NCBI RefSeq assembly: GCF_000758665.1
Contig: NZ_CP009285.1
Coordinates: 5,952,001-6,016,000, forward strand
Length of the DNA: 64,000 nt
Direction of reading: 5' to 3'
DNA from: Paenibacillus borealis
Lineage (GTDB): Bacteria > Bacillota > Bacilli > Paenibacillales > Paenibacillaceae
Shown here: piece after piece, positions 1 through 64,000 of the stretch
Position numbering within the stretch: the first letter of the stretch is position 1
How the letters are laid out: each line of letters starts with the position of its first letter
Position numbers and translations under genes: made by a program
Notes under the pieces: generated by a model
Databases searched by the model: none
What the model was told of the DNA's origin: nothing
What the model saw: the letters and a program-made list of their open reading frames with translations, nothing else

Positions 1-256
1 CGCCTTTGCCGTGCTGAACCTGGTCATATCCCGGCAGGTCCAGCCTGTCCAGCGCGTGATTGACAATCGTCCAGTTCACCAGGTCACGGGAATGCAGGAT
101 CGGCAATCCCGGCATGTGGTTGAAGCTCGACGCTGTCATATAATAATCGTCCCCGGCCCGGATCACATCCGGGTCGGAATAATCTGCATACAGCACCGGA
201 TTGCGGTACCGGCCGTTGCCAAGGTCGGATACCCAGGGCGCATTGATTGTCTCCAT
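1..256 (-). CDS. Glycoside hydrolase family 43, N-terminal part (runs off left edge)
   Basis: The first 85 codons of a GH43 five-bladed propeller enzyme, probably a beta-xylosidase or arabinofuranosidase without a signal peptide. The segment NPVLYADYSDPDVIRAGDDY carries the conserved first catalytic Asp region (SDPD) and is followed by the typical MTASSFNHMPGLPILHS stretch of family 43 xylosidases. The ATG has an AAGGAG site 8 bases upstream and follows the sugar-binding protein gene by about 40 bases, so it is the distal gene of the importer operon and probably cleaves the imported oligosaccharides in the cytoplasm. The C-terminal majority is outside the window, so the exact substrate cannot be judged. 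Confidence 0.88.
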   Translation of the reverse strand, partial: METINAPWVSDLGNGRYRNPVLYADYSDPDVIRAGDDYYMTASSFNHMPGLPILHSRDLVNWTIVNHALDRLDLPGYDQVQHGKG

Positions 257-298
257 TGAATAACTCCTTCAGCGCCGGACGCCTACCGCCCGGGCAGT

Positions 299-1651
299 TT
301 ATTGTGCCGCCTTCTCCTGTTCCAGCAGCGATGCCCATTGATCCAGCATTTCCTGCGCGGTCAGCTGTTTAGCCATTACCTTCTGAATCAGCGGTTCTAC
401 CGATTTCTGCACATTGGAATAACCCGCAAGATAGTACGGCACATCGGAGAACTTCGTCTCCTGGCTGTTCAGCAGATCGGAGGCTGATTTCATATAAGGC
501 ACGCTCTGCACCCACTCGTCGCCGGCAGCTTCTGTATTGGCCGGAATTTCGCCATAGAGCTTGCCGTATTTGCTGTTGATATCATGCGACAGGTAGAAGG
601 TCATGAATTTCCAGACCGCATCCTTGTTCTTCGCCGATTTGCTCATCGTCAGCCCCAGCGGCATCAGGCCGGGGTGCTCGCGGTAGCCTTTTACACTCTT
701 TGGAAAAGGTACAGCTTCGAACTTCGTATAGTCACCGCCGAAGGCTTTCTCATGGGAACTGGCCGAACCCAGGTTGTGTACGACGATTCCGGCTTTGCCC
801 GACTGGAAGGTTGCAGCGAGTTCACTCCAGCCTTTGTTAAGGTCATCTTCCGGCGTATAGATATTGTAAGAACCCAGATATTTCTCTACAAATTCAACAT
901 TAAGCGGATCATTGATTGTTGCTTTGCCGTCCGCCGTGAAATAATCGGTAATGCCGGAGTAAGCATACATCAGCATTTCGAGTGTATTGGCACTGCCGGC
1001 GCCCCCGCGGATACTGAGCCCGTAACGGTCTTTCGATTTATCCGTCAGCTTGGCAACAGCATCGAAGAATTGATCCCAGGTATCCGGCAGTGCCAGTCCG
1101 GCTTCCTTGAACCAGTCTGGACGAACCCACAGATTCCAGGTCTGCGAGCTGTATGGTAGCGCATACAATTTACCTTCTGCAGTATCCAGCTTGCGGTTAC
1201 TTGCAATCAGTTCCGGGTTGATCAGGTCCTTGTCCGCCCACTGCTCATAATAGGTGTCCAGCGGCTCCAGCACACCCCGGGCCAGCAGATCGGATTTGAA
1301 GTCATTCATCACATCCGGCGCCTGATCGGCAGAGATGGCCACGTTAACCTTTTGCTCATAAGCCGCGAGGTCTCCCGGTACACCCAGATAATCCACGTCG
1401 ATATCCGGATTCTCCTGTTCGAACTGCTTCACGATCTCTTCGAAGAAGGCATTGCGTTCTGTGGTTACAGCTGCAGCCCAGAAGCTGATTTTGGCTTTCT
1501 CTCCGCTTGCCGCTTTACCTGCCCCGTTATCCGCCGCTGCCGCGCTGTTTCCCCCGGTATTTCCGCCATTATTTCCGCCGCAGCCGGCCAGCAGCAGCAG
1601 CAATGCTGCCGATACCAGTGCCGTGCGTTTCGCTTTGTGTTTCCCCATCAT
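299..1651 (-). CDS. Sugar ABC transporter substrate-binding lipoprotein
   Basis: A 450-residue extracytoplasmic solute-binding protein of the UgpB/MalE-like family (SBP_bac_1). It begins with a lipoprotein signal peptide ending in the lipobox LLAGC at about residues 21-25, followed by a Gly/Asn-rich linker that tethers the domain to the membrane. The body has the usual family features, including ITFW-like start (ISFWAAAVTTERNAF) and Trp-rich ligand cleft segments. GGGAGG lies 8 bases before the ATG. It is the third gene of a permease-permease-binding protein set and precedes a GH43 gene, pointing to oligosaccharide (xylo- or arabino-) uptake. No ATPase gene is nearby; such systems usually share an MsmX-type ATPase. 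Confidence 0.93.
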   Translation of the reverse strand: MMGKHKAKRTALVSAALLLLLAGCGGNNGGNTGGNSAAAADNGAGKAASGEKAKISFWAAAVTTERNAFFEEIVKQFEQENPDIDVDYLGVPGDLAAYEQKVNVAISADQAPDVMNDFKSDLLARGVLEPLDTYYEQWADKDLINPELIASNRKLDTAEGKLYALPYSSQTWNLWVRPDWFKEAGLALPDTWDQFFDAVAKLTDKSKDRYGLSIRGGAGSANTLEMLMYAYSGITDYFTADGKATINDPLNVEFVEKYLGSYNIYTPEDDLNKGWSELAATFQSGKAGIVVHNLGSASSHEKAFGGDYTKFEAVPFPKSVKGYREHPGLMPLGLTMSKSAKNKDAVWKFMTFYLSHDINSKYGKLYGEIPANTEAAGDEWVQSVPYMKSASDLLNSQETKFSDVPYYLAGYSNVQKSVEPLIQKVMAKQLTAQEMLDQWASLLEQEKAAQ

Positions 1652-1747
1652 TCTGTGATCCTCCCTAATTGAAATTCTTGTATATACCTCAAAGAACGAA
1701 CCCGGCGTGTTCTGCCCTGGCCGTGTCCGTCCTTGCGATACCGGACA

Positions 1748-2587
1748 CTAGCCTTTGACTGCGCCGCCCAGTCCTTCGACCAGATAACGCTGAATGAACA
1801 TGAAGAGCAGCACCGGCGGAATCAGCCCGATAATACTGCCGGCCGCAAGCGACGCGTACTGGACGCTGAATTCGCCGACCATGAATTTGAGGCCGATCGG
1901 AATCGTGAACCGGTCCGGCGTCGTAATGAACGAGAAGGCAACCAGGAATTCATTCCACACTCCGATGAAGGCGAACGCGCTTGTTGCTACTATTCCCGGC
2001 AGCACGACCGGCATAATTATCGCGAAGATAATCCGGAAACGTCCGGCTCCGTCCACCATCGCCGCTTCATCAATTTCCTTCGGCGTCGAGGAGATGAAGC
2101 CGCGCATCAGAATCGTGTTGAACGGAACCTGAAGCACGATGTAGAACAGGATGAGCGCGTACGGCGTGTTGATCATCCCGAGATTCTTGAAGATCAGGAA
2201 GAGCGGAATGACGAACAGAATGACCGGCATCATCTGGGTCGCGAGCAGCACCAGCATGAACGCCCCTTTGCCCTTGAACTTGAAGCGGCTCATGGCGTAG
2301 CCGTTCAGCACGGACAGCACCGTAATTGCCACTACGGACAATACCGACACGAACACACTGTTCATGAAATATTGCGAGAAATTGTTGTCGTTCCACACAT
2401 GAATGAAATTCTCGAAGGTAGCCGGACTCGGAATGTACCGGACCGTGCCGCTAAGTACGTCCCCCTCCCGCTTCAGCGAGGTGGAGATGGCCCACAGGAA
2501 CGGAACCAGCACGAACACCAGTGTCAGGGCCAGCGGTATGTAGAACAGCAGCTTCGAACCCAGCTTTCGTTGCCGTTTGCTATTCAT
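1748..2587 (-). CDS. Sugar ABC transporter permease, MalG-like
   Basis: A 279-residue inner-membrane permease with six predicted transmembrane segments. The EAA loop that contacts the ATPase is visible as DEAAMVDGAGRFRIIFAIIMP at about residues 185-205, and the protein ends with the GAVKG C-terminus seen in carbohydrate permeases of the CUT1 class. The start overlaps the end of the upstream permease by 8 bases and has AGGAGGG before the ATG, indicating translational coupling. It pairs with the neighbouring permease to form the importer channel. Confidence 0.94.
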   Translation of the reverse strand: MNSKRQRKLGSKLLFYIPLALTLVFVLVPFLWAISTSLKREGDVLSGTVRYIPSPATFENFIHVWNDNNFSQYFMNSVFVSVLSVVAITVLSVLNGYAMSRFKFKGKGAFMLVLLATQMMPVILFVIPLFLIFKNLGMINTPYALILFYIVLQVPFNTILMRGFISSTPKEIDEAAMVDGAGRFRIIFAIIMPVVLPGIVATSAFAFIGVWNEFLVAFSFITTPDRFTIPIGLKFMVGEFSVQYASLAAGSIIGLIPPVLLFMFIQRYLVEGLGGAVKG

Positions 2588-3527
2588 CCTGCATCCCTCC
2601 TGACCGGTTCAGTCTGAGGTAGAGGACAACGAAGATCATCAGGAACGCGAACGTGACCACGCCAATTGCCGAACCGTAACCGTAGTTCCCTTCAAGGATG
2701 GAAGTCTTCATCATATAGATCGGCAGCGTGGTCGTCATATCCATCGGTCCGCCGTTCGTCATCGTAAAGATCATATCAATGGAGTTGAACTCCCAGATGG
2801 CACGCAGCAGCGTAGCGAATACAATACTTTCTTTCAGGAAAGGCAGCGTGATGAAAAAGAGCTTCTTGACGCTCCCCGCACCGTCCACCTCACAGGATTC
2901 ATAGACCTCATGCGGAATGGTCTGCAGTGCCGCCAGCAGCGTGATCGCGAAGAACGGAATCCCGCGCCACAGCTCGGCGACAATCACGGAACCAAAGACG
3001 GTATGGATATTGGCCAGCCAGGCGACTGGCTCAGAGATCACGCCCAGCTTCATCAGGATATCGTTAATGATCCCTATGTGCTGGTTGAACATCAGCGACC
3101 ACAGCATGGTGGTCAGTACACCGGACACCGCCCAGGGAACAAGCACCAGGGAACGGACCAGACCGCGCAGCTTGAACGCCTGGTTCAGCAGCAGCGCAAC
3201 CACGAGTCCGAATACGAGCTGCAGCACTACTTCTATCAGCACCCATTTCACCGTGATCCACAGTGAAGAGTAGAACATATCGTCCTGCGTGAATATATTC
3301 CTGAAGTTCTCGAGTCCGATGTAACCCGCTTTCTGCAGCCGGGTGAAATCATAGCTCTGCACACTGAGATCGAACACCCTGAAGATCGGGAAGACGAGAA
3401 GTCCCGCGATCAGCAGGACTGTCGGTGCGATCAGCAGGTAAGGGAACCAGCGGTCGCCCGTTTTTTTGCGGGAAGCTTTAGATTTGACGGTCATTGTCTT
3501 GCCGCCGGTTGATTGGGATAATTCCAT
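2580..3527 (-). CDS. Sugar ABC transporter permease, MalF-like
   Basis: A 315-residue CUT1-class permease with six or seven membrane segments. The EAA loop reads YESCEVDGAGSVKKLFFITL at about residues 210-230. The ATG is preceded by GGAGG at a spacing of 7, so the longer N-terminus (MELSQS) is kept. The gene is first in the importer operon; 125 bases separate it from the response-regulator gene upstream on the same strand, enough for a regulated promoter that the YesN-type regulator would control. Confidence 0.93.
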   Translation of the reverse strand: MELSQSTGGKTMTVKSKASRKKTGDRWFPYLLIAPTVLLIAGLLVFPIFRVFDLSVQSYDFTRLQKAGYIGLENFRNIFTQDDMFYSSLWITVKWVLIEVVLQLVFGLVVALLLNQAFKLRGLVRSLVLVPWAVSGVLTTMLWSLMFNQHIGIINDILMKLGVISEPVAWLANIHTVFGSVIVAELWRGIPFFAITLLAALQTIPHEVYESCEVDGAGSVKKLFFITLPFLKESIVFATLLRAIWEFNSIDMIFTMTNGGPMDMTTTLPIYMMKTSILEGNYGYGSAIGVVTFAFLMIFVVLYLRLNRSGGMQDE

Positions 3528-3652
3528 AACAGCACCTCCACGCTTATCTTAAACCAGAGCGTGAACGTGCTGAATACACTATCTTTCGAGGATTGTTTGT
3601 TTTCTTTAACTGATTTGTTTGATCATTTATCCGCTTGAAGAACTAAGCCGCT

Positions 3653-4921
3653 CTAAGAATGCTGCCGGTCCCTGCGGTACTCGGAAGGCGATTTGCCGTA
3701 ATGCTTCTTAAACAGCACACTGAAGTACTGAGGGTTGCGGTAGCCTACCTGCTCCGATACCTCATACGATTTCGCATCCGTGGTAGACAGCAGCTCCGCT
3801 GCCTTGTCTATGCGCAGCTGAATGAGATACTCGCTTAAGTTCATGCCTTTATATTTCTTGAAGAGCGTGCTGGCATACGCGGATGAAATATGCACATGGC
3901 CCGCGATGGCGGTCAGGTTCAGCTCCTCCTCATGAAAATGCTGCCGCATATACTGCTCCATCTCCTTCAGCAGCGTATGATGTGAATTCTGCGAATGGCG
4001 GATTTCTCCGCTGACGAATACACCGGCTTCACCGATGACCGGCTTCAGCTGGGCAGCGTTCAGTGCCTCGCCGTAAGAAATTGCGATGCGCCCGATCCCT
4101 TCCCGGCAGCTGCCCAGACCGACGCTGATCTGAAGCTTCAGGCAGGTCTCCAGCGTCCGGCGGATTTCCCCCAGATGCTCAGCCAGCTGCTCCGCCGCAC
4201 CTTCCCGGTCTTCCGGGGCAGGCAGGTTAAAGAGCAGGTTGACCCGGTTGTTATAGACCGCCGGATACCGGTAGGGAAATTCCCCGGACTCAAGCTCCGA
4301 GCAGATATTATGAATGGAGAAGAGCAGCAGCTCCGCATTGTCCCCTTCCCCCGCGCGGGCAAAGCGGCGGTTGTCCTCCGGCTGAATCACCGCTACCTGG
4401 AAGCAGGCTTCCGGTGCAGCTATGCCGAGATTGTCCAGTTCCTTCCGCGCCCACTCCGGGTTGGCGCAGCCCTCGAACAGCTCTGCGAAGAACTTGTTCT
4501 GGATCAGGGCCTGGCTCTTCCGGGCTTGCTCGGCCCCCCTCTTGTCGGCCAGCAGAGTGCTTGCGGCAGAAGCAACCGCATTTAGAATCACTTCATTATC
4601 CTCATATTTCAGAATATAATCGGCCGCCTGCAGCCGCAGCGCCTGCTTGGCATACGAGAAGTCATCATAGCCCGTCAGGAAGACGACCTTGGTTCCCGGG
4701 TATTCCCCGTTAATACGTTCAGCCAGCTGCAGTCCGTCCAGAAAAGGCATCTGGATATCGGTCAGCACCAGATCCGGCCGCAGCTCCTCCATCAGCTTCA
4801 GCGCTTCTTCCCCGTCAGCGGCTGTGCCGGCTACCTCAATGCCGGCCTGCTCCCAGCGGATATTGCGCCGCAGGCCTTCCCGGATCCACATATCGTCATC
4901 TACTATAAGCAGTTTAATCAT
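3653..4921 (-). CDS. YesN-type response regulator (REC plus AraC HTH)
   Basis: A 422-residue two-component response regulator. Residues 1-120 form the receiver domain (KLLIVDDDMWIREGL; phosphoacceptor Asp in LVLTDIQMPFLDG). A long middle linker follows, and the last 100 residues are an AraC-type double helix-turn-helix (ISSAYASTLFKKYKGMNLSE and the second helix pair ending YRNPQYFSVLFKKHYGKSPS). AAGGAG lies 7 bases before the ATG. It overlaps the kinase gene by 8 bases. By family analogy it senses the sugar through its kinase partner and activates the adjacent importer genes. Confidence 0.94.
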   Translation of the reverse strand: MIKLLIVDDDMWIREGLRRNIRWEQAGIEVAGTAADGEEALKLMEELRPDLVLTDIQMPFLDGLQLAERINGEYPGTKVVFLTGYDDFSYAKQALRLQAADYILKYEDNEVILNAVASAASTLLADKRGAEQARKSQALIQNKFFAELFEGCANPEWARKELDNLGIAAPEACFQVAVIQPEDNRRFARAGEGDNAELLLFSIHNICSELESGEFPYRYPAVYNNRVNLLFNLPAPEDREGAAEQLAEHLGEIRRTLETCLKLQISVGLGSCREGIGRIAISYGEALNAAQLKPVIGEAGVFVSGEIRHSQNSHHTLLKEMEQYMRQHFHEEELNLTAIAGHVHISSAYASTLFKKYKGMNLSEYLIQLRIDKAAELLSTTDAKSYEVSEQVGYRNPQYFSVLFKKHYGKSPSEYRRDRQHS

Positions 4922-6710
4922 GGGAATCTCCTTCCTTCTGCACCCGGGGCAGCCGTACCGTGACCCGGGTAAACTTCATCTCTTCGCTGTCAAGGACAAG
5001 GCCATAGGCCGGTCCGTATTGCAGCACCAGCCGGCGATGGGCGTTCCATAGCCCGAAGCTCAGCGCATTGTCGCCTGCGCTGTCCGCCTGCAGTGAATGG
5101 CGCAGCTGCGCCAACCGCTCAGGGCTAATGCCTTGTCCGTTATCATAAATCTCCAGCACTGCGCCGTCTTCATCCGCATAACCTGTTATCGTTACCATTC
5201 CTTTGCCGCGCTTGTTCTTGATGCCGTGGTAGACGGCATTCTCCACGACCGGCTGCAGTGTCAGCTTAGGGATGCGCAGCGTCAGCAGCTCTTCGTCCAC
5301 TTCTATGGCATAATCGAAATCCTGATTATACCGGATGTTCAGAATCAGCAGATAACTGCGCACATGCTCGATCTCTTCCGCGACGGTAATCAGCTCGGCG
5401 CCTTTGCTGATGCCGATGCGGAAATACCGGGTCAGCGCGCCCACCATCACGGAGGCCCGTTCCCGCTCCTCCAGATCAATCAGATGCTTGATTGAACCGA
5501 GCGTATTGTAGAGGAAATGCGGCTGAATCTGCGCCTGCAGCGCCCGCATTTCCGCCTTGCGCTTCTGCTCCTGCTCCTCCCGCACCTCATTCAGCAGCTG
5601 CTCGACCGAATCGGAGAGCCGGGTCAGGCCCGTGGCCAGGACGCCGATTTCATTGCGCTGGTCAATCTGGAAGCTGACGCTGAAATCCCCGCGCTCGAAC
5701 CGTTTCACCTGCTTGGACAGGTAACGGATCGGGTTGCTCAGATTGCGTGCCGCCAGCGTCGTCGCAGCTGCCACCAGCACAAGGATGACCAGCGTGACCG
5801 CCAGAACGATCCACTGGATGCGCGATGCACCCGCGAGAATATCCTTCTCCGGCACAATAGCAGCCAGCACCCATCCGTTCAGCGGCAGCGTCTGATAAGC
5901 AATATCCAGCTTCTGGCCTGCCGCGCTTTCCACCGCAAGACTGCCGTTCCCGCCGGCCAGCTGCCGCAATTCGGTAATTGTACCCGGCTTCACTTCATAG
6001 TCCGCCTTCAAGGATTTGGAGAATAGCTCGCCGTCCGGGCTGATCAGTGCCAGCGCGCCGTTCGGGCTGATCTGTACATTCTGCATGATTTCCAGGAAGT
6101 AGCTTTCACGTAAATTGATCAGCACAATTCCGCTTGAGGGGGAAGTCGGCGTGCCGATCATTTTGAAGCTGCTGAGCACCCGCCTGTCCTCCACCGTATT
6201 GAAGATGGCATCTTGGTGGCTGTTCAGCCAGTAATAGCCTTTATCTGAATCGTTGTACCGTTCCTGCCATGCCGGAAGATCGATCGAGACGCTCCGGGGC
6301 ACATATTCCTGCTGGAGGTTGAAGGTCCTGCCGTTGTTGAAGGCAACGTAGATGGAATCAACCATGGCATTATAGGAGTGGTATACGCTTTCAAGACGGT
6401 TATGCAGCTCAATAATGTCATTGAATTTCTGCGGGGTATCCCCCTGGTCATTCACCGACAGCAGGTTGCGCAGCGATGTCGTATCCTCTAGATTAACGAG
6501 CTGTTCAAAGATCGTCAGAAATTTATCGTCCAGGAACAAGGCGGTCTGATAGGTGGTATCGGCCAGCGAATACAGCGAGTTCTTGCGGAGCTGGTCACTG
6601 GCGGACCAGTAGGAGAACGATCCTGTTGCAATAACGGACAGAATCATGACCGGCAGAAAGGTAATCAGCAATTTGGTTTGAATGGGCTTATCCAGAAAAT
6701 AGCGTTTCAT
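4914..6710 (-). CDS. YesM-type sensor histidine kinase
   Basis: A 598-residue membrane kinase. It has a membrane segment at about residues 13-33, an extracellular dCache-like sensor to about residue 290, a second membrane segment, a HAMP domain (LSNPIRYLSKQVKRFERGDF), the His_kinase domain with the acceptor His in QAQIQPHFLYNTLGSI, and a C-terminal HATPase with an N-box (VVENAVYHGIKNK) and GQG motif. Kinases of this type pair with YesN regulators; the 8-base overlap with the downstream regulator supports this. The likely ligand is the oligosaccharide or its binding protein complex of the adjacent importer. Confidence 0.94.
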   Translation of the reverse strand: MKRYFLDKPIQTKLLITFLPVMILSVIATGSFSYWSASDQLRKNSLYSLADTTYQTALFLDDKFLTIFEQLVNLEDTTSLRNLLSVNDQGDTPQKFNDIIELHNRLESVYHSYNAMVDSIYVAFNNGRTFNLQQEYVPRSVSIDLPAWQERYNDSDKGYYWLNSHQDAIFNTVEDRRVLSSFKMIGTPTSPSSGIVLINLRESYFLEIMQNVQISPNGALALISPDGELFSKSLKADYEVKPGTITELRQLAGGNGSLAVESAAGQKLDIAYQTLPLNGWVLAAIVPEKDILAGASRIQWIVLAVTLVILVLVAAATTLAARNLSNPIRYLSKQVKRFERGDFSVSFQIDQRNEIGVLATGLTRLSDSVEQLLNEVREEQEQKRKAEMRALQAQIQPHFLYNTLGSIKHLIDLEERERASVMVGALTRYFRIGISKGAELITVAEEIEHVRSYLLILNIRYNQDFDYAIEVDEELLTLRIPKLTLQPVVENAVYHGIKNKRGKGMVTITGYADEDGAVLEIYDNGQGISPERLAQLRHSLQADSAGDNALSFGLWNAHRRLVLQYGPAYGLVLDSEEMKFTRVTVRLPRVQKEGDSHD

Positions 6711-7390
6711 GACCTCTTCCTCTCCCCTAGCACTCGCCGCCGCATAGGAATAAGCCTGCCGGCACGGATGTAAGGGCTTTAATAATGACTGAGTCTAGCA
6801 CAGAATCATGCAATTGCAAACCTAACTTATCACCTGATTACAAGGGGCAGCGGGGAGTCACCAGATTAAGCTGGAATAAGAAATGAAGCTTTCACGGGCT
6901 TGTAACATACTTAAGAATCGCTTGAGGGCAAAGCCAATGGCCAATCCAAAGTTCATCCCTCTCCGCTTGAAACTCGTTTTAATTCACTACTCTTGTACTG
7001 TATCCCTAAGGTCTGCAGCTGGCAGACTTGCGTGATGATTTGGTATCCGTCCACGTACTGCTGTGCTGCATTCAGCTTGGCAACACGGCGTTCGAGTATA
7101 TCACTTTATCCGCTGACGGCTAAGGCCTTGCATGCCGAGTAACAACTCTCGATTTCACTAGCGCCAGGCTCAGGCTCCTTTCGTTCTGTTGTTTCTTACG
7201 GACATCAGAGCCTTTATTTCCCCCAAAAGGACACATCAAGCGTGCTAACGGACCGTAGCGACCATAAATCCTGGTCCCGCCGGACGTGGGCGATATGAGG
7301 AATTTAAAGGGATAAATCCCTTTAGTCCCGCCGGATCTGCTGCTCGGTTAGGAGCAGCAGGAGCTTACCGTTATTTCCCTGTAATGACAA
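6711..7390. other. Long intergenic region with no intact gene
   Basis: About 680 bases between the divergent yesM-like and AraC-sensor genes. No ORF with a ribosome site was found. On the minus strand, two stop-interrupted stretches (about 6870-6960 and 6965-7105) read like degraded coding sequence, for example LERRVAKLNAAQQYVDGYQ, but I do not recognise the family. The right part (7270-7360) contains a 11-base direct repeat GTCCCGCCGGA at 7274 and 7325 and two perfect hairpins described separately. Promoters for the kinase operon presumably lie at the left end, but none is convincing. Confidence 0.5.
7305..7359. repeat. Two adjacent perfect hairpins
   Basis: TAAAGGGA-TAAA-TCCCTTTA (7305-7324) and TGCTGCTC-GGTTAG-GAGCAGCA (7338-7359) are perfect 8-bp stem-loops 13 bases apart, just before the promoter of the AraC-type sensor gene. 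The core GGGATAAATCCC recurs at 13769-13780, after the transporter genes of the same locus. Neither hairpin has a T-tract, so they are not obvious terminators. They could be a dispersed repeat element or regulator sites. Confidence 0.6.
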
Positions 7391-7419
7391 TTGTGCTAAC
7401 CCGGGTATGCATGTACAAT
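7391..7419 (+). promoter_or_regulatory. SigA-type promoter of the AraC-sensor gene
   Basis: TTGTGC (7391-7396) and TACAAT (7414-7419) are separated by 17 bases, about 40 bases before the start codon of the 791-residue regulator. The fit to the -35/-10 consensus is good but has not been tested. Confidence 0.6.
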
Positions 7420-7460
7420 ATACGAAGTTAATGATTTGAAGCCCGGACAGGAGAATGCGG

Positions 7461-9836
7461 ATGAAGAAACCAAGAATCAAATGGCTGGGTAGCCGGAGTG
7501 TATTGCTGACCTGGACCTTATCCTATATGGCTGTTCTGCTGCTTCCGGTTATTCTGAGTTCGATTGTATACTTTCAGTCCAGCAAGATGCTCGCCGACGA
7601 GATACATCTGGCCAATAACTCCCTGCTCAAGCAGCTGCGTGAGAATATGGATAAGCAGCTTGAAGCGGTCAACCGGCTTAACTTCGAGCTGAATTGGAAT
7701 ACCAAGTTCAGGGAACTGGTCGATCAGCACAAGTACTCCATTTTTCCGGAAGATTATATGTACGATCTGTACGACGCCACGAAGGATATGTCCTTATATC
7801 AATCGGCTTATGCCGAAACCGGCTTGTTCTATATCTACCTGGCATCACGGGATACCATTCTGCTCCCCGGCGTTTACCGGAATACGAGATTTGCCTACGC
7901 GGAGCATAATGCCTCCGGCACCTTAAGCTATGAAGCATGGTTAGATATCCTCCGGCAGAACAAATTCAAGGGCTATGTACCGATGAACCGTACGACCGAG
8001 AACGGCGTTTCCGTGAAAGCGCTCGCATATGTCAGCACCTATGACTACGAGGACGGCAAGCCGTCCGGAGCCAATGTGATTATGATCGACAACAACAAAA
8101 TATTATCCTCCCTCATGAATATTGAAGCGTTCAGCAAGGGGCATGTGCTCATCACCGACTCCGACAACCAGGTGCTGGTATCCAGCTCCAATACAGATCT
8201 TCCGGCACAATTGCCCTTCGGCAAGCTGACCGGCGACAGCGGAATGTTCATCTGGGAGTTTGGCGGGGAGCGGTACGAAGTCTTCTCTATACAGTCTGCC
8301 GAATCCGATCTCCGCTATATTTCCATGATTCCGAGTGAAGTCTATTGGCAAAAGGCGGAGCTGGTCCGCAGACTGACCTTACTAAGTATTATGGCCAGCC
8401 TGCTGGGAGGCGGGGGATTAACGTATATTTTCCTGCGGAAGAACTATAACCCGATCCGGCGGATTGTACATGCCTTCAGCAGCAAGACAGCCCTCCGGGA
8501 GAAAGGCTCCAATGAATTCCTGTTTATCCAGCAGGCTGTGGACAGCACGCTGAGTGAGCTGGACCATATGCTGCTGGAGATGAAGCGGCAGAGTTATTCG
8601 CTGCGTTCCAATTACATCCTGCGGCTGCTCAAGGGCAGGCAGGACGATGAGCTTCCTTTGGCGGAAGCCTTAGCCGCCTTCGATATTCAGCTCCTCTCCG
8701 GGGATTGTGCCGTTCTTCTATTCTACCTGGAGGATCTCGATGTCTTCCTGGAGCGTGTCCAGGGCAAAACCGCTGCCCAGAAGCTGCAGCTGCTGCATTT
8801 CATTGTGAATAATGTGGTCGAAGAGCTTGTAAGCGTTAAGCACAGGGGTTATATGGCTGAAACGGATGATGCCATGCCTTGTCTGGTCAGCCTGTCCCCT
8901 GCCTCCCCGGATGAGCACAATAGCGATCTGCTGCAGGTGGCCCGTTCCGCGCAAGAATTTCTTGCACAGACGTACAATATCTACCTTACGGTGTCGGTCA
9001 GCCGGGTTCATCACGGAATCCGGCAGCTTCAGCAGGCTTATCAGGAGGCCTTGGATGCCATGGAATATAAGCTGGTGATGGGCAAACAGGAGATTCTCTC
9101 CTATGAAGAGATTGAGCGGAACATTACCCGTCCCGATACAGATTCCGGTTACTTCTATCCCCTTCAGCTGGAGCAGCAGTTAATTAATTATGTAAAAGTA
9201 GGCGATTTCCAGTCGGCTGTTACCGCCTTGGACGATATCCTGCAGCTGAACCTGTCGAATCACCCGGTAAAGATCCCTTTAGCCCGCTGCCTTATGCTCG
9301 ATCTGGTAGGGACTTTGATCAAGAGCATCGGTGAACTTGGACCCGCGCAGGATAATATCCTGCTGCAGAATCCGAAGCGCATCGACAGGCTCTCTTCTGC
9401 AGAGACGTTAGCTGAAATGCAGGAGCAGCTGAAGTCCATGCTTAAGGAAGCCTGTGAATATGCCGGGGCCAGACGGCTGCAGAATGTTCAGGAGAACCGT
9501 AACCGGGCCTTGAATGACCTAATCAGCGGGGTAACGGCATTTATAGACGGACATTTCACGGATCCGGGCTTGAACGTCTCCATGCTGGGGCAGCACTTTG
9601 ATCTGAAGCCTACTTATCTGTCGAAGCTGTTCAAGGAGCAGTCGGGGGAAGCCCTTTTGGATACGATCAACAAGCAGCGGATCGGCTGGGCCAAGCAATT
9701 GATTCAGGAGCAGCGGCTGACGGTCAACGAAGCGGCGGAGAAGTCAGGCTTTAATGATGTTGGCACCTTTATCCGCACCTTCAAGAAGATCGAGGGGATC
9801 ACCCCCGGCAAGTATAAAGAGGTCACCGAAGATTAA
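7461..9836 (+). CDS. Membrane-bound AraC-family sensor-regulator
   Basis: A 791-residue one-component regulator. A membrane segment at about residues 15-37 and another at about 300-320 enclose a Cache-like extracellular sensor; a middle cytoplasmic region follows, and the last 100 residues are an AraC helix-turn-helix (LKPTYLSKLFKEQSGEALLD and FNDVGTFIRTFKKIEGITPG). The start at 7461 is preferred over the ATG six bases earlier because AGGAG (7449-7453) is then 7 bases away rather than one. It immediately precedes an Lpl-like binding protein and permeases, and by family analogy activates them on binding an extracellular sugar. A terminator follows the gene. Confidence 0.92.
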   Translation: MKKPRIKWLGSRSVLLTWTLSYMAVLLLPVILSSIVYFQSSKMLADEIHLANNSLLKQLRENMDKQLEAVNRLNFELNWNTKFRELVDQHKYSIFPEDYMYDLYDATKDMSLYQSAYAETGLFYIYLASRDTILLPGVYRNTRFAYAEHNASGTLSYEAWLDILRQNKFKGYVPMNRTTENGVSVKALAYVSTYDYEDGKPSGANVIMIDNNKILSSLMNIEAFSKGHVLITDSDNQVLVSSSNTDLPAQLPFGKLTGDSGMFIWEFGGERYEVFSIQSAESDLRYISMIPSEVYWQKAELVRRLTLLSIMASLLGGGGLTYIFLRKNYNPIRRIVHAFSSKTALREKGSNEFLFIQQAVDSTLSELDHMLLEMKRQSYSLRSNYILRLLKGRQDDELPLAEALAAFDIQLLSGDCAVLLFYLEDLDVFLERVQGKTAAQKLQLLHFIVNNVVEELVSVKHRGYMAETDDAMPCLVSLSPASPDEHNSDLLQVARSAQEFLAQTYNIYLTVSVSRVHHGIRQLQQAYQEALDAMEYKLVMGKQEILSYEEIERNITRPDTDSGYFYPLQLEQQLINYVKVGDFQSAVTALDDILQLNLSNHPVKIPLARCLMLDLVGTLIKSIGELGPAQDNILLQNPKRIDRLSSAETLAEMQEQLKSMLKEACEYAGARRLQNVQENRNRALNDLISGVTAFIDGHFTDPGLNVSMLGQHFDLKPTYLSKLFKEQSGEALLDTINKQRIGWAKQLIQEQRLTVNEAAEKSGFNDVGTFIRTFKKIEGITPGKYKEVTED

Positions 9837-9841
9837 CAGTG

Positions 9842-9880
9842 CCCCTGCCCGTCACCCAACCGTGGCGTACAGGGGTTTTT
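9842..9880 (+). terminator. Rho-independent terminator after the AraC-sensor gene
   Basis: CCCCTG (9842-9847) pairs with CAGGGG (9870-9875), with an inner stem CGTCAC/GTGGCG (one G-T pair), followed by TTTTT. It lies 6 bases after the stop codon. The remaining bases up to 10091 hold a weaker inverted repeat (CCGGGG/CCCCGG near 10003-10036) but no clear promoter. Confidence 0.75.
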
Positions 9881-10091
9881 GGGCATTCTGCAAGGACTTC
9901 AGCCGCGCCCGCAGAGCAATCGCCTATCGTTTTGTGCATTTTGCCGATACCCGCAGCAGCTTTTTCAACCGCATTGGATGTACTGCACATATACAGCAAA
10001 CCGGGGCCGACCGTATAGTTATGGCATGAACCCCGGCACCACAGCGGGTTCTTACAACTACTAATGGAATCAATTGAGGAGGTTAACAAGA

Positions 10092-11720
10092 ATGAGGAGA
10101 ACAAGCAGAAAAATAATGTTTTCGCTCATGGCATCCCTGATTGCAGGCACCACGCTGGCAGGATGCTCCGAGAACAAGGCAGGGAATAATACCCCTTCCG
10201 GCTCAGACACAGCATCAGAATCAGCAGCGGTATACCCGATGAAAACAGACAGCACACTCACTTATTGGGGAGCATTGCCTAACAATCTGACCGGGGTGAA
10301 GTCTGCGCATGCAGAGGTTCCCTTTTATCAGGAATGGCAGAAACGCACTGGGGTTACAGTAGATTTCACCGCACCTCCGGCTAACCAGGTCGACGAATCC
10401 TTCAACGTGATGCTCGCTTCCGGAGAATTGCCTGATATGCTGGAGTACAACTTCTTCAACTTCCCCGGCGGCCCGGAAAAGGCAATCAAGGACGGCTACA
10501 TCATGGAGCTGAATGACCTGATCGACAAATATGCTCCGAACTACAAGAAGTATCTCCATGAGCATCCTGAGGTGGAGAAAATGGTCAAGACAGACAAGGG
10601 CAGCTATTACTCGTTTCCTTTTATCCGCGGGGATGAATCGCTGCTTACCTTCCAGGGGCCGGTGATCCGCAAGGACTGGCTGGATGAGCTGGGTCTGCCC
10701 GTGCCCGAAACCATCGATGAATGGACTACTACTTTGAAAGCGTTTAAAGAGAAAAAAGGGGCCGCGGCACCGATCTCCTTCGTCGCCAAACCGCGTGTGT
10801 TCAATGAACTGGGCAACGGCGCTTTCATCGGGGCGTTTGGTGTAACCCGCGATTTCTATCTGGAGGACGGCAAGGTTATATTTGGTCCGGCAGAGCCGGG
10901 TTATAAGGACTTCCTTAGCCTGTTCAGGGGGTGGTATGCTGACGGACTGCTGGATAAAGACGTGGCCACCGTCGATTCCAAGGTGATGGATGCCAATATT
11001 ACATCAGGGCAGACCGGGGCTACCTGGGCCAATGCAGGCGGCGGTATCGGGAAATGGCAGCCGATCCTTAAGGGAGCCGATCCGCAGGCTTCCATTGTCG
11101 CGGCCCCTTATCCGGTGCTGGAGAAGGGCATTACACCGAAGTTCGGCCAACGCGATTATGCCTTCTCTACCGGCGGGATGGTGGCGATCTCGGCAACGTC
11201 CAAGAATGCGGAGCTGGCGGTCAAGCTGCTTGATTACGGCTACAGCGAGGAAGGCAATAAGCTGTTCAACTTCGGAACAGAGGGTGTCAGCTACACCATG
11301 GAAGACGGTTATCCGAAATTTACGGATCTGCTGATGAGCAATCCCGACAAGCTGGCCCCTGCACAAGCCATGTCTCTCTACATTCGCGGCAATACGATGG
11401 GTCCCTTTGTCTCCGATAAACGGGTCTCCGAACAATACCTGAACCTGCCGGAGCAGCAGGCCGCGATACCTATCTGGCAGAAGACGGATATGGCCAAATA
11501 CCAGATTCCGCTGTTAACTCCAACTCCGGAGGAAAGCGCTGAATATGCCAACATCATGGCGGATGTGAACACGCTGGTCGATGAAATGACACTGAAGATT
11601 ATCCTTGGAACTGAGCCGCTTGAGGCTTATGACAAGTATCTGGAGAAGCTGAATTCCGTCAAGCTCCCGCGTGCCATTGAGATTAAACAGGCCGCACTGG
11701 AGCGGTACTTGAAGCGCTAA
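10092..11720 (+). CDS. Extracellular solute-binding lipoprotein, LipO/Lpl-like
   Basis: A 542-residue substrate-binding lipoprotein of the large type that accompanies LplB/LplC-like permeases in Paenibacillus. The signal peptide runs to the lipobox TLAGC at about residues 20-24, followed by a Ser/Asn/Gly-rich spacer. The start at 10092 follows GAGGAGG at 10076-10082 with 9 bases spacing; an in-frame TTG upstream overlaps that site and is unlikely. The substrate cannot be read from sequence; such proteins bind oligosaccharides or polysaccharide fragments. No ATPase or glycosidase gene is adjacent. Confidence 0.92.
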   Translation: MRRTSRKIMFSLMASLIAGTTLAGCSENKAGNNTPSGSDTASESAAVYPMKTDSTLTYWGALPNNLTGVKSAHAEVPFYQEWQKRTGVTVDFTAPPANQVDESFNVMLASGELPDMLEYNFFNFPGGPEKAIKDGYIMELNDLIDKYAPNYKKYLHEHPEVEKMVKTDKGSYYSFPFIRGDESLLTFQGPVIRKDWLDELGLPVPETIDEWTTTLKAFKEKKGAAAPISFVAKPRVFNELGNGAFIGAFGVTRDFYLEDGKVIFGPAEPGYKDFLSLFRGWYADGLLDKDVATVDSKVMDANITSGQTGATWANAGGGIGKWQPILKGADPQASIVAAPYPVLEKGITPKFGQRDYAFSTGGMVAISATSKNAELAVKLLDYGYSEEGNKLFNFGTEGVSYTMEDGYPKFTDLLMSNPDKLAPAQAMSLYIRGNTMGPFVSDKRVSEQYLNLPEQQAAIPIWQKTDMAKYQIPLLTPTPEESAEYANIMADVNTLVDEMTLKIILGTEPLEAYDKYLEKLNSVKLPRAIEIKQAALERYLKR

Positions 11721-11733
11721 ACTACAGCCAAGC

Positions 11734-11771
11734 CGGGAGCAGCACGTTGATCGGCTGAAGAGCTGCTCCCG
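11734..11771 (+). other. Intercistronic stem-loop
   Basis: CGGGAGCAGC (11734-11743) and GCTGCTCCCG (11762-11771) form a perfect 10-bp stem in the gap after the binding-protein gene, without a T-tract and ending just before the AAGGAGG of the permease gene. Such stems commonly stabilise the upstream mRNA so that the binding protein is made in excess over the permeases; that role here is inference. Confidence 0.65.
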
Positions 11772-11791
11772 TAAGGAGGAAAAGAGAAATC

Positions 11792-12748
11792 ATGTCCAAA
11801 TTAGCTCCTATGACCGGCGTTCAAACTTCTGTTAACAACAGCTTTAAGCGACGTTTTATCCGTGATTTTAAGCTGAACAGACTGCTGTATATCATGATGA
11901 TTCCTGTCATCCTCTACTATGCCGTATTCCATTACGCACCGATGTATGGGGCGATTATTGCCTTTAAGGATTTCTCCCCGATGAAAGGGATTATGGGCAG
12001 CGACTGGGTAGGATTTCAGCATTTCAGGGATTTCTTCTCCAGCTATTATTTCTGGCGTATTCTGGGTAATACCGTTCTCATCAGCGTGTATTCTATTCTG
12101 TTTATGTTTCCGGCCCCGATCCTTCTGGCTCTGCTGATCAATGAAGTGAGAAATCAGAGCTTCAAACGGATAGTCCAGACCTTCTCGTATATGCCCTACT
12201 TCATTTCACTCGTCGTCATTTGCGGTATGATTACCGACTTCACCAACAGCAACGGGGTCATTAATACACTATTCTCCTGGTTAGGGTATGACGGAACCGC
12301 CATGCTGCAGAAGCCCGGCCTGTTCCGCCCGGTTTATATCCTGTCCGAAATCTGGCAGAAGATCGGCTGGGAATCCATAATCTACATTGCCGCCTTGGCC
12401 GGTATTGACCAGGAGCAGTATGAAGCCGCCCGGATTGACGGTGCCAGCCGTCTGAAGCAGATGCTGCACATTACCCTGCCGGGAATTCTGCCTACGATCA
12501 CCATCATGTTCATCCTGCGGATGGGCAATATGCTGAATGTCGGCTTCGAGAAAATCATTCTGCTCTACAATCCTGTAACCTATGAAACAGCTGACGTCAT
12601 TTCTTCCTTTGTGTACAGAAAGGGCTTGCTGGAATTCGGCTGGAGCTATAGTTCAGCAGTCGGCTTGTTTAACTCGGTTGTGAATCTCATTCTATTGATC
12701 TCGGCCAATTATATCAGCCGCAGAGTCAATAAAACCAGCCTTTGGTAG
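11792..12748 (+). CDS. ABC transporter permease, LplB-like
   Basis: A 318-residue CUT1-class permease with about six membrane segments; the EAA loop YEAARIDGASRLKQMLHITL is at about residues 210-229. The N-terminal YAVFHYAPMYGAIIAFKDF stretch is typical of LplB-type permeases. AAGGAGG precedes the start. It forms a set with the binding protein upstream and the second permease 12 bases downstream. Confidence 0.94.
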   Translation: MSKLAPMTGVQTSVNNSFKRRFIRDFKLNRLLYIMMIPVILYYAVFHYAPMYGAIIAFKDFSPMKGIMGSDWVGFQHFRDFFSSYYFWRILGNTVLISVYSILFMFPAPILLALLINEVRNQSFKRIVQTFSYMPYFISLVVICGMITDFTNSNGVINTLFSWLGYDGTAMLQKPGLFRPVYILSEIWQKIGWESIIYIAALAGIDQEQYEAARIDGASRLKQMLHITLPGILPTITIMFILRMGNMLNVGFEKIILLYNPVTYETADVISSFVYRKGLLEFGWSYSSAVGLFNSVVNLILLISANYISRRVNKTSLW

Positions 12749-12760
12749 GAGGAAACCGTT

Positions 12761-13642
12761 ATGCATGCCGAAACCGGCCTGAGAAATAAAATCTTTGATT
12801 ACACCATTAACACCGTGCTGATTCTCCTCGTTATCGTAACGTTATATCCGCTGTTATATGTACTGTTCGCCTCCTTCAGCGATTCCGCGCAGCTGGTTGC
12901 GAGCAAGGGATTCCTGTGGAAGCCGCTGGGCTTCAGTCTCGAAGCTTACAAGAGCGTGTTTAGCAATCCCGGCATTATCAAAGGTTACGGCAATACATTG
13001 TTCATTCTGGTCTTCGGTGTCACCCTTAACATGCTGCTGACTGCCATAGCAGCCTACGTGCTGTCGAGAAGAAATGTAATGTGGAACAGCGCCTTCACGC
13101 TGCTGATCGTGTTCACGATGTTCTTCCACGGAGGTCTGATACCGATGTACCTGATCGTAAAGGGCGTCGGATTAATTGATTCCATCTGGGCCACCATCAT
13201 ACCGTTCGCTGTCAGTACCTTTAACCTGATTATCATGCGCACCGCATTCTCGGCGATTCCCGAGAGCCTGGAGGAATCGGCCAAGATCGACGGCGCTAAC
13301 CATTTGACGATCCTGTTCCGGATCGTATTGCCTTTGTCCAAGCCGGTTATAGCTGTAATGGTGCTCTATTATGCCGTCGAGAAGTGGAATGCGTGGTTCT
13401 ATGCATCCATCTTTCTGAGGGACAGAGACCTGTTCCCGCTGCAGCTGGTGCTCCGGGAGATCCTGATTGCCAATTCAACAGACAGCATGTCGGCAGGAGC
13501 AAGCTCGGCGGATCAGTTCATGATAGGAGAAACGATTAAATACGCCACCATTATCGTGGCAACGGTGCCCATCCTGTGTGTGTATCCCTTCGTCCAGAAG
13601 TATTTCGAGAAGGGTGTAATGATTGGTGCGGTGAAGGGGTAA
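12761..13642 (+). CDS. ABC transporter permease, LplC/YtcP-like
   Basis: A 293-residue CUT1-class permease. The EAA loop reads EESAKIDGANHLTILFRIVL at about residues 172-191, and the C-terminus FEKGVMIGAVKG is a hallmark of the LplC group. GGAGG lies 9 bases before the ATG and 12 bases after the previous gene, so the two permeases are co-translated. The 162 bases that follow up to the GNAT gene contain only a GGGATAAATCCC hairpin and no clear T-tract terminator. Confidence 0.94.
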   Translation: MHAETGLRNKIFDYTINTVLILLVIVTLYPLLYVLFASFSDSAQLVASKGFLWKPLGFSLEAYKSVFSNPGIIKGYGNTLFILVFGVTLNMLLTAIAAYVLSRRNVMWNSAFTLLIVFTMFFHGGLIPMYLIVKGVGLIDSIWATIIPFAVSTFNLIIMRTAFSAIPESLEESAKIDGANHLTILFRIVLPLSKPVIAVMVLYYAVEKWNAWFYASIFLRDRDLFPLQLVLREILIANSTDSMSAGASSADQFMIGETIKYATIIVATVPILCVYPFVQKYFEKGVMIGAVKG

Positions 13643-13768
13643 TAGAAAGTCGAGACTCCAGCCGGGTGGTTCGGACAGGCGGATACGGGAATAGAATCGC
13701 AGGAATGGCAGGGTTCTCCCGGCTATTATGGGGACTGGTTCCTTATTGAGCCGGAGGGGCTTGCCAGC

Positions 13769-13780
13769 GGGATAAATCCC
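13769..13780. repeat. Second copy of palindrome GGGATAAATCCC
   Basis: A perfect hairpin core, extended to CGGGATAAATCCCG, in the gap between the last permease gene and the convergent GNAT gene. It matches the core of the hairpin at 7309-7320, so the two copies bracket the AraC-sensor and transporter genes. Confidence 0.55.
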
Positions 13781-13804
13781 GATTCCCCGGCATGAAGACA
13801 CTCA

Positions 13805-14320
13805 CTAGAATGTTCTGTAAAATATACAGCCTTCCCGCCGGTCAATCTCCTGCATCCCCAGCTTGGACAGAACCTTAATAGACGGAAGGTTATCCTCCAG
13901 ACAATCCGCTGTTACAGCGTTTACTCCATGTTGCGCCAGACCCCATTCCAGCAACGCCGGGACCGCTTCAGATGCATATCCCTTTTCCCGCTGCGCTTCA
14001 ATAATGGCGTAGCCTATGTCAATCACACCATGCTCATCAGGAGCGCCTTTGAATCCCCCATCACCTACAACGGAATGATTCTCTTTACTGATAAATAACC
14101 AGGCATCGAAGCCGTCAGGGACTGGATGATCCGCCAGGTTCCCTAGAATCATTGGCAGAATATCCTTGATATCTGCCTTTTCCGGCCACGTATCCGTCCT
14201 TACCGCCCCCAATAACTCATAAGCCGAGTGATCATGACCGATTATTTTCCGCACAAAATCATAAGTCATCGGAACTAAACGGAGCCTCTTGGTTTCGATT
14301 ATTACATTACTTTGGGTCAC
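13805..14320 (-). CDS. GNAT acetyltransferase, RimJ/RimL-like
   Basis: A 171-residue N-acetyltransferase. The start is GTG, with GGGAGG 7 bases upstream. The N-terminal TKRLRLVPMTYDF is typical of the RimJ/RimL branch, and the acetyl-CoA-binding loop region appears as YAIIEAQREKGYASEA at about residues 108-123, followed by the family end motif in which a residue-specific helix reads NLPSIKVLSKLGMQE. The acceptor could be a ribosomal protein N-terminus, an amino acid or an antibiotic; sequence alone does not tell. It is monocistronic, convergent with the permease operon. Confidence 0.9.
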   Translation of the reverse strand: MTQSNVIIETKRLRLVPMTYDFVRKIIGHDHSAYELLGAVRTDTWPEKADIKDILPMILGNLADHPVPDGFDAWLFISKENHSVVGDGGFKGAPDEHGVIDIGYAIIEAQREKGYASEAVPALLEWGLAQHGVNAVTADCLEDNLPSIKVLSKLGMQEIDRREGCIFYRTF

Positions 14321-14377
14321 AAGATGACCTCCCTCAACACATAAGGATCAACAAAGCAGATCATATCAGATTATCAA

Positions 14378-14659
14378 TTGAAATAAACTGTAAAGTTTGA
14401 TTTCAAAATATGTGTACAGCAATCCGCTCGTGTTACGGGACGTTCTTTGGCTCCCCTCCTTCAAGGAGTCCTGGAATTCCCCTGACTACCAGGACAGGTT
14501 TGAACACATCTGGAGTCTAATCAAACAGGGGGTTTGATGAGAACCACCATAAATGCCAACTTTGTTTCAATGAGGAATGAGCGGGGTAAATTCAACTCAA
14601 AGTTACCTTTATTACATTTTAAGTATCTGACAGACCTTCAAGCCGAAGGTCTATTTTTT
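14378..14659 (+). ncRNA. Candidate structured leader or small RNA before the hybrid kinase
   Basis: About 280 non-coding bases ending in an intrinsic terminator contain a run of stem-loops: TTGAAATAAACT/AGTTTGATTTCAA (14378-14406, one bulge), CTCCTT/AAGGAG (14456-14468), GTCCTGG/CCAGGAC (14468-14495), TCAAAC/GTTTGA (14521-14537) and AACTTTG/CAAAGTT (14558-14604), then the terminator at 14632. No gene on the plus strand lies upstream, so the terminator can only serve an RNA starting in this gap. I do not recognise a known riboswitch class. It may be an attenuator for the kinase gene or an independent small RNA. Confidence 0.45.
14632..14659 (+). terminator. Intrinsic terminator 32 bases before the hybrid kinase gene
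   Basis: AGACCTTC-AAGCC-GAAGGTCT followed by ATTTTTT. The stem is 8 bp and perfect. There is no T-tract on the opposite strand, so it acts on plus-strand transcripts that began upstream of the kinase gene. Confidence 0.75.
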
Positions 14660-14691
14660 ACGACAATATAAACTTTTCTAGGGAGGCCGCC

Positions 14692-16587
14692 ATGCATCGC
14701 GTAAATCTGAACCAGGAACGATTTAACCAGCAGGTCATTGATAATGCTTCCTTTGGAATCGCACTCGTTGGACCGGATGGTGGGATATTGACTGTGAATC
14801 ACGCCATGGAACGGATTTTTGGCTATTCCGGGGCAGAGCTTGATGGTATGAAGCTGGAAGACCTTTTTAATCCCGATGATTTGGGAAATATTCACGACCT
14901 CAAGGAACTCATGGGGGACCGAACAGTTATACAGCTTGAAACGCGGTTTCTTTCAAAAAAAGGTGAACCTATGTGGGGAATGCTCACTCTCACCTTTTTC
15001 AGCGAAGATGCGGATCATCCATCATATTACATTTGCCAGATCGTTGACATTACTAAGCAAAAGGAATCGGAGCAACACCTTCAGGAGTCCGTTGAACGTT
15101 ACACTTCGCTAAAAAAGTACAACCATGATTCCGTCATTTCCTTTGGCCTCGACGGCCGGATCATTAACGCTAACAGTATGGCAGAAAAATTAACCGGCTA
15201 CTCCATCGAATCCGATCTGATCGGGATGGAACTGGCCACTCTGATCGGACAGGAAAGTGTCCAGAACATTCTGGACAGAGCTCTGTACGATAAAACGGTT
15301 GATCAGCACATCAACTCCCTTTACGTCAAAAATGGCGAGGTCGTAGAAGTGCTTACCAGCATTGCACCGATTTACGTAAATAATCAAAATATCGGCTTCT
15401 ATCTTATATGCAAAGACATTTCCGAGCAGAGACAGCTGATGCTTGCCAAGGAAGCCGCCGAATCTACAAACAGGGCTAAAAGCGAGTTCCTGGCCATGAT
15501 GAGCCATGAAATCCGCACTCCGATGAACGGGGTTGTAGGCATGACGGATATTCTGCTGGATACCACCGAAGTTACTGAAGAGCAGCGGAGCTACCTGGAA
15601 ATTATCCGTAAAAGCGGTGAAACCCTGCTTAATATTATCAATGATATCCTCGATCTTTCCAAGATTGAAGCAGGCCGGACTGAACTGCAGGAGCATACCT
15701 TCGATCTGCGTAAATGCATCAAGGACAGCTTTGCCGTCATTTCCATGAGTGCTGCCCAGAAGCAGCTGGAGCTCTCCAGTACTATAAATCACGATGTTCC
15801 CGATTATGTATACGGAGACAGCGAGCGTCTAAAGCAGGTGCTTCTCAACCTGCTCGGCAATGCCGTGAAATTCACCCCGAGCGGCAGCATCTCCGTAAAA
15901 GTGAAGCTTGTCCGGGAAGATCCGTCCATGCTGGCCTTCACGGTGACAGATACGGGCATTGGAATTGATCCCGCCCGGCTTACCGATATTTTCGAACCCT
16001 TTTCACAGATTGACAGTTTTATGACGCGTAAACATGAAGGCACCGGACTTGGCCTTGCCATCAGCCGCAGAATCATCGGCATGATGGGCGGGGAGATTTA
16101 TGCGGAAAGTGACGGCACAAGCGGCTCTTCCTTCACCTTCACCATCAAGCCCAAGCAAGCCGCAGGCCCTCACACCCACGAGGCTTCCATAAACAAGCTT
16201 GCTGACACACGCAAGGTTAGCATTCTGCTTGCTGAAGACAATTATATCAATCAGCTGGTGATGACCAAAACACTTGAAAAAATAGGCCACAGGATTATTA
16301 CCGTCACGAACGGGATAGATGCTGTTGAAGCCGCATGCAAAGAGCCGTTTGATCTCATTTTAATGGATCTGCATATGCCGATTATGAACGGTTTCGAGGC
16401 GGTAAAGAGGATCAGAGAAGAGCTTAAGGAGAAGAGTCCGCCCATTATTGCGGTTACAGCAAATGCCTTGAAGGGGGACCGGGAAAAGTGTCTGGCGGCA
16501 GGGATGGATGAGTACGTCAGTAAGCCTGTAAAGCGGGAGGTCATTCTGAAGCTTATCAACCAGTTTGTCAACTCCTCAAGCTTATAG
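14692..16587 (+). CDS. PAS-domain hybrid sensor histidine kinase with receiver
   Basis: A 631-residue soluble hybrid kinase. Two PAS domains lie at about residues 15-125 and 135-250, a HisKA domain has its acceptor His in FLAMMSHEIRTPMNG (about residue 278), the HATPase shows the N-box (LLNLLGNAVKF) and G-boxes (DTGIGID, GTGLGLAI), and a C-terminal receiver begins VSILLAEDNYINQLV with the phospho-Asp in LILMDLHMPIMNGFEA. No membrane segment is present, so it reads an intracellular signal (redox, ligand or energy state). GGGAGG precedes the ATG. No output regulator is adjacent; a phosphorelay to another protein is likely. The structured leader upstream may regulate it. Confidence 0.93.
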   Translation: MHRVNLNQERFNQQVIDNASFGIALVGPDGGILTVNHAMERIFGYSGAELDGMKLEDLFNPDDLGNIHDLKELMGDRTVIQLETRFLSKKGEPMWGMLTLTFFSEDADHPSYYICQIVDITKQKESEQHLQESVERYTSLKKYNHDSVISFGLDGRIINANSMAEKLTGYSIESDLIGMELATLIGQESVQNILDRALYDKTVDQHINSLYVKNGEVVEVLTSIAPIYVNNQNIGFYLICKDISEQRQLMLAKEAAESTNRAKSEFLAMMSHEIRTPMNGVVGMTDILLDTTEVTEEQRSYLEIIRKSGETLLNIINDILDLSKIEAGRTELQEHTFDLRKCIKDSFAVISMSAAQKQLELSSTINHDVPDYVYGDSERLKQVLLNLLGNAVKFTPSGSISVKVKLVREDPSMLAFTVTDTGIGIDPARLTDIFEPFSQIDSFMTRKHEGTGLGLAISRRIIGMMGGEIYAESDGTSGSSFTFTIKPKQAAGPHTHEASINKLADTRKVSILLAEDNYINQLVMTKTLEKIGHRIITVTNGIDAVEAACKEPFDLILMDLHMPIMNGFEAVKRIREELKEKSPPIIAVTANALKGDREKCLAAGMDEYVSKPVKREVILKLINQFVNSSSL

Positions 16588-16670
16588 AAAATAATCTGAT
16601 ACAGCGCAAGTTCAGCAGACTTCTGGGCATGCTAACCCTGTTTGACATTAAATCATAAAGGAGCTTACTT

Positions 16671-17192
16671 ATGACTGGAATTCTAGGCGGCAATGCCAAA
16701 GATGAACCGATGCATTATGGAGAGATCTACAATGTATGGCAAGCCTCAATGGTAGCCAAAGGCGCACTATCATGTTATAGGGCCTATATGTATCATGCGG
16801 GTGACCATGATCTCAAAAAAATATTAGGGACTTTAATTGATCAGGCGGAGCTGGAGATCAGTGAGTGCGATTCGCTGCTGGCAGATCAGGGCCTGGCCTC
16901 GGCACCGGTAATGCCGAACCGGCCTGAAGCGAAGCTGGAGGATATTCCTGTAGGTGCAAGATTCACAGATCCGGAGATTGCCGCCAAACTTGCTGCGGAT
17001 ATCGCTACCGGGCTGGTGGCTTGCAGCATGGTAATGGGTCAGTCCATCCGGGAGGATATCGGCGCCTTATTCGCTAAATATCACCTGACCAAAGCGGCAA
17101 TCGGCCTTAAAATTATGCATCTGACCAAGAAAAACGGCTGGCTCATTCCTCCACCGCTTCAGGTAAAAAGACCGGAGACGGTTAAGGCATAG
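16671..17192 (+). CDS. DUF3231 family protein
   Basis: A 173-residue helical protein of the DUF3231 group common in Bacillales, whose members have ferritin-like helical bundles; the function is not established and some are linked to sporulation. Recognisable parts are HYGEIYNVWQASMVAKGALS near the N-terminus and the helical segment with ARFTDPEIAAKLAADIATG. AAAGGAG precedes the ATG. It is followed by a strong terminator and is probably monocistronic, or read through from the kinase gene 83 bases upstream. Confidence 0.8.
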   Translation: MTGILGGNAKDEPMHYGEIYNVWQASMVAKGALSCYRAYMYHAGDHDLKKILGTLIDQAELEISECDSLLADQGLASAPVMPNRPEAKLEDIPVGARFTDPEIAAKLAADIATGLVACSMVMGQSIREDIGALFAKYHLTKAAIGLKIMHLTKKNGWLIPPPLQVKRPETVKA

Positions 17193-17226
17193 CTTAAGCT
17201 TAGCAGAAGGGAAATTGTTTAAGACG

Positions 17227-17257
17227 AAGGCCCGCGTTTCCGCGGGCCTTCTTTTTT
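17227..17257 (+). terminator. Strong intrinsic terminator after DUF3231 gene
   Basis: AAGGCCCGCG-TTTC-CGCGGGCCTT (17227-17250), a perfect 10-bp GC-rich stem with tetraloop, followed by CTTTTTT. Confidence 0.95.
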
Positions 17258-17314
17258 GGTTGTCCTACAATCCCCTTTTTCAGAATACGCTTAAATATGA
17301 AGGGGGAGGATAAT

Positions 17315-17944
17315 ATTAACGTATTTATAGGTTATATCTTTCTCGGGCTTTCTCTCTCCGCACCGATTGGTCCCATTAATGCCGCACAGCTGGACAAGGG
17401 GCTCCGCGGAGGGTTCCTGCACGCCTGGTCCGTCGGACTTGGTGCCGTCAGCGCCGATATTATTTACATGCTGCTTGTCTATTTCGGCATGATTCATTTG
17501 TTGGATGCACCGTTTGTCAAAGCTTTTTTGTGGCTGTTCGGGTTCTTTGTCCTCGTCTATACAGGTGTGGAGAGCATCCTAAATTCCGGGGAAATTTCAG
17601 CAACAGAACTTAGAGGAAATGATGCCTCTCTGTTTAAATCCTTTTTGTCCGGGTTCATGATGTCACTGTTCAATCCCCTGTCCATCTTGTTCTGGCTGGG
17701 CATTTATGGTTCGATATTGGCCAAAGCGGCAAGCCAGTATCCAATGCACCAGTTATTGCTGTACAGCGGAGCCATCATCCTGGGAATTCTGCTCTGGGAT
17801 GTAACTATGGCAGCCGCCTCCAGCATCTTCCGCCAATTTATGACGGTCCGGGTATTACAAGTGATCTCTGTATTGTCCGGTCTGTCGCTGGTCGGATTCG
17901 GCTTCTATTTCGGTGTACAGGCTGTGCAGCTGCTCTTTCTTTAA
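17315..17944 (+). CDS. LysE/RhtB family exporter, probable ATT start
   Basis: A 209-residue membrane exporter of the LysE superfamily, moving amino acids or related small molecules outward. It has about six membrane segments and the family signature LGLSLSAPIGPINAAQL near the N-terminus. The only in-frame ATG (17297) has no ribosome site and would place GGGGGAGG (17302-17309) inside the gene. Initiation at ATT (17315), 5 bases after that site, gives an N-terminus NVFIGYIFLGLS that matches the family; this start is inferred. The gene is convergent with the amino acid permease and their ends overlap by 4 bases. Confidence 0.85.
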   Translation: MNVFIGYIFLGLSLSAPIGPINAAQLDKGLRGGFLHAWSVGLGAVSADIIYMLLVYFGMIHLLDAPFVKAFLWLFGFFVLVYTGVESILNSGEISATELRGNDASLFKSFLSGFMMSLFNPLSILFWLGIYGSILAKAASQYPMHQLLLYSGAIILGILLWDVTMAAASSIFRQFMTVRVLQVISVLSGLSLVGFGFYFGVQAVQLLFL

Positions 17945-19377
17945 AGCTTGCTCCTCCGCATCCGGATGCCCTTAATCCGGAACCCGGGGCCGCCAGCCAG
18001 AGAGTGGTGATCATTCGTTTGTCCGTCCAGTGAGCACTCCTTAACGGAGTTGCCTGTCTTATTACGGAAATGTTGAAAGATCCAGTCACTTAAGGCAATT
18101 AGCGAAACAATCAGCAGACTGATATAGAAGCCGGGACGGCTGAGCCGGTGAAACAGTGTGCCCGTTACAGCTGCCCCAATCAGTATTAAGCCCGTCCAGC
18201 GTTTCACACCGCTTAGCTTGGCCGGCTTCAGCAGTCTGCCGGAGGAGAGCAGAATAAAGGACCAGTTATACAGGATCATCAGTCCCGCAGCCGTAGTGAT
18301 GTATTCATATACTTTGCCCGGCAGCCACAGTGACATCATAATAGCACCGGATAATCCGGCAGCAATCAGGCACAAGGCGTTGAACGGATATTTCTTCTTC
18401 CATTTCTTCGAGAATAGCCGGGGGGCATCGCCTTCCTGGGCCAAGGTCATCATCATGGAGGTAATGGCATACAGTGATGCAGTCATCGTAGAGAAGCCGG
18501 CTATAATCAATACTCCGTTGAACAAATGAGGCACGAAAGCCAGCTGGTCGCTGCGGAGTGCCAGCACAAACGGACTTTCCTTCGGATTAAACGCCCCTGC
18601 AGGAACCATGATCACAGCAAGACCGATCGACAGGACATACACCACAGCCAGTGCCAGCAGCATGACTTTTCCTGCTTTGGGTGCATCTTCAGGTTTCTGT
18701 AGCCTGAACGCCATAATGCCGAGCACCTCAATGCCGCCATAAGCATAGAAAGCAAAAATAAAAGCTGACCATAATCCGGTCATTCCGGAGGGAAACAGTG
18801 CCGGATAATCCAGCGGAACCTTCGGGGTGTATTTGCTGCCGCCGATCCAGCCGGCCAGAAGAGCAGCCGCAAGCAGCAGAAACATCACAATGGCCGCTAC
18901 TTTAATGATAGCCAGCACATTTTCAACCCGGTCGAATCCTTTATTGCCAAAGAAGACAATGCATAAGCTCAAGACGGCAAACCCTGCTGCAAACATCCAC
19001 ATTGGCACAGCCGGGAACCAGAATCTTGAGAAAATAGACAAGGCGGTGAGCTGGCTGCCCATAATGAGCAGCTCTGAGAACCAGTACACCCAACCGCTCC
19101 CGAATCCGGCCCAGCTGCCGAATGCCTGTTTGGCATAGGAACGGAAAGAGCCCTGTTCAGGATGTTCTGCTGTCATTCGCGCTAATGCGTCAAATACAAC
19201 ATAGGTGCCTACAGCCGCTAAAATATAAGCCAACAGCACCGCGGGCCCGCCGATGGAGATTGCCAGGCCTGACCCGAGGAAATATCCGGTCCCTATGGTT
19301 CCTGCAACCCCCAATAAGCTCAACTGCCACCATTTCAGCTTCTTGTCTTCCTCCGCCTTACTTGAAGTCTGGTTCAT
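17941..19377 (-). CDS. APC-family amino acid permease
   Basis: A 478-residue permease with about 12 membrane segments of the amino acid-polyamine-organocation superfamily. The first membrane segment carries the substrate-binding GVAGTIGTGYFLGSGLAISI motif, and the sixth includes FYAYGGIEVLGIMA. The start at 19377 (MNQTSS) is preferred over an ATG 15 bases upstream because AGGACGGA lies at a usable distance only before the inner one. It probably imports amino acids with protons. It follows the GH43 gene by 78 bases on the same strand but is functionally unrelated to it. Confidence 0.88.
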   Translation of the reverse strand: MNQTSSKAEEDKKLKWWQLSLLGVAGTIGTGYFLGSGLAISIGGPAVLLAYILAAVGTYVVFDALARMTAEHPEQGSFRSYAKQAFGSWAGFGSGWVYWFSELLIMGSQLTALSIFSRFWFPAVPMWMFAAGFAVLSLCIVFFGNKGFDRVENVLAIIKVAAIVMFLLLAAALLAGWIGGSKYTPKVPLDYPALFPSGMTGLWSAFIFAFYAYGGIEVLGIMAFRLQKPEDAPKAGKVMLLALAVVYVLSIGLAVIMVPAGAFNPKESPFVLALRSDQLAFVPHLFNGVLIIAGFSTMTASLYAITSMMMTLAQEGDAPRLFSKKWKKKYPFNALCLIAAGLSGAIMMSLWLPGKVYEYITTAAGLMILYNWSFILLSSGRLLKPAKLSGVKRWTGLILIGAAVTGTLFHRLSRPGFYISLLIVSLIALSDWIFQHFRNKTGNSVKECSLDGQTNDHHSLAGGPGFRIKGIRMRRSKL

Positions 19378-19454
19378 TCTTTCCGTCCTCATCACTTCAG
19401 AATTTGAGATTTCTCTCCAATTCTAGAATTCCCTTTACCTCCATATTCATGAAT

Positions 19455-20399
19455 TTATATTGTATCCGGCACTGGTAATCCGAATACCGGCAGTCCGTCT
19501 TCTCCCCAGGCCAAAGGCTGGACACGGGTATGTCGGTTAGGGTCATTCAAGGGATCTCCCTCTATGTCCTTATAATTTCTGGCGTGATAGACGAGCAGAT
19601 CCTCAGTTCCATCAGCTGTCACTGTAAAGCTGTTATGTCCAGGACCGTACTGGCCGTTCTCCTCGCTTGTCGTAAACACTGGAACCGGGGATTTCGTCCA
19701 CGAGCCGGAGTCCAGCAGATCGCTGTCATCCGGCGCGGTTAGCAGCCCCATGCAGTAATGGTGGTCGGTGGCGCTGGCAGAATACGTCAGGATCATCTTG
19801 CCGTTCTTTTGTAATACAGCAGGCCCTTCATTTACACGGTATCCGACCGTTTCCCAGTCATATTCCGGCCGGGTCAGCAGGACTTGCTCACCTTCCAGAG
19901 TCCATGGATTAGCCATCTTCGAGATAAACAGGCTGGAGTTCCCCTGAACTGAAGGGTCCTCCTGCGCCCATACCAGGTACTGCGATCCCCTATGTTCAAA
20001 GGTAGTGGCGTCCAGCGAGAACGTATCCCAAGCGGTATAGATTCTCCCCTTCTCCTCCCAGCTTCCTTCCAGCGGATTGCCGGAATCATTCTCCAGCACA
20101 TACAGACGCTGCGCAAAAGGAGCATCATCACTCCCGGCGGAGAAATAGATGTACCACTTCCCATTGATGTGATGAATTTCAGGTGCCCAGACATATCCGC
20201 TCATAATACCGGAGATATGCTTCGTCCAGATGACGACAGGCTCGCTGGCTGTAAGTCCGCCGATTGACACGGCTCTGCGGAGCTCAATCCGGTCATATTC
20301 GGGAACCGAAGCGGTGAAGTAATAATAGCCGTCGCTATGCCGGTAAATGCAGGGGTCTGCCCGCTGAAGGACCACTGGGTTTGTGATTGTTTCATTCAT
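19455..20399 (-). CDS. Glycoside hydrolase family 43, arabinofuranosidase-like
   Basis: A 314-residue single-domain GH43 enzyme without signal peptide. The three catalytic acids of the family are seen: Asp in LQRADPCIYRH (about residue 15), Asp in SLDATTFEHRG (about 130) and Glu in VNEGPAVLQKNG (about 190). It resembles intracellular exo-acting arabinofuranosidases that trim arabino-oligosaccharides. It is the last gene of the GH51-GH43-GH43 operon, 32 bases after the previous gene. Confidence 0.9.
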   Translation of the reverse strand: MNETITNPVVLQRADPCIYRHSDGYYYFTASVPEYDRIELRRAVSIGGLTASEPVVIWTKHISGIMSGYVWAPEIHHINGKWYIYFSAGSDDAPFAQRLYVLENDSGNPLEGSWEEKGRIYTAWDTFSLDATTFEHRGSQYLVWAQEDPSVQGNSSLFISKMANPWTLEGEQVLLTRPEYDWETVGYRVNEGPAVLQKNGKMILTYSASATDHHYCMGLLTAPDDSDLLDSGSWTKSPVPVFTTSEENGQYGPGHNSFTVTADGTEDLLVYHARNYKDIEGDPLNDPNRHTRVQPLAWGEDGLPVFGLPVPDTI

Positions 20400-20431
20400 T
20401 ATATAATTCAGCCTCCTGAGTGATTTGCTTG

Positions 20432-22246
20432 TTAGAGCTTCAACTGCTGCATCAGCCCGTCTGCGCCGAACTCCAGCGGATCAATACAGGTTTCACGGTG
20501 AATTCCTTTGTAATCGTTGAACCGGGTTAACGGTGTCACGAACCGGTGATAGGCAATCCAGTATTGCCCGGTATCCGGGTCACGCATGATCGAATGGTGG
20601 GCGGTGCCGAGCATGCTCTTGTCCTTATTCTTGCTGAGAACCGGATAACGGTAGGTCACGGGTCCGTACAGTTGCTCTGCTGTACCATAGTTGACATGGT
20701 AATCTTCGCTGCCCGTATCGTCACAGGACCAGGTAAAGTGATACAGTCCGTCCCGCTTAAGTACGGTAACTGCTTCCCGGAAGTCGTATAATCCATCCAG
20801 ATTTCTCATCGTGTCTTCATTGACCGTTACCATATCCGCACCGAGCTCCACGATCGCCGGATGACTGTTACCAAACAGCAGATAAGCTGTACCGTCATCC
20901 TCCACGTAGATGGACGGGTCAATGGCCTGTCCTATGACCAGACCAAGACGTTGGATCTGTTCCATGGTAATTAGCGGCTCCGGCTGCGCGCGGAACGGGC
21001 CCACAGGAGTGTCGGCGACCGCAACGCCGATGGCACTTTCCCCATCCGGCTTTTTGCCGCAGAAATAATAGAAATAACGGCCTTCCTTGCTGGCGATGGC
21101 CGGAGCCCAGGCACTGCCGACAGCCCAGGGTACATCCTCCGCCGCAAGATCGAGAATAACGCCTTCATCCTGCCACAGCTTGAGATCCGCTGATGAGAAT
21201 ACATGGAACTGTGTTCCCGACCAGCCTGTGAAGCCATCTGTTGTAGGGTACAGATAGTAGCGGCCGCCGAACTTCGCCAGATCCGGGTCAGCGAATTGTC
21301 CCGGCAGCACCTGATGCCCGTCTCCGAAGGCTGCCAGCAGCAGGCTGCATTCTCCGGCGGTAATCGGAAGGACTCCGCCGTGGCGCTTTTTGCTTACGCC
21401 AAGGTCGAACTCCCCGTCTGCAAGCACGCGGAAATCGCCGTTCTTAAGATCTGTCGTCAGCAGGGGAAGATACCCCTTCCCTTCCGCATAACGGTCCACA
21501 ATCAGGCACCATTCCCCGCGGTCGTTCAGCTTATAAATCTCCGGACCTTCCACGCCCATGATGGCCTCCAGAACCGGTGCATCCACAAAGCTGAAGGCGT
21601 CTTTATCCAGCGACGCACCTTGCTCCACCCGGATATTCTTGGTCGTCTCATCCTTGGAGAAGCGGTAGTACATTCCGCCATCTGCGATAATCGTCGTATC
21701 AATAATATGGTTGTCACGTTCAATGTATTTCTCAGCCGCTGTGAATTCCCGGAAATCCTTCGTGCGTGCACTGTATATTTTGTGCTTCCGTTCACTCTCA
21801 TGCGGCTCCTGGGTAGCAGAAGCCCAGAATACGAGAAATTCATCTGCGGCCTCATCGTAAATAGCTTCAGGAGCCCAGACACATCCGGCACCTTCCACGC
21901 CAACCGTGACTGCCCATGGCTGTGACCAGTTCACCAGATCGGCGGATTCCCAGACGATAATATCACGGCTTCCGGCCTCCACCGCCGCACTCCAGCCCTT
22001 GCCGCTGGCAATGCGCAGATCGGTGGCGATCAGATAGAATTTACTTTCCTTCGGCGAACGGACGATAAAGGGATCTCTGGCTCCCTTCTCACCGAGCTCC
22101 GAGCGCAGAACAGGTTGACCCGCGTTCAGGTCCTTAAAGTGCAGGCCGTCCTCACTGTAGGAGAAATAGACCTGTTCGCCATCCGGCTGCTCTCCGATGA
22201 AATGAACTAAGAGATAACCGGTGTATGCGGGTATGGATTGAGACAA
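20432..22246 (-). CDS. Tandem GH43 domain protein
   Basis: A 604-residue cytoplasmic protein made of two GH43-like propellers. The N-terminal half (about 1-295) has the GARDPFIVRSPKESKFYLIA segment. The C-terminal half (about 310-604) has an intact-looking set of acids: GQFADPDLAKFGGRYY, AIDPSIYVEDDG and the Glu in YDFREAVTVLKRDG. Start is TTG with AAGGAGGG upstream. Two-domain GH43 proteins occur in arabinan and arabinoxylan clusters; the first half may be the less active or the substrate-positioning one, which I cannot judge. It lies 28 bases after the GH51 gene. Confidence 0.87.
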   Translation of the reverse strand: MSQSIPAYTGYLLVHFIGEQPDGEQVYFSYSEDGLHFKDLNAGQPVLRSELGEKGARDPFIVRSPKESKFYLIATDLRIASGKGWSAAVEAGSRDIIVWESADLVNWSQPWAVTVGVEGAGCVWAPEAIYDEAADEFLVFWASATQEPHESERKHKIYSARTKDFREFTAAEKYIERDNHIIDTTIIADGGMYYRFSKDETTKNIRVEQGASLDKDAFSFVDAPVLEAIMGVEGPEIYKLNDRGEWCLIVDRYAEGKGYLPLLTTDLKNGDFRVLADGEFDLGVSKKRHGGVLPITAGECSLLLAAFGDGHQVLPGQFADPDLAKFGGRYYLYPTTDGFTGWSGTQFHVFSSADLKLWQDEGVILDLAAEDVPWAVGSAWAPAIASKEGRYFYYFCGKKPDGESAIGVAVADTPVGPFRAQPEPLITMEQIQRLGLVIGQAIDPSIYVEDDGTAYLLFGNSHPAIVELGADMVTVNEDTMRNLDGLYDFREAVTVLKRDGLYHFTWSCDDTGSEDYHVNYGTAEQLYGPVTYRYPVLSKNKDKSMLGTAHHSIMRDPDTGQYWIAYHRFVTPLTRFNDYKGIHRETCIDPLEFGADGLMQQLKL

Positions 22247-22273
22247 GATAAGCCCTCCTTAGGGATTTCAGAT

Positions 22274-24664
22274 TTATGAATGTTGTCGCTTTATTCTGAG
22301 CAATGTAACGGATTGGCCCGGGAAGTCATAATCGAAGCCGGTTCCTTCGAAGGCTATAGCCCGGGTAGAAGGGCTGACCTTCAGCGGATCAGCGAAGCTG
22401 TTCTCAGCATCCAGCGCTACTCCCGACAGTTCATGTACTTCTGCTGTATATGAAGCGGCCTTCAGCTCCTTCAGCTCAACCCGGACGGACAATGGGGTAT
22501 CCAGCACATTCACCGCTTTGACGATTACATCTCCTGAAAGGTCTTCCACGCTTGCCGTATAGTACAGCGGCTGAATCTCAGGTAAGCGGTCTTCCGCCCG
22601 GTTAATCTCAATGCCATTGATTGCTGCCGTAATCAGGCGTCCTGAAACATGCAGCTCCAGTTCATAATCCGTGTCATTCTCCACCGTGAACAGGCTCTGG
22701 GTCAGACATGAACCCCGGCCGCCGGAGACCGCGCTCAGTATACTGTCCTGATTCTGCCAGCCGCCGAGCTCCCAGTTCAGCCGGTTCATTCCGTCCTGCA
22801 TGCCGAAATAGATCAGGAATCCGCGCACGCCTCCATTTTTGCTGGCGGTCAGTTTGAGCGTGTAGTCACTCCAGTCCGTGTCATCCAGAGGGAAGGAGCG
22901 GAGTCCCTCCTCCTTACTCGCAGCCGCTTCCGTATCGTCCAGTTCAACAATCTCTTCTATTACTCTTCGCTCGCCTGTAAGGTTATTCGTCAGAGTAATG
23001 TTCCGGTAAGTAACAGCAGACTTCTCGGCAGCCAGCACAATACTTCCCTTGACTGGTTGCTGAAGCGCTTCGGGCTGCCCGGGCAGATGCTCGGCCTCAA
23101 TATGCAGCAGCCGGTCTCCCTGATGATTCATGAACAGCTTCTGGACGTAGTAGTTCGGTGTGCCGAAGACCTGGTGGTTATCGAACCAGATCATATCCGG
23201 CTTCCAGTTCACATAGTCTACATTACACAGCATCGGCGCGTAACAGGCCAGACCGACTGCATGGGCATTCTGCTCCAGCCGGGTCATGAATGCAGCCTCT
23301 ACCAGTGCATTATAGTAGGTATTGCCCCAGGAAGCGTATTCACCAAGAAACACCTTAGGTTCGTCTGCCTTGAACAGGTCGTACCGGTCCATATTTGCAA
23401 GGAACCATTCCGGCGACTGGTAATAATGCTCGTCCACCAGATCCGAACCGTGCTCTCGTGCCGAAGCCCAGCCCCGTTCATATTCGCCGCCTGCCGCGAA
23501 CGGCCCGCTGCTGTTAATCACCTGCATATCCGGATAACGTTCCTTGATCGCTTTATGGAAATACGGGTAGCGCTCGAAGAACGGCTCCCCGACCTCTTCG
23601 TTGCCGATCGCAATATAATCCAGCCCGAAGGGCTCGGGATGGCCAAGCGAGCTGCGTACCGCTCCCCATTCGGTAGAAGCGTCTCCTCTGGCGAATTCGA
23701 TCACATCCAGCGCATCCTGAATCCAGGGTCCCAGCTCGTCAAGGGGAACTATGCGCCCATGATGGGGGTCGTAGCCGCCGGGCAATACGGGAATGGCTTT
23801 GGCCCCGATATCCTCGCAGAACTGGAAGTATTCGTAATAGCCAAGGCCCAGTGTCTGGTTATAGCCCCAGTTATTGCGCCGCGGCGGCCGCGAGGTTACG
23901 TCTCCGATTGTTTTCTTCCAGCGGTACATCGAATTCCGGTCATCCGGGTTCAGCGAGCCGTCATGCACGAGACAGCCGCCGGGAAACCGCATGAATTTGG
24001 GCTTCATATCCGCCAGCAGCACCGCAATATCCTCCCGCAATCCATTGCGGCGGCCAAGATAGGTCTTCTCAGGGAAGAGCGACACCATATCGAGTTCCAG
24101 TCTGCCTGCTCCCCCGGTCAGAATCACCAGCCTGCAGGAGTTATCGGTGGAAGCTGCGGTAAGAACCGCTTCATATTTCTGCCACCCGGCAGAATCTACA
24201 GTGATAACTGCCGATGCAGTCACCGCTCCCCCGCTATCCTCAATAAGAACCTGCACAGGTGTGCCGAAGCTCCCGCTGCGCCGCATATATACAGAGAAGA
24301 GATAATTCTCGCCTGCCTTGACCGGAATGCCTGTATTGAAGCCCGCATTAGACAGCCCTACTCCGGTGCCCGGCTCCAGAATTTCGATTACCGCATAGTG
24401 GGGATTCTCCGGATGAAATGGAGATTCGTCCTCCACACTTAAGCTGGCCCGGCCGCCCCCGCGTTCAACCTTCTCCCAGGCCGTCAGCGGATGGTAATCA
24501 TGACGGTCAACCGGGTCAAATTCAAACGAACGGTTCTGCACCAGTTCGGCGTACAGCCCCCCGTCTGCCGCATGATTCAAATCCTCGAAGAAAATACCGA
24601 ATAAATCCCCAAGCTCAGCCCCTGTCTGTTGCGTATACACATTCAGTTTCGGTTTCGTGTCCAT
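22274..24664 (-). CDS. Alpha-L-arabinofuranosidase, GH51
   Basis: A 796-residue retaining arabinofuranosidase releasing terminal alpha-L-arabinose. The N-terminal DLFGIFFEDLNHAADGG is characteristic, residues about 65-215 look like a CBM4/9-type sugar-binding domain inserted before the barrel, and the barrel carries the acid/base Glu356 in IAIGNEEVG and the nucleophile Glu442 in VFLGEYASWG. A C-terminal beta domain (alpha-L-AF_C) follows. No signal peptide, so it acts on imported arabino-oligosaccharides. It is first in the operon, with a consensus promoter and a palindrome upstream. No arabinan transporter is in this operon; the importer at 299-3527 could serve it. Confidence 0.94.
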   Translation of the reverse strand: MDTKPKLNVYTQQTGAELGDLFGIFFEDLNHAADGGLYAELVQNRSFEFDPVDRHDYHPLTAWEKVERGGGRASLSVEDESPFHPENPHYAVIEILEPGTGVGLSNAGFNTGIPVKAGENYLFSVYMRRSGSFGTPVQVLIEDSGGAVTASAVITVDSAGWQKYEAVLTAASTDNSCRLVILTGGAGRLELDMVSLFPEKTYLGRRNGLREDIAVLLADMKPKFMRFPGGCLVHDGSLNPDDRNSMYRWKKTIGDVTSRPPRRNNWGYNQTLGLGYYEYFQFCEDIGAKAIPVLPGGYDPHHGRIVPLDELGPWIQDALDVIEFARGDASTEWGAVRSSLGHPEPFGLDYIAIGNEEVGEPFFERYPYFHKAIKERYPDMQVINSSGPFAAGGEYERGWASAREHGSDLVDEHYYQSPEWFLANMDRYDLFKADEPKVFLGEYASWGNTYYNALVEAAFMTRLEQNAHAVGLACYAPMLCNVDYVNWKPDMIWFDNHQVFGTPNYYVQKLFMNHQGDRLLHIEAEHLPGQPEALQQPVKGSIVLAAEKSAVTYRNITLTNNLTGERRVIEEIVELDDTEAAASKEEGLRSFPLDDTDWSDYTLKLTASKNGGVRGFLIYFGMQDGMNRLNWELGGWQNQDSILSAVSGGRGSCLTQSLFTVENDTDYELELHVSGRLITAAINGIEINRAEDRLPEIQPLYYTASVEDLSGDVIVKAVNVLDTPLSVRVELKELKAASYTAEVHELSGVALDAENSFADPLKVSPSTRAIAFEGTGFDYDFPGQSVTLLRIKRQHS

Positions 24665-24692
24665 GGATGGATTCCTTTCAACAAACTAATTT

Positions 24693-24712
24693 AGTTAATA
24701 TTTATATTAACT
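24693..24712. promoter_or_regulatory. Palindromic operator candidate of the arabinan operon
   Basis: AGTTAATA-TTTA-TATTAACT, a perfect 8-bp inverted repeat located about 15-35 bases downstream of the expected transcription start of the GH51 operon. This position suits a repressor. It is not a clear AraR or XylR consensus, so the binding protein is unknown. Confidence 0.6.
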
Positions 24713-24731
24713 TTTTCATAATTATATTAAT

Positions 24732-24761
24732 ATTATAGTTACTAGAGAGTTATGCAGTCAA
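24732..24761 (-). promoter_or_regulatory. SigA promoter of the arabinan operon
   Basis: On the minus strand TTGACT (24761-24756) and TATAAT (24737-24732) are 18 bases apart, with a perfect -10 and near-perfect -35, about 70 bases before the GH51 start codon. The region is AT-rich, as expected for a strong promoter. Confidence 0.8.
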
Positions 24762-24860
24762 TGCTCTATTCCTTGAGAACATGAATGAAAGAGACTAGTA
24801 ATAATTTCAGAATCCTCAATTTAATTAATATATAAATTACGGTTACTTCAGCGGTCGAAA

Positions 24861-24897
24861 AAACGCCTTCCCATTCATATTGAACGGGAAGGCGTTT
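24861..24897. terminator. Bidirectional-type terminator hairpin
   Basis: AAACGCCTTCCC (24861-24872) and GGGAAGGCGTTT (24886-24897) form a perfect 12-bp stem with A-run before and T-run after. No gene ends here on the plus strand now; it may be a leftover of a gene lost at the edge of the AT-rich islet. Confidence 0.75.
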
Positions 24898-24944
24898 GTA
24901 TTCTCTGTACGGCTCGCTCAAGAAACCGGACATCATCGTCATTT

Positions 24945-24980
24945 AAAAACAAGCCTCCCATTAATGAGCGGCTTGTTTTT
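24945..24980. terminator. Second terminator-type hairpin
   Basis: AAAAACAAGCC (24945-24955) and GGCTTGTTTTT (24970-24980) form a perfect 11-bp stem ending in a T-run, 48 bases after the preceding hairpin. Two stacked terminators without adjacent gene ends suggest deletion of the genes they served. Confidence 0.7.
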
Positions 24981-25065
24981 ATACAACATATGGAACTGGT
25001 CATTCTGCCCGTGCCGCGGGTCCCAGCCGGCTTCGTCCAGTGGCAACCAGTGCACGGAACTGTAG

Positions 25066-25854
25066 CAACTTCACAATGTCGTCAGCTGGTCCATCAACCT
25101 GGTATCTTTCGTAATCATCACCCCGTTAGAATTAGCAAAAGAGTCAGTAAGTAATTATATTGAAGCAGTTCAATCTGGTGATGTAAGAGAGGCAGTAAAA
25201 TGGGTTATTGATACCAGATTCGCTTCAGAGGAAGATCAACTTAAACAATACAAGGATTCTTTGACTACCGACCCTTTTTCAACTGCAAGTATTGAGAGTG
25301 TTGTGGCTGAATCCGAGAGCAAATTTATAGCCACACTCGATTTAACACGTAAAGAAAATGGGGAAACCACTAAGATCTCTCTTCCTATTATTGAGAAAGA
25401 TGGAACTTGGAAATTATTCTTAAATGGGCAAGAAACAATGAGTACCGCTGCACAAAAAATATCAGATTTACAAAACAAAAATAAAAGCATCATCGCTCCT
25501 CTAGCTTCAACTTTATTAGGAAGTTACGATGACACAATAGTTGGAACAGGAAATTCATTTTATAGCAATCAATTTAATATGACTCAAACATCATTAGGTA
25601 TTACTGGGTGGCAACAGGTTCCAGGGGTATCTGTAGACAGTACAATGAGATATAGTGTTGTGTATAAAGGTTTTTTTAGCGATGATACAATCGGAGAGAT
25701 ATTCCATACAGGGTTTAATGGTTGGAATGGTGCTGCCTTTTATGAAACAATATCTGTAGGAGCATTAAATGCTCCACAAGGTGTGTATCTAAAGATATCA
25801 AATCCGAGTGCAGCCCATGCAGTACGAGTAAGAGGTCATATCTATGGCAACTGA
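25066..25854 (+). pseudogene. 5'-truncated gene for a probably secreted NTF2-like protein
   Basis: The frame is open from just after a stop at 25063 but has no ATG, GTG or ribosome site until TTG at 25261, which lies in the middle of coherent coding sequence. From about 25120 the translation reads TPLELAKESVSNYIEAVQSG and continues as a helix plus sheet domain like the NTF2-like DUF4878 group; the C-terminal 130 residues are rich in beta-type sequence and Ser/Thr/Asn. The signal peptide or lipobox end is missing, so the gene appears to have lost its 5' part. The preceding bases (about 24990-25115) are GC-rich and unlike the gene, indicating a junction. Base composition is far more AT-rich than the host genes. 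Confidence 0.6.
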
Positions 25855-25872
25855 TAACTAAACTACTAATCC

Positions 25873-25910
25873 GAGATCAGGAGAATTTTTTTTGATCATC
25901 TCCTGATCTC
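25873..25910. repeat. 12-bp perfect inverted repeat
   Basis: GAGATCAGGAGA (25873-25884) and TCTCCTGATCTC (25899-25910) with an A/T-rich loop, right after the truncated gene. The T-run is in the loop and an A-run follows the stem, so it is not a standard terminator in either direction. Confidence 0.7.
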
Positions 25911-25926
25911 AAAAAAGAGGGAAGAT

Positions 25927-26193
25927 ATGGTTAAATTAAAGGATAGCACCAATAAAGATTCAATCAAAGAACAGTATGATCAACTTTGGAATGAATTCCT
26001 CAATACTGAGGAAAATAAAGTTAAAATTATATTAAGAAATGCTAACAATGGTTTACTAACAAAAAGAAAACAACTATTGCTTTTGCTCAACCCCTTTAAA
26101 ACACATCTAACATGGATTATTTTATTAGCAGCCCTTGGAACAGCCATTTTATTGTATGTAATATTTATATGTGTTGCATTATTAGTAGAATAG
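25927..26193 (+). CDS. Small single-pass membrane protein of unknown function
   Basis: An 88-residue basic protein. Residues 1-57 are charged and helical (KDSIKEQYDQLWNEFLNTEE), and residues about 62-86 form one strongly hydrophobic membrane segment at the C-terminus, giving a tail-anchored appearance. GAGGGAAG lies about 6 bases before the ATG. I do not recognise a family. It sits in the AT-rich islet between a truncated gene and a recombinase remnant and shares their composition, so it was probably acquired with them. Confidence 0.6.
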   Translation: MVKLKDSTNKDSIKEQYDQLWNEFLNTEENKVKIILRNANNGLLTKRKQLLLLLNPFKTHLTWIILLAALGTAILLYVIFICVALLVE

Positions 26194-26277
26194 AGTCTAA
26201 AATTCCCAATAATCTTATTTGTATAGCTTTTTATTGAACAATAAAGTTTACTTATATTATTTAGTCTAAGATAGATC

Positions 26278-26690
26278 TCATATTTGAGTCGGCCAAAAGT
26301 AACCGCTTCAGTCCAGACTTACCTCAATGCCTTCTGTCTGTCTTAACCGATTTTTTCGTTACTGCTCAAACAGATATGCCAGCAGGCCTAAAAATTGATT
26401 GTCCATTTTATAAATTGTGTAGGAATTAAAACGATTTTGTTATTCAGGCATACAATAGTGCACCAATCTCGCCGTATTATATTTCCACTCAGCAATAATG
26501 CCGTCATAGTCTCGAACTAAATAATCTAGGTCATCCCCCATAAACTAGAATATCTTCCGAACCATAAGCCTTATAACGTAGATGTTCAAAATCTTCTCCA
26601 CTCTGTTTGTCAACAAAAATAAAATATTCTTCAATCCCCAAGTCCTTGACTTTAAAATACTACGTATCCCATTACATTTTTGCGGTATTG
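26278..26690 (-). pseudogene. Degraded serine recombinase (resolvase/invertase family)
   Basis: Reading the minus strand in shifting frames recovers a collinear set of resolvase-like pieces: a start ATGGGATACGTAGTA (GYVRVS-like), then LGIEEYFIFVDKQSGEDFEH, then DDLDYLVRDYDGIIAEWKYN (the DRLGRDY...EWK region), then NQFLGLLAYLFEQ-stop-RKN with RQTEGIEVSLD and a final VTFGR. Stops and frameshifts separate every block and a large part of the N-terminus is deleted. Serine recombinases of this kind move or invert DNA segments; this copy cannot be active. It explains how the AT-rich islet may have arrived. Confidence 0.72.
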
Positions 26691-26920
26691 ATAATATTCA
26701 TACATTTATAAAGTGTTCACCACTAAAGTTATTCCCTGTGACACTCACTTTCCTCTTATATAAAAAATTACTCTGACAATATTTAATCATCCTCATGAAG
26801 GATTTGAATATTTAGGCGCACCTAGTACATTAGCCAGATCTTTTAATGTTTCAAATTAAATTTAAAAATGAAGACCGCCTATTGATGCTAAGGAGTTTCG
26901 CAAAGGAGGAATTGCTGATT

Positions 26921-27316
26921 ATGACTAGACTCCTCGCTTCATTATTTTCCGCTCTACTTCTGTCACTTGTTTTCACAATGGTCAGTCAAAATAATAATAC
27001 GGATGATACTGTTTTGTATTATTCATTCGCGAATGAATTTTTTAATGGTTTCTTGATTATGTTCTGCATTTATTTATTCTTTGTAACGCCTGTTTCATTG
27101 TATATAGATAAAATAATCATAAATCGCAGTCTCCTTTTGCATTTCCTTCTATATTTTTTTATAGGGGCCCTACTTGGTTCATTAATTCTTTTGATTAATT
27201 CAGCGAATAATTTACAGGCTTCATTACAATTAATTTTGCTCTTCGGGTTGGGTTCGTTTGTGTTTTCTTTATTTTTGCACTTATTTTCATTTATTAAGAA
27301 GAAAATAACTCCTTGA
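26921..27316 (+). CDS. Small four-segment membrane protein, unknown
   Basis: A 131-residue hydrophobic protein with about four predicted membrane segments (near residues 5-25, 45-65, 75-100, 105-128) and a basic KKKI tail. The ATG at 26921 follows AAGGAGG (26903-26909) by 11 bases; an ATG 75 bases upstream in frame has no ribosome site. I do not recognise the family. AT-rich, at the right edge of the foreign islet. Confidence 0.6.
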   Translation: MTRLLASLFSALLLSLVFTMVSQNNNTDDTVLYYSFANEFFNGFLIMFCIYLFFVTPVSLYIDKIIINRSLLLHFLLYFFIGALLGSLILLINSANNLQASLQLILLFGLGSFVFSLFLHLFSFIKKKITP

Positions 27317-27459
27317 TTCCTGCAAGAACCATCTCTATCGGGGCTTCGCGGTTGATCAGCTTAACCCGGGGTGTTATGAGTTCAATCTAAATAGGTTGTT
27401 GTCGGGGCACGGAGCCTTTCGATCACTGTATTAGTGAAGGTTCTAGGCCGGCGCAAAAC

Positions 27460-27501
27460 AAAAAGCCCCGCTGACCAGTTTTTCTACCGGAGGGGCTTTT
27501 T
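27460..27501. terminator. Bidirectional terminator
   Basis: AAAAAGCCCC (27460-27469) and GGGGCTTTTT (27492-27501) form a perfect 10-bp stem with runs on both sides, able to stop plus-strand transcripts from the small membrane gene and minus-strand transcripts from the GAF kinase gene. Confidence 0.85.
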
Positions 27502-27600
27502 CGTATGCCAAGTTGATAACATCTGGAGCATTATTGAAAGCAGTCTAACTTACGGATAACCCGCTCTTAATCCCACTGATGCTTAGGTTTAATTTGCTTA

Positions 27601-28851
27601 TCAGCACAATCCAGCCTGAACCTTATCCGAACCTGCCACAAAGCAGGTAATCGCGAACGCAAACGTGCTGCCCTGCTCGCTGGTATCCTTAAGCCATACT
27701 CTGCCGTTCATTAACCCGGCCAGCTGCTTACAGATCGAGAGCCCAAGCCCGGCACCGCTGTAACTCCCCGGTGAACGTCTTTCATGAATTTGCGAGAAGG
27801 AGCGGAACAGGTTATCCTTCTGATCTACAGGCAGTCCAATGCCGGTGTCCTTCACTTCAATGGAGAAGGTGACACTGTCTTTTGCATCGGCCTTAGTTTG
27901 CACAATTATGCTGACCTCACCCTGTTCCGTAAATTTAAGCGCATTGCCCACCAGATTGGTGAGAATCTGATTAATTTTATGACTGTCACCCACAAGAGCG
28001 GGTATCGCTTCACTGCCGAATATGGCATGCAACCTGATCCCTTTCTTCTCAGCCTCGGCTGAGAACAGCTGCACGACATGGGAGACAATATCACGGAGGT
28101 GGAACGGGCTGCTCTCCAGCGTCATGGTCCCGGCTTCCATTTTGGAATAATCGAGAATCTGATCCATCATGGCCAGCAGATTGCTGCCGCTCTTCTCAAT
28201 CACATCCACGTACAGCGTCTGCTCTTCGGACAGCTCTGTCGTCTGCAGCAGACTTGTCATCCCGATGACCCCGTTCATCGGTGTACGGATTTCATGACTG
28301 AGTACGGCCAGCAGATTATTTTTATCCTCAAGGACTTGTGTAGCCTGTTCTTCCGCAGCTTTCAGCCTGCCAAGGGTCGATTCCATTTCCAGCAGATTCG
28401 TATAAAAAGCCGACAAAGACAGCAGCAGCTCCACATCCCGCTCCTGATACTGATAGAAATTCTGGTCAAACGAACACAGCGACCCATAGAATTTACCTTG
28501 CTCCGTACGAATAGGCACTCCGATGAATGAACATCCCCCCACGAACTGCGTCGCATCCATATCCCGGGTCAGCGGGTGGGTCAGATTATTATCTATTAAA
28601 AGCGGACCTTGCGCATGCTCGGTGACCAGGGCACAATAGGATTCCTTATTATCCACCACCAGTCCCTCAACCAGCATAACCTTCTCCCGGTTAAACGATT
28701 TGAGCACCTTGGTAGACACATTGTCCAGATTGGCGATGCAGAACGTATTCGCCGGGATTAGCTTACTCGCAGTATCCATAACATTCGCTGCCGAAGTATA
28801 TAATTTATTTGAAATGACTGACAAGACCTCAATATATTCCGTTTTTAACAT
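27601..28851 (-). CDS. GAF-domain sensor histidine kinase
   Basis: A 416-residue soluble kinase. The first 160 residues form a GAF domain (VGGCSFIGVPIRTEQGKFYG), followed by a short coiled-coil, HisKA with acceptor His in LLAVLSHEIRTPMNGVIG (about residue 186) and a HATPase with N-box (LTNLVGNALKFTEQG) and G-boxes (DTGIGLP, GAGLGLSI). There is no membrane segment and no receiver. GAF kinases sense small ligands or redox state. No partner regulator is adjacent, so it probably feeds an unlinked response regulator. Confidence 0.92.
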   Translation of the reverse strand: MLKTEYIEVLSVISNKLYTSAANVMDTASKLIPANTFCIANLDNVSTKVLKSFNREKVMLVEGLVVDNKESYCALVTEHAQGPLLIDNNLTHPLTRDMDATQFVGGCSFIGVPIRTEQGKFYGSLCSFDQNFYQYQERDVELLLSLSAFYTNLLEMESTLGRLKAAEEQATQVLEDKNNLLAVLSHEIRTPMNGVIGMTSLLQTTELSEEQTLYVDVIEKSGSNLLAMMDQILDYSKMEAGTMTLESSPFHLRDIVSHVVQLFSAEAEKKGIRLHAIFGSEAIPALVGDSHKINQILTNLVGNALKFTEQGEVSIIVQTKADAKDSVTFSIEVKDTGIGLPVDQKDNLFRSFSQIHERRSPGSYSGAGLGLSICKQLAGLMNGRVWLKDTSEQGSTFAFAITCFVAGSDKVQAGLC

Positions 28852-29027
28852 AATCCTGCCCGTCCCTTCTACTGCTTGTTAAGCTTGTATTATCTCATTA
28901 TACATCACAGAACGGATAACCCGAATTTCACAGGGCTATTCCTGAGCATATACTACAACATTCTGAATGAGATATGATACATTTATAGAGATGCGCTGCA
29001 CGAAATTCAATGATAATGGAGAATAGA

Positions 29028-29978
29028 ATGAGAACTTTCACAAATGATACCGCCCGTAAAATATTAGCAAATGAAATTAGCGTAGAAACTTTATTACATC
29101 AGTATCCGGAGTATCAACAGGAGGTCCTGCAAGAACTAAGCGTACTTAAGAACACTAGGAATGCTAATTTAATACATGCCATTATTGATAAATATTCGGC
29201 AAGTGCAAAGATGGCCAATCACAAAATCTCCAGGAGCGGGTTCAATGAAAAAACGGTAAATGCCTTTCTGCCTAATGTAATTAAGGCCAGATTTGCCCTT
29301 CATCTGCTGGAGCAGCTCAATATAAGCGCTTCTTCAAAAACGTCTGCCGGAAATGTAAAGTTCAACCTCTGGGACGGCATGATATTACAAAAGCTTTTAT
29401 TCAAAAAGGGGCTTGAACGAAAGCCGGTATCTCTGGGCCTATTCAGGTTGTGCTGGCGGATTCTCCTGAATAGAAAAATATTGATGCCCCTCGTCAATAA
29501 GAAAGGCATCTATTGTTTCTACTCGAAACCTTTAATTAACGAACTCTCAAGCTTGATAGGCGATAAAAAATGCCTTGAGATAGCTGCAGGCGATGGTACG
29601 TTAACCAAGTTTTTGAACGCAAAAAATATCAGCTGCACTGCAACCGACGACTATAGCTGGAAGCACTATATCGATTACCCCGCCTTTGTGGAACAGGCAG
29701 ATGCCAAAACTGCTCTTCATAAATACAGCCCTGAAGTAGTTCTCTGCTCGTGGCCGGTACCTAAGAATCCGTATGAAAAACATGTATTTAAGACGAATTC
29801 GGTTGACTTATATATCGTTCTTGGCACAAAAGACCCTGCGGTTACTGGAGATTTCGACTCTTATTACAGCGCCGATCACTTCACGATGGAGTTCAGTGAG
29901 CGGTTGTCCTCACTCCTGTTGCCCCCTTCGTCTGAAAATGCTGTATATCTTTTCAGACGGAAACCTGTTTCTTCATAA
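29028..29978 (+). CDS. SAM-dependent methyltransferase-like protein
   Basis: A 316-residue protein. The C-terminal half has a Rossmann methyltransferase start at CLEIAAGDGTLTKFL (motif I, about residues 180-195), an acidic motif II in ATDDYSW and a proline-rich VVLCSWPVPKN at the position of the catalytic loop. The N-terminal 170 residues are helical and not recognised. The start at 29028 is preferred because GGAG lies 6 bases before it, although an in-frame ATG exists 18 bases upstream. The acceptor is unknown. It is convergent with the large kinase gene, 7 bases apart, without a visible terminator. Confidence 0.72.
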   Translation: MRTFTNDTARKILANEISVETLLHQYPEYQQEVLQELSVLKNTRNANLIHAIIDKYSASAKMANHKISRSGFNEKTVNAFLPNVIKARFALHLLEQLNISASSKTSAGNVKFNLWDGMILQKLLFKKGLERKPVSLGLFRLCWRILLNRKILMPLVNKKGIYCFYSKPLINELSSLIGDKKCLEIAAGDGTLTKFLNAKNISCTATDDYSWKHYIDYPAFVEQADAKTALHKYSPEVVLCSWPVPKNPYEKHVFKTNSVDLYIVLGTKDPAVTGDFDSYYSADHFTMEFSERLSSLLLPPSSENAVYLFRRKPVSS

Positions 29979-29985
29979 ATATGAC

Positions 29986-32900
29986 CTATAGATTATCTTC
30001 TTCCGGAATCATAAAAGACACCGAAGTACCTACAGCCAGTTCACTGTAAATCGACAGGCCCCGGCCATATAACTGGCTGAGCCTCCGGTGGGTATTGGCC
30101 AGACCGATGCCGCTTTTCCCTTCCATTACCGGCTTCAGCAGTAATTCAAGCGTTTCATGATCCATGCCTTGTCCATTATCTTCAACTTCAATCTTTACAG
30201 ATTTGTGCTGACGTTCTATCCGGATCTGAACGATTCCGCCTTGCCTGCGGCTGAGCAAACCGTGCTTCACTGCGTTTTCAACCAGAGGCTGAATGGTTAA
30301 AGGGGGCAAGAGGATGTCAATATCCGGATCCACCTTCCAAATTACAGAGATTCGTTCTGCAAACCGCGACTGTTCAATATATAAATAGGACTCCACCAGC
30401 TCCAGTTCATGTGAGAGGCTTACAAGTTCTCCTGTGTTCAGGAAGTCAAAGCTGATTCTTAAGTAGGATGTGAATGCATCAATAAGCTCCTGCATTTTGC
30501 GGGTATCCACTTCACCAAGTGCTGAAATGGAATTCAGGGTATTGAACAGAAAGTGCGGCTCAATCTGTGCCTGCAGATAAGCCGCTTCAATCCGCACCCG
30601 TTCGTTAAAAGCTCGCTGCATCGCCGTCAAAGCCCGGATGCGGTATTTGAGTTCCATTGCATCTACCGGCTTGGTGACATAATCATTGGCTCCTGCCAGA
30701 AATCCGGTATAGATATCTGCGGGCTGACTGCGGGCGGTTAGCAGCAGCACCGGAAGCTCGTATAAGGAGTAACGCATCCGGATCTTCTGCGTTAATTCAT
30801 AGCCCGACATCTGCGGCATCATCACATCGCCAATGAGGAGATCCCACTTCTTATTATCCAGCACCTCCAGTGCTTCCCGGCCGGAATTCACACCAGTAAC
30901 GATATAAGGCTCGTTTGCCAGAATGCCCTTCAGTACAATCAGATTGACAGGATCATCATCTACAGCCAGAATATTCATCTTCGTGTCTGCAAAGAGCGGC
31001 GGAACCGGTTCAGTTCCCGGATGGGGACTTGGCTGCTCACCCGATAGACGCCACTCGGCCAGCTGCTGATGAATGGCATCCGCCAGCTCCTCTGTAGCGG
31101 AGATCTGGCTTACTCCCATCTCCCAGCCTGATGCGCTGGCCAGTGGGAGATTAAAGCTGAAGACAGAGCCTGTGCCGGGCTCGGATTGAATGCTTAAATG
31201 TCCTCCATGCAGTTCCACCAGCTGCCGGCAAATACTTAATCCCAGCCCGATTCCGCGCCCGTCACGAATCCCATGCGGGCCTTGCTCATAAGGGAGGAAC
31301 ACCCGGTCCATCGTCTCTTGGGTCATACCGACTCCGGTATCTATTACATGAACAACGACATATCCGTTCTGTTCTCTGGCCGAGACACAGACCTGGCCTT
31401 TCTCCGTATATTTGAGCGCATTGTGAACCAGGTTGAATACAACCTGTACCAGTCTTTTCTCGTCCGCAAAAACAAGCGGCACCGACTCCTGAATGTCCAT
31501 GACCAGCGTTACCGGCTTGCCTTCAATCATATGCTGAAGCATGCTGATGACTCCCGGAACAACCGATTGAATGAGGACCGGCTCCTGCTTCAAAATAATT
31601 CGATGCTCCTGAAGGCGGACTACATCCAGTAGATCTCCAAGCATATGTGACATCCGGCGGCTGATCGTAATCAGCAGTTCCATATCCTTGCGGCTGCTCT
31701 CATACAGCCTGCCTTTCTCCTTCGCGACGATATTCTCCGCAATATTCATAATTCCGTGAAGCGGCGTCCGCAGCTCATGAGAGGTATTGGCGAGAAACTG
31801 ATCCTTGAGTTTATCCGCTTTTTTCAGCTGCTCGTTCAGCTTCATATTCTCTTTGGCATTATGAAAATACTGTTTGAACCAATATGCAGAGAAACCAACG
31901 ATGGCAGCTATAATATCCAGGGGGTAATAAACAACGGCAAACTGTCCGTTATAATCCCATAAATTCCACAGCAGATTCGAGATAATTGCCGCTCCTGACA
32001 GCAGCAGGTAGACAACATCCTTACCTTGTTGTTGTCTGAATAATAAACGGCCCAGACTATAAATCAGCCAGAGGAACGGAATGTACTGAAAGACTTGAAC
32101 GACTCCCCAGTGAACGGACGTACTAACTAGTGCAGCGGGAACGATTGTTACAAAAACGGAATATAGACCCAAAGACAGTATGTACATGCGTAATCCTTTG
32201 TTCATTCCGGCGCCCGGGGTGAACCTTCTAAAGACGAGCAGGATCAGCAGATTTTGCCATAGGAAAGCAATCAGCCGGATCTTCAGGGACCAGGTGTAAT
32301 TCACTCCAAGAAGATCAAGAACGATGTTATCACTGCGGGCCATCAAGATTATGGCGACAGATAAAGTCATTAATGCTATCAGGAATAATGCATGTTCTTT
32401 GGAATTAAATATATAGAGAATAAAGGCATACAGTACATGCAGCAGCAGAATAACCACTGTAAGCATTTGAAAGCCTACTGTATAAAAATAGATGCGGTTA
32501 ACCTCATCCTGGGAAGCAAAGTATATGGAGCCTCCGATACCGCCCTTGTAAGGATGATCGAAATTAGCTGCCTGAATCAGCACATCAATTACAGTTGCCC
32601 CTTCTAAATAATAGGGAGAGAGGTACGAGGTGGCATTGGGCTGATACATCTTCGAATTCTGTGCTACTCTGCCCTTGCCGGTCAGGGGTACCCCGTTGAT
32701 TTCAACACTGGAAGCAGCATGAATCTGTTTGATCCACAATGAGACAGGCTGCCGGAGCGGATCTACCAATATCCGCAGCCGGTATGTTCCGTAGCCGTAT
32801 GAAGTAGCAGAATCATTGCCTATCGCATGCTTCCAATCCCCTGGTACCTTAAGCGGCAGCGGGACCCCGGTTAACGATGAGAGATTCTTTTCCGAGACGA

Positions 32901-33108
32901 GTTGATCAGGATAGAAACTCCATTCGCCCTCGAGCCTGTATAATCCAGAATCCCCTAGGTCACGGCCGCGCAGATCCGTTACCCCGTTAACGGCAGGAAT
33001 CGGTTCTTCTACTGAGAATAAGCTTATCCAAGTCAAGCGGAATCCAAAAAGCACACCGATAAATAGCAGAATTACAGCTGTCTTATGTACAACATTATTA
33101 TTTCTCAT
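29986..33108 (-). CDS. 7TMR-DISM hybrid kinase with two transmitter modules
   Basis: About 1040 residues. In order: a membrane anchor near the N-terminus, an extracellular 7TMR-DISMED2-like sugar-binding fold (YGYGTYRLRILVDPLRQPVS), a seven-segment DISM membrane region (about 220-420), a HisKA with acceptor His in FLANTSHELRTPLHGIMNI, a HATPase (NLVHNALKYTEKG, GIGLGLSI), a receiver (MNILAVDDDPVNLIVL; phospho-Asp in LLIGDVMMPQMSG), and then a second, YesM-type transmitter with QAQIEPHFLFNTLNSI and its own HATPase (LVENAVKHGLLSR). The start is uncertain: 33108 gives a normal membrane N-terminus but a weak ribosome site; alternatives are ATG 33159 and TTG 33174, which overlaps the activase stop. 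It follows the glycyl radical activase gene on the same strand. Confidence 0.88.
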   Translation of the reverse strand: MRNNNVVHKTAVILLFIGVLFGFRLTWISLFSVEEPIPAVNGVTDLRGRDLGDSGLYRLEGEWSFYPDQLVSEKNLSSLTGVPLPLKVPGDWKHAIGNDSATSYGYGTYRLRILVDPLRQPVSLWIKQIHAASSVEINGVPLTGKGRVAQNSKMYQPNATSYLSPYYLEGATVIDVLIQAANFDHPYKGGIGGSIYFASQDEVNRIYFYTVGFQMLTVVILLLHVLYAFILYIFNSKEHALFLIALMTLSVAIILMARSDNIVLDLLGVNYTWSLKIRLIAFLWQNLLILLVFRRFTPGAGMNKGLRMYILSLGLYSVFVTIVPAALVSTSVHWGVVQVFQYIPFLWLIYSLGRLLFRQQQGKDVVYLLLSGAAIISNLLWNLWDYNGQFAVVYYPLDIIAAIVGFSAYWFKQYFHNAKENMKLNEQLKKADKLKDQFLANTSHELRTPLHGIMNIAENIVAKEKGRLYESSRKDMELLITISRRMSHMLGDLLDVVRLQEHRIILKQEPVLIQSVVPGVISMLQHMIEGKPVTLVMDIQESVPLVFADEKRLVQVVFNLVHNALKYTEKGQVCVSAREQNGYVVVHVIDTGVGMTQETMDRVFLPYEQGPHGIRDGRGIGLGLSICRQLVELHGGHLSIQSEPGTGSVFSFNLPLASASGWEMGVSQISATEELADAIHQQLAEWRLSGEQPSPHPGTEPVPPLFADTKMNILAVDDDPVNLIVLKGILANEPYIVTGVNSGREALEVLDNKKWDLLIGDVMMPQMSGYELTQKIRMRYSLYELPVLLLTARSQPADIYTGFLAGANDYVTKPVDAMELKYRIRALTAMQRAFNERVRIEAAYLQAQIEPHFLFNTLNSISALGEVDTRKMQELIDAFTSYLRISFDFLNTGELVSLSHELELVESYLYIEQSRFAERISVIWKVDPDIDILLPPLTIQPLVENAVKHGLLSRRQGGIVQIRIERQHKSVKIEVEDNGQGMDHETLELLLKPVMEGKSGIGLANTHRRLSQLYGRGLSIYSELAVGTSVSFMIPEEDNL

Positions 33109-33170
33109 GACAGTATCATACCAAAAGCTGATAGCGTTGCCGAGTAGATATGACAACATTCTCCAAAATA

Positions 33171-34088
33171 TCAAAATGAATATTGAGCCGCTACCCGGGT
33201 GAGTGCGGCGAACTTCTCTTCAGATAATTCTTCCTGTCCAAGCTCGTAGCTTCTGCCCAGCAAACCATACTTCACCGAGCCGTATCTGTGGTATTTCAAC
33301 AGCTCATGGCGGATGCCGCCCAGACTGCTGACGAATTCAGCGATCTCTGCAATGGCCTCCGCCGAGTCATTGAACCCGGGAATTACCGGGGTGCGGACAA
33401 TAATATTGCTCCGCTCGAACGACCGGCTCAGGCGTTCCAGGTTCTCCTTGATCAGGCGCGGGGATACCCCTGTAAACTGCAAATGAGCCTGCTCATTCAG
33501 CGACTTCAAGTCGTAATGGATCATACTCAGGCTGGGCAGCAATCTGCTGAAATGATTCCAGGGGGAGTATCCGCAGGTTTCAATCGCGGTGTGAATCCGC
33601 CGCCGCTTCGCCCCGGCCAGCAGCGCTTCAGCGAATCCGATCTGGGCAGTAGCTTCGCCCCCGCTCAGGGTTAGACCGCCTCCCGATCTTTGATAGAACA
33701 GGCTGTCCTCTCCGGCAATCTTCAGCACTTCTTCCACCGTCATAAGCCTGCCGTATACATCAAGGGATCTGGACGGGCAGACGGCCGCGCAATCCAGGCA
33801 ACCCTGAACACATAGCCCGCGGTCAATCTTCACCTTTCCGCTGACAGGATCATCTGCGATGGCTCCCCGTCCGCAGGCCGCAAGACAGAATCCGCAAGCT
33901 TCCGTCCCTATGCATTTGCCTGCATCATAGTACATTTCCCTGGCGGACAGCCAGGATTCAGGATTGCTGCACCATCTGCAGCGCAGAGGACATCCCTTCA
34001 TGAAGACCACTGTGCGGATGCCCGGCCCGTCATGCAGCGAATATCTTTGAATATTGAAGATGTTGCCTTGAAGCGGCTGATGTTCCAT
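33171..34088 (-). CDS. Glycyl radical enzyme activase (radical SAM)
   Basis: A 305-residue radical SAM protein that cleaves S-adenosylmethionine to place the glycyl radical on its partner enzyme. The cluster motif CX3CX2C is at Cys33, Cys37 and Cys40 (GCPLRCRWCSNPES). Two ferredoxin-like Cys clusters follow at about residues 58-110, the arrangement of activases for eliminating glycyl radical enzymes such as CutD and IslB rather than the short PflA type. Its ATG overlaps the stop codon of the partner gene by one base, so the two are translationally coupled. It needs anaerobic conditions. Confidence 0.94.
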   Translation of the reverse strand: MEHQPLQGNIFNIQRYSLHDGPGIRTVVFMKGCPLRCRWCSNPESWLSAREMYYDAGKCIGTEACGFCLAACGRGAIADDPVSGKVKIDRGLCVQGCLDCAAVCPSRSLDVYGRLMTVEEVLKIAGEDSLFYQRSGGGLTLSGGEATAQIGFAEALLAGAKRRRIHTAIETCGYSPWNHFSRLLPSLSMIHYDLKSLNEQAHLQFTGVSPRLIKENLERLSRSFERSNIIVRTPVIPGFNDSAEAIAEIAEFVSSLGGIRHELLKYHRYGSVKYGLLGRSYELGQEELSEEKFAALTRVAAQYSF

Positions 34089-36565
34089 TATATTACCGTA
34101 TGCCCGGTTCTTCTGATCAGATCGTTCTGCAAATCTGCGGAAAGATCCGTGAAATAAGCGCTGTAGCCGGCAATCCGCACAAGCAGGTTGCGGTATTTAT
34201 CCGGGTCCTGCTGCGCATCCAGCAGCGTCTGCCTGTTGATGATGTTGAACTGCAGATGCCAGAGGCGCAAATCGCTCCAGGTCCGGATAAAGGAAACGAG
34301 CTTCAGGGTCCCTTCTTCCCCTTCGATGACGGAAGGCGTAAGTTTAATGTTGAGCAATCTCGCGGCTCTTTCCCGGTAGTTGTAATTCTTGGAGTAGTAG
34401 TTGGAGAGCAGGACGGCCGTCGGCCCGTTAATATCCGCGCCATGTGAGGCGGAGGAGCCGTCTGCGAGCGGGGTATAGGCTTTTCTCCCATTGGGAGTCG
34501 CTGAGACGACCTTGCCAAAAGGAACATGAGAAGTGAAGGGAACGTAACGGAGATCCAGGTTCACACCCAGCTGCTTCGAATAAGCGCGGGTAAATTTCAA
34601 TGCTTCCTCATCCAGTTCCTTGGCGATAGAATCGGCATAATCCTCGTTGTTACCGTAACTTGGCGCATGTGCCAGCAGTTGACGGATAGCTTCGCGGCCT
34701 TCGAAATCACGGTCAAGCGCTTCAATTAATTGAGCCATCGAAATCCGTTTATCCTCGAAAACCACCTTTTTGATGGCGGCCAGAGAGTCGATTACCGTGC
34801 CGTAACCGATAAATTCGAAGTAACCCAGATCAATTCCGCCCTCGATATGAGGCTCATGGATATCCTTATGATTCTGCAGGCACAGCCTGTGCATGGAGGA
34901 GCTTAGCGGAGCGGCAAAATGCCGGCTGCGCAGCCGGATAATCGCGTGCTGCTGGATGAAGGCATGCTTGAGGAAATATTTCTGCTGGGCCTTATAAGCA
35001 TCAAAGAACTGCTCCCATGTACCGAAGCTCAGCGGATCACCGGTTTCAAGGCCCAGGGTCTCTCCGGGGTAGCGCAGCATCTGCCCGTTCCGCAGCGTCA
35101 TCTCGACGGCAGCGGCAAAATTGATATAGGCACAGGGGCTGGTGTACGTATCGCGGTTCGGCATCCGGCATTCCGCACAACCCGATACGGCATAGTCATA
35201 GGCCTCCTCGAACGTTGCCCCTTTGGCCAGCAGCAGGGGTACAACTTCCTCATCATTGATCAGCTTCGGAAATCCCGAGCCTTCTTTGATGGTCTCCGCG
35301 ACCTCATACAGGTAACGCTCAGGCGCTCTCGTGTGAATCCGGGCCGCCAGATCGGGATAGTTCAGCGGGAATTCCCGCTTGGACTGCAGCATCAGATAGG
35401 TCAGCTCGTTGGTCGCGTCCAGCCCCCCAGGGGTCTGTCCGCCAATTGTCACCGCTTCCCAGTGGGCATATCCTTCGTTAAAGGCACCGCCGGCCGGTGA
35501 AATGTAGAGGTCCAGAAACTGGGCCATCGCATTCCATACACATTCCAGCAGCTCGATCACTTCCTGATCTGTAATGAGGCCAAGCGCAGTATCTTTCTCG
35601 TAGAACGGGTAGAGGTACTGGTCCATTCTTCCGTTCGAAATCACAGTGCCCGTCTTCTGCTCCAATCTGGAGAACATCTGGACGAACCATTGGGATTGCA
35701 CAGCTTCATGGAAGCTGCGGGGCGGATGTTCCGGCACATGGGCACTGATTCCGGCAATCTTCCGCAGCTCGGCCTGCCGCACGGGATTCGTCTCTTCATC
35801 CGCCAGCTTGGCAGCCAATATGGAATGACGGTTAGCCCACAGTACAATAGCATCGGACACATTCACTATAGCCTGCAGGAAGGGCAGCTTCTCCATGTTA
35901 TCGACCGGGCTGTAAGGATCAAGCCGGCTGATCTCCCGCAGCGCTTCTTCTTTGATCCCCTTGTAGCCGATGCGGAGCACCTTCTCATAATCATGCACCC
36001 ACTGGATGGATGAACGGAACGATGCGGTTTCGTTGACAATGAATCTGGATTTCAGCGGGTCTGCGGGATCATACGTCACCTTCAGCGTATCCGCAGGCAA
36101 TGCACTGGCCAGCGCCTCGTGGAAGGTTTTCCCTTTCCAGTACGGTGATATTTCATTCACAATAATGGCTGCATCCGCTTCACCCAGATCGAACGGTGAC
36201 TGGCCGCGGCTGGGCAGCTCCCTGATCACCGTGTCCAGATAATCACCATCCAGCTCCGGATACAGGATTCCGTATCTTCCCGGGGCCCCGCCTCTTCCCG
36301 CAATCAGCTGATCCCCGTCGATATAGACGGTAATATGCCGGGCAATATGCAGCAGCGCCTTGGACCATCTCAGAATCAGGGCTTCACCCTCCGACTGCTT
36401 GAACGATTCGGTAAAAAGCTGCGCACGTTCCACATCAATTGTGGGACGCTGATTCTGAAATGAATGGAGAATACGGACTGCCCGTTCATGCCCCGGGAAG
36501 GTCCGTTCCCCGGGTGGAAGAAGCAGTCTTTGTTCCTGCACCGATAAAACCGATTGAACCGTCAT
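34088..36565 (-). CDS. Glycyl radical enzyme, PFL-like superfamily, substrate unknown
   Basis: An 825-residue glycyl radical enzyme. The radical Gly800 lies in VRIAGYSAYF near the C-terminus. The thiyl site is Cys463 in VSGCAECRMPNRD, with Glu465 two residues later. This GCxE pattern belongs to the eliminase branch (diol and glycerol dehydratases, choline and isethionate lyases), not to pyruvate formate-lyase, which has a Cys-Cys pair; the extra Cys466 and the lack of the usual Val-Glu-Pro are unusual. It is coupled to its activase and lies between a GntR regulator and, divergently, a taurine/sulfonate cluster. A C-S lyase role, for example on isethionate, is possible but unproven. It has its own promoter and palindrome. 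Confidence 0.9.
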   Translation of the reverse strand: MTVQSVLSVQEQRLLLPPGERTFPGHERAVRILHSFQNQRPTIDVERAQLFTESFKQSEGEALILRWSKALLHIARHITVYIDGDQLIAGRGGAPGRYGILYPELDGDYLDTVIRELPSRGQSPFDLGEADAAIIVNEISPYWKGKTFHEALASALPADTLKVTYDPADPLKSRFIVNETASFRSSIQWVHDYEKVLRIGYKGIKEEALREISRLDPYSPVDNMEKLPFLQAIVNVSDAIVLWANRHSILAAKLADEETNPVRQAELRKIAGISAHVPEHPPRSFHEAVQSQWFVQMFSRLEQKTGTVISNGRMDQYLYPFYEKDTALGLITDQEVIELLECVWNAMAQFLDLYISPAGGAFNEGYAHWEAVTIGGQTPGGLDATNELTYLMLQSKREFPLNYPDLAARIHTRAPERYLYEVAETIKEGSGFPKLINDEEVVPLLLAKGATFEEAYDYAVSGCAECRMPNRDTYTSPCAYINFAAAVEMTLRNGQMLRYPGETLGLETGDPLSFGTWEQFFDAYKAQQKYFLKHAFIQQHAIIRLRSRHFAAPLSSSMHRLCLQNHKDIHEPHIEGGIDLGYFEFIGYGTVIDSLAAIKKVVFEDKRISMAQLIEALDRDFEGREAIRQLLAHAPSYGNNEDYADSIAKELDEEALKFTRAYSKQLGVNLDLRYVPFTSHVPFGKVVSATPNGRKAYTPLADGSSASHGADINGPTAVLLSNYYSKNYNYRERAARLLNIKLTPSVIEGEEGTLKLVSFIRTWSDLRLWHLQFNIINRQTLLDAQQDPDKYRNLLVRIAGYSAYFTDLSADLQNDLIRRTGHTVI

Positions 36566-36581
36566 TAGATCTCTCCCAACT

Positions 36582-36607
36582 AAATCCTAACTAAACCAGT
36601 AGGATTT
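36582..36607. promoter_or_regulatory. Palindrome in the 5' leader of the glycyl radical enzyme gene
   Basis: AAATCCTA (36582-36589) and TAGGATTT (36600-36607) form a perfect 8-bp inverted repeat just downstream of the expected transcription start. The position suits a repressor operator. It differs in sequence from the GntR palindromes at 37488-37516, so it may bind another regulator or form an RNA hairpin. Confidence 0.55.
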
Positions 36608-36624
36608 GTTAAATTATGTGACCC

Positions 36625-36654
36625 ATCGTAAAGCGGTTAGGTTTAGTTTGTCAA
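36625..36654 (-). promoter_or_regulatory. SigA promoter of the glycyl radical enzyme gene
   Basis: On the minus strand TTGACA (36654-36649) and TACGAT (36630-36625) are 18 bases apart. The -35 is embedded in AACCGGTTGACA, nearly identical to AACCTGTTGACA at the divergent aminotransferase promoter, suggesting a shared regulator. Confidence 0.65.
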
Positions 36655-36690
36655 CCGGTTTTGAGAAACCGTAGGGGAAAGTTCACACAC

Positions 36691-37416
36691 TCACAGTTTT
36701 CTTCTGCGGGTCAGATTGATCCGGAAAGCATAATTATCGGCGCGGTAGATGCTTTTCTCATATTCCAGGGGATTGCCGTCATGATCCAGCACCAGGCGCT
36801 TGGATAGCAGGGCGCAGCTTGGTTCGGCAGTCATGCCCAGCAGCTTCTTCTCTTCCGCCGCCGGAATAATCGCGCCAATCGTCTGTTGTGCTTCCCACAG
36901 ATTCAGCCCCAGCTCCGTTTCCAGCACATCATAGGTCGACACATTGCTTAAATCCAGCAGCGCCAGCTTCTCGCCGATTTCCAGCGGGTAATATTGGGTC
37001 TCCAGCACAACAGGTGTGTCGTTTGCCAGTCGCAGCCGGATCGTCTCGTACAGCCGGGATACCCCGAATATTTTGGCGGCATCCTGCGGCGCCTCCACAA
37101 TCCCCTGCTTTAGCACCTTGATATCGGGAGTAAGCCCGCGCTCGCCGATGATATCGAAGAACGTGCTTAAATTGCCCAGCCACTCCTCTATCGGCCTTAC
37201 AGCCACAAAAGTACCGAGCCCTTGCCGGGATTCCAGCATTCCGTCATCGATCAGGGTGCGGATCGCGCGGCGGACGGTCGCCCGGCTGACGGAATATTTG
37301 TCCATCAGCTCATGCTCCGCCGGGATTTTCTCAGTGTAGGTGCCTTTAAATATATCGTTTCGAAGTAAATTCCTTACCTGTAAATGCAGCGGGATTGAAT
37401 TGCTTCTGTCGAGCAC
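36691..37416 (-). CDS. GntR-family regulator with UTRA ligand domain
   Basis: A 241-residue repressor-type regulator. The winged helix lies in residues 1-70 (AEHELMDKYSVSRATVRRAI) and the UTRA effector domain in about 85-235, ending with YRADNYAFRINLTRRRKL. The GTG at 37416 (LDRSNSIPLHLQV) is preferred to the GTG 12 bases upstream because AAAGGGTG then has a normal spacing and the N-terminus matches the family. It lies 125 bases upstream of the glycyl radical enzyme gene on the same strand and is divergent from the aminotransferase/sulfonate operon. Palindromes cover its own promoter and the divergent one, so it probably represses both and is released by a pathway intermediate. Confidence 0.92.
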   Translation of the reverse strand: MLDRSNSIPLHLQVRNLLRNDIFKGTYTEKIPAEHELMDKYSVSRATVRRAIRTLIDDGMLESRQGLGTFVAVRPIEEWLGNLSTFFDIIGERGLTPDIKVLKQGIVEAPQDAAKIFGVSRLYETIRLRLANDTPVVLETQYYPLEIGEKLALLDLSNVSTYDVLETELGLNLWEAQQTIGAIIPAAEEKKLLGMTAEPSCALLSKRLVLDHDGNPLEYEKSIYRADNYAFRINLTRRRKL

Positions 37417-37473
37417 TATATGTAACACCCTTTCTCGTCTATTATAATTCCAAGTAAGTAGATGCGATTATTT

Positions 37474-37502
37474 ATTATATCATCATTAGGTTGTCCGTAC
37501 AA
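37474..37502 (-). promoter_or_regulatory. SigA promoter of the GntR gene
   Basis: On the minus strand TTGTAC (37502-37497) and TATAAT (37479-37474) are 17 bases apart, about 58 bases before the GTG start. The -35 box is inside the palindrome AGGTTGT-CCGT-ACAACCT. Confidence 0.7.
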
Positions 37503-37516
37503 CCTGTTGACAGGTT
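37488..37516. promoter_or_regulatory. Twin overlapping palindromes, likely GntR operators
   Basis: AGGTTGT-CCGT-ACAACCT (37488-37505) and AACCTG-TTGA-CAGGTT (37501-37516) are two perfect inverted repeats overlapping by five bases. The first covers the -35 of the GntR promoter and contains TTGTNNNNACAA, which resembles HutC/UTRA-type operators; the second covers the -35 of the divergent aminotransferase promoter. Confidence 0.75.
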
Positions 37517-37536
37517 CAATTTGCATGTGGTAATTT
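37507..37536 (+). promoter_or_regulatory. Promoter of the aminotransferase/sulfonate operon
   Basis: TTGACA (37507-37512) is a perfect -35; the best -10 is TAATTT (37531-37536) at 18 bases spacing, so activity may be modest. It overlaps the second GntR palindrome. Confidence 0.55.
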
Positions 37537-37574
37537 ATGTATCAACCAATCTTATACAGCTGATCAGATCACTG

Positions 37575-37630
37575 AAGGCTAAGCTGCGTCCTCCTTATTT
37601 GGGAGACGTGACTTAGCCTTTATTATTTTA
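37575..37630 (+). terminator. Terminator-like hairpin in the leader of the aminotransferase gene
   Basis: AAGGCTAAG (37575-37583) pairs with CTTAGCCTT (37612-37620), with further pairing inside (CGTC/GACG), followed by the T-rich TATTATTTTATTT. It lies between the operon promoter and the ribosome site of the first gene, with no gene upstream to end, so it may act as a partial terminator or attenuator. No known riboswitch fold was recognised in the short leader. Confidence 0.6.
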
Positions 37631-37645
37631 TTTGGAGGCCAAGGA

Positions 37646-39031
37646 ATGAAACAGACGTTGACCGGCGTACCAAGCGCGGCTGAACTGGCAGAACTCCACC
37701 GGGAGCATCTCTGGCTGCATCTTACCAACCACAAGCTTTATGAGACGCAGGAGCCGCCGATTATGGCTGAGGGCACAGGCTATATGCTGAAGGATGTGCA
37801 GGGAAAGGAGTTTGTCGACGGCCTGTCCGGCGGAGTGTGGGTCGTCAATGTGGGACACGGCAGAGCAAGCATAGCAGATGCTGTGAGCCGGCAAATGAAG
37901 CTGTTGCCTTATTATGCCGGCTCGATGGCCACCCCGCCTTACATTATGCTGGCCGCGAAGCTCGCCTCCCTGCTGCCCTCGCTGCCGAAGGTCTACCTTT
38001 CGAACAGCGGCTCTGAAGCGAATGAGAAAGCATTCAAGATGGTCCGGCAATATTTCGCCGCAAAGTCCCCGGGCAAGAAGAAATACAAGATTATATACCG
38101 GGACAGGGATTATCACGGCACTACTCTGGCGGCGCTGGCCAGCAGCGGACAACAGGAACGAAGAGCGGATTTCGGTCCGCTGCCGGAAGGCTTCGCGGAA
38201 ATCCCACACGCTCTGTGCTACCGCTGTCCGTTCGGCAAAAGCTATCCCGGCTGCAATATCGATTGCGCCCGGGCACTGGAACAAGTGATTCAGCAGGAAG
38301 GTGAAGACTCGGTTGCCGCCGTGATTCTGGAGCCGGTTACCGCCGGGGGCGGCATCATCCCTCCGGTTCCGGAATATTATCCGGTGCTGCAGGAAATCTG
38401 CCGCAGGTATGGCGTACTGCTGATCCTGGATGAGGTCGTTACCGGCTTCGGCCGGACAGGAGCCCTGTTCGGGCATCAGCATTACGACGTACAGCCCGAT
38501 ATCATCACCTTGGCCAAAGGACTGGCAAGCGGCTACATGCCGATCTCGGCTACGGTTGCACGCAAAGAGATATTCAACCAGTTTATGGCCGGGCCGGAAG
38601 AGCCGAACGGATTTTTCCGGGATATCAGCACATTCGGAGGCTGCGCAGGCAGCTCAGTGGCTGCCCTTGAGAACATCCGGATTATTGAAGAGGAGAGATT
38701 GACGGAGAATAGCGCGCTCATGGGCGCCTACCTGATGGAGCGGCTGAAGGAGCTGGAGGCATTCCCCATTGTCGGCAACGTCCGGGGGCAAGGTCTGCTG
38801 GCCGGTGTTGAACTGGTGGAGGATAAACGATCCAAGATACCGCTTCAGGAGAGCCGGCTGGCGCAGATCGTTGCCAGTGCCCGGGAGGATGGTGTAATTA
38901 TCGGCAGAATGACGCGCAGTGTGCCGGGTTATAACAACGTGCTGTATATGGCACCTCCGCTCATCATCGATAAGTATGGAATCGACAGGATCATCGGTGC
39001 TCTGCGCAGTGCACTACACAAACAGTTGTAG
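37646..39031 (+). CDS. Class III aminotransferase, probable taurine or omega-amine transaminase
   Basis: A 461-residue PLP-dependent omega-transaminase. The PLP lysine is in ITLAKGLASGYMPIS (about residue 291), with the preceding LILDEVVTGFGRTG (Asp that binds the pyridine nitrogen). A four-Cys insertion CYRCPFGKSYPGCNIDC lies at about residues 191-207, typical of the Firmicutes branch. It is the first gene of a cluster with TauCAB, so transfer of the amino group of taurine or a related aminosulfonate to pyruvate or 2-oxoglutarate, giving sulfoacetaldehyde, is the leading hypothesis; beta-alanine, GABA or other amines remain possible. No Xsc (sulfoacetaldehyde acetyltransferase) gene is in the window. 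Confidence 0.85.
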   Translation: MKQTLTGVPSAAELAELHREHLWLHLTNHKLYETQEPPIMAEGTGYMLKDVQGKEFVDGLSGGVWVVNVGHGRASIADAVSRQMKLLPYYAGSMATPPYIMLAAKLASLLPSLPKVYLSNSGSEANEKAFKMVRQYFAAKSPGKKKYKIIYRDRDYHGTTLAALASSGQQERRADFGPLPEGFAEIPHALCYRCPFGKSYPGCNIDCARALEQVIQQEGEDSVAAVILEPVTAGGGIIPPVPEYYPVLQEICRRYGVLLILDEVVTGFGRTGALFGHQHYDVQPDIITLAKGLASGYMPISATVARKEIFNQFMAGPEEPNGFFRDISTFGGCAGSSVAALENIRIIEEERLTENSALMGAYLMERLKELEAFPIVGNVRGQGLLAGVELVEDKRSKIPLQESRLAQIVASAREDGVIIGRMTRSVPGYNNVLYMAPPLIIDKYGIDRIIGALRSALHKQL

Positions 39032-39086
39032 GCCTGATTAAGAATCAGAATTATCCTGCCATACAGGCCGGGAAAGGAGGCATCAG

Positions 39087-39893
39087 GTGGCTAAGCTTGC
39101 AGGCTTGAGGCATTGGATTCACAAAAAAGCAACCATTGAGCGGATGTTAACAACAGGCACCATTCTGGTTCTGCTTCTATTATGGTTCGCGGTCACGGAG
39201 CTAAAGCTCCTGTCAGCGATTCTGGTCCCTTCTCCCGGCAAAGTGTTTGCCAGCTTTATTCAAATTCTGCAGGAAGGCTACAAAGACAACAGTCTGCTGA
39301 CACATCTCAGAGACAGCATGATGCGCTTATTAAGCTCCTTCGTGCTCGTCATCCTCACCGCCGTCCCCCTCGGTCTGCTGAGCGGCTATAACTCCAAAAT
39401 ACGCGCCATCATGTATCCGCTCGTTGAATTTTACCGCCCGCTCCCGCCGCTCGCGTACTATACCCTGCTTGTGCTGTGGATGGGAATTGAAGATTCGTCC
39501 AAGATTGCACTGCTGTATCTGGCCGGTTTTGCCCCCGTCTTCATTGCCTGTGAATCGGGAGTCCGTAAACTGAAGCAGGATTATATTGACGGGGCCTATA
39601 CCCTCGGGGCAGACAGCCGGCAAATTTTCTTTCATGTTGTTTTCCCCGCCTGCCTGCCGGATATATTCATCGGACTGAGAACAGCAGTCGGCGTCTCCTA
39701 TACGACGCTTGTCGCAGCCGAAATGGTCGCCGCAGTAACCGGCATTGGATGGATGGTGCTGGACGCCAGCAAATTTCTGAGAAGCGACATTATTTTCGTG
39801 GGCATTATCATTATGGGGATAACCGGGATGTTGATTGATGCCGTACTGCGGGCCGTTGAACGTAGAGTCGTACCGTGGAAAGGCAAAGAATAG
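39087..39893 (+). CDS. tauC: Taurine-type ABC transporter permease
   Basis: A 268-residue membrane permease of the nitrate/sulfonate/taurine class, with about six segments and the EAA-type loop DGAYTLGADSRQIFFHVVFP at about residues 170-190. GTG start with AAAGGAGG 6 bases upstream. The next genes are a clear TauA-like binding protein and an ATPase, so the trio forms a complete importer. The symbol follows from the company of TauA rather than from TauC-specific features. Confidence 0.85.
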   Translation: MAKLAGLRHWIHKKATIERMLTTGTILVLLLLWFAVTELKLLSAILVPSPGKVFASFIQILQEGYKDNSLLTHLRDSMMRLLSSFVLVILTAVPLGLLSGYNSKIRAIMYPLVEFYRPLPPLAYYTLLVLWMGIEDSSKIALLYLAGFAPVFIACESGVRKLKQDYIDGAYTLGADSRQIFFHVVFPACLPDIFIGLRTAVGVSYTTLVAAEMVAAVTGIGWMVLDASKFLRSDIIFVGIIIMGITGMLIDAVLRAVERRVVPWKGKE

Positions 39894-39911
39894 AATAGGG
39901 GAGGAATCATA

Positions 39912-40943
39912 TTGAACAAGAAACTTAGACTTATGCTGACAGGCGGCCTGGCTCTTGTACTATCAGTGCAGCTTGCAGCATGCGGAAACAGCAAGGAAGA
40001 CGGGGGTACAGCCAAACCGGAATCCGTTACGATCGGATACCAGGACATTCCCAATGATGAAATTGTCGCCAAAGCCAAAGGCTGGTATGAAGCTGAGCTC
40101 GGTGTGCCGGTGAACTTCAAGAAATTCGATTCCGGCCGTGATGTGAACACCGCCTTCGCCTCGAAGAGCATCGATATCGGGCTGATGGGCAGTACACCGG
40201 CTTCCGTAGGCATCGCCACCGGGCTGGAATATGAGGTGTTCTGGATCCACGATGTCATTGGCGCTGCCGAAGCGCTAGCGGTCAAGAATAGCTCAGGTGT
40301 GAATTCGGTCAAGGAGCTGGCCGGCAAAAAGGTGGCGGTTCCCTTCAGCTCCACGGCACACTACAGCCTGCTGAATGCGCTGGAGCTTGAGGGTGTCAAT
40401 CTGGCGGATGTGCAGATTCTGGATATGCAGCCGAATGATATTTTTGCCGCCTGGCAAAGAGGTGATATTGACGCCGCTTATGTATGGAATCCGGTGCTGG
40501 GCGAACTGCTGAAGGACGGCAAAGTTCTTACCGACAGCGGTAAATTAGCGGAACAAGGCATTGTGACTGCCGATGTCGGAGTGGTCAGCAAAGCGTTCGC
40601 CGGCAAATACCCTGAACTTGTGGCCAAATATATCAAGGTCCAGTCAAAGGCTCACGACCTCTATACCAGCAATCCCGATGAAGCTGGCGATGCGCTCGCT
40701 AAAGGCCTTAATATCAGCAAATCCGAAGCGCTGAAACAAACTGGCGATCTCATCTGGCTGTCCGCCAGTGAACAACTATCTTCCAAATACTTCGGCCCCA
40801 GTGACAGCAAAGGGGATTTGGCCAGCATTCTGAAGGCTACCGCAGACTTTCTGGTGGAGCAAAAGGCACTGGAAAAGGCACCTGATCTGGAGGCCTTTGA
40901 ACAGGGGATCAACTCCGCATATATTGAACGTTCACTGAAATAA
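39912..40943 (+). CDS. tauA: Taurine ABC transporter substrate-binding lipoprotein
   Basis: A 343-residue binding lipoprotein (signal peptide, lipobox QLAAC at about residues 21-25). The mature part matches the TauA family closely: TIGYQDIPNDEIVAKAKGWY, FKKFDSGRDVNTAFASKSID, KVAVPFSSTAHYSLLNAL and AAWQRGDIDAAYVWNPVLG, including segments that line the sulfonate pocket in TauA. Start is TTG with AGGGGAGG upstream. It delivers taurine or a close aminosulfonate to the TauC/TauB complex. Located 18 bases after the permease gene. Confidence 0.92.
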   Translation: MNKKLRLMLTGGLALVLSVQLAACGNSKEDGGTAKPESVTIGYQDIPNDEIVAKAKGWYEAELGVPVNFKKFDSGRDVNTAFASKSIDIGLMGSTPASVGIATGLEYEVFWIHDVIGAAEALAVKNSSGVNSVKELAGKKVAVPFSSTAHYSLLNALELEGVNLADVQILDMQPNDIFAAWQRGDIDAAYVWNPVLGELLKDGKVLTDSGKLAEQGIVTADVGVVSKAFAGKYPELVAKYIKVQSKAHDLYTSNPDEAGDALAKGLNISKSEALKQTGDLIWLSASEQLSSKYFGPSDSKGDLASILKATADFLVEQKALEKAPDLEAFEQGINSAYIERSLK

Positions 40944-40962
40944 GGATAGGAGGTCATGCCGC

Positions 40963-41793
40963 ATGCCGATTGCCGATAAGACGATATTGGAGAAGAACCC
41001 GACAGCCATTATATCCGTAGAGAATGTATCTCTGGCCTACGGGGCCGCTGATGGCCCAAATGTGCTGGAGGAAATTGATCTTAAGCTGCATGAAGGTGAG
41101 TTCGTATGTCTTCTGGGACCTTCCGGCTGCGGAAAAAGCACACTGCTCAAAATCATTGCCGGCCTGATCCAGCCCTCGGCGGGTTCTGCCGTGATGGACG
41201 GGATCCATATCACGGGCCCGGAATGGCATCGCGGAGTTGTGTTTCAGCAGCCTCCTCTCTACTCCTGGCTGAGCACCCGGGAGAACGTCAGATTCGGGCT
41301 GAAGATGCGCAAGATCCCGAAAGCAGAAGGTTTGAAGCTTGCTGACGAGTATCTAGACAAGGTCGGTTTGCTGCAATATGCGGGGCACAAGCCTTATGAG
41401 CTGTCCGGAGGAATGAAGCAGCGGGTAGCCATTGCCCGGGCACTCGTTAACAGTCCGCGTGTACTGTTAATGGATGAACCCTTCGGCGCACTCGATGCGC
41501 TGACCCGTGAGGAGATGCAGCAACTGCTGCGGAACATTTGGCGGGAGACCGGTTGCACGATTCTGTTTATTACCCATGATGTTGACGAAGCGCTCTCGCT
41601 GGGTACCCGGGTGCTGGTAATGTCGAGAAGCCCCGGCCGGATCATCCGGGAGTTCACTACCTCATTCACCTGCGGCATTACCGCTGAAAGTACCGGTCAA
41701 GCCCGGTATTCACCGGCCTTCCTGAAGCTGCGTGAAGAAATTCTCGGTCTGATTAACAAGCAAAAGCTGTCTTCTATTAATAACTTGAACTGA
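40963..41793 (+). CDS. tauB: Taurine-type ABC transporter ATPase
   Basis: A 276-residue ATPase. Walker A is GPSGCGKST, the Q-loop is in GVVFQQPPLYSW, the signature is ELSGGMKQRVAIA and Walker B is [13 protein letters not shown], followed by the H-loop in FITHDVDEA. It belongs to the SsuB/TauB group and completes the TauCAB importer. AGGAGG precedes the ATG. A second ATPase of the same group lies at 43045 with its own partners. Confidence 0.9.
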   Translation: MPIADKTILEKNPTAIISVENVSLAYGAADGPNVLEEIDLKLHEGEFVCLLGPSGCGKSTLLKIIAGLIQPSAGSAVMDGIHITGPEWHRGVVFQQPPLYSWLSTRENVRFGLKMRKIPKAEGLKLADEYLDKVGLLQYAGHKPYELSGGMKQRVAIARALVNSPRVLLMDEPFGALDALTREEMQQLLRNIWRETGCTILFITHDVDEALSLGTRVLVMSRSPGRIIREFTTSFTCGITAESTGQARYSPAFLKLREEILGLINKQKLSSINNLN

Positions 41794-41872
41794 ACCGCTA
41801 AAAACGAGGTTTCTGCACATCTATAAACCAAGTATTCCAATGTACAAAAAGTAAATTAGAGGAGGTCTCTAT

Positions 41873-43030
41873 GTGAAGATATTCTGGTTTATTCCCACCT
41901 ATGGAGATGGCCGGTATTTGGGAACAGAAACCGGCAGCAGAGCGGCTACGCCCGGGTATTACCGGCAAATCGCCGCCGCTGCCGACGAACTCGGTTATGA
42001 AGGCGTGCTGATTCCTACCGGCAGGGGCTGCGAGGATGCCTGGGTCATTGCCTCTTCCCTGCTCCCGCTGACCAAGCGGCTCAAGTTTCTGGTCGCTGTC
42101 CGGCCGGACCTTATGTCCCCCACACTTGCAGCGCGGATGGCCTCCACCTTTGACCGCAGCTCCGGAGGACGTCTGCTCCTGAATGTGGTCACCGGAGGCG
42201 ATCCCGCAGAGCTTGAGGGGGACGGTGTATTTCTAAGCCATGACGAGCGTTATGAACGCGCAGATGAATTCCTTACGGTCTGGCGGCAGGTGATCCGGCA
42301 GGAGGAAGTCACCTTCTTCGGCAAGCATATCCGGGTCAACAAAGCCAAAGTGCTGCAGCCCGCAGTTCAGTCGCCCCATCCTCCGCTTTATTTCGGAGGA
42401 TCCTCTGACGCGGCACTGAGAACAGCAGCCAAACATATCGACGTATACCTCACCTGGGGAGAACCGCCTGAGCAGGTAAAATCCAAGATCGCAGCCGTCC
42501 GGCGGCTCGCGGAGCTCGAGGGCCGGACCGTACGCTTCGGCATCCGGCTGCATGTCATTGTCCGCGAGACCCGTGAGGAGGCATGGGCAGCAGCAGAACG
42601 GCTGATTTCCCGTCTGGATGAGGATACCATTGCAGCAGCCCAGCAGGTATTTGCCACCATGGACTCCGTCGGGCAGCGCAGAATGGCTGAGCTGCATGGC
42701 GGGGACCGTTCGAGGCTGGAGATCAGCCCGGATTTGTGGGCCGGGGTCGGCCTCGTCCGCGGCGGAGCCGGCACGGCGCTGGTCGGTGATCCGGAGACGG
42801 TTGCGCTGCGGATGCGGGAATACGCTGATCTCGGCATCGAAACCTTTGTGTTCTCAGGCTATCCTCACCTGGAGGAAGCCTACCGGGTAGCTGAGCTGCT
42901 CTTCCCGCTGCTGCCGCTTGAACATTCCGTCAGCCCCCAGGGCCAGGCAGCCCGCGGAGAAGCCGTTGCACTCGGGAACTCCGTCCATTCCAGGCCTGCC
43001 GGGAATTCTACAACGCCCGGACATTCATAA
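41873..43030 (+). CDS. ssuD: FMNH2-dependent alkanesulfonate monooxygenase
   Basis: A 385-residue flavin-dependent monooxygenase of the luciferase-like class that splits alkanesulfonates into aldehyde and sulfite. The sequence follows SsuD from end to end: [38 protein letters not shown] with the conserved active-site Cys, [43 protein letters not shown] and [19 protein letters not shown]. Start is GTG, because the ATG two bases earlier is followed directly by TGA. The NADPH-FMN reductase SsuE is not in this cluster and must be supplied elsewhere. It gives the aerobic sulfur-scavenging arm of the locus. Confidence 0.95.
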
Positions 43031-43044
43031 AGGAGGTATGTTCA

Positions 43045-43842
43045 TTGGATTCGCACATCCTGCAGATCAGCGGCCTGCACAAAACCTTCTCAACCCCCCA
43101 GGGGCAGGTCAAAGCGCTGCACAATATTAATCTGAATGTCAGCGAAGGCGAATTTGTCACGATTATCGGCCCCAGCGGCTGCGGCAAGAGCACCTTGCTC
43201 AAGATTATCGCCGGTCTGGACAACAGCTATGAAGGAAGGATTGTATTGAACGGGCAGCCCATCGAGGGGCCCAGCATTGAGAAAGGATTTATTTTTCAGG
43301 AGCCGCGCCTGTTCCCCTGGCTTACTGTGCAGAAGAATATTGCCGGTAATTTCTCCCTGAAGGATCCCGCAGTCCGTCTCCGGGTGGAGGAGCTAATTGA
43401 GCTGGTCCGGTTGCAGGGCTTCGAGCAGGCTTACCCCCGCGAGCTGTCGGGCGGTATGGCCCAGCGCGTTGCCATAGCCCGCGCACTTCTGCGCGGTCCC
43501 AAGGTGCTGCTGCTGGACGAGCCCTTCGGCGCATTGGATGCGTTCACCCGTTCACACATGCAGGAGGTGCTGCTCGATATCTGGCAGAAGGACAGAACCA
43601 CGATGCTGCTGGTCACGCATGATCTGGACGAGGCGGTATTCCTTGGGGAACGGGTAGCTGTGATGAATGCCCGCCCGGGGCAGATCCAGAGTCTCCAGCA
43701 CATCCAGCTTCCCCATCCGCGCAAGAAGGCCAGCACTGCCTTTGAGCAGTACCGCCGGGCGGTATTGAATGAATTCGAGAAGGTTGAAGACTCAAGAGCT
43801 GCCGGCCTTACCGGATCTCACGACGAAATGAAGATAATCTAA
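43045..43842 (+). CDS. ssuB: Aliphatic sulfonate ABC transporter ATPase
   Basis: A 265-residue ATPase with Walker [11 protein letters not shown]-loop in [11 protein letters not shown], signature [13 protein letters not shown] and Walker [18 protein letters not shown]. The TTG start has AAAGGAGG (43029-43036) at 8 bases spacing; an ATG in another frame lies between them but opens a short frame only. It serves SsuA and the two SsuC permeases downstream. Confidence 0.9.
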
Positions 43843-43856
43843 GGAGGATTTATGCA

Positions 43857-44939
43857 ATGAACTTATTTAAAAAAAGCACAACCTGGATGCTATTAACCGC
43901 CCTGACATTTCTAATCGCAGGCTGCGGCAATAATGGGGCAACAGCTGCCGACACTGCTGCGAATTCAACCGCCGCCCCCGCCGCAGCAGCAAGTGCAGAT
44001 CCCTCACCTGCTGTTAAGGATTACGGCGGACTGACCCTGACGATCGGCATTCAGCCCGGACCGGGCTCCTACGCGCTTGCGCGGAGCAAGGGATGGTTCG
44101 AGGAAGAATTCGACAAGGTAGGCGTTAAGGTGGAATGGGCTGAATTCCAGAGCGGTCCGCCGATGACAGAGGCCATTGCCGCCGGCCGTCTGGATTTCGC
44201 CGGCCTTGGCAACCTGCCGGTGGTCACAGCTCAGGCTGCGGATATCGGATTCACTGAAATCGCCAATATTATCGACGGCAAGAACAATGTAGCCATTATC
44301 GTACCTAAGGATAGCCCGATTACCACAATAGAGCAGCTCAAGGGCAAGAAGGTAGCTGTCGCCAAAGGCAGCAACGCGTTCAACTTCCTCTACCGCGGTC
44401 TGGACAAGGCCGGACTTAAGCCTTCTGACCTGGAGATCATCCAGCTGCAGCCCAATGAGGCGCAGCCCGCTTTTGAAACCGGAGGTGTCGATGCCTGGGC
44501 AACCTGGGACCCTTACATTACAACGAATCTGCTCACCGGCAAAGCACAGGTTCTGACCGATGGTGAAGCACTGGGTGTGCTGTCCCCTTCCTTCCTGATT
44601 GCCCGTACGAAGCTTGCCGAAGAGCATCCAGAACTAATCACCACGTTCTTGAAAGTATATGAGCAGGCCCGTGTCTGGGAGGAACAGCATCTGGAGGATG
44701 CGATCAAGACGTATGTCGAGCAATTCTCGGTAGATGCAGGTATCATACAGGCGCTACGCGACCGCGTCACACCAATCAATGTGCCGATCAGTGACGAGGT
44801 CATTGCCCAGCAGCAGGAAACTGCAGATTTCCAGCTGGAGCAGAAAACGATCCGCAAACAAATCGATGTATCCAAGGTGGTCGATAACCAGTTTATTGAG
44901 CAGGCCCTTAAGGATGCTGCCGCCGAACCGAAATGGTAA
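43857..44939 (+). CDS. ssuA: Aliphatic sulfonate-binding lipoprotein
   Basis: A 360-residue substrate-binding lipoprotein with lipobox LIAGC at about residues 18-22 and an Ala/Ser/Pro-rich linker. The mature part carries the SsuA pattern: LTIGIQPGPGSYALARSKGW, FAGLGNLPVVTAQAADI, KKVAVAKGSNAFNFLYRGL and DAWATWDPYITTN. AAGGAGG precedes the ATG. It binds alkanesulfonates outside the cell for the SsuB/SsuC importer. Confidence 0.92.
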   Translation: MNLFKKSTTWMLLTALTFLIAGCGNNGATAADTAANSTAAPAAAASADPSPAVKDYGGLTLTIGIQPGPGSYALARSKGWFEEEFDKVGVKVEWAEFQSGPPMTEAIAAGRLDFAGLGNLPVVTAQAADIGFTEIANIIDGKNNVAIIVPKDSPITTIEQLKGKKVAVAKGSNAFNFLYRGLDKAGLKPSDLEIIQLQPNEAQPAFETGGVDAWATWDPYITTNLLTGKAQVLTDGEALGVLSPSFLIARTKLAEEHPELITTFLKVYEQARVWEEQHLEDAIKTYVEQFSVDAGIIQALRDRVTPINVPISDEVIAQQQETADFQLEQKTIRKQIDVSKVVDNQFIEQALKDAAAEPKW

Positions 44940-44949
44940 GGTGAATAGT

Positions 44950-45795
44950 ATGCAGAGCGTCCAATTGGAAGAAAGGGCGGCCCCCCCTGCTGCCGCAAGC
45001 AAGAGTAGGTCAAGTAATAGACCAATCAGGCGGAAGACTACGCTCAAAGGACTAATACTGCCAGTACTGACGCTTATAGTCTGGGAAATCTTCGGAACGG
45101 CAGGACAGATCAATCCCACCGTATTGCCTACTCCTCACGTGATTGCCTTGGAATTCTATAATCTTGCCAGGTCGGGGGAGCTGCTCTTCCACCTGAAGAT
45201 ATCTTTATGGCGTTCGCTGCTCGGCTTCCTGCTGGGAGGCTCCGTTGGTCTTGCCCTTGGTCTGTGGTCAGGCTTCTCACGGCTTGCGGAGAAACAGCTT
45301 GACCCTTCCATCCAGATGCTGCGGACCGTTCCCCATCTGGCCATCACCCCGCTCTTTATTCTCTGGTTCGGTTTCGGGGAATGGTCCAAGATCCTGCTCA
45401 TTGCGCTGGGTGCTTTCTTTCCGGTATACGTGAACACTTTCCTGGGCATCCGGTCGGTGGATGAGAAGCTGTTCGAGGTAGCGAAGGTTCTTCAATATAA
45501 CCGCCGCAGCCTGATTACGAAGCTGATTGTGCCAGCCTCCCTGCCGAACATTCTGCTCGGGATCCGCTTATCGCTGGGGGCAGCATGGCTTGGGCTGGTG
45601 GTGGCTGAAATGATGGGCTCCAGTGAAGGTGTCGGCTTTCTGATTATGGATGCGCGGTATTTCTCCATTACCTCGCTAGTCTTTGTAGGCATCCTGATCT
45701 TCGCCATCGTCGGGAAATTGACCGATTCCCTGGTCAAGCTGCTGGAGAAGCGGCTGCTCCGCTGGCGTGACAGCTATCTGGGGGAGAATCTATGA
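44950..45795 (+). CDS. ssuC: Aliphatic sulfonate ABC permease, first copy
   Basis: A 281-residue permease of the SsuC group with a basic, Ser/Ala-rich cytoplasmic N-terminus. Family stretches are LRTVPHLAITPLFILWFGFG, GAFFPVYVNTFLGIRSVDEK and the EAA-type loop FEVAKVLQYNRRSLITKLIVP. The ATG at 44950 follows a weak AAGGTGA; an earlier in-frame ATG inside ssuA would add 72 unrelated residues. It ends in ATGA, overlapping the next permease by 4 bases. Confidence 0.9.
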   Translation: MQSVQLEERAAPPAAASKSRSSNRPIRRKTTLKGLILPVLTLIVWEIFGTAGQINPTVLPTPHVIALEFYNLARSGELLFHLKISLWRSLLGFLLGGSVGLALGLWSGFSRLAEKQLDPSIQMLRTVPHLAITPLFILWFGFGEWSKILLIALGAFFPVYVNTFLGIRSVDEKLFEVAKVLQYNRRSLITKLIVPASLPNILLGIRLSLGAAWLGLVVAEMMGSSEGVGFLIMDARYFSITSLVFVGILIFAIVGKLTDSLVKLLEKRLLRWRDSYLGENL

Positions 45796-46595
45796 ATAAG
45801 ATTAGCTTGAAACAGAAGAAATCAACACTATCCGGCAGACTGCCGGATTCCCTGCAGGCCTGGATCTTCCCGCTGGCCCTTCTGCTGCTGTGGCAGATTG
45901 CGGGAGCAACCGGGCTGCTGTCCCCGTCGCTGTTGCCAACTCCGTTGGAGATCGGGAAGCAGTTCATCCGGCTGGCCGGGAACGGAAAGCTGCTGATGCA
46001 CCTGGAAGCCAGTGTAATCCGGGCTGCTGCCGGCTTTGCACTCGGCGGCTCCCTCGCCCTGATTATCGGGCTGGCCGCCGGACTATCGAGGCTGGTGGAA
46101 GAACTGCTGGACCCTTCCCTGCAGATGATGCGTACAGTTCCGCTATTATCTGTCATTCCGCTGTTCATTCTCTGGTTCGGGGTAGGACAGTTGTCACAGG
46201 TGCTTCTGATCGCACTGGGCGCCTTTTTCCCCTTATATGTCAATACCTTCGCAGGTGTCCGTGGTGTCGACCGCAAGCTGTACGAGGTGGCGCAGGTCCT
46301 TCAGTATTCCCGGATGCAGCGGATCTTCCGGCTCATTATTCCTGCGGCACTGCCCAACATCCTGCTGGGCATCCGCCTGTCGCTGGGTATAGCCTGGCTC
46401 TGCCTGGTGGTAGCCGAGCTGATGGGAGCCAGCTCCGGCATCGGCTACATGATTGCCGAGGCGCGCCAGTATTCGCAGACCGCAGCTGTATTTGTGGGCA
46501 TAGGGATCTTTGCAGTAGTGGGCAAGCTGTCCGATTCCCTTGTGCGGTTACTGGAATCAAGGCTGCTGCACTGGAGAGAAGCTTATAAAGGCTGA
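45792..46595 (+). CDS. ssuC: Aliphatic sulfonate ABC permease, second copy
   Basis: A 267-residue SsuC-type permease clearly paralogous to the gene just upstream (compare LLIALGAFFPLYVNTFAGVR and LPNILLGIRLSLGIAWLCLV with the same stretches there). The two are translationally coupled by the ATGA overlap. Standard Ssu systems have one permease acting as a homodimer, so this pair may form a heterodimer or two alternative channels. Confidence 0.9.
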   Translation: MNKISLKQKKSTLSGRLPDSLQAWIFPLALLLLWQIAGATGLLSPSLLPTPLEIGKQFIRLAGNGKLLMHLEASVIRAAAGFALGGSLALIIGLAAGLSRLVEELLDPSLQMMRTVPLLSVIPLFILWFGVGQLSQVLLIALGAFFPLYVNTFAGVRGVDRKLYEVAQVLQYSRMQRIFRLIIPAALPNILLGIRLSLGIAWLCLVVAELMGASSGIGYMIAEARQYSQTAAVFVGIGIFAVVGKLSDSLVRLLESRLLHWREAYKG

Positions 46596-46656
46596 TCCGG
46601 TTCTGACTGTACCGTAGTTTGTACAACAATTTAATAGAAGAAAGGCGGGTGCCCCT

Positions 46657-48285
46657 ATGGCATATCCGGATCAAATCTATATTAACGGCATAGTGCTGAC
46701 TTTTGACCCTACAGGAACAACTGCTGAAGCAGTAGCCTTGCAAGGAGAACGTATTGCTGCAGTCGGCAGCACAGCGCAGCTGCTGGAGCTGGCAGGACCG
46801 GAGACGGCAGTGACCGATCTTCAGGGAAAGACGGTTTTGCCCGGCTTTTATGAGGCGCATGGCCATTTTCCGTTAAGCGGAATCCTGGAGGTGCAGTCGG
46901 CTCCGCTGTGGAGTCCGCCGCGCGGATCAATCACCAGCATCTCCGGGCTGCTCGCGGTCTTGAAGGAGAAAGCAGCGGACATTCCGGCCGGTGGCTGGGT
47001 CACGGGATTTGGATATGATCCCTCCAAGCTTGCGGAGAAGCGGCATCCCAGCCGGTATGAACTGGATCAGGCCTTTCCGGAGCATCCGGTGTGGCTCTCC
47101 CATAACTCGGCACACATGGGGGTGGCGAACAGCAAGGCGCTGGCTATAGCAGGAATTACGAAGGACTCCCCCGCCCCGGTAATTGGCATCATCCAGCGTG
47201 AACCTGATGGGGAGCCTACAGGATTAATCCAGGAGAATGGCGCTTTAATTGAAGCTTATATCCCCCCTCTATCCGCAGCGCAGCATGCTGAAGGGATAAG
47301 GCTTGCCAATGCCGAGTACGTGTCGCAAGGAATTACTTCTGCCATCATCGCTGTAGGTGTGGATCCGGAACCGCTGGTCAATGCCCACAGCCGCGGGCTG
47401 CTGGATCTCCGGCTGATCAATATCCCTTTATATCATCCCGAACAAGCGCCGCTGCAGGAAGTCTACGACTATGGCCCGGTCAAATCGCAGGGGGCCAAGC
47501 TGTTTCAGGACGGCTCCATCCAGGGGTATACCGGCTGGCTCTCCAACCCTTACCACCAGCCGTTCTCTGAAGACGATCCGTTGTACAGAGGATTTCCTAT
47601 GCTGGAGCGGGAGGAGCTGGCACAGGCTGTGTTCGCTGTTCATTCCACCGGCCGCCAGGTCGTTATTCATGCCAACGGTGACGCTGCCATTGATGATGTG
47701 CTGTACGCCATCGGTGAAGCCCAGCGGCAGCTGCCGCGTCCGGACGCCCGCCACCGGATTGAGCATGCCCAGTCTGTACGTGAAGATCAACTGGACCGCA
47801 TTAAGGAATTAGGCATTACGCCTTCCTTCTTTAACGATCATGTCTATTACTTCGGTGATGACCACCGTGATATTTATCTGGGTGAGGACCGGGCACGCCG
47901 GATCAGTCCGCTCCAATCGGCGGTGGTCCGGGGCATCCGTTTCTCGCTGCATAACGATACGCCGATCACGCCGCCCTCTCCCCTGCATCTGGTATCTGTC
48001 GCCGTCAACCGGCTGACCGCCAGCGGACGGGAGCTCGGTCCCGAATACCGGATTACGCCGTATCATGCACTGCGGGCCGTCACAATCGATGCCGCCTGGC
48101 AGGCATTTGAGGAGGATGATAAAGGCTCGATTGAGCCCGGCAAGCTAGCCGATCTGGTCATTCTCGCAGACAATCCGCTGACCGCTGATCCGCTCGGTCT
48201 GCATAAGATTCCCGTTCTCCAGACGATTATTGGCGGCCGTAAGGTATACGTGCATGCAGAGGCAACCTTAGCTTCACAGCAATAA
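46657..48285 (+). CDS. Metal-dependent amidohydrolase, YtcJ-like
   Basis: A 542-residue amidohydrolase of the amidohydrolase_3 (YtcJ/LAF) group. The metal-binding HxH is in FYEAHGHFPLSG (about residues 67-78), a second-shell His is in RHRIEHAQSV (about 370) and the metal-binding Asp in SLHNDTPITPPSP (about 435). Start with AAAGGCGGG upstream, 61 bases after ssuC. Its place suggests that it hydrolyses an amide or formamide, perhaps an N-acyl aminosulfonate, but members of the group act on many substrates. The gap holds TTTGTACAACAATTT, a word that recurs at 51392. Confidence 0.82.
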   Translation: MAYPDQIYINGIVLTFDPTGTTAEAVALQGERIAAVGSTAQLLELAGPETAVTDLQGKTVLPGFYEAHGHFPLSGILEVQSAPLWSPPRGSITSISGLLAVLKEKAADIPAGGWVTGFGYDPSKLAEKRHPSRYELDQAFPEHPVWLSHNSAHMGVANSKALAIAGITKDSPAPVIGIIQREPDGEPTGLIQENGALIEAYIPPLSAAQHAEGIRLANAEYVSQGITSAIIAVGVDPEPLVNAHSRGLLDLRLINIPLYHPEQAPLQEVYDYGPVKSQGAKLFQDGSIQGYTGWLSNPYHQPFSEDDPLYRGFPMLEREELAQAVFAVHSTGRQVVIHANGDAAIDDVLYAIGEAQRQLPRPDARHRIEHAQSVREDQLDRIKELGITPSFFNDHVYYFGDDHRDIYLGEDRARRISPLQSAVVRGIRFSLHNDTPITPPSPLHLVSVAVNRLTASGRELGPEYRITPYHALRAVTIDAAWQAFEEDDKGSIEPGKLADLVILADNPLTADPLGLHKIPVLQTIIGGRKVYVHAEATLASQQ

Positions 48286-48334
48286 TTGTGCAATAAACGC
48301 TGGAGATATCCATAAAGAAAGGCGGTGTTCACCT

Positions 48335-49663
48335 ATGGTACAATATCAGTTTCCTGTTAGCGGCACAGCAAAGGCACAGATTCTGGAACAACTGCAGGCC
48401 TTGCGCGGGGCGGATGCCAATTGGCGGGACGGCCGCACCTGGAGCCTGGTTTATTACGGGGGTGAGGAAATCTCTGATTTAACCAGACAAGCCTACCAGC
48501 TATTCTCGCAAGAGAATGGGCTCAACCCCGGAGCTTTTCCCTCTCTGCGCCAAATGGAAACAGAGGTGGTATCCATGACGGCGGATTTGCTGGGCGGGGG
48601 AAGCGGAACGGCCGGAAATATGACCTCAGGCGGCACGGAAAGTATTCTGATGGCCGTCAAAACCGCAAGGGACTACGCCCGGGCTGTCCGTCCGGAGATT
48701 AGTCAGCCGGAGATAGTCCTGCCTGTTACGGCTCATCCGGCATTCTCCAAAGCAGCAGCTTATTTCGATATCAAACCTGTATACGTTCCGTTAACGGAGG
48801 AATACCGGGCAGATGCCGCTGTTGCCCGTCAGCTGATTAACGGAAATACAATTCTGCTGGTCGGCTCCGCGCCTGCCTATCCGCATGGTGTGATGGACCC
48901 GATTGAAGAGCTGGCCGGAATCGCCGCCCAGCATCAAATTCCTTTTCATGTGGATGCTTGTCTCGGAGGATTTATACTGCCATTCCTGAAGGACCTCGGC
49001 GTGCCAATTCCCGATTTCGACTTCCGCATACCGGGCGTAACCTCGATGTCCGCGGATCTCCATAAATACGGTTATGCCTCTAAGGGAGCTTCTGTCGTCC
49101 TGTACCGCGAGGACGAATACCGCCAGCACCAGTTCTACGTCCGCAGCGACTGGCCGGGCGGCTTGTTCGCTTCCCCTACGATGGCCGGCACCCGGCCGGG
49201 CGGGGCTATCGCCGCCGCATGGGCAGTACTGAAGCTGCTCGGCCGGGACGGCTACAGCCGTCTCGCCGACACAACGCTGCAAATCACCCGCAGGCTCAAA
49301 GAGGCCCTGATTGCCATTCCAGGTCTGCACATTCTGGGCGATCCCCTAATGAGCGTCTTTGCCGCCGGTTCAGAAGTGCTCAACCTGTACGCGGTTGCAG
49401 ATGAGCTGGAGAGCAAGGGCTGGCATATGGACCGCCAGCATCTGCCGCCAAGTCTGCATTTCATGGTGACGCAGGCGCACCGGGAGAGCGTAGATGTATT
49501 CATTCATGATCTGCAGCAAGCGATTGCTGCGGTAGCAAGTCATCCGGAGGCTTATGCGGAGGGCACCACAGCGATGTACGGCATGGTGGGCAGCCTGCCG
49601 GACTCAAGCCTGGCTCACGGATTCATGCGCGATTATCTCAGCTCCATGACCCGTAGAAACTAA
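48335..49663 (+). CDS. PLP-dependent decarboxylase / sphingosine-phosphate-lyase-like protein
   Basis: A 442-residue fold-type I PLP enzyme of the group II decarboxylase family, in the branch of sphingosine-1-phosphate lyase. Visible are GNMTSGGTESILMAVKTARD (PLP phosphate-binding), FHVDACLGGF (Asp to the pyridine nitrogen) and the PLP lysine in SADLHKYGYASKGAS at about residue 240. It could decarboxylate an amino acid (for example cysteate or cysteine sulfinate, which would link to taurine) or cleave a C-C bond; the substrate is not evident. It is 50 bases after the amidohydrolase gene, preceded by GGCGG. Confidence 0.82.
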   Translation: MVQYQFPVSGTAKAQILEQLQALRGADANWRDGRTWSLVYYGGEEISDLTRQAYQLFSQENGLNPGAFPSLRQMETEVVSMTADLLGGGSGTAGNMTSGGTESILMAVKTARDYARAVRPEISQPEIVLPVTAHPAFSKAAAYFDIKPVYVPLTEEYRADAAVARQLINGNTILLVGSAPAYPHGVMDPIEELAGIAAQHQIPFHVDACLGGFILPFLKDLGVPIPDFDFRIPGVTSMSADLHKYGYASKGASVVLYREDEYRQHQFYVRSDWPGGLFASPTMAGTRPGGAIAAAWAVLKLLGRDGYSRLADTTLQITRRLKEALIAIPGLHILGDPLMSVFAAGSEVLNLYAVADELESKGWHMDRQHLPPSLHFMVTQAHRESVDVFIHDLQQAIAAVASHPEAYAEGTTAMYGMVGSLPDSSLAHGFMRDYLSSMTRRN

Positions 49664-49692
49664 CATTTCATTAGAGGGAGTGTCGGTGAACG

Positions 49693-51126
49693 ATGCCTAA
49701 GTTATCGGACGGACAAGAACCGCCTTCTCCGTACGCTGTCCATTCTTCGGAGCAGGGGCAGAACGGCCTCGCCCGGGCCGGGAAGCTGCGCTGGAATACT
49801 AAGCTGTTGTACGGTTCGGGTGAAACCGTAAATGTGATTACCATCACGGTAATCGGCATGTACTATCTGTTCTTCCTCACCGATTACGTCGGTTTGTCAC
49901 CCACCCTTGCCGGAGGGATCTTCATGATCGGCCGGATCTGGGATGCGTTTATCGATCCGGTTATGGGGATTGTAACCGACCGGACGCGCACGAAATGGGG
50001 ACGGAGAAGACCGTTTTTGCTGCTTGCTGCGCTTCCAATCGGCCTGCTCTTTTTCCTCATGTGGAGTTACCCGGGAGCGGGAACCGACACTCTAAATGCC
50101 ATTTATTTCACCGCTGCCTATATGCTGTTCATGACCACATTAACGCTCTATTACGTGCCTTACCTTAGTCTGGTCGCCGAACTGACGGATGATTATAACG
50201 AGAGGACCAGCGTTAACAATTACCGGATCGTCATTCAATTATTAATGGGGCTGGTCGCTGCCGTCATCCCCAAAATGATTGCTGACAGCTATACAGATGC
50301 CTTCCTGGGCTACAGGATGATGGGGCTGGCCGTCGGGCTGTTCATCGTCCTCATTCCGCTGCTGCTGTTCTTCCGGGTACAAGAAAGCGAACGCAATTTC
50401 CTTCAAAGCAAGTCGCCTTCTCCCCGCTTCAGCTCCGAAATCCGGCTTGCGCTGGCCAGCCAGCCCTTCCGCCGCCTGCTGCTGCTCTATGTCGGCTGCT
50501 ACGCGGCGTCCAATGTCATCGAAGGATTCGTAATTTATTACATGAAATATTGGCTGGGCCGTGAAGAGGAGATGTCCTACCTTCTGGTGACGGTTATTCT
50601 GGCCGGAGTCTTTACGCTTCCTCTCTGGACGAAACTCTCTCAGGCGGCAGGCAAGAAGACAACAATTATCTGCGGCCTGCTCCTCTGGGCGGTCAGCCAG
50701 CTGGGTTGGATGCTGCTCACTCCCGGTTCTCCGTCCTATCTGGTATATCTTATTGGTGCAATTGTAGGTGCCGGCTATGGTGTTGCCCATGTCATTCCCT
50801 GGTCCATGCTTCCTGACGTACTCGATGCAGATGAGCTACGGACAGGCTTAAGGCGAGAGGGACTGTATTCCGGAATCATGACATTCTTCATGAAGACATC
50901 TAATTCGCTGGCCATTTTTCTGATTGGAATCCTGCTGGAGGCTGCCGGTTATATGCCCAATCAAATTCAGGACGGGCCTGCGCAAATGACCATCCGAACT
51001 ACGATGACGTTCGCGCCGGAGCTCTTTATTGTTGCAGGTTTAATCGCTGCATTCCTCTACCCGCTGGGGAAGGACGATTATGAGAGAAACCGGGTAAGGC
51101 TGTATGAACAATCTAAGACTAGCTGA
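49693..51126 (+). CDS. GPH-type major facilitator transporter
   Basis: A 477-residue secondary transporter of the glycoside-pentoside-hexuronide:cation symporter branch, with 12 membrane segments. The N-terminal YLFFLTDYVGLSPTLAGGIF and IWDAFIDPVMGIVTDRTRTK motifs are typical. It follows the decarboxylase gene by 29 bases and is the last gene of the 13-kb operon, so it probably imports or exports a substrate or product of this pathway rather than a common sugar. No terminator is seen directly after it; the next hairpin is at 51534. Confidence 0.9.
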   Translation: MPKLSDGQEPPSPYAVHSSEQGQNGLARAGKLRWNTKLLYGSGETVNVITITVIGMYYLFFLTDYVGLSPTLAGGIFMIGRIWDAFIDPVMGIVTDRTRTKWGRRRPFLLLAALPIGLLFFLMWSYPGAGTDTLNAIYFTAAYMLFMTTLTLYYVPYLSLVAELTDDYNERTSVNNYRIVIQLLMGLVAAVIPKMIADSYTDAFLGYRMMGLAVGLFIVLIPLLLFFRVQESERNFLQSKSPSPRFSSEIRLALASQPFRRLLLLYVGCYAASNVIEGFVIYYMKYWLGREEEMSYLLVTVILAGVFTLPLWTKLSQAAGKKTTIICGLLLWAVSQLGWMLLTPGSPSYLVYLIGAIVGAGYGVAHVIPWSMLPDVLDADELRTGLRREGLYSGIMTFFMKTSNSLAIFLIGILLEAAGYMPNQIQDGPAQMTIRTTMTFAPELFIVAGLIAAFLYPLGKDDYERNRVRLYEQSKTS

Positions 51127-51280
51127 TTAATATCATTCGCTGTCTGTATAGAACGCAGTTAAGACAACAACCACTAAAGTATCGGTTAGTCACTGTGGGA
51201 CTGGCGGAATATGTCAATTCCCACACTTGATTCGTTACCGGCAGTATGAAGACTTCTTAAGAGGTACTGTAGACATAAAT

Positions 51281-51455
51281 GTTGTACGTTTTACAACTTT
51301 GGATCGTTGATAGTTAGGTGTTCGGGAAGATTGTTGTATAAAATACAAGAATAATTCGGCTAAGGCGCTTGAAAAAGGTGAAATCCTGCATTTTGTACAA
51401 CAATTTTGGATTTGGGCCGATTCCTTAAAGAGAATGTTGTATTTCGTGCAGGATT
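51281..51455. repeat. Cluster of TTGTA/TACAA inverted repeats
   Basis: Within a 487-base gap without genes are GTTGTA/TACAAC (51281-51297), TTGTAT-AAA-ATACAA (51334-51348), and a larger imperfect inverted repeat whose arms are AATCCTGCA...TACAACA (51382-51402) and TGTTGTA...TGCAGGATT (51435-51455). TTTGTACAACAATTT at 51392 also occurs at 46618. This looks like a dispersed intergenic repeat element that can fold, not a known insertion sequence. Confidence 0.6.
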
Positions 51456-51533
51456 GGCCGGTACAAACTGAGTTATTAAGCCGTGTTCAGCTTTAGCATT
51501 CTGCAATTTGTTGTTCATTTGGATCTGGTAAAA

Positions 51534-51578
51534 AAAGAGTGTTCCCAAGGGCCGGAAAATGGCTGGGGAACACTCTTT
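51534..51578 (-). terminator. Strong terminator of the SLH protein gene
   Basis: AAAGAGTGTTCCC (51534-51546) and GGGAACACTCTTT (51566-51578) form a perfect 13-bp stem; on the minus strand it is followed by a further T-run (51533-51531), giving seven or more Ts. It may also stop plus-strand transcripts from the transporter gene. Confidence 0.85.
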
Positions 51579-51613
51579 GTTTGTGATTCATATCAACATC
51601 AAGAACAAGATAG

Positions 51614-53755
51614 TTAGTAGGACGCTCCCGGAATGAGCTTCTGCAGCCTGACCAGAATCGCCGCTGCCTGCTCACGCACCAGAACCTGCTTCGGCTCAAA
51701 GCGGCCGCCGCTGCCGGTCATTACTCCGTGTTCATTGACGGCTTGAATCGCCTGGCGGCTGGCCGGCGCCAGGCCGGAAATATCAGCTAAGCCCATACGC
51801 TCAGGACTGCCATACGTGGTCAGCCGCGCAGCTTGGACAACCATAACCGCCGCTTCCTCCCGCGTAATGCCGCGGTCCGGCTCAAACTTGCCCCATGCGG
51901 GGCTGACGATGCCGAGTTCCACGGCCTTAGTGACAGTACCGCTGTACCATTTGCCTGCCGGTACATCGGTAAATCCGGAGACCGTCTTCCCGTCAGGGAA
52001 CTCATGCAGCAGCCGCAGCAGCAGGGTCAAGAATTCGGCCCGGGTCAGCTTTTGCTTCGGGGCTAGCACATTCCCGCTCGCACTCACGCCTTGAATATAG
52101 CCGCTGCTCAGCGCCATGGCGAGATCCCCCCTTGCCCAGGCGGCAACTTTACCGGCATCGCTAAAGCTGGCCAGCTCGGGGGAAGCAATATGCAGCGCAA
52201 ACGTGCGCTTGGCTAACGCGGGAGCGCCCTCTTTACGGTATTTGGTAACCTGCACCGGATAGACGCCAGGCTTTATTCCGGCAAAGGACACCTTTCCGGT
52301 GCTGTCGGCGACTGCGCTTTTCCCCTGGAGTGTTACTGTAACCCCAAAGGCCGGAAGTCCGCCTAGCTGGCTGTTCGATCTGGTTATACGCAGCGAAAAC
52401 GGTGTATTGGCAGCAGCAGAACTCCCGCTCTGCTGGCCATACTGGTCCTTCCATTCCACTGTTATCTGGTCTAACAGCTCTGTATCATCGGCATAGTAAA
52501 CCAGCAATTGGTCGCCGTCACCAACGGTAAGCCGGGATGAAATGTTCTCGGCATACAGCCAGGCACTTCCCCCGCTGTAAACGGCAATCTTCCATTCTCC
52601 GCGTCCGTTGTACCGTCCATTCTGAATCCCTTCAATAGCTGTGAAAGACGGCTTGGCCGCATCTGCATTCAGCTTATAGGCAAGGCCCTTTGACTGTAAA
52701 AAAGCGGCGGCCGTCTTCACCGCATCACCGCCCGTTATACGACCGCCGGCTAGCGTGCCGCCGGGGCCTTCAACCTGAATCACCGCCCGTTCAGGTCCGC
52801 TATGATGCAGTCCGCTGTACAGTAATCCAGCCTGCTCCGATAGCAGCTTGTATGAAGTCAGGGCAAGATAGGCGTTCACCGTAGCCGGACGGTCACTGCC
52901 GCCGCCCGGCATTTGCGCGAAGCTGCCGCCGGGAAGCTTCGCAGCCAGCAAATGGTCCAGCAGCGAAGCACCGCCTTCTTGCGCAAAGTCTGCCGCATCC
53001 ATTCCCAGGGACGATAGGGCAATGATCACTTGCGCCGTAGTCTCAGTCTTGCCTTCAAATCCTCCGTCCGGCTGCTGCTTGTCCCTCAGCCATTGCACAG
53101 CTTTCTCTACAGGCTGCTCCGTTAGCTCCGATCCCGCTACCGAAGCCAGCGCCGTGAGCACCCGGGCTGTTGCGGCCGGATCACCAATACTCTGGCCGGG
53201 CATGGACCAGCTGCCGTCCGCCAGCTGCATGCTGAGCAGCTGATAGAGGAGCATATCGGGATAACGGTTCGTCCGCTCAATAGTATTGAAGGTGGAGTTA
53301 TTCGTAGTAATATAAGCAGCAGCTGCCACGGCTGCCCCCTCTGAATCAAGGCCGGCATGGTTCATGAGCAGCGGATACAAATCAATCCCGGCTATGTTGT
53401 TGATATTGCCGCCCGCAGCACTATAAGCCAGCGCTGTCTGAATCAGACCGGAGGCTGAGGCGAACTTGCCCCGCTGCTCCAGAATCCGGTCTGCGGTCCC
53501 CTCCAAATATCCCTTGGGCAGACTGCGCCCGTTCTTGAAGAAGCCCACGGCTGCTTCGTCCGGAAACGGCTGTTCAGCCAACAGTACTCGCTCTGCCTCA
53601 TTCAGGACCTGCTGCATTTCCGCTGTGAACGCAACCGTTGCCTTGTGCCCCGCAGACGGCTCCGCCATTGCCCTGCCATCCAACAATAGCAGCAATATAC
53701 ATAATGCCATAAGTGCAGTCTTCTTGATCAAACGGTTCATTGGTGCTGCTCTCAT
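51614..53755 (-). CDS. S-layer-anchored protein with transcobalamin-like domain order
   Basis: A 713-residue secreted protein. A signal peptide (about 1-31) is followed by an alpha/alpha-barrel of prenyltransferase/terpenoid-cyclase-type repeats (about 60-325; AVQWLRDKQQPDGGFEGKTE), a DUF4430-like domain (about 345-430; GEWKIAVYSGGSAWLYAENI), a carboxypeptidase-regulatory-like beta domain (about 455-520) and three SLH repeats (about 540-713; FTDVPAGKWYSGTVTKAVEL) that bind it to the cell wall polymer. The barrel-plus-DUF4430 order is that of animal intrinsic factor and transcobalamin, so binding of a corrinoid or another small ligand is possible. GGAGGGG lies 6 bases before the ATG; the gene is monocistronic. 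Confidence 0.87.
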   Translation of the reverse strand: MRAAPMNRLIKKTALMALCILLLLLDGRAMAEPSAGHKATVAFTAEMQQVLNEAERVLLAEQPFPDEAAVGFFKNGRSLPKGYLEGTADRILEQRGKFASASGLIQTALAYSAAGGNINNIAGIDLYPLLMNHAGLDSEGAAVAAAAYITTNNSTFNTIERTNRYPDMLLYQLLSMQLADGSWSMPGQSIGDPAATARVLTALASVAGSELTEQPVEKAVQWLRDKQQPDGGFEGKTETTAQVIIALSSLGMDAADFAQEGGASLLDHLLAAKLPGGSFAQMPGGGSDRPATVNAYLALTSYKLLSEQAGLLYSGLHHSGPERAVIQVEGPGGTLAGGRITGGDAVKTAAAFLQSKGLAYKLNADAAKPSFTAIEGIQNGRYNGRGEWKIAVYSGGSAWLYAENISSRLTVGDGDQLLVYYADDTELLDQITVEWKDQYGQQSGSSAAANTPFSLRITRSNSQLGGLPAFGVTVTLQGKSAVADSTGKVSFAGIKPGVYPVQVTKYRKEGAPALAKRTFALHIASPELASFSDAGKVAAWARGDLAMALSSGYIQGVSASGNVLAPKQKLTRAEFLTLLLRLLHEFPDGKTVSGFTDVPAGKWYSGTVTKAVELGIVSPAWGKFEPDRGITREEAAVMVVQAARLTTYGSPERMGLADISGLAPASRQAIQAVNEHGVMTGSGGRFEPKQVLVREQAAAILVRLQKLIPGASY

Positions 53756-53846
53756 CCCCGTTCCCCTCCAGTGCAGTTTGCTAGTCTTATAAGGTTAGAC
53801 GCAGACGACTGGGATTTTGTTCCTCATATGGACCTTCAGGATAGAA

Positions 53847-54269
53847 TTATACGAACAAGTATCCTATAACCGGACCCACAAAAATGACTAAATAGATAAG
53901 TGTAATCCATGGCTGATAGTTAATATAGAATTCTTTGAAAGAAAGACTCCAGGGATGTTTAATAATTACCCAACCGATAACATCAACTATTATACAAACG
54001 CCTGCCCATATTCCCCCAGTAACTAGAGCTTCTTTAAGAGTGGGCACCGATAAACCCCGCATATACAGCCAACCAAATATAGAAAAAAGAATTATATTAT
54101 AAAGCGGATGCCAAGGCTTTGTTTTTTCATATCCCTCACCCATACCTGTTTCGTCCATTGGACTCATTTTTAACACATAAATATTAAATACAGTATGTAA
54201 AACGCCGATCATAGTGACTGCAAAATAGCAAATCCAAAACCATAACATCGACATTACAAAATTCTGCAT
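53847..54269 (-). CDS. Membrane protein of unknown function, four segments
   Basis: A 140-residue integral membrane protein with about four segments (near 8-30, 58-76, 84-104, 118-138) and a conserved-looking loop MSPMDETGMGEGYEKTKPWH between the first two. I do not recognise the family with certainty. AAAGGGGGC precedes the ATG. It stands between the SLH gene and the two-component locus; its composition is more AT-rich than the surroundings. Confidence 0.65.
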   Translation of the reverse strand: MQNFVMSMLWFWICYFAVTMIGVLHTVFNIYVLKMSPMDETGMGEGYEKTKPWHPLYNIILFSIFGWLYMRGLSVPTLKEALVTGGIWAGVCIIVDVIGWVIIKHPWSLSFKEFYINYQPWITLIYLVIFVGPVIGYLFV

Positions 54270-54410
54270 AACTGCCCCCTTTTACAATCGCGCACTAGAT
54301 AAGACATGCAAAGGTACGTTACAAAATTCACCATATAGAATACTATGAACTGTGCCGTGAAAAAGAGAACCCCTACAGCTTATCTATAAAGTGCTTGATT
54401 GTGTAATCGT

Positions 54411-54965
54411 TCAATAAGACAGCAGTTTATTCCCTTTTTCACAAATTTCATAGATTTCATCGTACTTCTGCTCCATCAGCGGCTCCATTGTTTTTGTTTT
54501 TTTACTTAAGATTGTTCTATGGACAAAAAAGGGCAGGATCCAGCCTGCAAAAGCAGGAATGGCTAAAAGGATGCACAGCAGGATCATGGGCGGATCATTT
54601 GTAACGGCAAACACAGAGCCTGCCATAAAGGCTGTGCCGGTCATCGCAATGACCAGTGCCCACATAATAGCGGAGGAAGTCCTGGATTTCTCCATCGTTT
54701 CGATTTCACTCATGCAGGCTTCGAAATGGCGCTGCAGGCGGGTCAGCTCTGTTTTATTCAGAATTTTGCGGTCCCGCTTGAGCTTGATGATAATTTTGCC
54801 TATTTGGCTTTTGCCCCTATAGCTGGGGGGGATTACTTTTTCATCGAGGACCCATCCGAAATTCTGGTAACCATCAATATACATGGAGGTTTTGTCCTGA
54901 TCTACCAGCACTTCTTTATAATCATAACCGACAAAGCCGCTTCCGCTCCGTGTAACCTCATTCAT
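54411..54965 (-). CDS. Membrane protein paralogous to the one at 58580
   Basis: A 184-residue protein with two membrane segments at about residues 105-150. The N-terminal FVGYDYKEVLVDQDKTSMYI, the central KFKRDRKI-like basic patch (KLKRDRKILNKTELTRLQRH) and the C-terminal MEQKYDEIYEICEKGNKLL match the 177-residue protein at 58580-59113 throughout. It is 75 bases downstream of the histidine kinase gene on the same strand and probably in its operon. AAAGGAG lies 8 bases before the ATG. Function unknown; the pairing of two paralogs with one two-component system suggests a regulated envelope response. Confidence 0.75.
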   Translation of the reverse strand: MNEVTRSGSGFVGYDYKEVLVDQDKTSMYIDGYQNFGWVLDEKVIPPSYRGKSQIGKIIIKLKRDRKILNKTELTRLQRHFEACMSEIETMEKSRTSSAIMWALVIAMTGTAFMAGSVFAVTNDPPMILLCILLAIPAFAGWILPFFVHRTILSKKTKTMEPLMEQKYDEIYEICEKGNKLLSY

Positions 54966-55039
54966 AAGATCTACTCCTTTACGAACTTAAGAGTAACAGT
55001 CAAATATTGCTGGATTGCTTGCAAAATGTTTATGAGGCA

Positions 55040-56116
55040 TTAATCCTCAGTTGCCGCTTCATGATGTACAGGAATACGCACGGTAAAGGTGGTGTTCACT
55101 CCAGGCACGCTTGCCACGGTGATACTGCCGCCGATGAGCTGCAGAATACGCAGAACAAGAGCGAGTCCCAATCCGTTGCCTTCTGTGGAGTGGGAGGTAT
55201 CGCCCTGATAAAATTTATCGAAAATATGCTTCATCGTTTCTTCGCTCATCCCGCAGCCGGTATCCGATATGGAGACAATCACCTCGTCGTCCGTTGAACT
55301 TTGCTGAAGAGTAACCGTCCCGCCGGGCTCTGTAAATTTGATGGCGTTGGAAAGAAGATTGTTCCATATTAGCTCGAGCAGGCTGGCGTCTGCCTCAATC
55401 GTGGCACAATCCTCAATGTCTGCGATAAACTCAATATTCTTATTTGTCCATACCTCCTCAAACAGCAGGGCGCTTTCGCATAGCTGTGCACACAGATCGT
55501 AGGGTTCCGTAACCGGCTGCAAATTCTGCTTTTCCAGCTTATTCAGCTTGAGAATGTTGGTAATCAGTTCGCTTAACCGTGAGGAAGAATCCACAATGGT
55601 GTCGATGTAGCCTGCTCTTTGCTCTGTCGTGAGCCTTTCATTCTTAAGAGCCTGGGCATAATTCTGAATAACCGATAATGGAGTTTTAATTTCGTGGGAC
55701 ACGTTGGAGAAAAAGTCGGTTTTGAGCGTCTCCATACTGCCGAGCTCCTCCACCATCACATTGAAATCCATGCAGATTGCATCCAGATAATCCATTTTAT
55801 TTTTAAGATGTCTTGGAGAGACATAGACGGAGAAATCGCCTCTAGCCACCTTCCGGGTCGCTTTTGCAAATTCCTCCATCGGTTTATGATAACGCTTCAT
55901 GAACTGGTAGCGGGTTACCAGGGTAAAAGCGGCAGCGACAAAAATCCAGTAAATGAGCACCGATACAATATACCCCTGAGAAATGTTCGTGAAATCCAGG
56001 TGGTTCTGCAGGATCAGCATCTGGCCTGTAGTGAGTGCACCCAACACCACAAAAGAAAGTACAAAGCTGTACAAAGGAAAGATGGGTGCTTTCACTCTGG
56101 GGTCCGTTGGATTCAC
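55040..56116 (-). CDS. Sensor histidine kinase of an OmpR-type pair
   Basis: A 358-residue membrane kinase with two segments (about 12-35 and 45-67) and only a very short loop between them, so it is an intramembrane-sensing type that likely reads signals through the membrane or a partner. A HAMP-like linker follows, then HisKA with acceptor His in FFSNVSHEIKTPLSVIQNY (about residue 141) and a HATPase (IWNNLLSNAIKFTEPGG, DTGCGMSEE, GNGLGLALV). GTG start, overlapping the regulator stop by 4 bases. Confidence 0.92.
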   Translation of the reverse strand: MNPTDPRVKAPIFPLYSFVLSFVVLGALTTGQMLILQNHLDFTNISQGYIVSVLIYWIFVAAAFTLVTRYQFMKRYHKPMEEFAKATRKVARGDFSVYVSPRHLKNKMDYLDAICMDFNVMVEELGSMETLKTDFFSNVSHEIKTPLSVIQNYAQALKNERLTTEQRAGYIDTIVDSSSRLSELITNILKLNKLEKQNLQPVTEPYDLCAQLCESALLFEEVWTNKNIEFIADIEDCATIEADASLLELIWNNLLSNAIKFTEPGGTVTLQQSSTDDEVIVSISDTGCGMSEETMKHIFDKFYQGDTSHSTEGNGLGLALVLRILQLIGGSITVASVPGVNTTFTVRIPVHHEAATED

Positions 56117-56784
56117 AGTAACACCGCCTTATACCCCAAGCCGCGTACGGTCACGATTTGGAAGCCCGTGCAGGAAGAAAGCTTATCCCGCAGCTTGGTT
56201 ACGTACACATCTACAGCCCGCAGGCTGGTTTCAGATTCCACACCCCAGAATTCGTCCATGAGCTGGGCGCGCGTGAAGGTTTTTTTCGGGTAAGAGAGCA
56301 GCTTGTACAGAATATTGAACTCCCTAAGCGTGAGCGGGATCTCTTCATCGCCAATGGACGTGGTCATCGCATCTGCATCCAGCATAAGGTTGCCCACTGT
56401 CAATTTGCGTTCCTCCATAATGTTAGCCCGGCGCAGTAAAGCGCCCACCCGCATAATCAGCTCATCCATATTAATGGGTTTCACCATGTAGTCATCTATA
56501 CCGATCTTGAAGCCCTTTTGCTTAGAAATAATGTCATCCTTGGCAGTCATAAAAAGTATGGGAATGGTCTTGTTCAGCTGACGCACGGTTTCTGCAAATT
56601 CAAACCCGTCAATCTCCGGCATCATAATATCGGAAATAATCATATCGTACAATTGGTTATACATTAGATCGTAAGCTTCACGGGGACTCAGGCACCCCTT
56701 GGCCTTGTAGCCGCTATCGTTTAAATAGGTACAGACAATCTGATTAAGCTTCACATCGTCCTCAACCACCAAAATATGAATCAT
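56113..56784 (-). CDS. OmpR-family response regulator
   Basis: A 223-residue regulator. The receiver occupies residues 1-115 (ILVVEDDVKLNQIV; phospho-Asp in DMIISDIMMPEIDGFEF; conserved Lys in DDYMVKPINMDEL). The winged-helix DNA-binding domain follows at about 125-223 (LTLREFNILYKLLSYPKKTF). AAGGAGG precedes the ATG. OmpR-type regulators bind direct repeats about 11 bases apart; two such sites lie before the divergent chemoreceptor-like gene and the 58580 gene. Confidence 0.94.
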   Translation of the reverse strand: MIHILVVEDDVKLNQIVCTYLNDSGYKAKGCLSPREAYDLMYNQLYDMIISDIMMPEIDGFEFAETVRQLNKTIPILFMTAKDDIISKQKGFKIGIDDYMVKPINMDELIMRVGALLRRANIMEERKLTVGNLMLDADAMTTSIGDEEIPLTLREFNILYKLLSYPKKTFTRAQLMDEFWGVESETSLRAVDVYVTKLRDKLSSCTGFQIVTVRGLGYKAVLL

Positions 56785-56913
56785 GCCTGCTCCTCCTTAT
56801 AATTACCGGATATCATCCGTCCTTGCTCCTTGCTACATATTACCGTTTGTACATTTATGATTTGTTTGAGTTTTGTTTCTAAATTGTTAATAGAGTGCTG
56901 GTGTGAATCCCGG

Positions 56914-56969
56914 AATTAATAGAATAGCAACACTTCTTAAGCAAAACATAAACATTCATTGAATACAAT
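56914..56969 (+). promoter_or_regulatory. Promoter module A with 11-base direct repeats
   Basis: AATTAATAGAATA (56914-56926), TTCTTAAGCAA (56934-56944) followed directly by AACATAAACAT (56945-56955), and a -10 TACAAT (56964-56969). The order and all spacings are the same as in the module at 58486-58541, and the repeats sit where a -35 would be, as for OmpR-type activators. Confidence 0.7.
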
Positions 56970-57014
56970 CACTCCCATCATGACATGGATCATAGCCAAC
57001 GGGAGGAATTTAGC

Positions 57015-58481
57015 ATGGAAAGCAATTTTATAAAAACAAACAGGATCAGGGTAAACAAAATCATTACCGTTATGCTGTGGGGCGTCTTTGCAGGATCAAT
57101 CATCCTATTCTTCATGGGACAGGTGCTGGGCGCAATTGCCGGTTCACTCTTTATTGAGCTAATTACCGCAACCTTATTAATCCTGAAAACTAAAAAGCAT
57201 ACATTAACCATGGCGATTCTGTTTATGGCGATTCTTACTTGTACGGTTAACTATATTGGCGGAACATATACCGCTATCATAATAGCAACCGTGTTATGCA
57301 TAGTTTCTCTGTATTCAAATAAAGCTATACTCTTTAGTTTTGGCGGTTTATACACCATTACATTTTCGGTCATGCATTTTGCAGGCAACAATCCGGACAA
57401 TCCTGGCGGCCTAGATTACTACTTCATCAATATGGGCTTTTTGGCGCTGCTTACATTGGTGCTGTATTTTGTATGCAAGCGGAGTGCGGATTTAATAGAA
57501 ATATCCAACAGCAATGAGGCTGAGGCGCGAAATAATGCGGCTGAGGCCCAAAATATGATCCGCGTCATCGGTGAAAATACTGTTCTGCTGCACGGTAATA
57601 TTGATAATAGCAACAAGGATATTCGCGTGCTAAGAAACATCAGCGACATCATGTCAACCAAAATCAGCGAAGTCTCACAGGATGTTGCCCATCAATCAAA
57701 TAGCCTGGTCCAGATTCATTCGATGATAAACAGTGCGGATACGGAGATGGCCGGGATCAATGTGATGTCCACAGAGCTGGCAAAAACATCAGATGCTGCC
57801 AGCCAAACTATGGCGCAGAGCGCGGAACAGTTCCGTCAGATGGATGAGCAGATGAAGATTATCAATTTAGCTGTACAGGAATCTTTCTCTACGGTTGGCA
57901 CTCTTAATAAAAGTATAGAACAGGTAAACGGTTTTCTCGCTGCTATTAGCCAAATCGCCAGTGAAACAAACCTGTTAGCGCTTAATGCCAGAATTGAAGC
58001 AGCGCGGGCTGGAGAAGCCGGAGCCGGATTTAGTGTGGTAGCCTTGCAAATTAAAAGGCTTGCAGAACAATGCGCCGGAACCGTCGATGATATCAATGAA
58101 ATTGTACAGGATATCAAGGCGAAGACTAATGCTGTCTTGAAGAAAGCCACCGATGAAGAAGCGGCTGTTCTAAAAGGCAATGTGATTACTAAGCAGGTAA
58201 TCGGCAGTTTTGAGCAAGTCAGCTCTGCATTTAAAATGATTGATCATTATATAGAAGCTGAGCTCGATAAAATTGTTCATGTAAGCGAAATGTTCACGCA
58301 GATACGTGAGCAATCCGACAATATCTCCGCTATTGCCCATAAGAATCTGACGGCAACCACGGAGCTTCTTGGCGCCAATAAAGAGCAGGATGACCGAATT
58401 GAAATTATCTGTACATCCATTGAGAAGATCAGCCATTCCAGTGTACAGCTGCAAGAGCTAATTGAAACTCCTGTTTTCTGA
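57015..58481 (+). CDS. Chemoreceptor-like protein with membrane domain
   Basis: A 488-residue protein. The first 160 residues contain about six membrane segments with short loops and no large extracellular sensor; the C-terminal half is an MCP signalling coiled coil with the conserved tip ETNLLALNARIEAARAGEAG. There is no HAMP domain. The ATG at 57015 is preferred to that 30 bases upstream because GGGAGG (57001-57006) lies 8 bases before it and inside the longer frame. It is transcribed divergently from the two-component genes and shares its promoter module with the membrane gene downstream, so it may act in the same envelope or stress response rather than in classical taxis. Confidence 0.88.
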   Translation: MESNFIKTNRIRVNKIITVMLWGVFAGSIILFFMGQVLGAIAGSLFIELITATLLILKTKKHTLTMAILFMAILTCTVNYIGGTYTAIIIATVLCIVSLYSNKAILFSFGGLYTITFSVMHFAGNNPDNPGGLDYYFINMGFLALLTLVLYFVCKRSADLIEISNSNEAEARNNAAEAQNMIRVIGENTVLLHGNIDNSNKDIRVLRNISDIMSTKISEVSQDVAHQSNSLVQIHSMINSADTEMAGINVMSTELAKTSDAASQTMAQSAEQFRQMDEQMKIINLAVQESFSTVGTLNKSIEQVNGFLAAISQIASETNLLALNARIEAARAGEAGAGFSVVALQIKRLAEQCAGTVDDINEIVQDIKAKTNAVLKKATDEEAAVLKGNVITKQVIGSFEQVSSAFKMIDHYIEAELDKIVHVSEMFTQIREQSDNISAIAHKNLTATTELLGANKEQDDRIEIICTSIEKISHSSVQLQELIETPVF

Positions 58482-58485
58482 CTTC

Positions 58486-58541
58486 AATTAATAGAATACA
58501 AACATTTCGTAAGCAATTCATAAATATCCTGACTCTACAAT
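58486..58541 (+). promoter_or_regulatory. Promoter module B with 11-base direct repeats
   Basis: AATTAATAGAATA (58486-58498), TTCGTAAGCAA (58506-58516) followed directly by TTCATAAATAT (58517-58527), and TACAAT (58536-58541). Distances from the first element to the repeats (20) and from the repeats to the -10 (30) equal those of module A. Confidence 0.72.
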
Positions 58542-58579
58542 GATCCTATCAAGTGAAGCAGAACAAAGGAGAGATCATT

Positions 58580-59113
58580 ATGAATGAGACCACCAGAAAC
58601 GAAGGTCAGTTTGTAGGTTATGAGTACAAGGATGTAACGGTAAAGCGGAGAATGGAGCAGGTGTATACCGACGGTTATGCTAATTTTGGCTGGGCGCTGG
58701 ATGGCACTTCAACCCCATTAAAGAATGTGGGTACAGTAACTTTGAAGTTCAAGCGGGACCGCAAGATCCGTAATAAAGTCGAACTGACCCGCCTGCAGCG
58801 CCAGTTTGACGCCTCTGTTGTAGAAATCGGGGCTCTGGAAAACTCCAAGGTCATCCGCGCTTCTGCCGTTGCCTATATCGTCGGTGTTATTGGAACAGCG
58901 TTTATGGCCGGCTCTGTATTTGCTAATCAGGATGACAGACTGGCTCTTTCGGTCCTCCTGGCAATTCCGGGTTTCGTTGGCTGGATCATCCCGTATCTTC
59001 TCTATTGTAATATCAGCAAGAAAAAGTCAAATAAGGTGGCGCCGCTGATTGATCAGAAATATGACGAGATCTACGAGTTGTGTCAACAGGCGAATTCCTT
59101 GCTGGCCCAATAA
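58580..59113 (+). CDS. Membrane protein paralogous to the one at 54411
   Basis: A 177-residue protein with two membrane segments (about 95-140), an N-terminal domain GQFVGYEYKDVTVKRRMEQV, a basic patch KFKRDRKIRNKVELTRLQRQ and the C-terminus DQKYDEIYELCQQANSLL, all shared with the 184-residue protein across the two-component genes. The ATG at 58580 has AAAGGAGA at 7 bases spacing; an in-frame ATG 27 bases upstream has none. First gene of a plus-strand operon with a tiny peptide, a membrane protein and an efflux pump. Function unknown. Confidence 0.78.
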   Translation: MNETTRNEGQFVGYEYKDVTVKRRMEQVYTDGYANFGWALDGTSTPLKNVGTVTLKFKRDRKIRNKVELTRLQRQFDASVVEIGALENSKVIRASAVAYIVGVIGTAFMAGSVFANQDDRLALSVLLAIPGFVGWIIPYLLYCNISKKKSNKVAPLIDQKYDEIYELCQQANSLLAQ

Positions 59114-59127
59114 ACGGAGTGGTAGCG

Positions 59128-59196
59128 ATGATCAGCAAGCTAATTATTCTGTTTCTTGGCTATCTCATCATCCGGGAATACTTCAAGCATACCTAG
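59128..59196 (+). CDS. 22-residue membrane peptide
   Basis: ATG at 59128 opens a 22-codon frame, MISKLIILFLGYLIIREYFK plus HT, a single hydrophobic helix with a charged tail. It lies 14 bases after the preceding stop, with GGAG about 8-12 bases upstream. Size and composition are those of small regulatory membrane peptides that bind sensor kinases or pumps, but at this length chance cannot be excluded. Confidence 0.4.
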   Translation: MISKLIILFLGYLIIREYFKHT

Positions 59197-59238
59197 ACGC
59201 CGCGGCTTCATACCCGGAACAGAAAGGAGGAGAAGGAG

Positions 59239-59907
59239 ATTAAGGAGTTACTAAACCGCTATATGTCAGATTATCAAGACCGGACTGCCATAACAAGCGG
59301 TGCGTCACTCGTAATCAATGCCCTGATCGGCGCCGCCAAGCTGACAATCGGTGTGTACCTCCTTTCCGGATGGTTCATCATAAACGCGGTATATTACTTA
59401 ATCCTCTGTGGCGCAAGAGGTCAGGCACTCCATAAATATGCAGTGGCCAAAACCATCGAAGATCCGAAGCAAAGATATGATATGGAGTTTGTGGTCTATC
59501 GACGAAGCGGCACCTTCCTCTGCCTCTTAGGAATCTCCTATCTCTTGGTCTCTCTGAGGATGTACCTTGTCGGAGATGCCCTCATTTATAAAGGGCTCAT
59601 TATTTATCTGATCGCGACAGTGGCTTTCCTCAAGCTTGGGTTTGCCATTTACGGAACCTTAGCTAACCGGCATCTAAAAGGGCCCATTGTTTCATCACTG
59701 AAGCTAATCAGCTTTGCAGATGCAATGGTTTCCATTGTAGTGACTCAATACACTCTGCTTATTATGGAGAATTCCCCGGCTGCAATTGAATCCAGCGCTT
59801 TATTCGGGATGGGATGCAGTGTTGTATTTGTTCTCGCAGGGGTATGTATGCTGCTCAGAAGGAAAAAGAATTTATCGCCAGACGATACGAAACAAGTACA
59901 AATATAG
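59239..59907 (+). CDS. Integral membrane protein, six segments, possible ATT start
   Basis: A 214- to 222-residue membrane protein with about six segments. Its first part (SGASLVINALIGAAKLTIGV) faintly resembles the first helix of cation diffusion facilitators, but the metal-binding Asp and His residues are not seen. The ATG at 59263 has its nearest AAGGAG 15 bases away, too far; ATT at 59239 lies 8 bases after AAGGAGG and adds IKELLNRY. I therefore propose the ATT start with limited confidence. It is between the paralog gene and the efflux pump in one operon. Confidence 0.6.
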   Translation: MKELLNRYMSDYQDRTAITSGASLVINALIGAAKLTIGVYLLSGWFIINAVYYLILCGARGQALHKYAVAKTIEDPKQRYDMEFVVYRRSGTFLCLLGISYLLVSLRMYLVGDALIYKGLIIYLIATVAFLKLGFAIYGTLANRHLKGPIVSSLKLISFADAMVSIVVTQYTLLIMENSPAAIESSALFGMGCSVVFVLAGVCMLLRRKKNLSPDDTKQVQI

Positions 59908-59928
59908 GTTTTGAAAGGGTGTATACAA

Positions 59929-61419
59929 GTGAGCAAAGAAGCAGCAGTAAATATCAGTTCCATAAGAAAAGGTCCCATCGTGGTCATTATGATTTTGGGT
60001 GCTTTTCTTGCGACACTGAATCAGACGATTATGAGTGTTGTGCTGCCGGAATTAATGATTGATTTCAGCATATCAGCTTCCACCGCCCAGTGGCTGACAA
60101 CCGGTTATATGCTGGTTAGCGGTGTCCTGATTCCGATTACAGCCTATTTGATGCAACGGTTTACGACGCGGGAGCTTTTCCAGACTTCAATGGTTATTTT
60201 TCTGGCCGGAACGGTTATATCGGCGCTCGCAACAAACTTCCCAGTTCTGTTAACCGGACGCCTGACGCAGGCAGTAGGCTCTGGAATTATTATGCCGCTG
60301 CTGATGAATGTGATTCTAACCCTCTATCCTCCTGAGAAACGGGGGGCAGCTATGGGCATGGTCGGGTTAGCCGTCATTTTCGCTCCGGCGGTTGGACCTA
60401 CTCTGGCAGGATATATTCTGGAAAGCTACAGCTGGGAAACCATGTTTTACGGGATGATCCCTTTGGTCTCCATAATTATTATTGGCGGCTTCATCTATTT
60501 AAAGAATGTATCGGTGCGCTCCTATGCCAAACTGGACCTGTTAAGCGTCGTGATCTCCACAATCGGCTTGGGAACCTTGCTGTATGGCTTCAGCCGGGCT
60601 GGCAGCGAAGGCTGGTTAAGCACCGAAGTTCTCTTATCTCTTGGTGTGGGCGTCCTATCCCTTGGCTTATTTACCTGGCGGCAGCTGGTGTCCCAGAGTC
60701 CGCTTCTGGAGCTCCGCGCCTTCAAATATAAGATGTTCTCCTTAACCACTATTATCAATATGGCGGTTACGATCGTTATGTATGCTGATATGATATTGCT
60801 CCCGCTGTATCTGCAGAATGCCCGTGGTTACACGGCCATGGAGTCCGGATTCCTGCTGCTTCCCGGCTCGCTGGTGATGGGCATCCTGATGCCGGTTACC
60901 GGTAAGCTGTTCGACAGGTTCGGCGCCAAATGGCTTGCCATCACCGGTTTACTGATTCTGATTGCTACGACCATCAGCTTTACTAACTTAACAGACTCGA
61001 CCGGCTACCTGTACATGGTCCTCATGTCAACCGGCCGGCGAATCGGATTAGCCATGATCCTTATGCCTATTCAAACCGCAGGGTTGAATCAGCTGCCAGC
61101 CAAGCTTAATGCACACGGAACCGCCATTTCCAATACGGTTAAACAAGTAGCCGGCGCTGTAGGTACTTCTCTGCTCGTTACCGTCATGGCAAGCAGCACC
61201 AAGACGCATATGCAGGATTTGATGGCCGCAGGCGGGACACAGGAGCATTCGCTTATGGAAGCTTCTATCCAGGGGATTAATGATGCTTACCTCGTAATTG
61301 TGGGAATCAGCATCATCGGTCTATTGCTCTCCTTGTTCATCAAGCGTGTCGGGCAACCCTCACAGGAGGATTCCGACATTAAGCTGAAGAAGCTGAATGT
61401 GGAAGAGGCACGAAATTAA
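59929..61419 (+). CDS. DHA2-family multidrug efflux transporter
   Basis: A 496-residue MFS pump with 14 predicted membrane segments. Motif A-like and C regions are visible: LATLNQTIMSVVLPELMIDF in helix 1, TGRLTQAVGSGIIMPLLMN and the antiporter motif AVIFAPAVGPTLAGYILESY in helix 5. GTG start at 59929 with GAAAGGG 9 bases upstream; a TTG 18 bases earlier overlaps that site. It exports drugs or toxic metabolites with proton exchange. Last gene of the operon downstream of the paired two-component locus, so it is a candidate target of that system. Confidence 0.9.
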   Translation: MSKEAAVNISSIRKGPIVVIMILGAFLATLNQTIMSVVLPELMIDFSISASTAQWLTTGYMLVSGVLIPITAYLMQRFTTRELFQTSMVIFLAGTVISALATNFPVLLTGRLTQAVGSGIIMPLLMNVILTLYPPEKRGAAMGMVGLAVIFAPAVGPTLAGYILESYSWETMFYGMIPLVSIIIIGGFIYLKNVSVRSYAKLDLLSVVISTIGLGTLLYGFSRAGSEGWLSTEVLLSLGVGVLSLGLFTWRQLVSQSPLLELRAFKYKMFSLTTIINMAVTIVMYADMILLPLYLQNARGYTAMESGFLLLPGSLVMGILMPVTGKLFDRFGAKWLAITGLLILIATTISFTNLTDSTGYLYMVLMSTGRRIGLAMILMPIQTAGLNQLPAKLNAHGTAISNTVKQVAGAVGTSLLVTVMASSTKTHMQDLMAAGGTQEHSLMEASIQGINDAYLVIVGISIIGLLLSLFIKRVGQPSQEDSDIKLKKLNVEEARN

Positions 61420-61468
61420 GTAAGAATGTACTCATTGATTTTGCGCGACGTTCCCATATTCTCTATCC

Positions 61469-61507
61469 AAATAACCTCACTTCTAACGATTAGGAGTGAG
61501 GTTATTT
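61469..61507. terminator. Terminator after the efflux pump gene
   Basis: AAATAACCTCACT (61469-61481) and AGTGAGGTTATTT (61495-61507) form a perfect 13-bp stem followed by a short T-rich stretch. The U-tract is weak, so termination may be partial. Confidence 0.75.
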
Positions 61508-61558
61508 GTGTTTGAAATATGACACGGATCTTAATAATAAAAATAATGGGCAATGATA

Positions 61559-61587
61559 TTGACGGAAATCCACTGTAAGCGTATACT
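61559..61587 (+). promoter_or_regulatory. SigA promoter of the glucitol operon
   Basis: TTGACG (61559-61564) and TATACT (61582-61587) are 17 bases apart, 73 bases before the regulator start codon. Confidence 0.8.
61574..61586 (+). promoter_or_regulatory. cre-like site for CcpA
   Basis: TGTAAGCGTATAC matches most of the core of the Bacillus cre consensus and overlaps the -10 box, the usual place for carbon catabolite repression. Flanking positions are imperfect. Confidence 0.6.
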
Positions 61588-61600
61588 AAACCCAAGATAA

Positions 61601-61636
61601 TTGCACATTTGATTATATTAATTTGCACATTTGTGC
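61601..61636 (+). promoter_or_regulatory. Direct-repeat operator of the SorC-type regulator
   Basis: TTGCACATTTG occurs at 61601-61611 and 61623-61633, 22 bases apart (about two helical turns), just after the transcription start. The second copy extends into the inverted repeat GCACA-TT-TGTGC (61625-61636). The spacing fits a tetrameric SorC/DeoR-type repressor controlling its own operon. Confidence 0.65.
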
Positions 61637-61659
61637 TGAGTGAGAGTGAGGCAGCTCCA

Positions 61660-62622
61660 ATGAATGAAGAAGAGAAAAAAATATTGGTCCAGGTCGCGAA
61701 AATGTATTATTTGGAGGATTTAACCCAGAGCGATATATCCAAACGTCTGGGAATCTACCGTACATCCATCAGCCGTCTGCTCAAGAAGGCACGGGATGAG
61801 GGTATCGTACAGATCAACATTATAGATGAGGCCAGTACCCATTTTGAAATGGAAAACCGCCTCAAGCAGTTGTTTGGTCTCCAGGAGGTGATTATCGTCG
61901 CTTCCCATGAGAGCATGTCAGGTAATGACAAAATCAAGTCCGTGGGCAGAGCCGGTGCGGAACTGCTGAGCAAGATGATTAAAGACGAGGATGTGGTCGG
62001 TTTTGCCTGGGGAAGAACGATGGGCAGCCTGATCGGCGAGTTTAATGATTGTCCGCAAAGATCGGCGCATTTTGTCCCTCTTGTCGGTGGTCCCGGAGAC
62101 ATGGAGACCAAATATCATGTCAATGCAATCGTCTACAGCATCGCAACGGATTTTGGCGGGGAAGCACATATGATTGATGCAGCAGCCGTTCTGGAGCGCA
62201 AGGAAACCAGGAATGAAATTATGAACTCCAACTACTTCCGTAAAATCACAGAGCTATGGGATAAGCTTACGGTAGCAGTAGTGGGTATTGGCGCCCCTAT
62301 CAGCAACTCCAATATGATCTGGACCGGATTTTTGGGAGACAAAGAAATCAAACATCTGAACAACCATGATGCCGTCGGCGATATCTGTTCACGGTTCTAT
62401 GATTCACAGGGGAATGCGGTAAATTCGGAGCTGGCCGAGCGCACAATCGCTATTCCGCTGGAACGGCTGCGGGATACCCGGTATACCCTTGCACTCGCGG
62501 AGTCTATCGAGAAGGCCCCTTCGATTCTTGGCGCCATCCGCGGCAAATATATCAATGCCCTGGTCACCAACGAAGAGACCGCTGCCGAGGTGCTGCGGCT
62601 GGCCGGGGATTCAGCTGGCTAA
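61660..62622 (+). CDS. SorC/DeoR-type sugar-binding transcriptional regulator
   Basis: A 320-residue regulator with an N-terminal helix-turn-helix (LTQSDISKRLGIYRTSISRL) and a sugar-phosphate-binding domain of the SorC family (about 60-320; VVGFAWGRTMGSLIGEF, FVPLVGGPGDMETKYHVNAI). The ATG at 61660 has GAGTGAGG 8 bases upstream; the longer frame begins inside the operator and is unlikely. It heads the glucitol PTS operon and is expected to respond to sorbitol 6-phosphate or another sugar phosphate. Confidence 0.9.
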   Translation: MNEEEKKILVQVAKMYYLEDLTQSDISKRLGIYRTSISRLLKKARDEGIVQINIIDEASTHFEMENRLKQLFGLQEVIIVASHESMSGNDKIKSVGRAGAELLSKMIKDEDVVGFAWGRTMGSLIGEFNDCPQRSAHFVPLVGGPGDMETKYHVNAIVYSIATDFGGEAHMIDAAAVLERKETRNEIMNSNYFRKITELWDKLTVAVVGIGAPISNSNMIWTGFLGDKEIKHLNNHDAVGDICSRFYDSQGNAVNSELAERTIAIPLERLRDTRYTLALAESIEKAPSILGAIRGKYINALVTNEETAAEVLRLAGDSAG

Positions 62623-62648
62623 CACCACTATGGAGGGGAATGATCCGG

Positions 62649-63071
62649 ATGGGCTTACTGATTATTGCTGCGGCTCTCGCCTGGCTGCTGCAGGGAATGC
62701 TGGGACTTCTGCAAATCAGGAATTTCAATAGAAAATATACAGAGCTTAGAAGACTCGGACGTGTAGCCATCGGCAAACAAACCGGCAAATTCAGAGCCGG
62801 AACGGTGGTCATGTTCGCCATTGATAAGGACACCCGGATTATGCAGGCCGCTCGAATGCAGGGTGTCACCGTATTTTCGAGGATGCGGCAGCTTAAGGGA
62901 TTTGAAGGCCGGCATTTACTGGGATTAACTGAACAAGATATGCGCCATTGCAACAAGCTGATCCGTGCCGCCATCATGGATGCGCTGAACAATTGTGACA
63001 TTATCCTGAAGGGGGGTGAACTTAAGGTCAGGAAATCCTGGCTGGAACGGTTAATGCCCGCAAAAAAATAA
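62649..63071 (+). CDS. gutM: Glucitol operon activator GutM
   Basis: A 140-residue protein of the GutM family (glucitol operon activator). An N-terminal membrane segment ([20 protein letters not shown]) is followed by the family core [20 protein letters not shown] and [20 protein letters not shown] at 62649 suits GGAGGGG (62632-62638) better than the ATG at 62640, which is one base away from it. It lies between the regulator and the PTS EIIC gene, the order seen in Gram-positive gut operons. Confidence 0.9.
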
Positions 63072-63087
63072 AAGAGGTGAGGTTAGT

Positions 63088-63633
63088 ATGAATGTAGTTA
63101 CAAATTTGGCTTCAGGCTTCATGGATTTGTTCCGTGCCGGCGGTGAAACGTTTATGAGCCTGGTCACAGGAATCATCCCCCTGCTTATAATGCTGCTGGT
63201 AGCCATGAACTCGCTGATTCAACTGATTGGCCAGGATAAGGTAGAAAAAGTCGCACGTAAATCGGCCCGGAATCCTTTCACACGTTATTTCGTTCTGCCC
63301 GTCATAGGTACTTTCATTTTGGCCAATCCGATGACCCTATCCTTGGGAAGATTTCTGCCCGAGAAGTATAAACCGAGCTATTATGCCGCAGCCTCTTATT
63401 CCTGCCATACCCACAACGGGCTGTTCCCGCATGTGAATCCGGGCGAGCTGTTCGTATTCCTGGGCATTGCAGCCGGCATCACAGCACTGGGACTTGATAC
63501 TACCGAACTAGCCGTACGTTACTTCCTGGTGGGCATAGTGACGAATTTCCTCAGAGGCTGGGTCACCGACTTAACCACCGCTTATGTATCGAAGCAGCAA
63601 AGCGTCAAATTAAAAGAAACTGTGAGTCTTTAG
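63088..63633 (+). CDS. srlA: PTS glucitol/sorbitol-specific EIIC component
   Basis: A 181-residue membrane component that carries sorbitol across the membrane during phosphorylation. Family stretches are [40 protein letters not shown] and [30 protein letters not shown] precedes the ATG, 16 bases after gutM. EIIB follows 12 bases later. Confidence 0.95.
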
Positions 63634-63645
63634 GAAGGAGGGAGA

Positions 63646-64000
63646 AATGAAAATGGAGACTTACAAATCAGTGAGGGTATCAGCCGGACCCGGCGGTTTT
63701 GGCGGACCACTCATTATCACACCGACAGAGGTGAAGAACAAAGTCGTCTATGTGACCGGAGGAACACGGCCGGCAATCGCGGAGCGGATCGGAGAATTAA
63801 CAGGTGCCGAGCTGGTGGATGGTTTCAAAACAAGTGTCCCCGAGCAGGAAATCATTTGTGTGGTTATTGACTGCGGCGGAACCTTGAGATGCGGCCTCTA
63901 TCCGCAAAAAGGGATTCTCACCATTAATCTGCTGCCTACCGGCAAAAGCGGACCTCTAGCCAAACATATTACGGAAGATATCTATGTCTCAGGGGTTAAG
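63646..64000 (+). CDS. srlE: PTS glucitol/sorbitol-specific EIIB component, 5' part
   Basis: The first 118 codons of the EIIB(C2) subunit, running off the right edge. The phosphocysteine region is [16 protein letters not shown] (about residues 77-92), and the start [20 protein letters not shown] is characteristic. AGGAGGGAG precedes the ATG. EIIA and sorbitol-6-phosphate dehydrogenase genes are expected beyond the window. Confidence 0.93.

Follow-up and report, generated by a model that had tools for sequence, protein, structure and literature searches.

An isethionate lyase-type glycyl radical enzyme opposite an SsuD-containing sulfonate gene cluster in Paenibacillus borealis

Can one bacterium keep, side by side, an oxygen-dependent and an oxygen-independent enzyme that release sulfite from the same small sulfonate? 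This question is raised by a locus of Paenibacillus borealis, which was analyzed in a window of 64,000 nucleotides (contig NZ_CP009285.1, positions 5,952,001 to 6,016,000). Here, the genes for a glycyl radical enzyme (GRE), its activase, and a GntR regulator on the minus strand lie opposite a tightly packed 12-gene sulfonate unit on the plus strand. An ORF check of the window found all of the ORFs named in a preliminary description of this DNA at the positions given there. The spacing between the plus-strand genes is -4 to 79 bp, which makes a single transcription unit plausible. A model scan of the cluster proteins found no SsuE-like flavin reductase and no TauD. The features, in window coordinates and with model scores set against their cut-offs, are as follows.

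33171..34088, minus strand: GRE activase, an IslB/IseH-like radical SAM protein (TIGR02494, 327.4 bits against 174.35; best equivalog NF048010, 391.3, under its cut-off of 430)
34088..36565, minus strand: IslA-type isethionate sulfite-lyase GRE, 825 amino acids (assigned from the tree, pocket residues, and identity to IslA/IseG)
36625..36654, minus strand: sigma-A-like promoter TTGACA-18-TACGAT of the GRE gene, in the gntR-GRE gap
36691..37428, minus strand: GntR-family regulator with a UTRA domain (PF00392 and PF07702 over cut-off)
37488..37505, no strand: inverted repeat AGGTTGTCCGTACAACCT, candidate GntR operator
37573..37622, plus strand: leader hairpin with a U-rich tail, candidate attenuator, between the candidate operator and the ribosome-binding site of the aminotransferase gene
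37646..39031, plus strand: class III aminotransferase, putative taurine aminotransferase (PF00202; PRK07678, 484 bits, just under 488)
39087..39893, plus strand: TauC-type permease (best model TauC, 236 bits, under 342)
39912..40943, plus strand: TauA-type substrate-binding protein (TIGR01728, 174.7, over 163.5; TauA model, 261.5, under 304.25)
40963..41793, plus strand: TauB-type ATPase (best model TauB, 254.9, under 357)
41873..43030, plus strand: SsuD, FMNH2-dependent alkanesulfonate monooxygenase (TIGR03565, 616.6 bits, over 518.2)
43045..43842, plus strand: sulfonate-type importer ATPase in the SsuB position (best model SaoA, 245.2, under 360)
43857..44939, plus strand: SsuA-type substrate-binding protein (TIGR01728, 270.5, over 163.5)
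44950..45795, plus strand: SsuC-type permease 1 (best model SsuC, 249.2, under 347; the ORF call from 44734 overlaps SsuA, and by inspection ATG 44950 is the most likely start)
45792..46595, plus strand: SsuC-type permease 2 (best model SsuC, 236.8, under 347)
46657..48285, plus strand: Amidohydro_3 (YtcJ-like) amidohydrolase, putative N-acyl-sulfonate hydrolase (PF07969, 333 bits)
48335..49663, plus strand: sphingosine-1-phosphate (S1P)-lyase-family PLP enzyme (3mad StSPL, 431.9 bits, versus MfnA, 143.7)
49693..51126, plus strand: GPH-family symporter (TIGR00792, 280.3, over 231.35)

The GRE carries a PFL-like domain (PF02901) and a Gly_radical domain (PF01228), with the catalytic CxE pair at C463 and E465 and the radical glycine at G800; the full pocket set is R184, I187, Q188, T307, W369, C463, E465, R673, V675, and F677. 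In a quick tree of 61 rows, with SH-aLRT rather than bootstrap values as support, the IslA and HpsG sides split at a support of 100, and the window enzyme falls on the IslA/IseG side together with both IslA references. All six isethionate contacts given for IseG in the available text of PMC6453916 (Arg187, Gln191, Arg676, Phe680, Ile190, and Thr310) are kept. R184, Q188, and R673 correspond to the sulfonate-binding Arg-Gln-Arg trio, which is also present in HpsG-side rows, and I187, T307, and F677 to the remaining contacts. At the latter three positions, rows from the HpsG search have Leu (120/120), Ala (112/120), and Ile (106/120), and the other rows have Ile (186/201), Thr (201/201), and Phe (201/201). 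The tree and pocket comparison proposed in the preliminary description, in which the GRE had no assigned substrate, therefore sets it with IslA/IseG and not with a non-sulfonate clade, and its substrate class is narrowed towards isethionate.

Sequence identity is 68.7% to 5ymr (IseG) and 63.6% to IslA of B. wadsworthia; 6lon, which we take to be HpsG, reaches 63.9% and 61.3%, respectively. The window enzyme thus lies above the threshold of at least 62% identity applied in PMC6386719, according to the part of that paper available, a criterion that is weak by itself because of the values for 6lon. Near the Cys loop, Cys, Pro, and Cys replace the Ala or Ile, Gly, and Gly of characterized IslA (IslA 471, 482, and 483), and the accessible portion of the literature searched reports no purified enzyme from this Bacillota branch. 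Assignment as CutC, HypD, HpfG, or PFL (PRK09983) was rejected on scores of 524, 510, 422, and 449 bits against cut-offs of 1050, 1100, 1000, and 1109. HpsG was ruled out by the side of the tree and by the three pocket positions, where Leu, Ala, and Ile are not found.

Genome-wide, CysJI is present (CysI, 888 over a cut-off of 757), as are AdhE (1396 over 951) and PflB (1230 over 994), the last two encoded side by side. Isethionate is a substrate of SsuD and is imported by SsuCAB, according to the available text of PMC6453916 and PMC11423573. We consider it probable that the cluster is a sulfur-assimilation locus for C2 sulfonates, usable with or without oxygen. Isethionate, taurine, and related sulfonates would enter via the TauCAB and SsuABC-type importers. 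In air, SsuD would oxygenate the C-S bond, converting isethionate to glycolaldehyde and sulfite. Without air, the IslA-type enzyme would receive its glycyl radical at G800 from the activase, and the thiyl radical at C463 would start a 1,2-elimination, affording acetaldehyde and sulfite from isethionate. CysJI would reduce the sulfite, and acetaldehyde could pass to AdhE. The class III aminotransferase would most likely convert taurine to sulfoacetaldehyde, which a predicted reductase encoded outside the cluster would reduce to isethionate. The GntR protein would most likely sense a sulfonate or an intermediate, controlling both gntR itself and the operon that starts with the aminotransferase gene.

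The GRE (presence threshold E <= 1e-200) was found in 5 of the 394 genomes of a family sample, and all five carry the divergent module, an arrangement that is therefore more than chance. The conserved divergent pairing that the preliminary description proposed to look for holds in this sample and breaks down in two Paenibacillaceae MAGs (L004 and L005), which have a 79-80% GRE in another layout. The Fontibacillus cluster has the GRE module but is missing SsuD and SsuB, and the P. sinensis cluster has it but is missing TauCAB, so the pairing of the two arms is not obligatory. The GPH symporter occurs in 3/5 clusters (window, L101, and L117), and the GntR regulator is 94-97% identical across four relatives. 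Further afield, SsuD and the GRE occur together again in Sodalis (L048) and Brenneria (L051).

The preliminary description had suggested an aerobic and an anaerobic arm under one regulator. The physical linkage of the SsuD and IslA arms is borne out, with divergent pairing in every GRE genome of the family sample and with PflB, AdhE, and CysJI in the genome; a single regulator for both units is half supported, judging from the distribution of sites. The candidate operator, located between the aminotransferase gene and gntR, has no second exact match in the 8.16 Mb genome; one more site differs by one mismatch, and the backward control gives 0. Its arms, GGTTGT/ACAACC, are intact in 4/5 loci, with one base changed in Fontibacillus, and the outer A/T pair is also missing from one locus (G080). 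A separate, conserved promoter serves the GRE gene; both of its hexamers are present in 5/5 aligned loci, and it contains no copy of the candidate operator, even with two mismatches allowed. Elsewhere in the window, a single operator-like site (51098) is at chance level. The leader hairpin folds with a z of -2.69, and 95.0% of its cells are paired versus 33-50% when slid; its covariation is not above that of shuffles (reached by 198/500). A known riboswitch was rejected, as no Rfam family reaches its gathering score in the window and the one sub-threshold match at E <= 5 lies elsewhere.

The preliminary description had taurine as the entry substrate, which the model scores fail to bear out: among the matches listed, the aminotransferase is over no curated cut-off, and it is thus not a named taurine aminotransferase. 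TauF and Toa occur at 10/80 GRE loci, all labeled Bacillota, which lends support from relatives to taurine feeding of the GRE; three loci of rumen Bacillota (L018, L025, and L029) have the arrangement IslAB-TauF-Toa-TauC, the TauF call being 437 bits to 6jko (BkTauF). Xsc and a sulfoacetaldehyde reductase were reported as missing from the window; genome-wide, no Xsc, SarD, or TauF was found. The best Xsc score is 305.8 against a cut-off of 676.4 bits; weaker relatives match this model in 14/14 control genomes, none over cut-off. None of the 8/8 over-cut-off Fe-ADHs of the genome is SarD (best score 260.5 of 700) or TauF (<=33% identity to TauF of the three rumen loci), leaving the taurine arm without a known reductase.

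Several other readings of the locus have to be weighed. By database name, the GRE would be a sulfolyase or dehydratase of 2,3-dihydroxypropane-1-sulfonate (DHPS), as NF048011, "(2S)-3-sulfopropanediol dehydratase", scores it at 1494.7, over its cut-off of 1000. However, the same model gives two IslA-side Desulfovibrio GREs 1563 and 1547, and 6lon 1508; with both sides over its cut-off, it is unable to separate IslA from HpsG, and a name that covers both can mislead pathway predictions. Since the tree and the three pocket positions also group the enzyme with IslA, and no sulfoquinovose-pathway match appears among the matches listed for the 17 cluster-region proteins scanned, we regard action on DHPS as very improbable. 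An IslA-type enzyme could instead be dissimilatory, its sulfite serving anaerobic respiration, or its acetaldehyde being fermented, in place of sulfur assimilation. Characterized IslA is found in sulfite-respiring bacteria, per the accessible text of PMC6386719, and the adjacency of AdhE and PflB would fit such a use. It appears quite unlikely here, because three matches to the sulfite/nitrite-reductase domain exceed the cut-off genome-wide, namely CysI, NirB, and a CobJ-type fusion, so that no DsrAB pair is seen at the domain level, and because SsuD, an assimilation enzyme, lies in the same locus.

The gene distribution bears on whether the two divergent units belong together at all. A sulfonate-scavenging operon might simply adjoin an islA unit that the host acquired for some different use, consistent with their separate promoters, a candidate operator on one side only, and the absence of SsuD in Fontibacillus and of TauCAB in P. 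sinensis. We doubt this, given that aminotransferase, amidohydrolase, and GRE are, at the thresholds used, jointly present in 4 and jointly absent in 96 of 100 genus-sample genomes, that the layout is kept wherever the family sample has the GRE, and that a Tau/Ssu-type binding protein accompanies 22 of 80 GRE loci (four of them Paenibacillaceae) and a class III aminotransferase 18 (three of them Paenibacillaceae). There is some chance, which we rate as appreciable but well short of even, that taurine is not a substrate of the aminotransferase, with isethionate imported as such and the plus-strand operon serving mainly other N-substituted or longer sulfonates. The enzyme falls in PRK07678, slightly under the cut-off, and not with the Toa-like enzyme of L018 (PRK06062) or the omega-aminotransferase of L040, and the cluster has no dedicated reductase. 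Yet TauCAB lies directly 3' of the aminotransferase gene in 4/5 clusters, and these three aminotransferase subfamilies are all found near Tau-type transporters at GRE loci, in three lineages.

The assimilation locus that we favor resembles several known systems in part. With IslA/IslB (IseG/IseH) of Bilophila and Desulfovibrio it shares the clade, the catalytic Cys, Glu, and Gly, the six isethionate contacts, and the adjoining activase. It differs in its Gram-positive host, which has CysJI and in which no DsrAB pair was detected, in its Bacillota branch with the Cys-Pro-Cys differences, and in having ABC importers, whereas sulfite respirers have TRAP and microcompartment genes (PMC6453916, available text). 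As in the anaerobic taurine modules Tpa-SarD-IslAB and TauCAB-Toa-TauF (the latter at the three rumen loci), a GRE and its activase occur together with a class III aminotransferase and a Tau importer; unlike in those modules, neither the cluster nor the 8 over-cut-off Fe-ADHs of the genome include SarD or TauF, the aminotransferase is of another subfamily, and SsuD is added. SsuD over its cut-off and SsuABC/TauABC-type importers are shared with the aerobic Ssu and Tau sulfonate-sulfur systems, but the cluster, without TauD and SsuE, stands opposite a radical lyase unit. The isethionate reductase IsrBHDK of Rhodobacter capsulatus, as presented in the available text of PMC11423573, likewise releases sulfite for assimilation independently of O2, with SsuCAB import and beside an aerobic route; it is nitrogenase-like and unrelated to the GRE. 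That study likens the isethionate case to HemF/HemN, with the aerobic enzyme in R. capsulatus given as not known (PMC11423573, same text).

In the literature available in part, characterized isethionate lyases serve sulfite-respiring anaerobes, whereas the present host is a Gram-positive bacterium with PflB, AdhE, and an assimilatory sulfite reductase. If our reading is correct, O2-dependent and O2-independent enzymes for one desulfonation step would be physically linked, comparable to HemF/HemN, and one bacterium could draw sulfur from the same small sulfonate with or without air. The locus permits clean single-gene tests in a culturable species.

The PLP enzyme, previously described as a decarboxylase/lyase, belongs to the S1P-lyase family; MfnA and glutamate decarboxylase were rejected because S1P lyases score three times higher. 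Its gene occurs in 4/394 family-sample genomes, each time inside this cluster. In a class sample it was found in 2/398 genomes, the window's own and one other (G725, 53%) with none of the other window genes within 19.9 kb, so its sulfonate link rests on the Paenibacillaceae cluster. The enzyme keeps the StSPL equivalents of Lys311 (the Schiff-base Lys), His201, Tyr105, Asn126, and Lys317, but at the substrate-phosphate site His129 is replaced by Asn and Ala103 by Leu. Among the 114 nearest relatives outside the Paenibacillus group, the His129 position is Asn in 74, Ser in 39, and Gly in 1, and the Ala103 position is Leu in 113. A sulfonate-specific signature, sought as residues invariant in the 7 Paenibacillus-group rows but different in 90% of the remaining rows, was not found; only two columns pass, neither in the pocket list.

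We speculate that this S1P-lyase relative could free taurine from a sulfonolipid base. It is rather improbable, in our estimate, that the whole plus-strand operon is a lipid-to-taurine funnel, in which the amidohydrolase would deacylate N-acyl sulfonolipids or N-acyltaurines, the S1P-lyase relative would split capnine by retro-aldol cleavage into taurine and a fatty aldehyde, and the aminotransferase and oxygen-switched SsuD/IslA would follow. If true, this would be a bacterial route of sulfonolipid breakdown with sulfur recovered with and without air. The titles and abstracts searched, which mostly exclude subscription papers, contain no IslA-SsuD pair, Paenibacillus isethionate lyase, or capnine cleavage, and we make no claim that these are unpublished. 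A 39% relative of the amidohydrolase is encoded at one of the rumen GRE loci (L029). Capnine itself is the sulfonate analogue of sphingosine phosphate.

The locus is best read from its sequence as a well-supported putative isethionate sulfite-lyase (IslA) in Bacilli beside SsuD, together with two accessory genes. Every gene listed in the preliminary description was recovered where it had been placed by ORF calls and profile or domain scans of the source genome (8.16 Mb, single contig), and the 12 genes on the + strand are tightly spaced, with intergenic gaps of -4 to 79 bp. One name required revision: the gene described as a PLP decarboxylase/lyase encodes a sphingosine-1-phosphate-lyase (S1P-lyase) relative, which scores 431.9 bits against 3mad (StSPL) versus 143.7 against MfnA.

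The glycyl radical enzyme (GRE) shares 68.7% identity with 5ymr, 63.6% with B. wadsworthia IslA, and 59.9% with 6lon, which we take to be HpsG. Its NCBIfam label is (2S)-3-sulfopropanediol dehydratase (NF048011, 1494.7 bits; cut-off 1000). This label does not discriminate, because IslA-side GREs from Desulfovibrio (1563 and 1547), 6lon (1508), and a rumen GRE (1499) score alike; hence P0015 and P0025, among other proteins of the IslA side, carry the sulfopropanediol dehydratase name. The 5ymr structure is IseG with isethionate, in which Arg187, Gln191, and Arg676 contact the sulfonate and Phe680, Ile190, and Thr310 make the remaining contacts (PMC6453916). A study of B. wadsworthia IslA also covers Trp374, Cys468, Glu470, Val680, and Gly805, by test or in discussion (PMC8473560). 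In the comparison with IslA proposed earlier, alignment shows all of the published IseG contacts and these five residues to be retained. To include more than one HpsG sequence, a search was performed with 6lon, and 120 relatives were listed of 3404 matches. Where IseG has its Ile, Thr, and Phe contacts, the listed sequences carry Leu (120/120), Ala (112/120), and Ile (106/120), respectively, whereas 201 sequences from the window's side have Ile (186/201), Thr (201/201), and Phe (201/201).

Phylogeny places the enzyme on the same side. In a tree of 61 sequences chosen from 322 aligned (quick search with SH-aLRT support, no bootstrap), 22 HpsG-side sequences separate from 39 others with a support of 100, and the window GRE and both IslA references fall among the 39. 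An earlier tree of 92 sequences, rooted near a single HpsG sequence, placed the window's mostly Bacillota clade as sister to a clade of the two references. With more HpsG sequences, the window clade (21 sequences, support 100) is nested among IslA lineages and, unlike in the 92-sequence tree, the two references do not make up their own clade. Under either topology, isethionate sulfite-lyase is the expected activity of the window GRE. This strong assignment is a prediction from sequence, because three Cys-loop neighbors in the Bacillota clade differ from those of characterized IslA in the alignment, and no purified enzyme from this clade is reported in the available portions of the literature on these lyases.

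Gene context was examined in 80 GRE loci taken from GTDB genomes, the top 80 among 157 encoding a relative; just 37 of the 80 span at least 20 kb, so short contigs may explain misses in the counts. A class III aminotransferase is found in 18/80 (L001-L003 included) and a Tau/Ssu-type binding protein in 22/80 (L001-L004 included). SsuD occurs in four of these best 80: two from Paenibacillus, one from Sodalis (L048), and one from Brenneria (L051), all genera of facultative anaerobes. TauF and Toa occur together in 10/80, all labeled Bacillota. The rumen loci L018 and L025 share the order IslAB-regulator-like gene-TauF-Toa-TauC-TauA-TauB, and L029 keeps the order from IslAB to Toa, with TauC past an inserted Ssu/amidohydrolase group. 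The L018 reductase scores 437 bits against 6jko, which is BkTauF (PMC6616044). The TauF-Toa-Tau genes of these three loci are an anaerobic taurine module joined to the window's GRE clade, and their attachment supports isethionate as the substrate of the GRE.

In the presence of oxygen, the C-S bond of isethionate is cleaved by SsuD (PMC6453916; PMC11423573), and in Rhodobacter SsuCAB imports isethionate (PMC11423573). In Rhodobacter, a single organism uses isethionate by an oxygen-dependent as well as an oxygen-independent route, the aerobic enzyme being given as unidentified in that report (PMC11423573), whereas in the window both enzymes are recognizable by sequence and adjacent. SsuD would desulfonate isethionate in air, the GRE would carry out the same desulfonation without oxygen, and the sulfite released would pass to CysI. 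The setting is likely sulfur assimilation. CysI is encoded in the genome (888 bits; cut-off 757) and adjoined by CysJ (a fragment in the extracted locus L110, best model CysJ). Matches to the sulfite/nitrite-reductase domain exceed the cut-off in three proteins of the genome, namely CysI, NirB, and a CobJ-type fusion, and therefore no DsrAB pair is seen among them. Elsewhere in the genome, AdhE (1396 bits) adjoins PflB (1230 bits; cut-off 994).

The absence of Xsc reported for the window extends to the genome, in which none exceeds the cut-off (best 305.8 bits versus 676.4); weaker relatives match in 14/14 control genomes, none over cut-off. Eight Fe-dependent alcohol dehydrogenases exceed the cut-off. 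None is TauF-like (at most 33% identity to rumen TauF) or SarD-like (best NCBIfam SarD score among all eight, 260.5 versus 700), which leaves the taurine arm lacking a known reductase of these two types. One possible candidate is a broad aldehyde reductase, for example the L088 protein, whose closest model is PRK15138, presumably YqhD (311.7 versus 645). In genome G080, an SDR-family gene (L099:3879-4601) lies ~0.36 kb downstream of the activase and reaches no curated cut-off; its product is another candidate sulfoacetaldehyde reductase.

The S1P-lyase relative keeps the PLP residues and most substrate residues in the alignment, but His129 is replaced by Asn and Ala103 by Leu (roles as assigned in PMC6148460, section 5.1); both changes are common to most of its 114 nearest relatives outside Paenibacillus. 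By chemical reasoning, capnine retro-aldol cleavage would yield taurine, as would cysteate decarboxylation, and both are candidate reactions. A 39% relative of the amidohydrolase (L029:8876-10501, Amidohydro_3) lies inside an Ssu-type transporter group beside the GRE-TauF-Toa locus in a Ruminococcus MAG from the rumen. It is the sole independent hint in this analysis of N-acyl sulfonate turnover by the amidohydrolase family in the vicinity of a GRE.

The GRE is found at E <= 1e-200 in 4/100 genus-sample genomes and in 5 of the 394 family-sample genomes that include them (two best candidates scored per genome). The same four genus genomes carry the aminotransferase (E <= 1e-150) and the amidohydrolase (E <= 1e-120), and three of them carry the S1P-lyase relative (E <= 1e-60), which is present in 4/394 family genomes, every copy inside this cluster. 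Activase-GRE-gntR faces the aminotransferase, SsuA, two SsuC, and the amidohydrolase in 5/5 GRE-bearing family genomes. Other genes vary: TauCAB is missing from P. sinensis, SsuD and SsuB from Fontibacillus, and the S1P-lyase relative from P. sp. S150, and the GPH symporter gene is present in 3/5 clusters. In two Paenibacillaceae MAGs (L004 and L005), the GRE is 79-80% identical and the divergent layout is absent; L004 has GRE-activase-SsuA-SsuC-SsuB, all in one direction. The expected conservation of the divergent pairing thus holds in the close group but fails just outside it.

Control of both arms by one regulator had also been suggested. An inverted repeat, AGGTTGTCCGTACAACCT, lies in the aminotransferase-gntR gap, where it overlaps the probable gntR promoter and sits a short way upstream of the -35 box of the aminotransferase gene. 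Its arms (GGTTGT/ACAACC) are intact in 4/5 loci, and a genome scan returned it as the sole exact site, with one further site at one mismatch and 0 in the backward control. The repeat is followed by one further feature.

37573-37622: leader hairpin with a U-rich tail, after the repeat and before the aminotransferase RBS (fold z -2.69)

Across five loci, 95.0% of cells in this hairpin are paired; its covariation score was matched by 198/500 shuffles, and no Rfam match was found over it. This strong, conserved hairpin is a candidate attenuator. The candidate operator supports the suggestion on the aminotransferase-gntR side, but a separate conserved promoter (TTGACA-18-TACGAT), which lacks the repeat, serves the GRE. 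A single regulator is therefore plausible only if gntR transcription, 125 bp upstream, reaches the GRE or if GntR uses a different site.

Several neighboring genes were also observed. A hybrid histidine kinase (29986-33174, -) follows the activase, and by eye its C-terminus contains a second kinase portion that is LytS-like; its ORF call overlaps the activase by 4 bp, the start probably lies later, and no match was seen in L001-L003. Two short proteins with similar starts (54411-54965, -, ..GFVGYDYKEV..; 58553-59113, +, ..GQFVGYEYKDV..), neither matched in a Pfam scan, lie on either side of a two-component system and another gene. Downstream of the cluster, the gene at 51614-53755 (-) encodes a surface protein that combines SLH domains with toroid repeats resembling those of squalene cyclase, and an 81% relative adjoins the cluster in genome G080 (L098).
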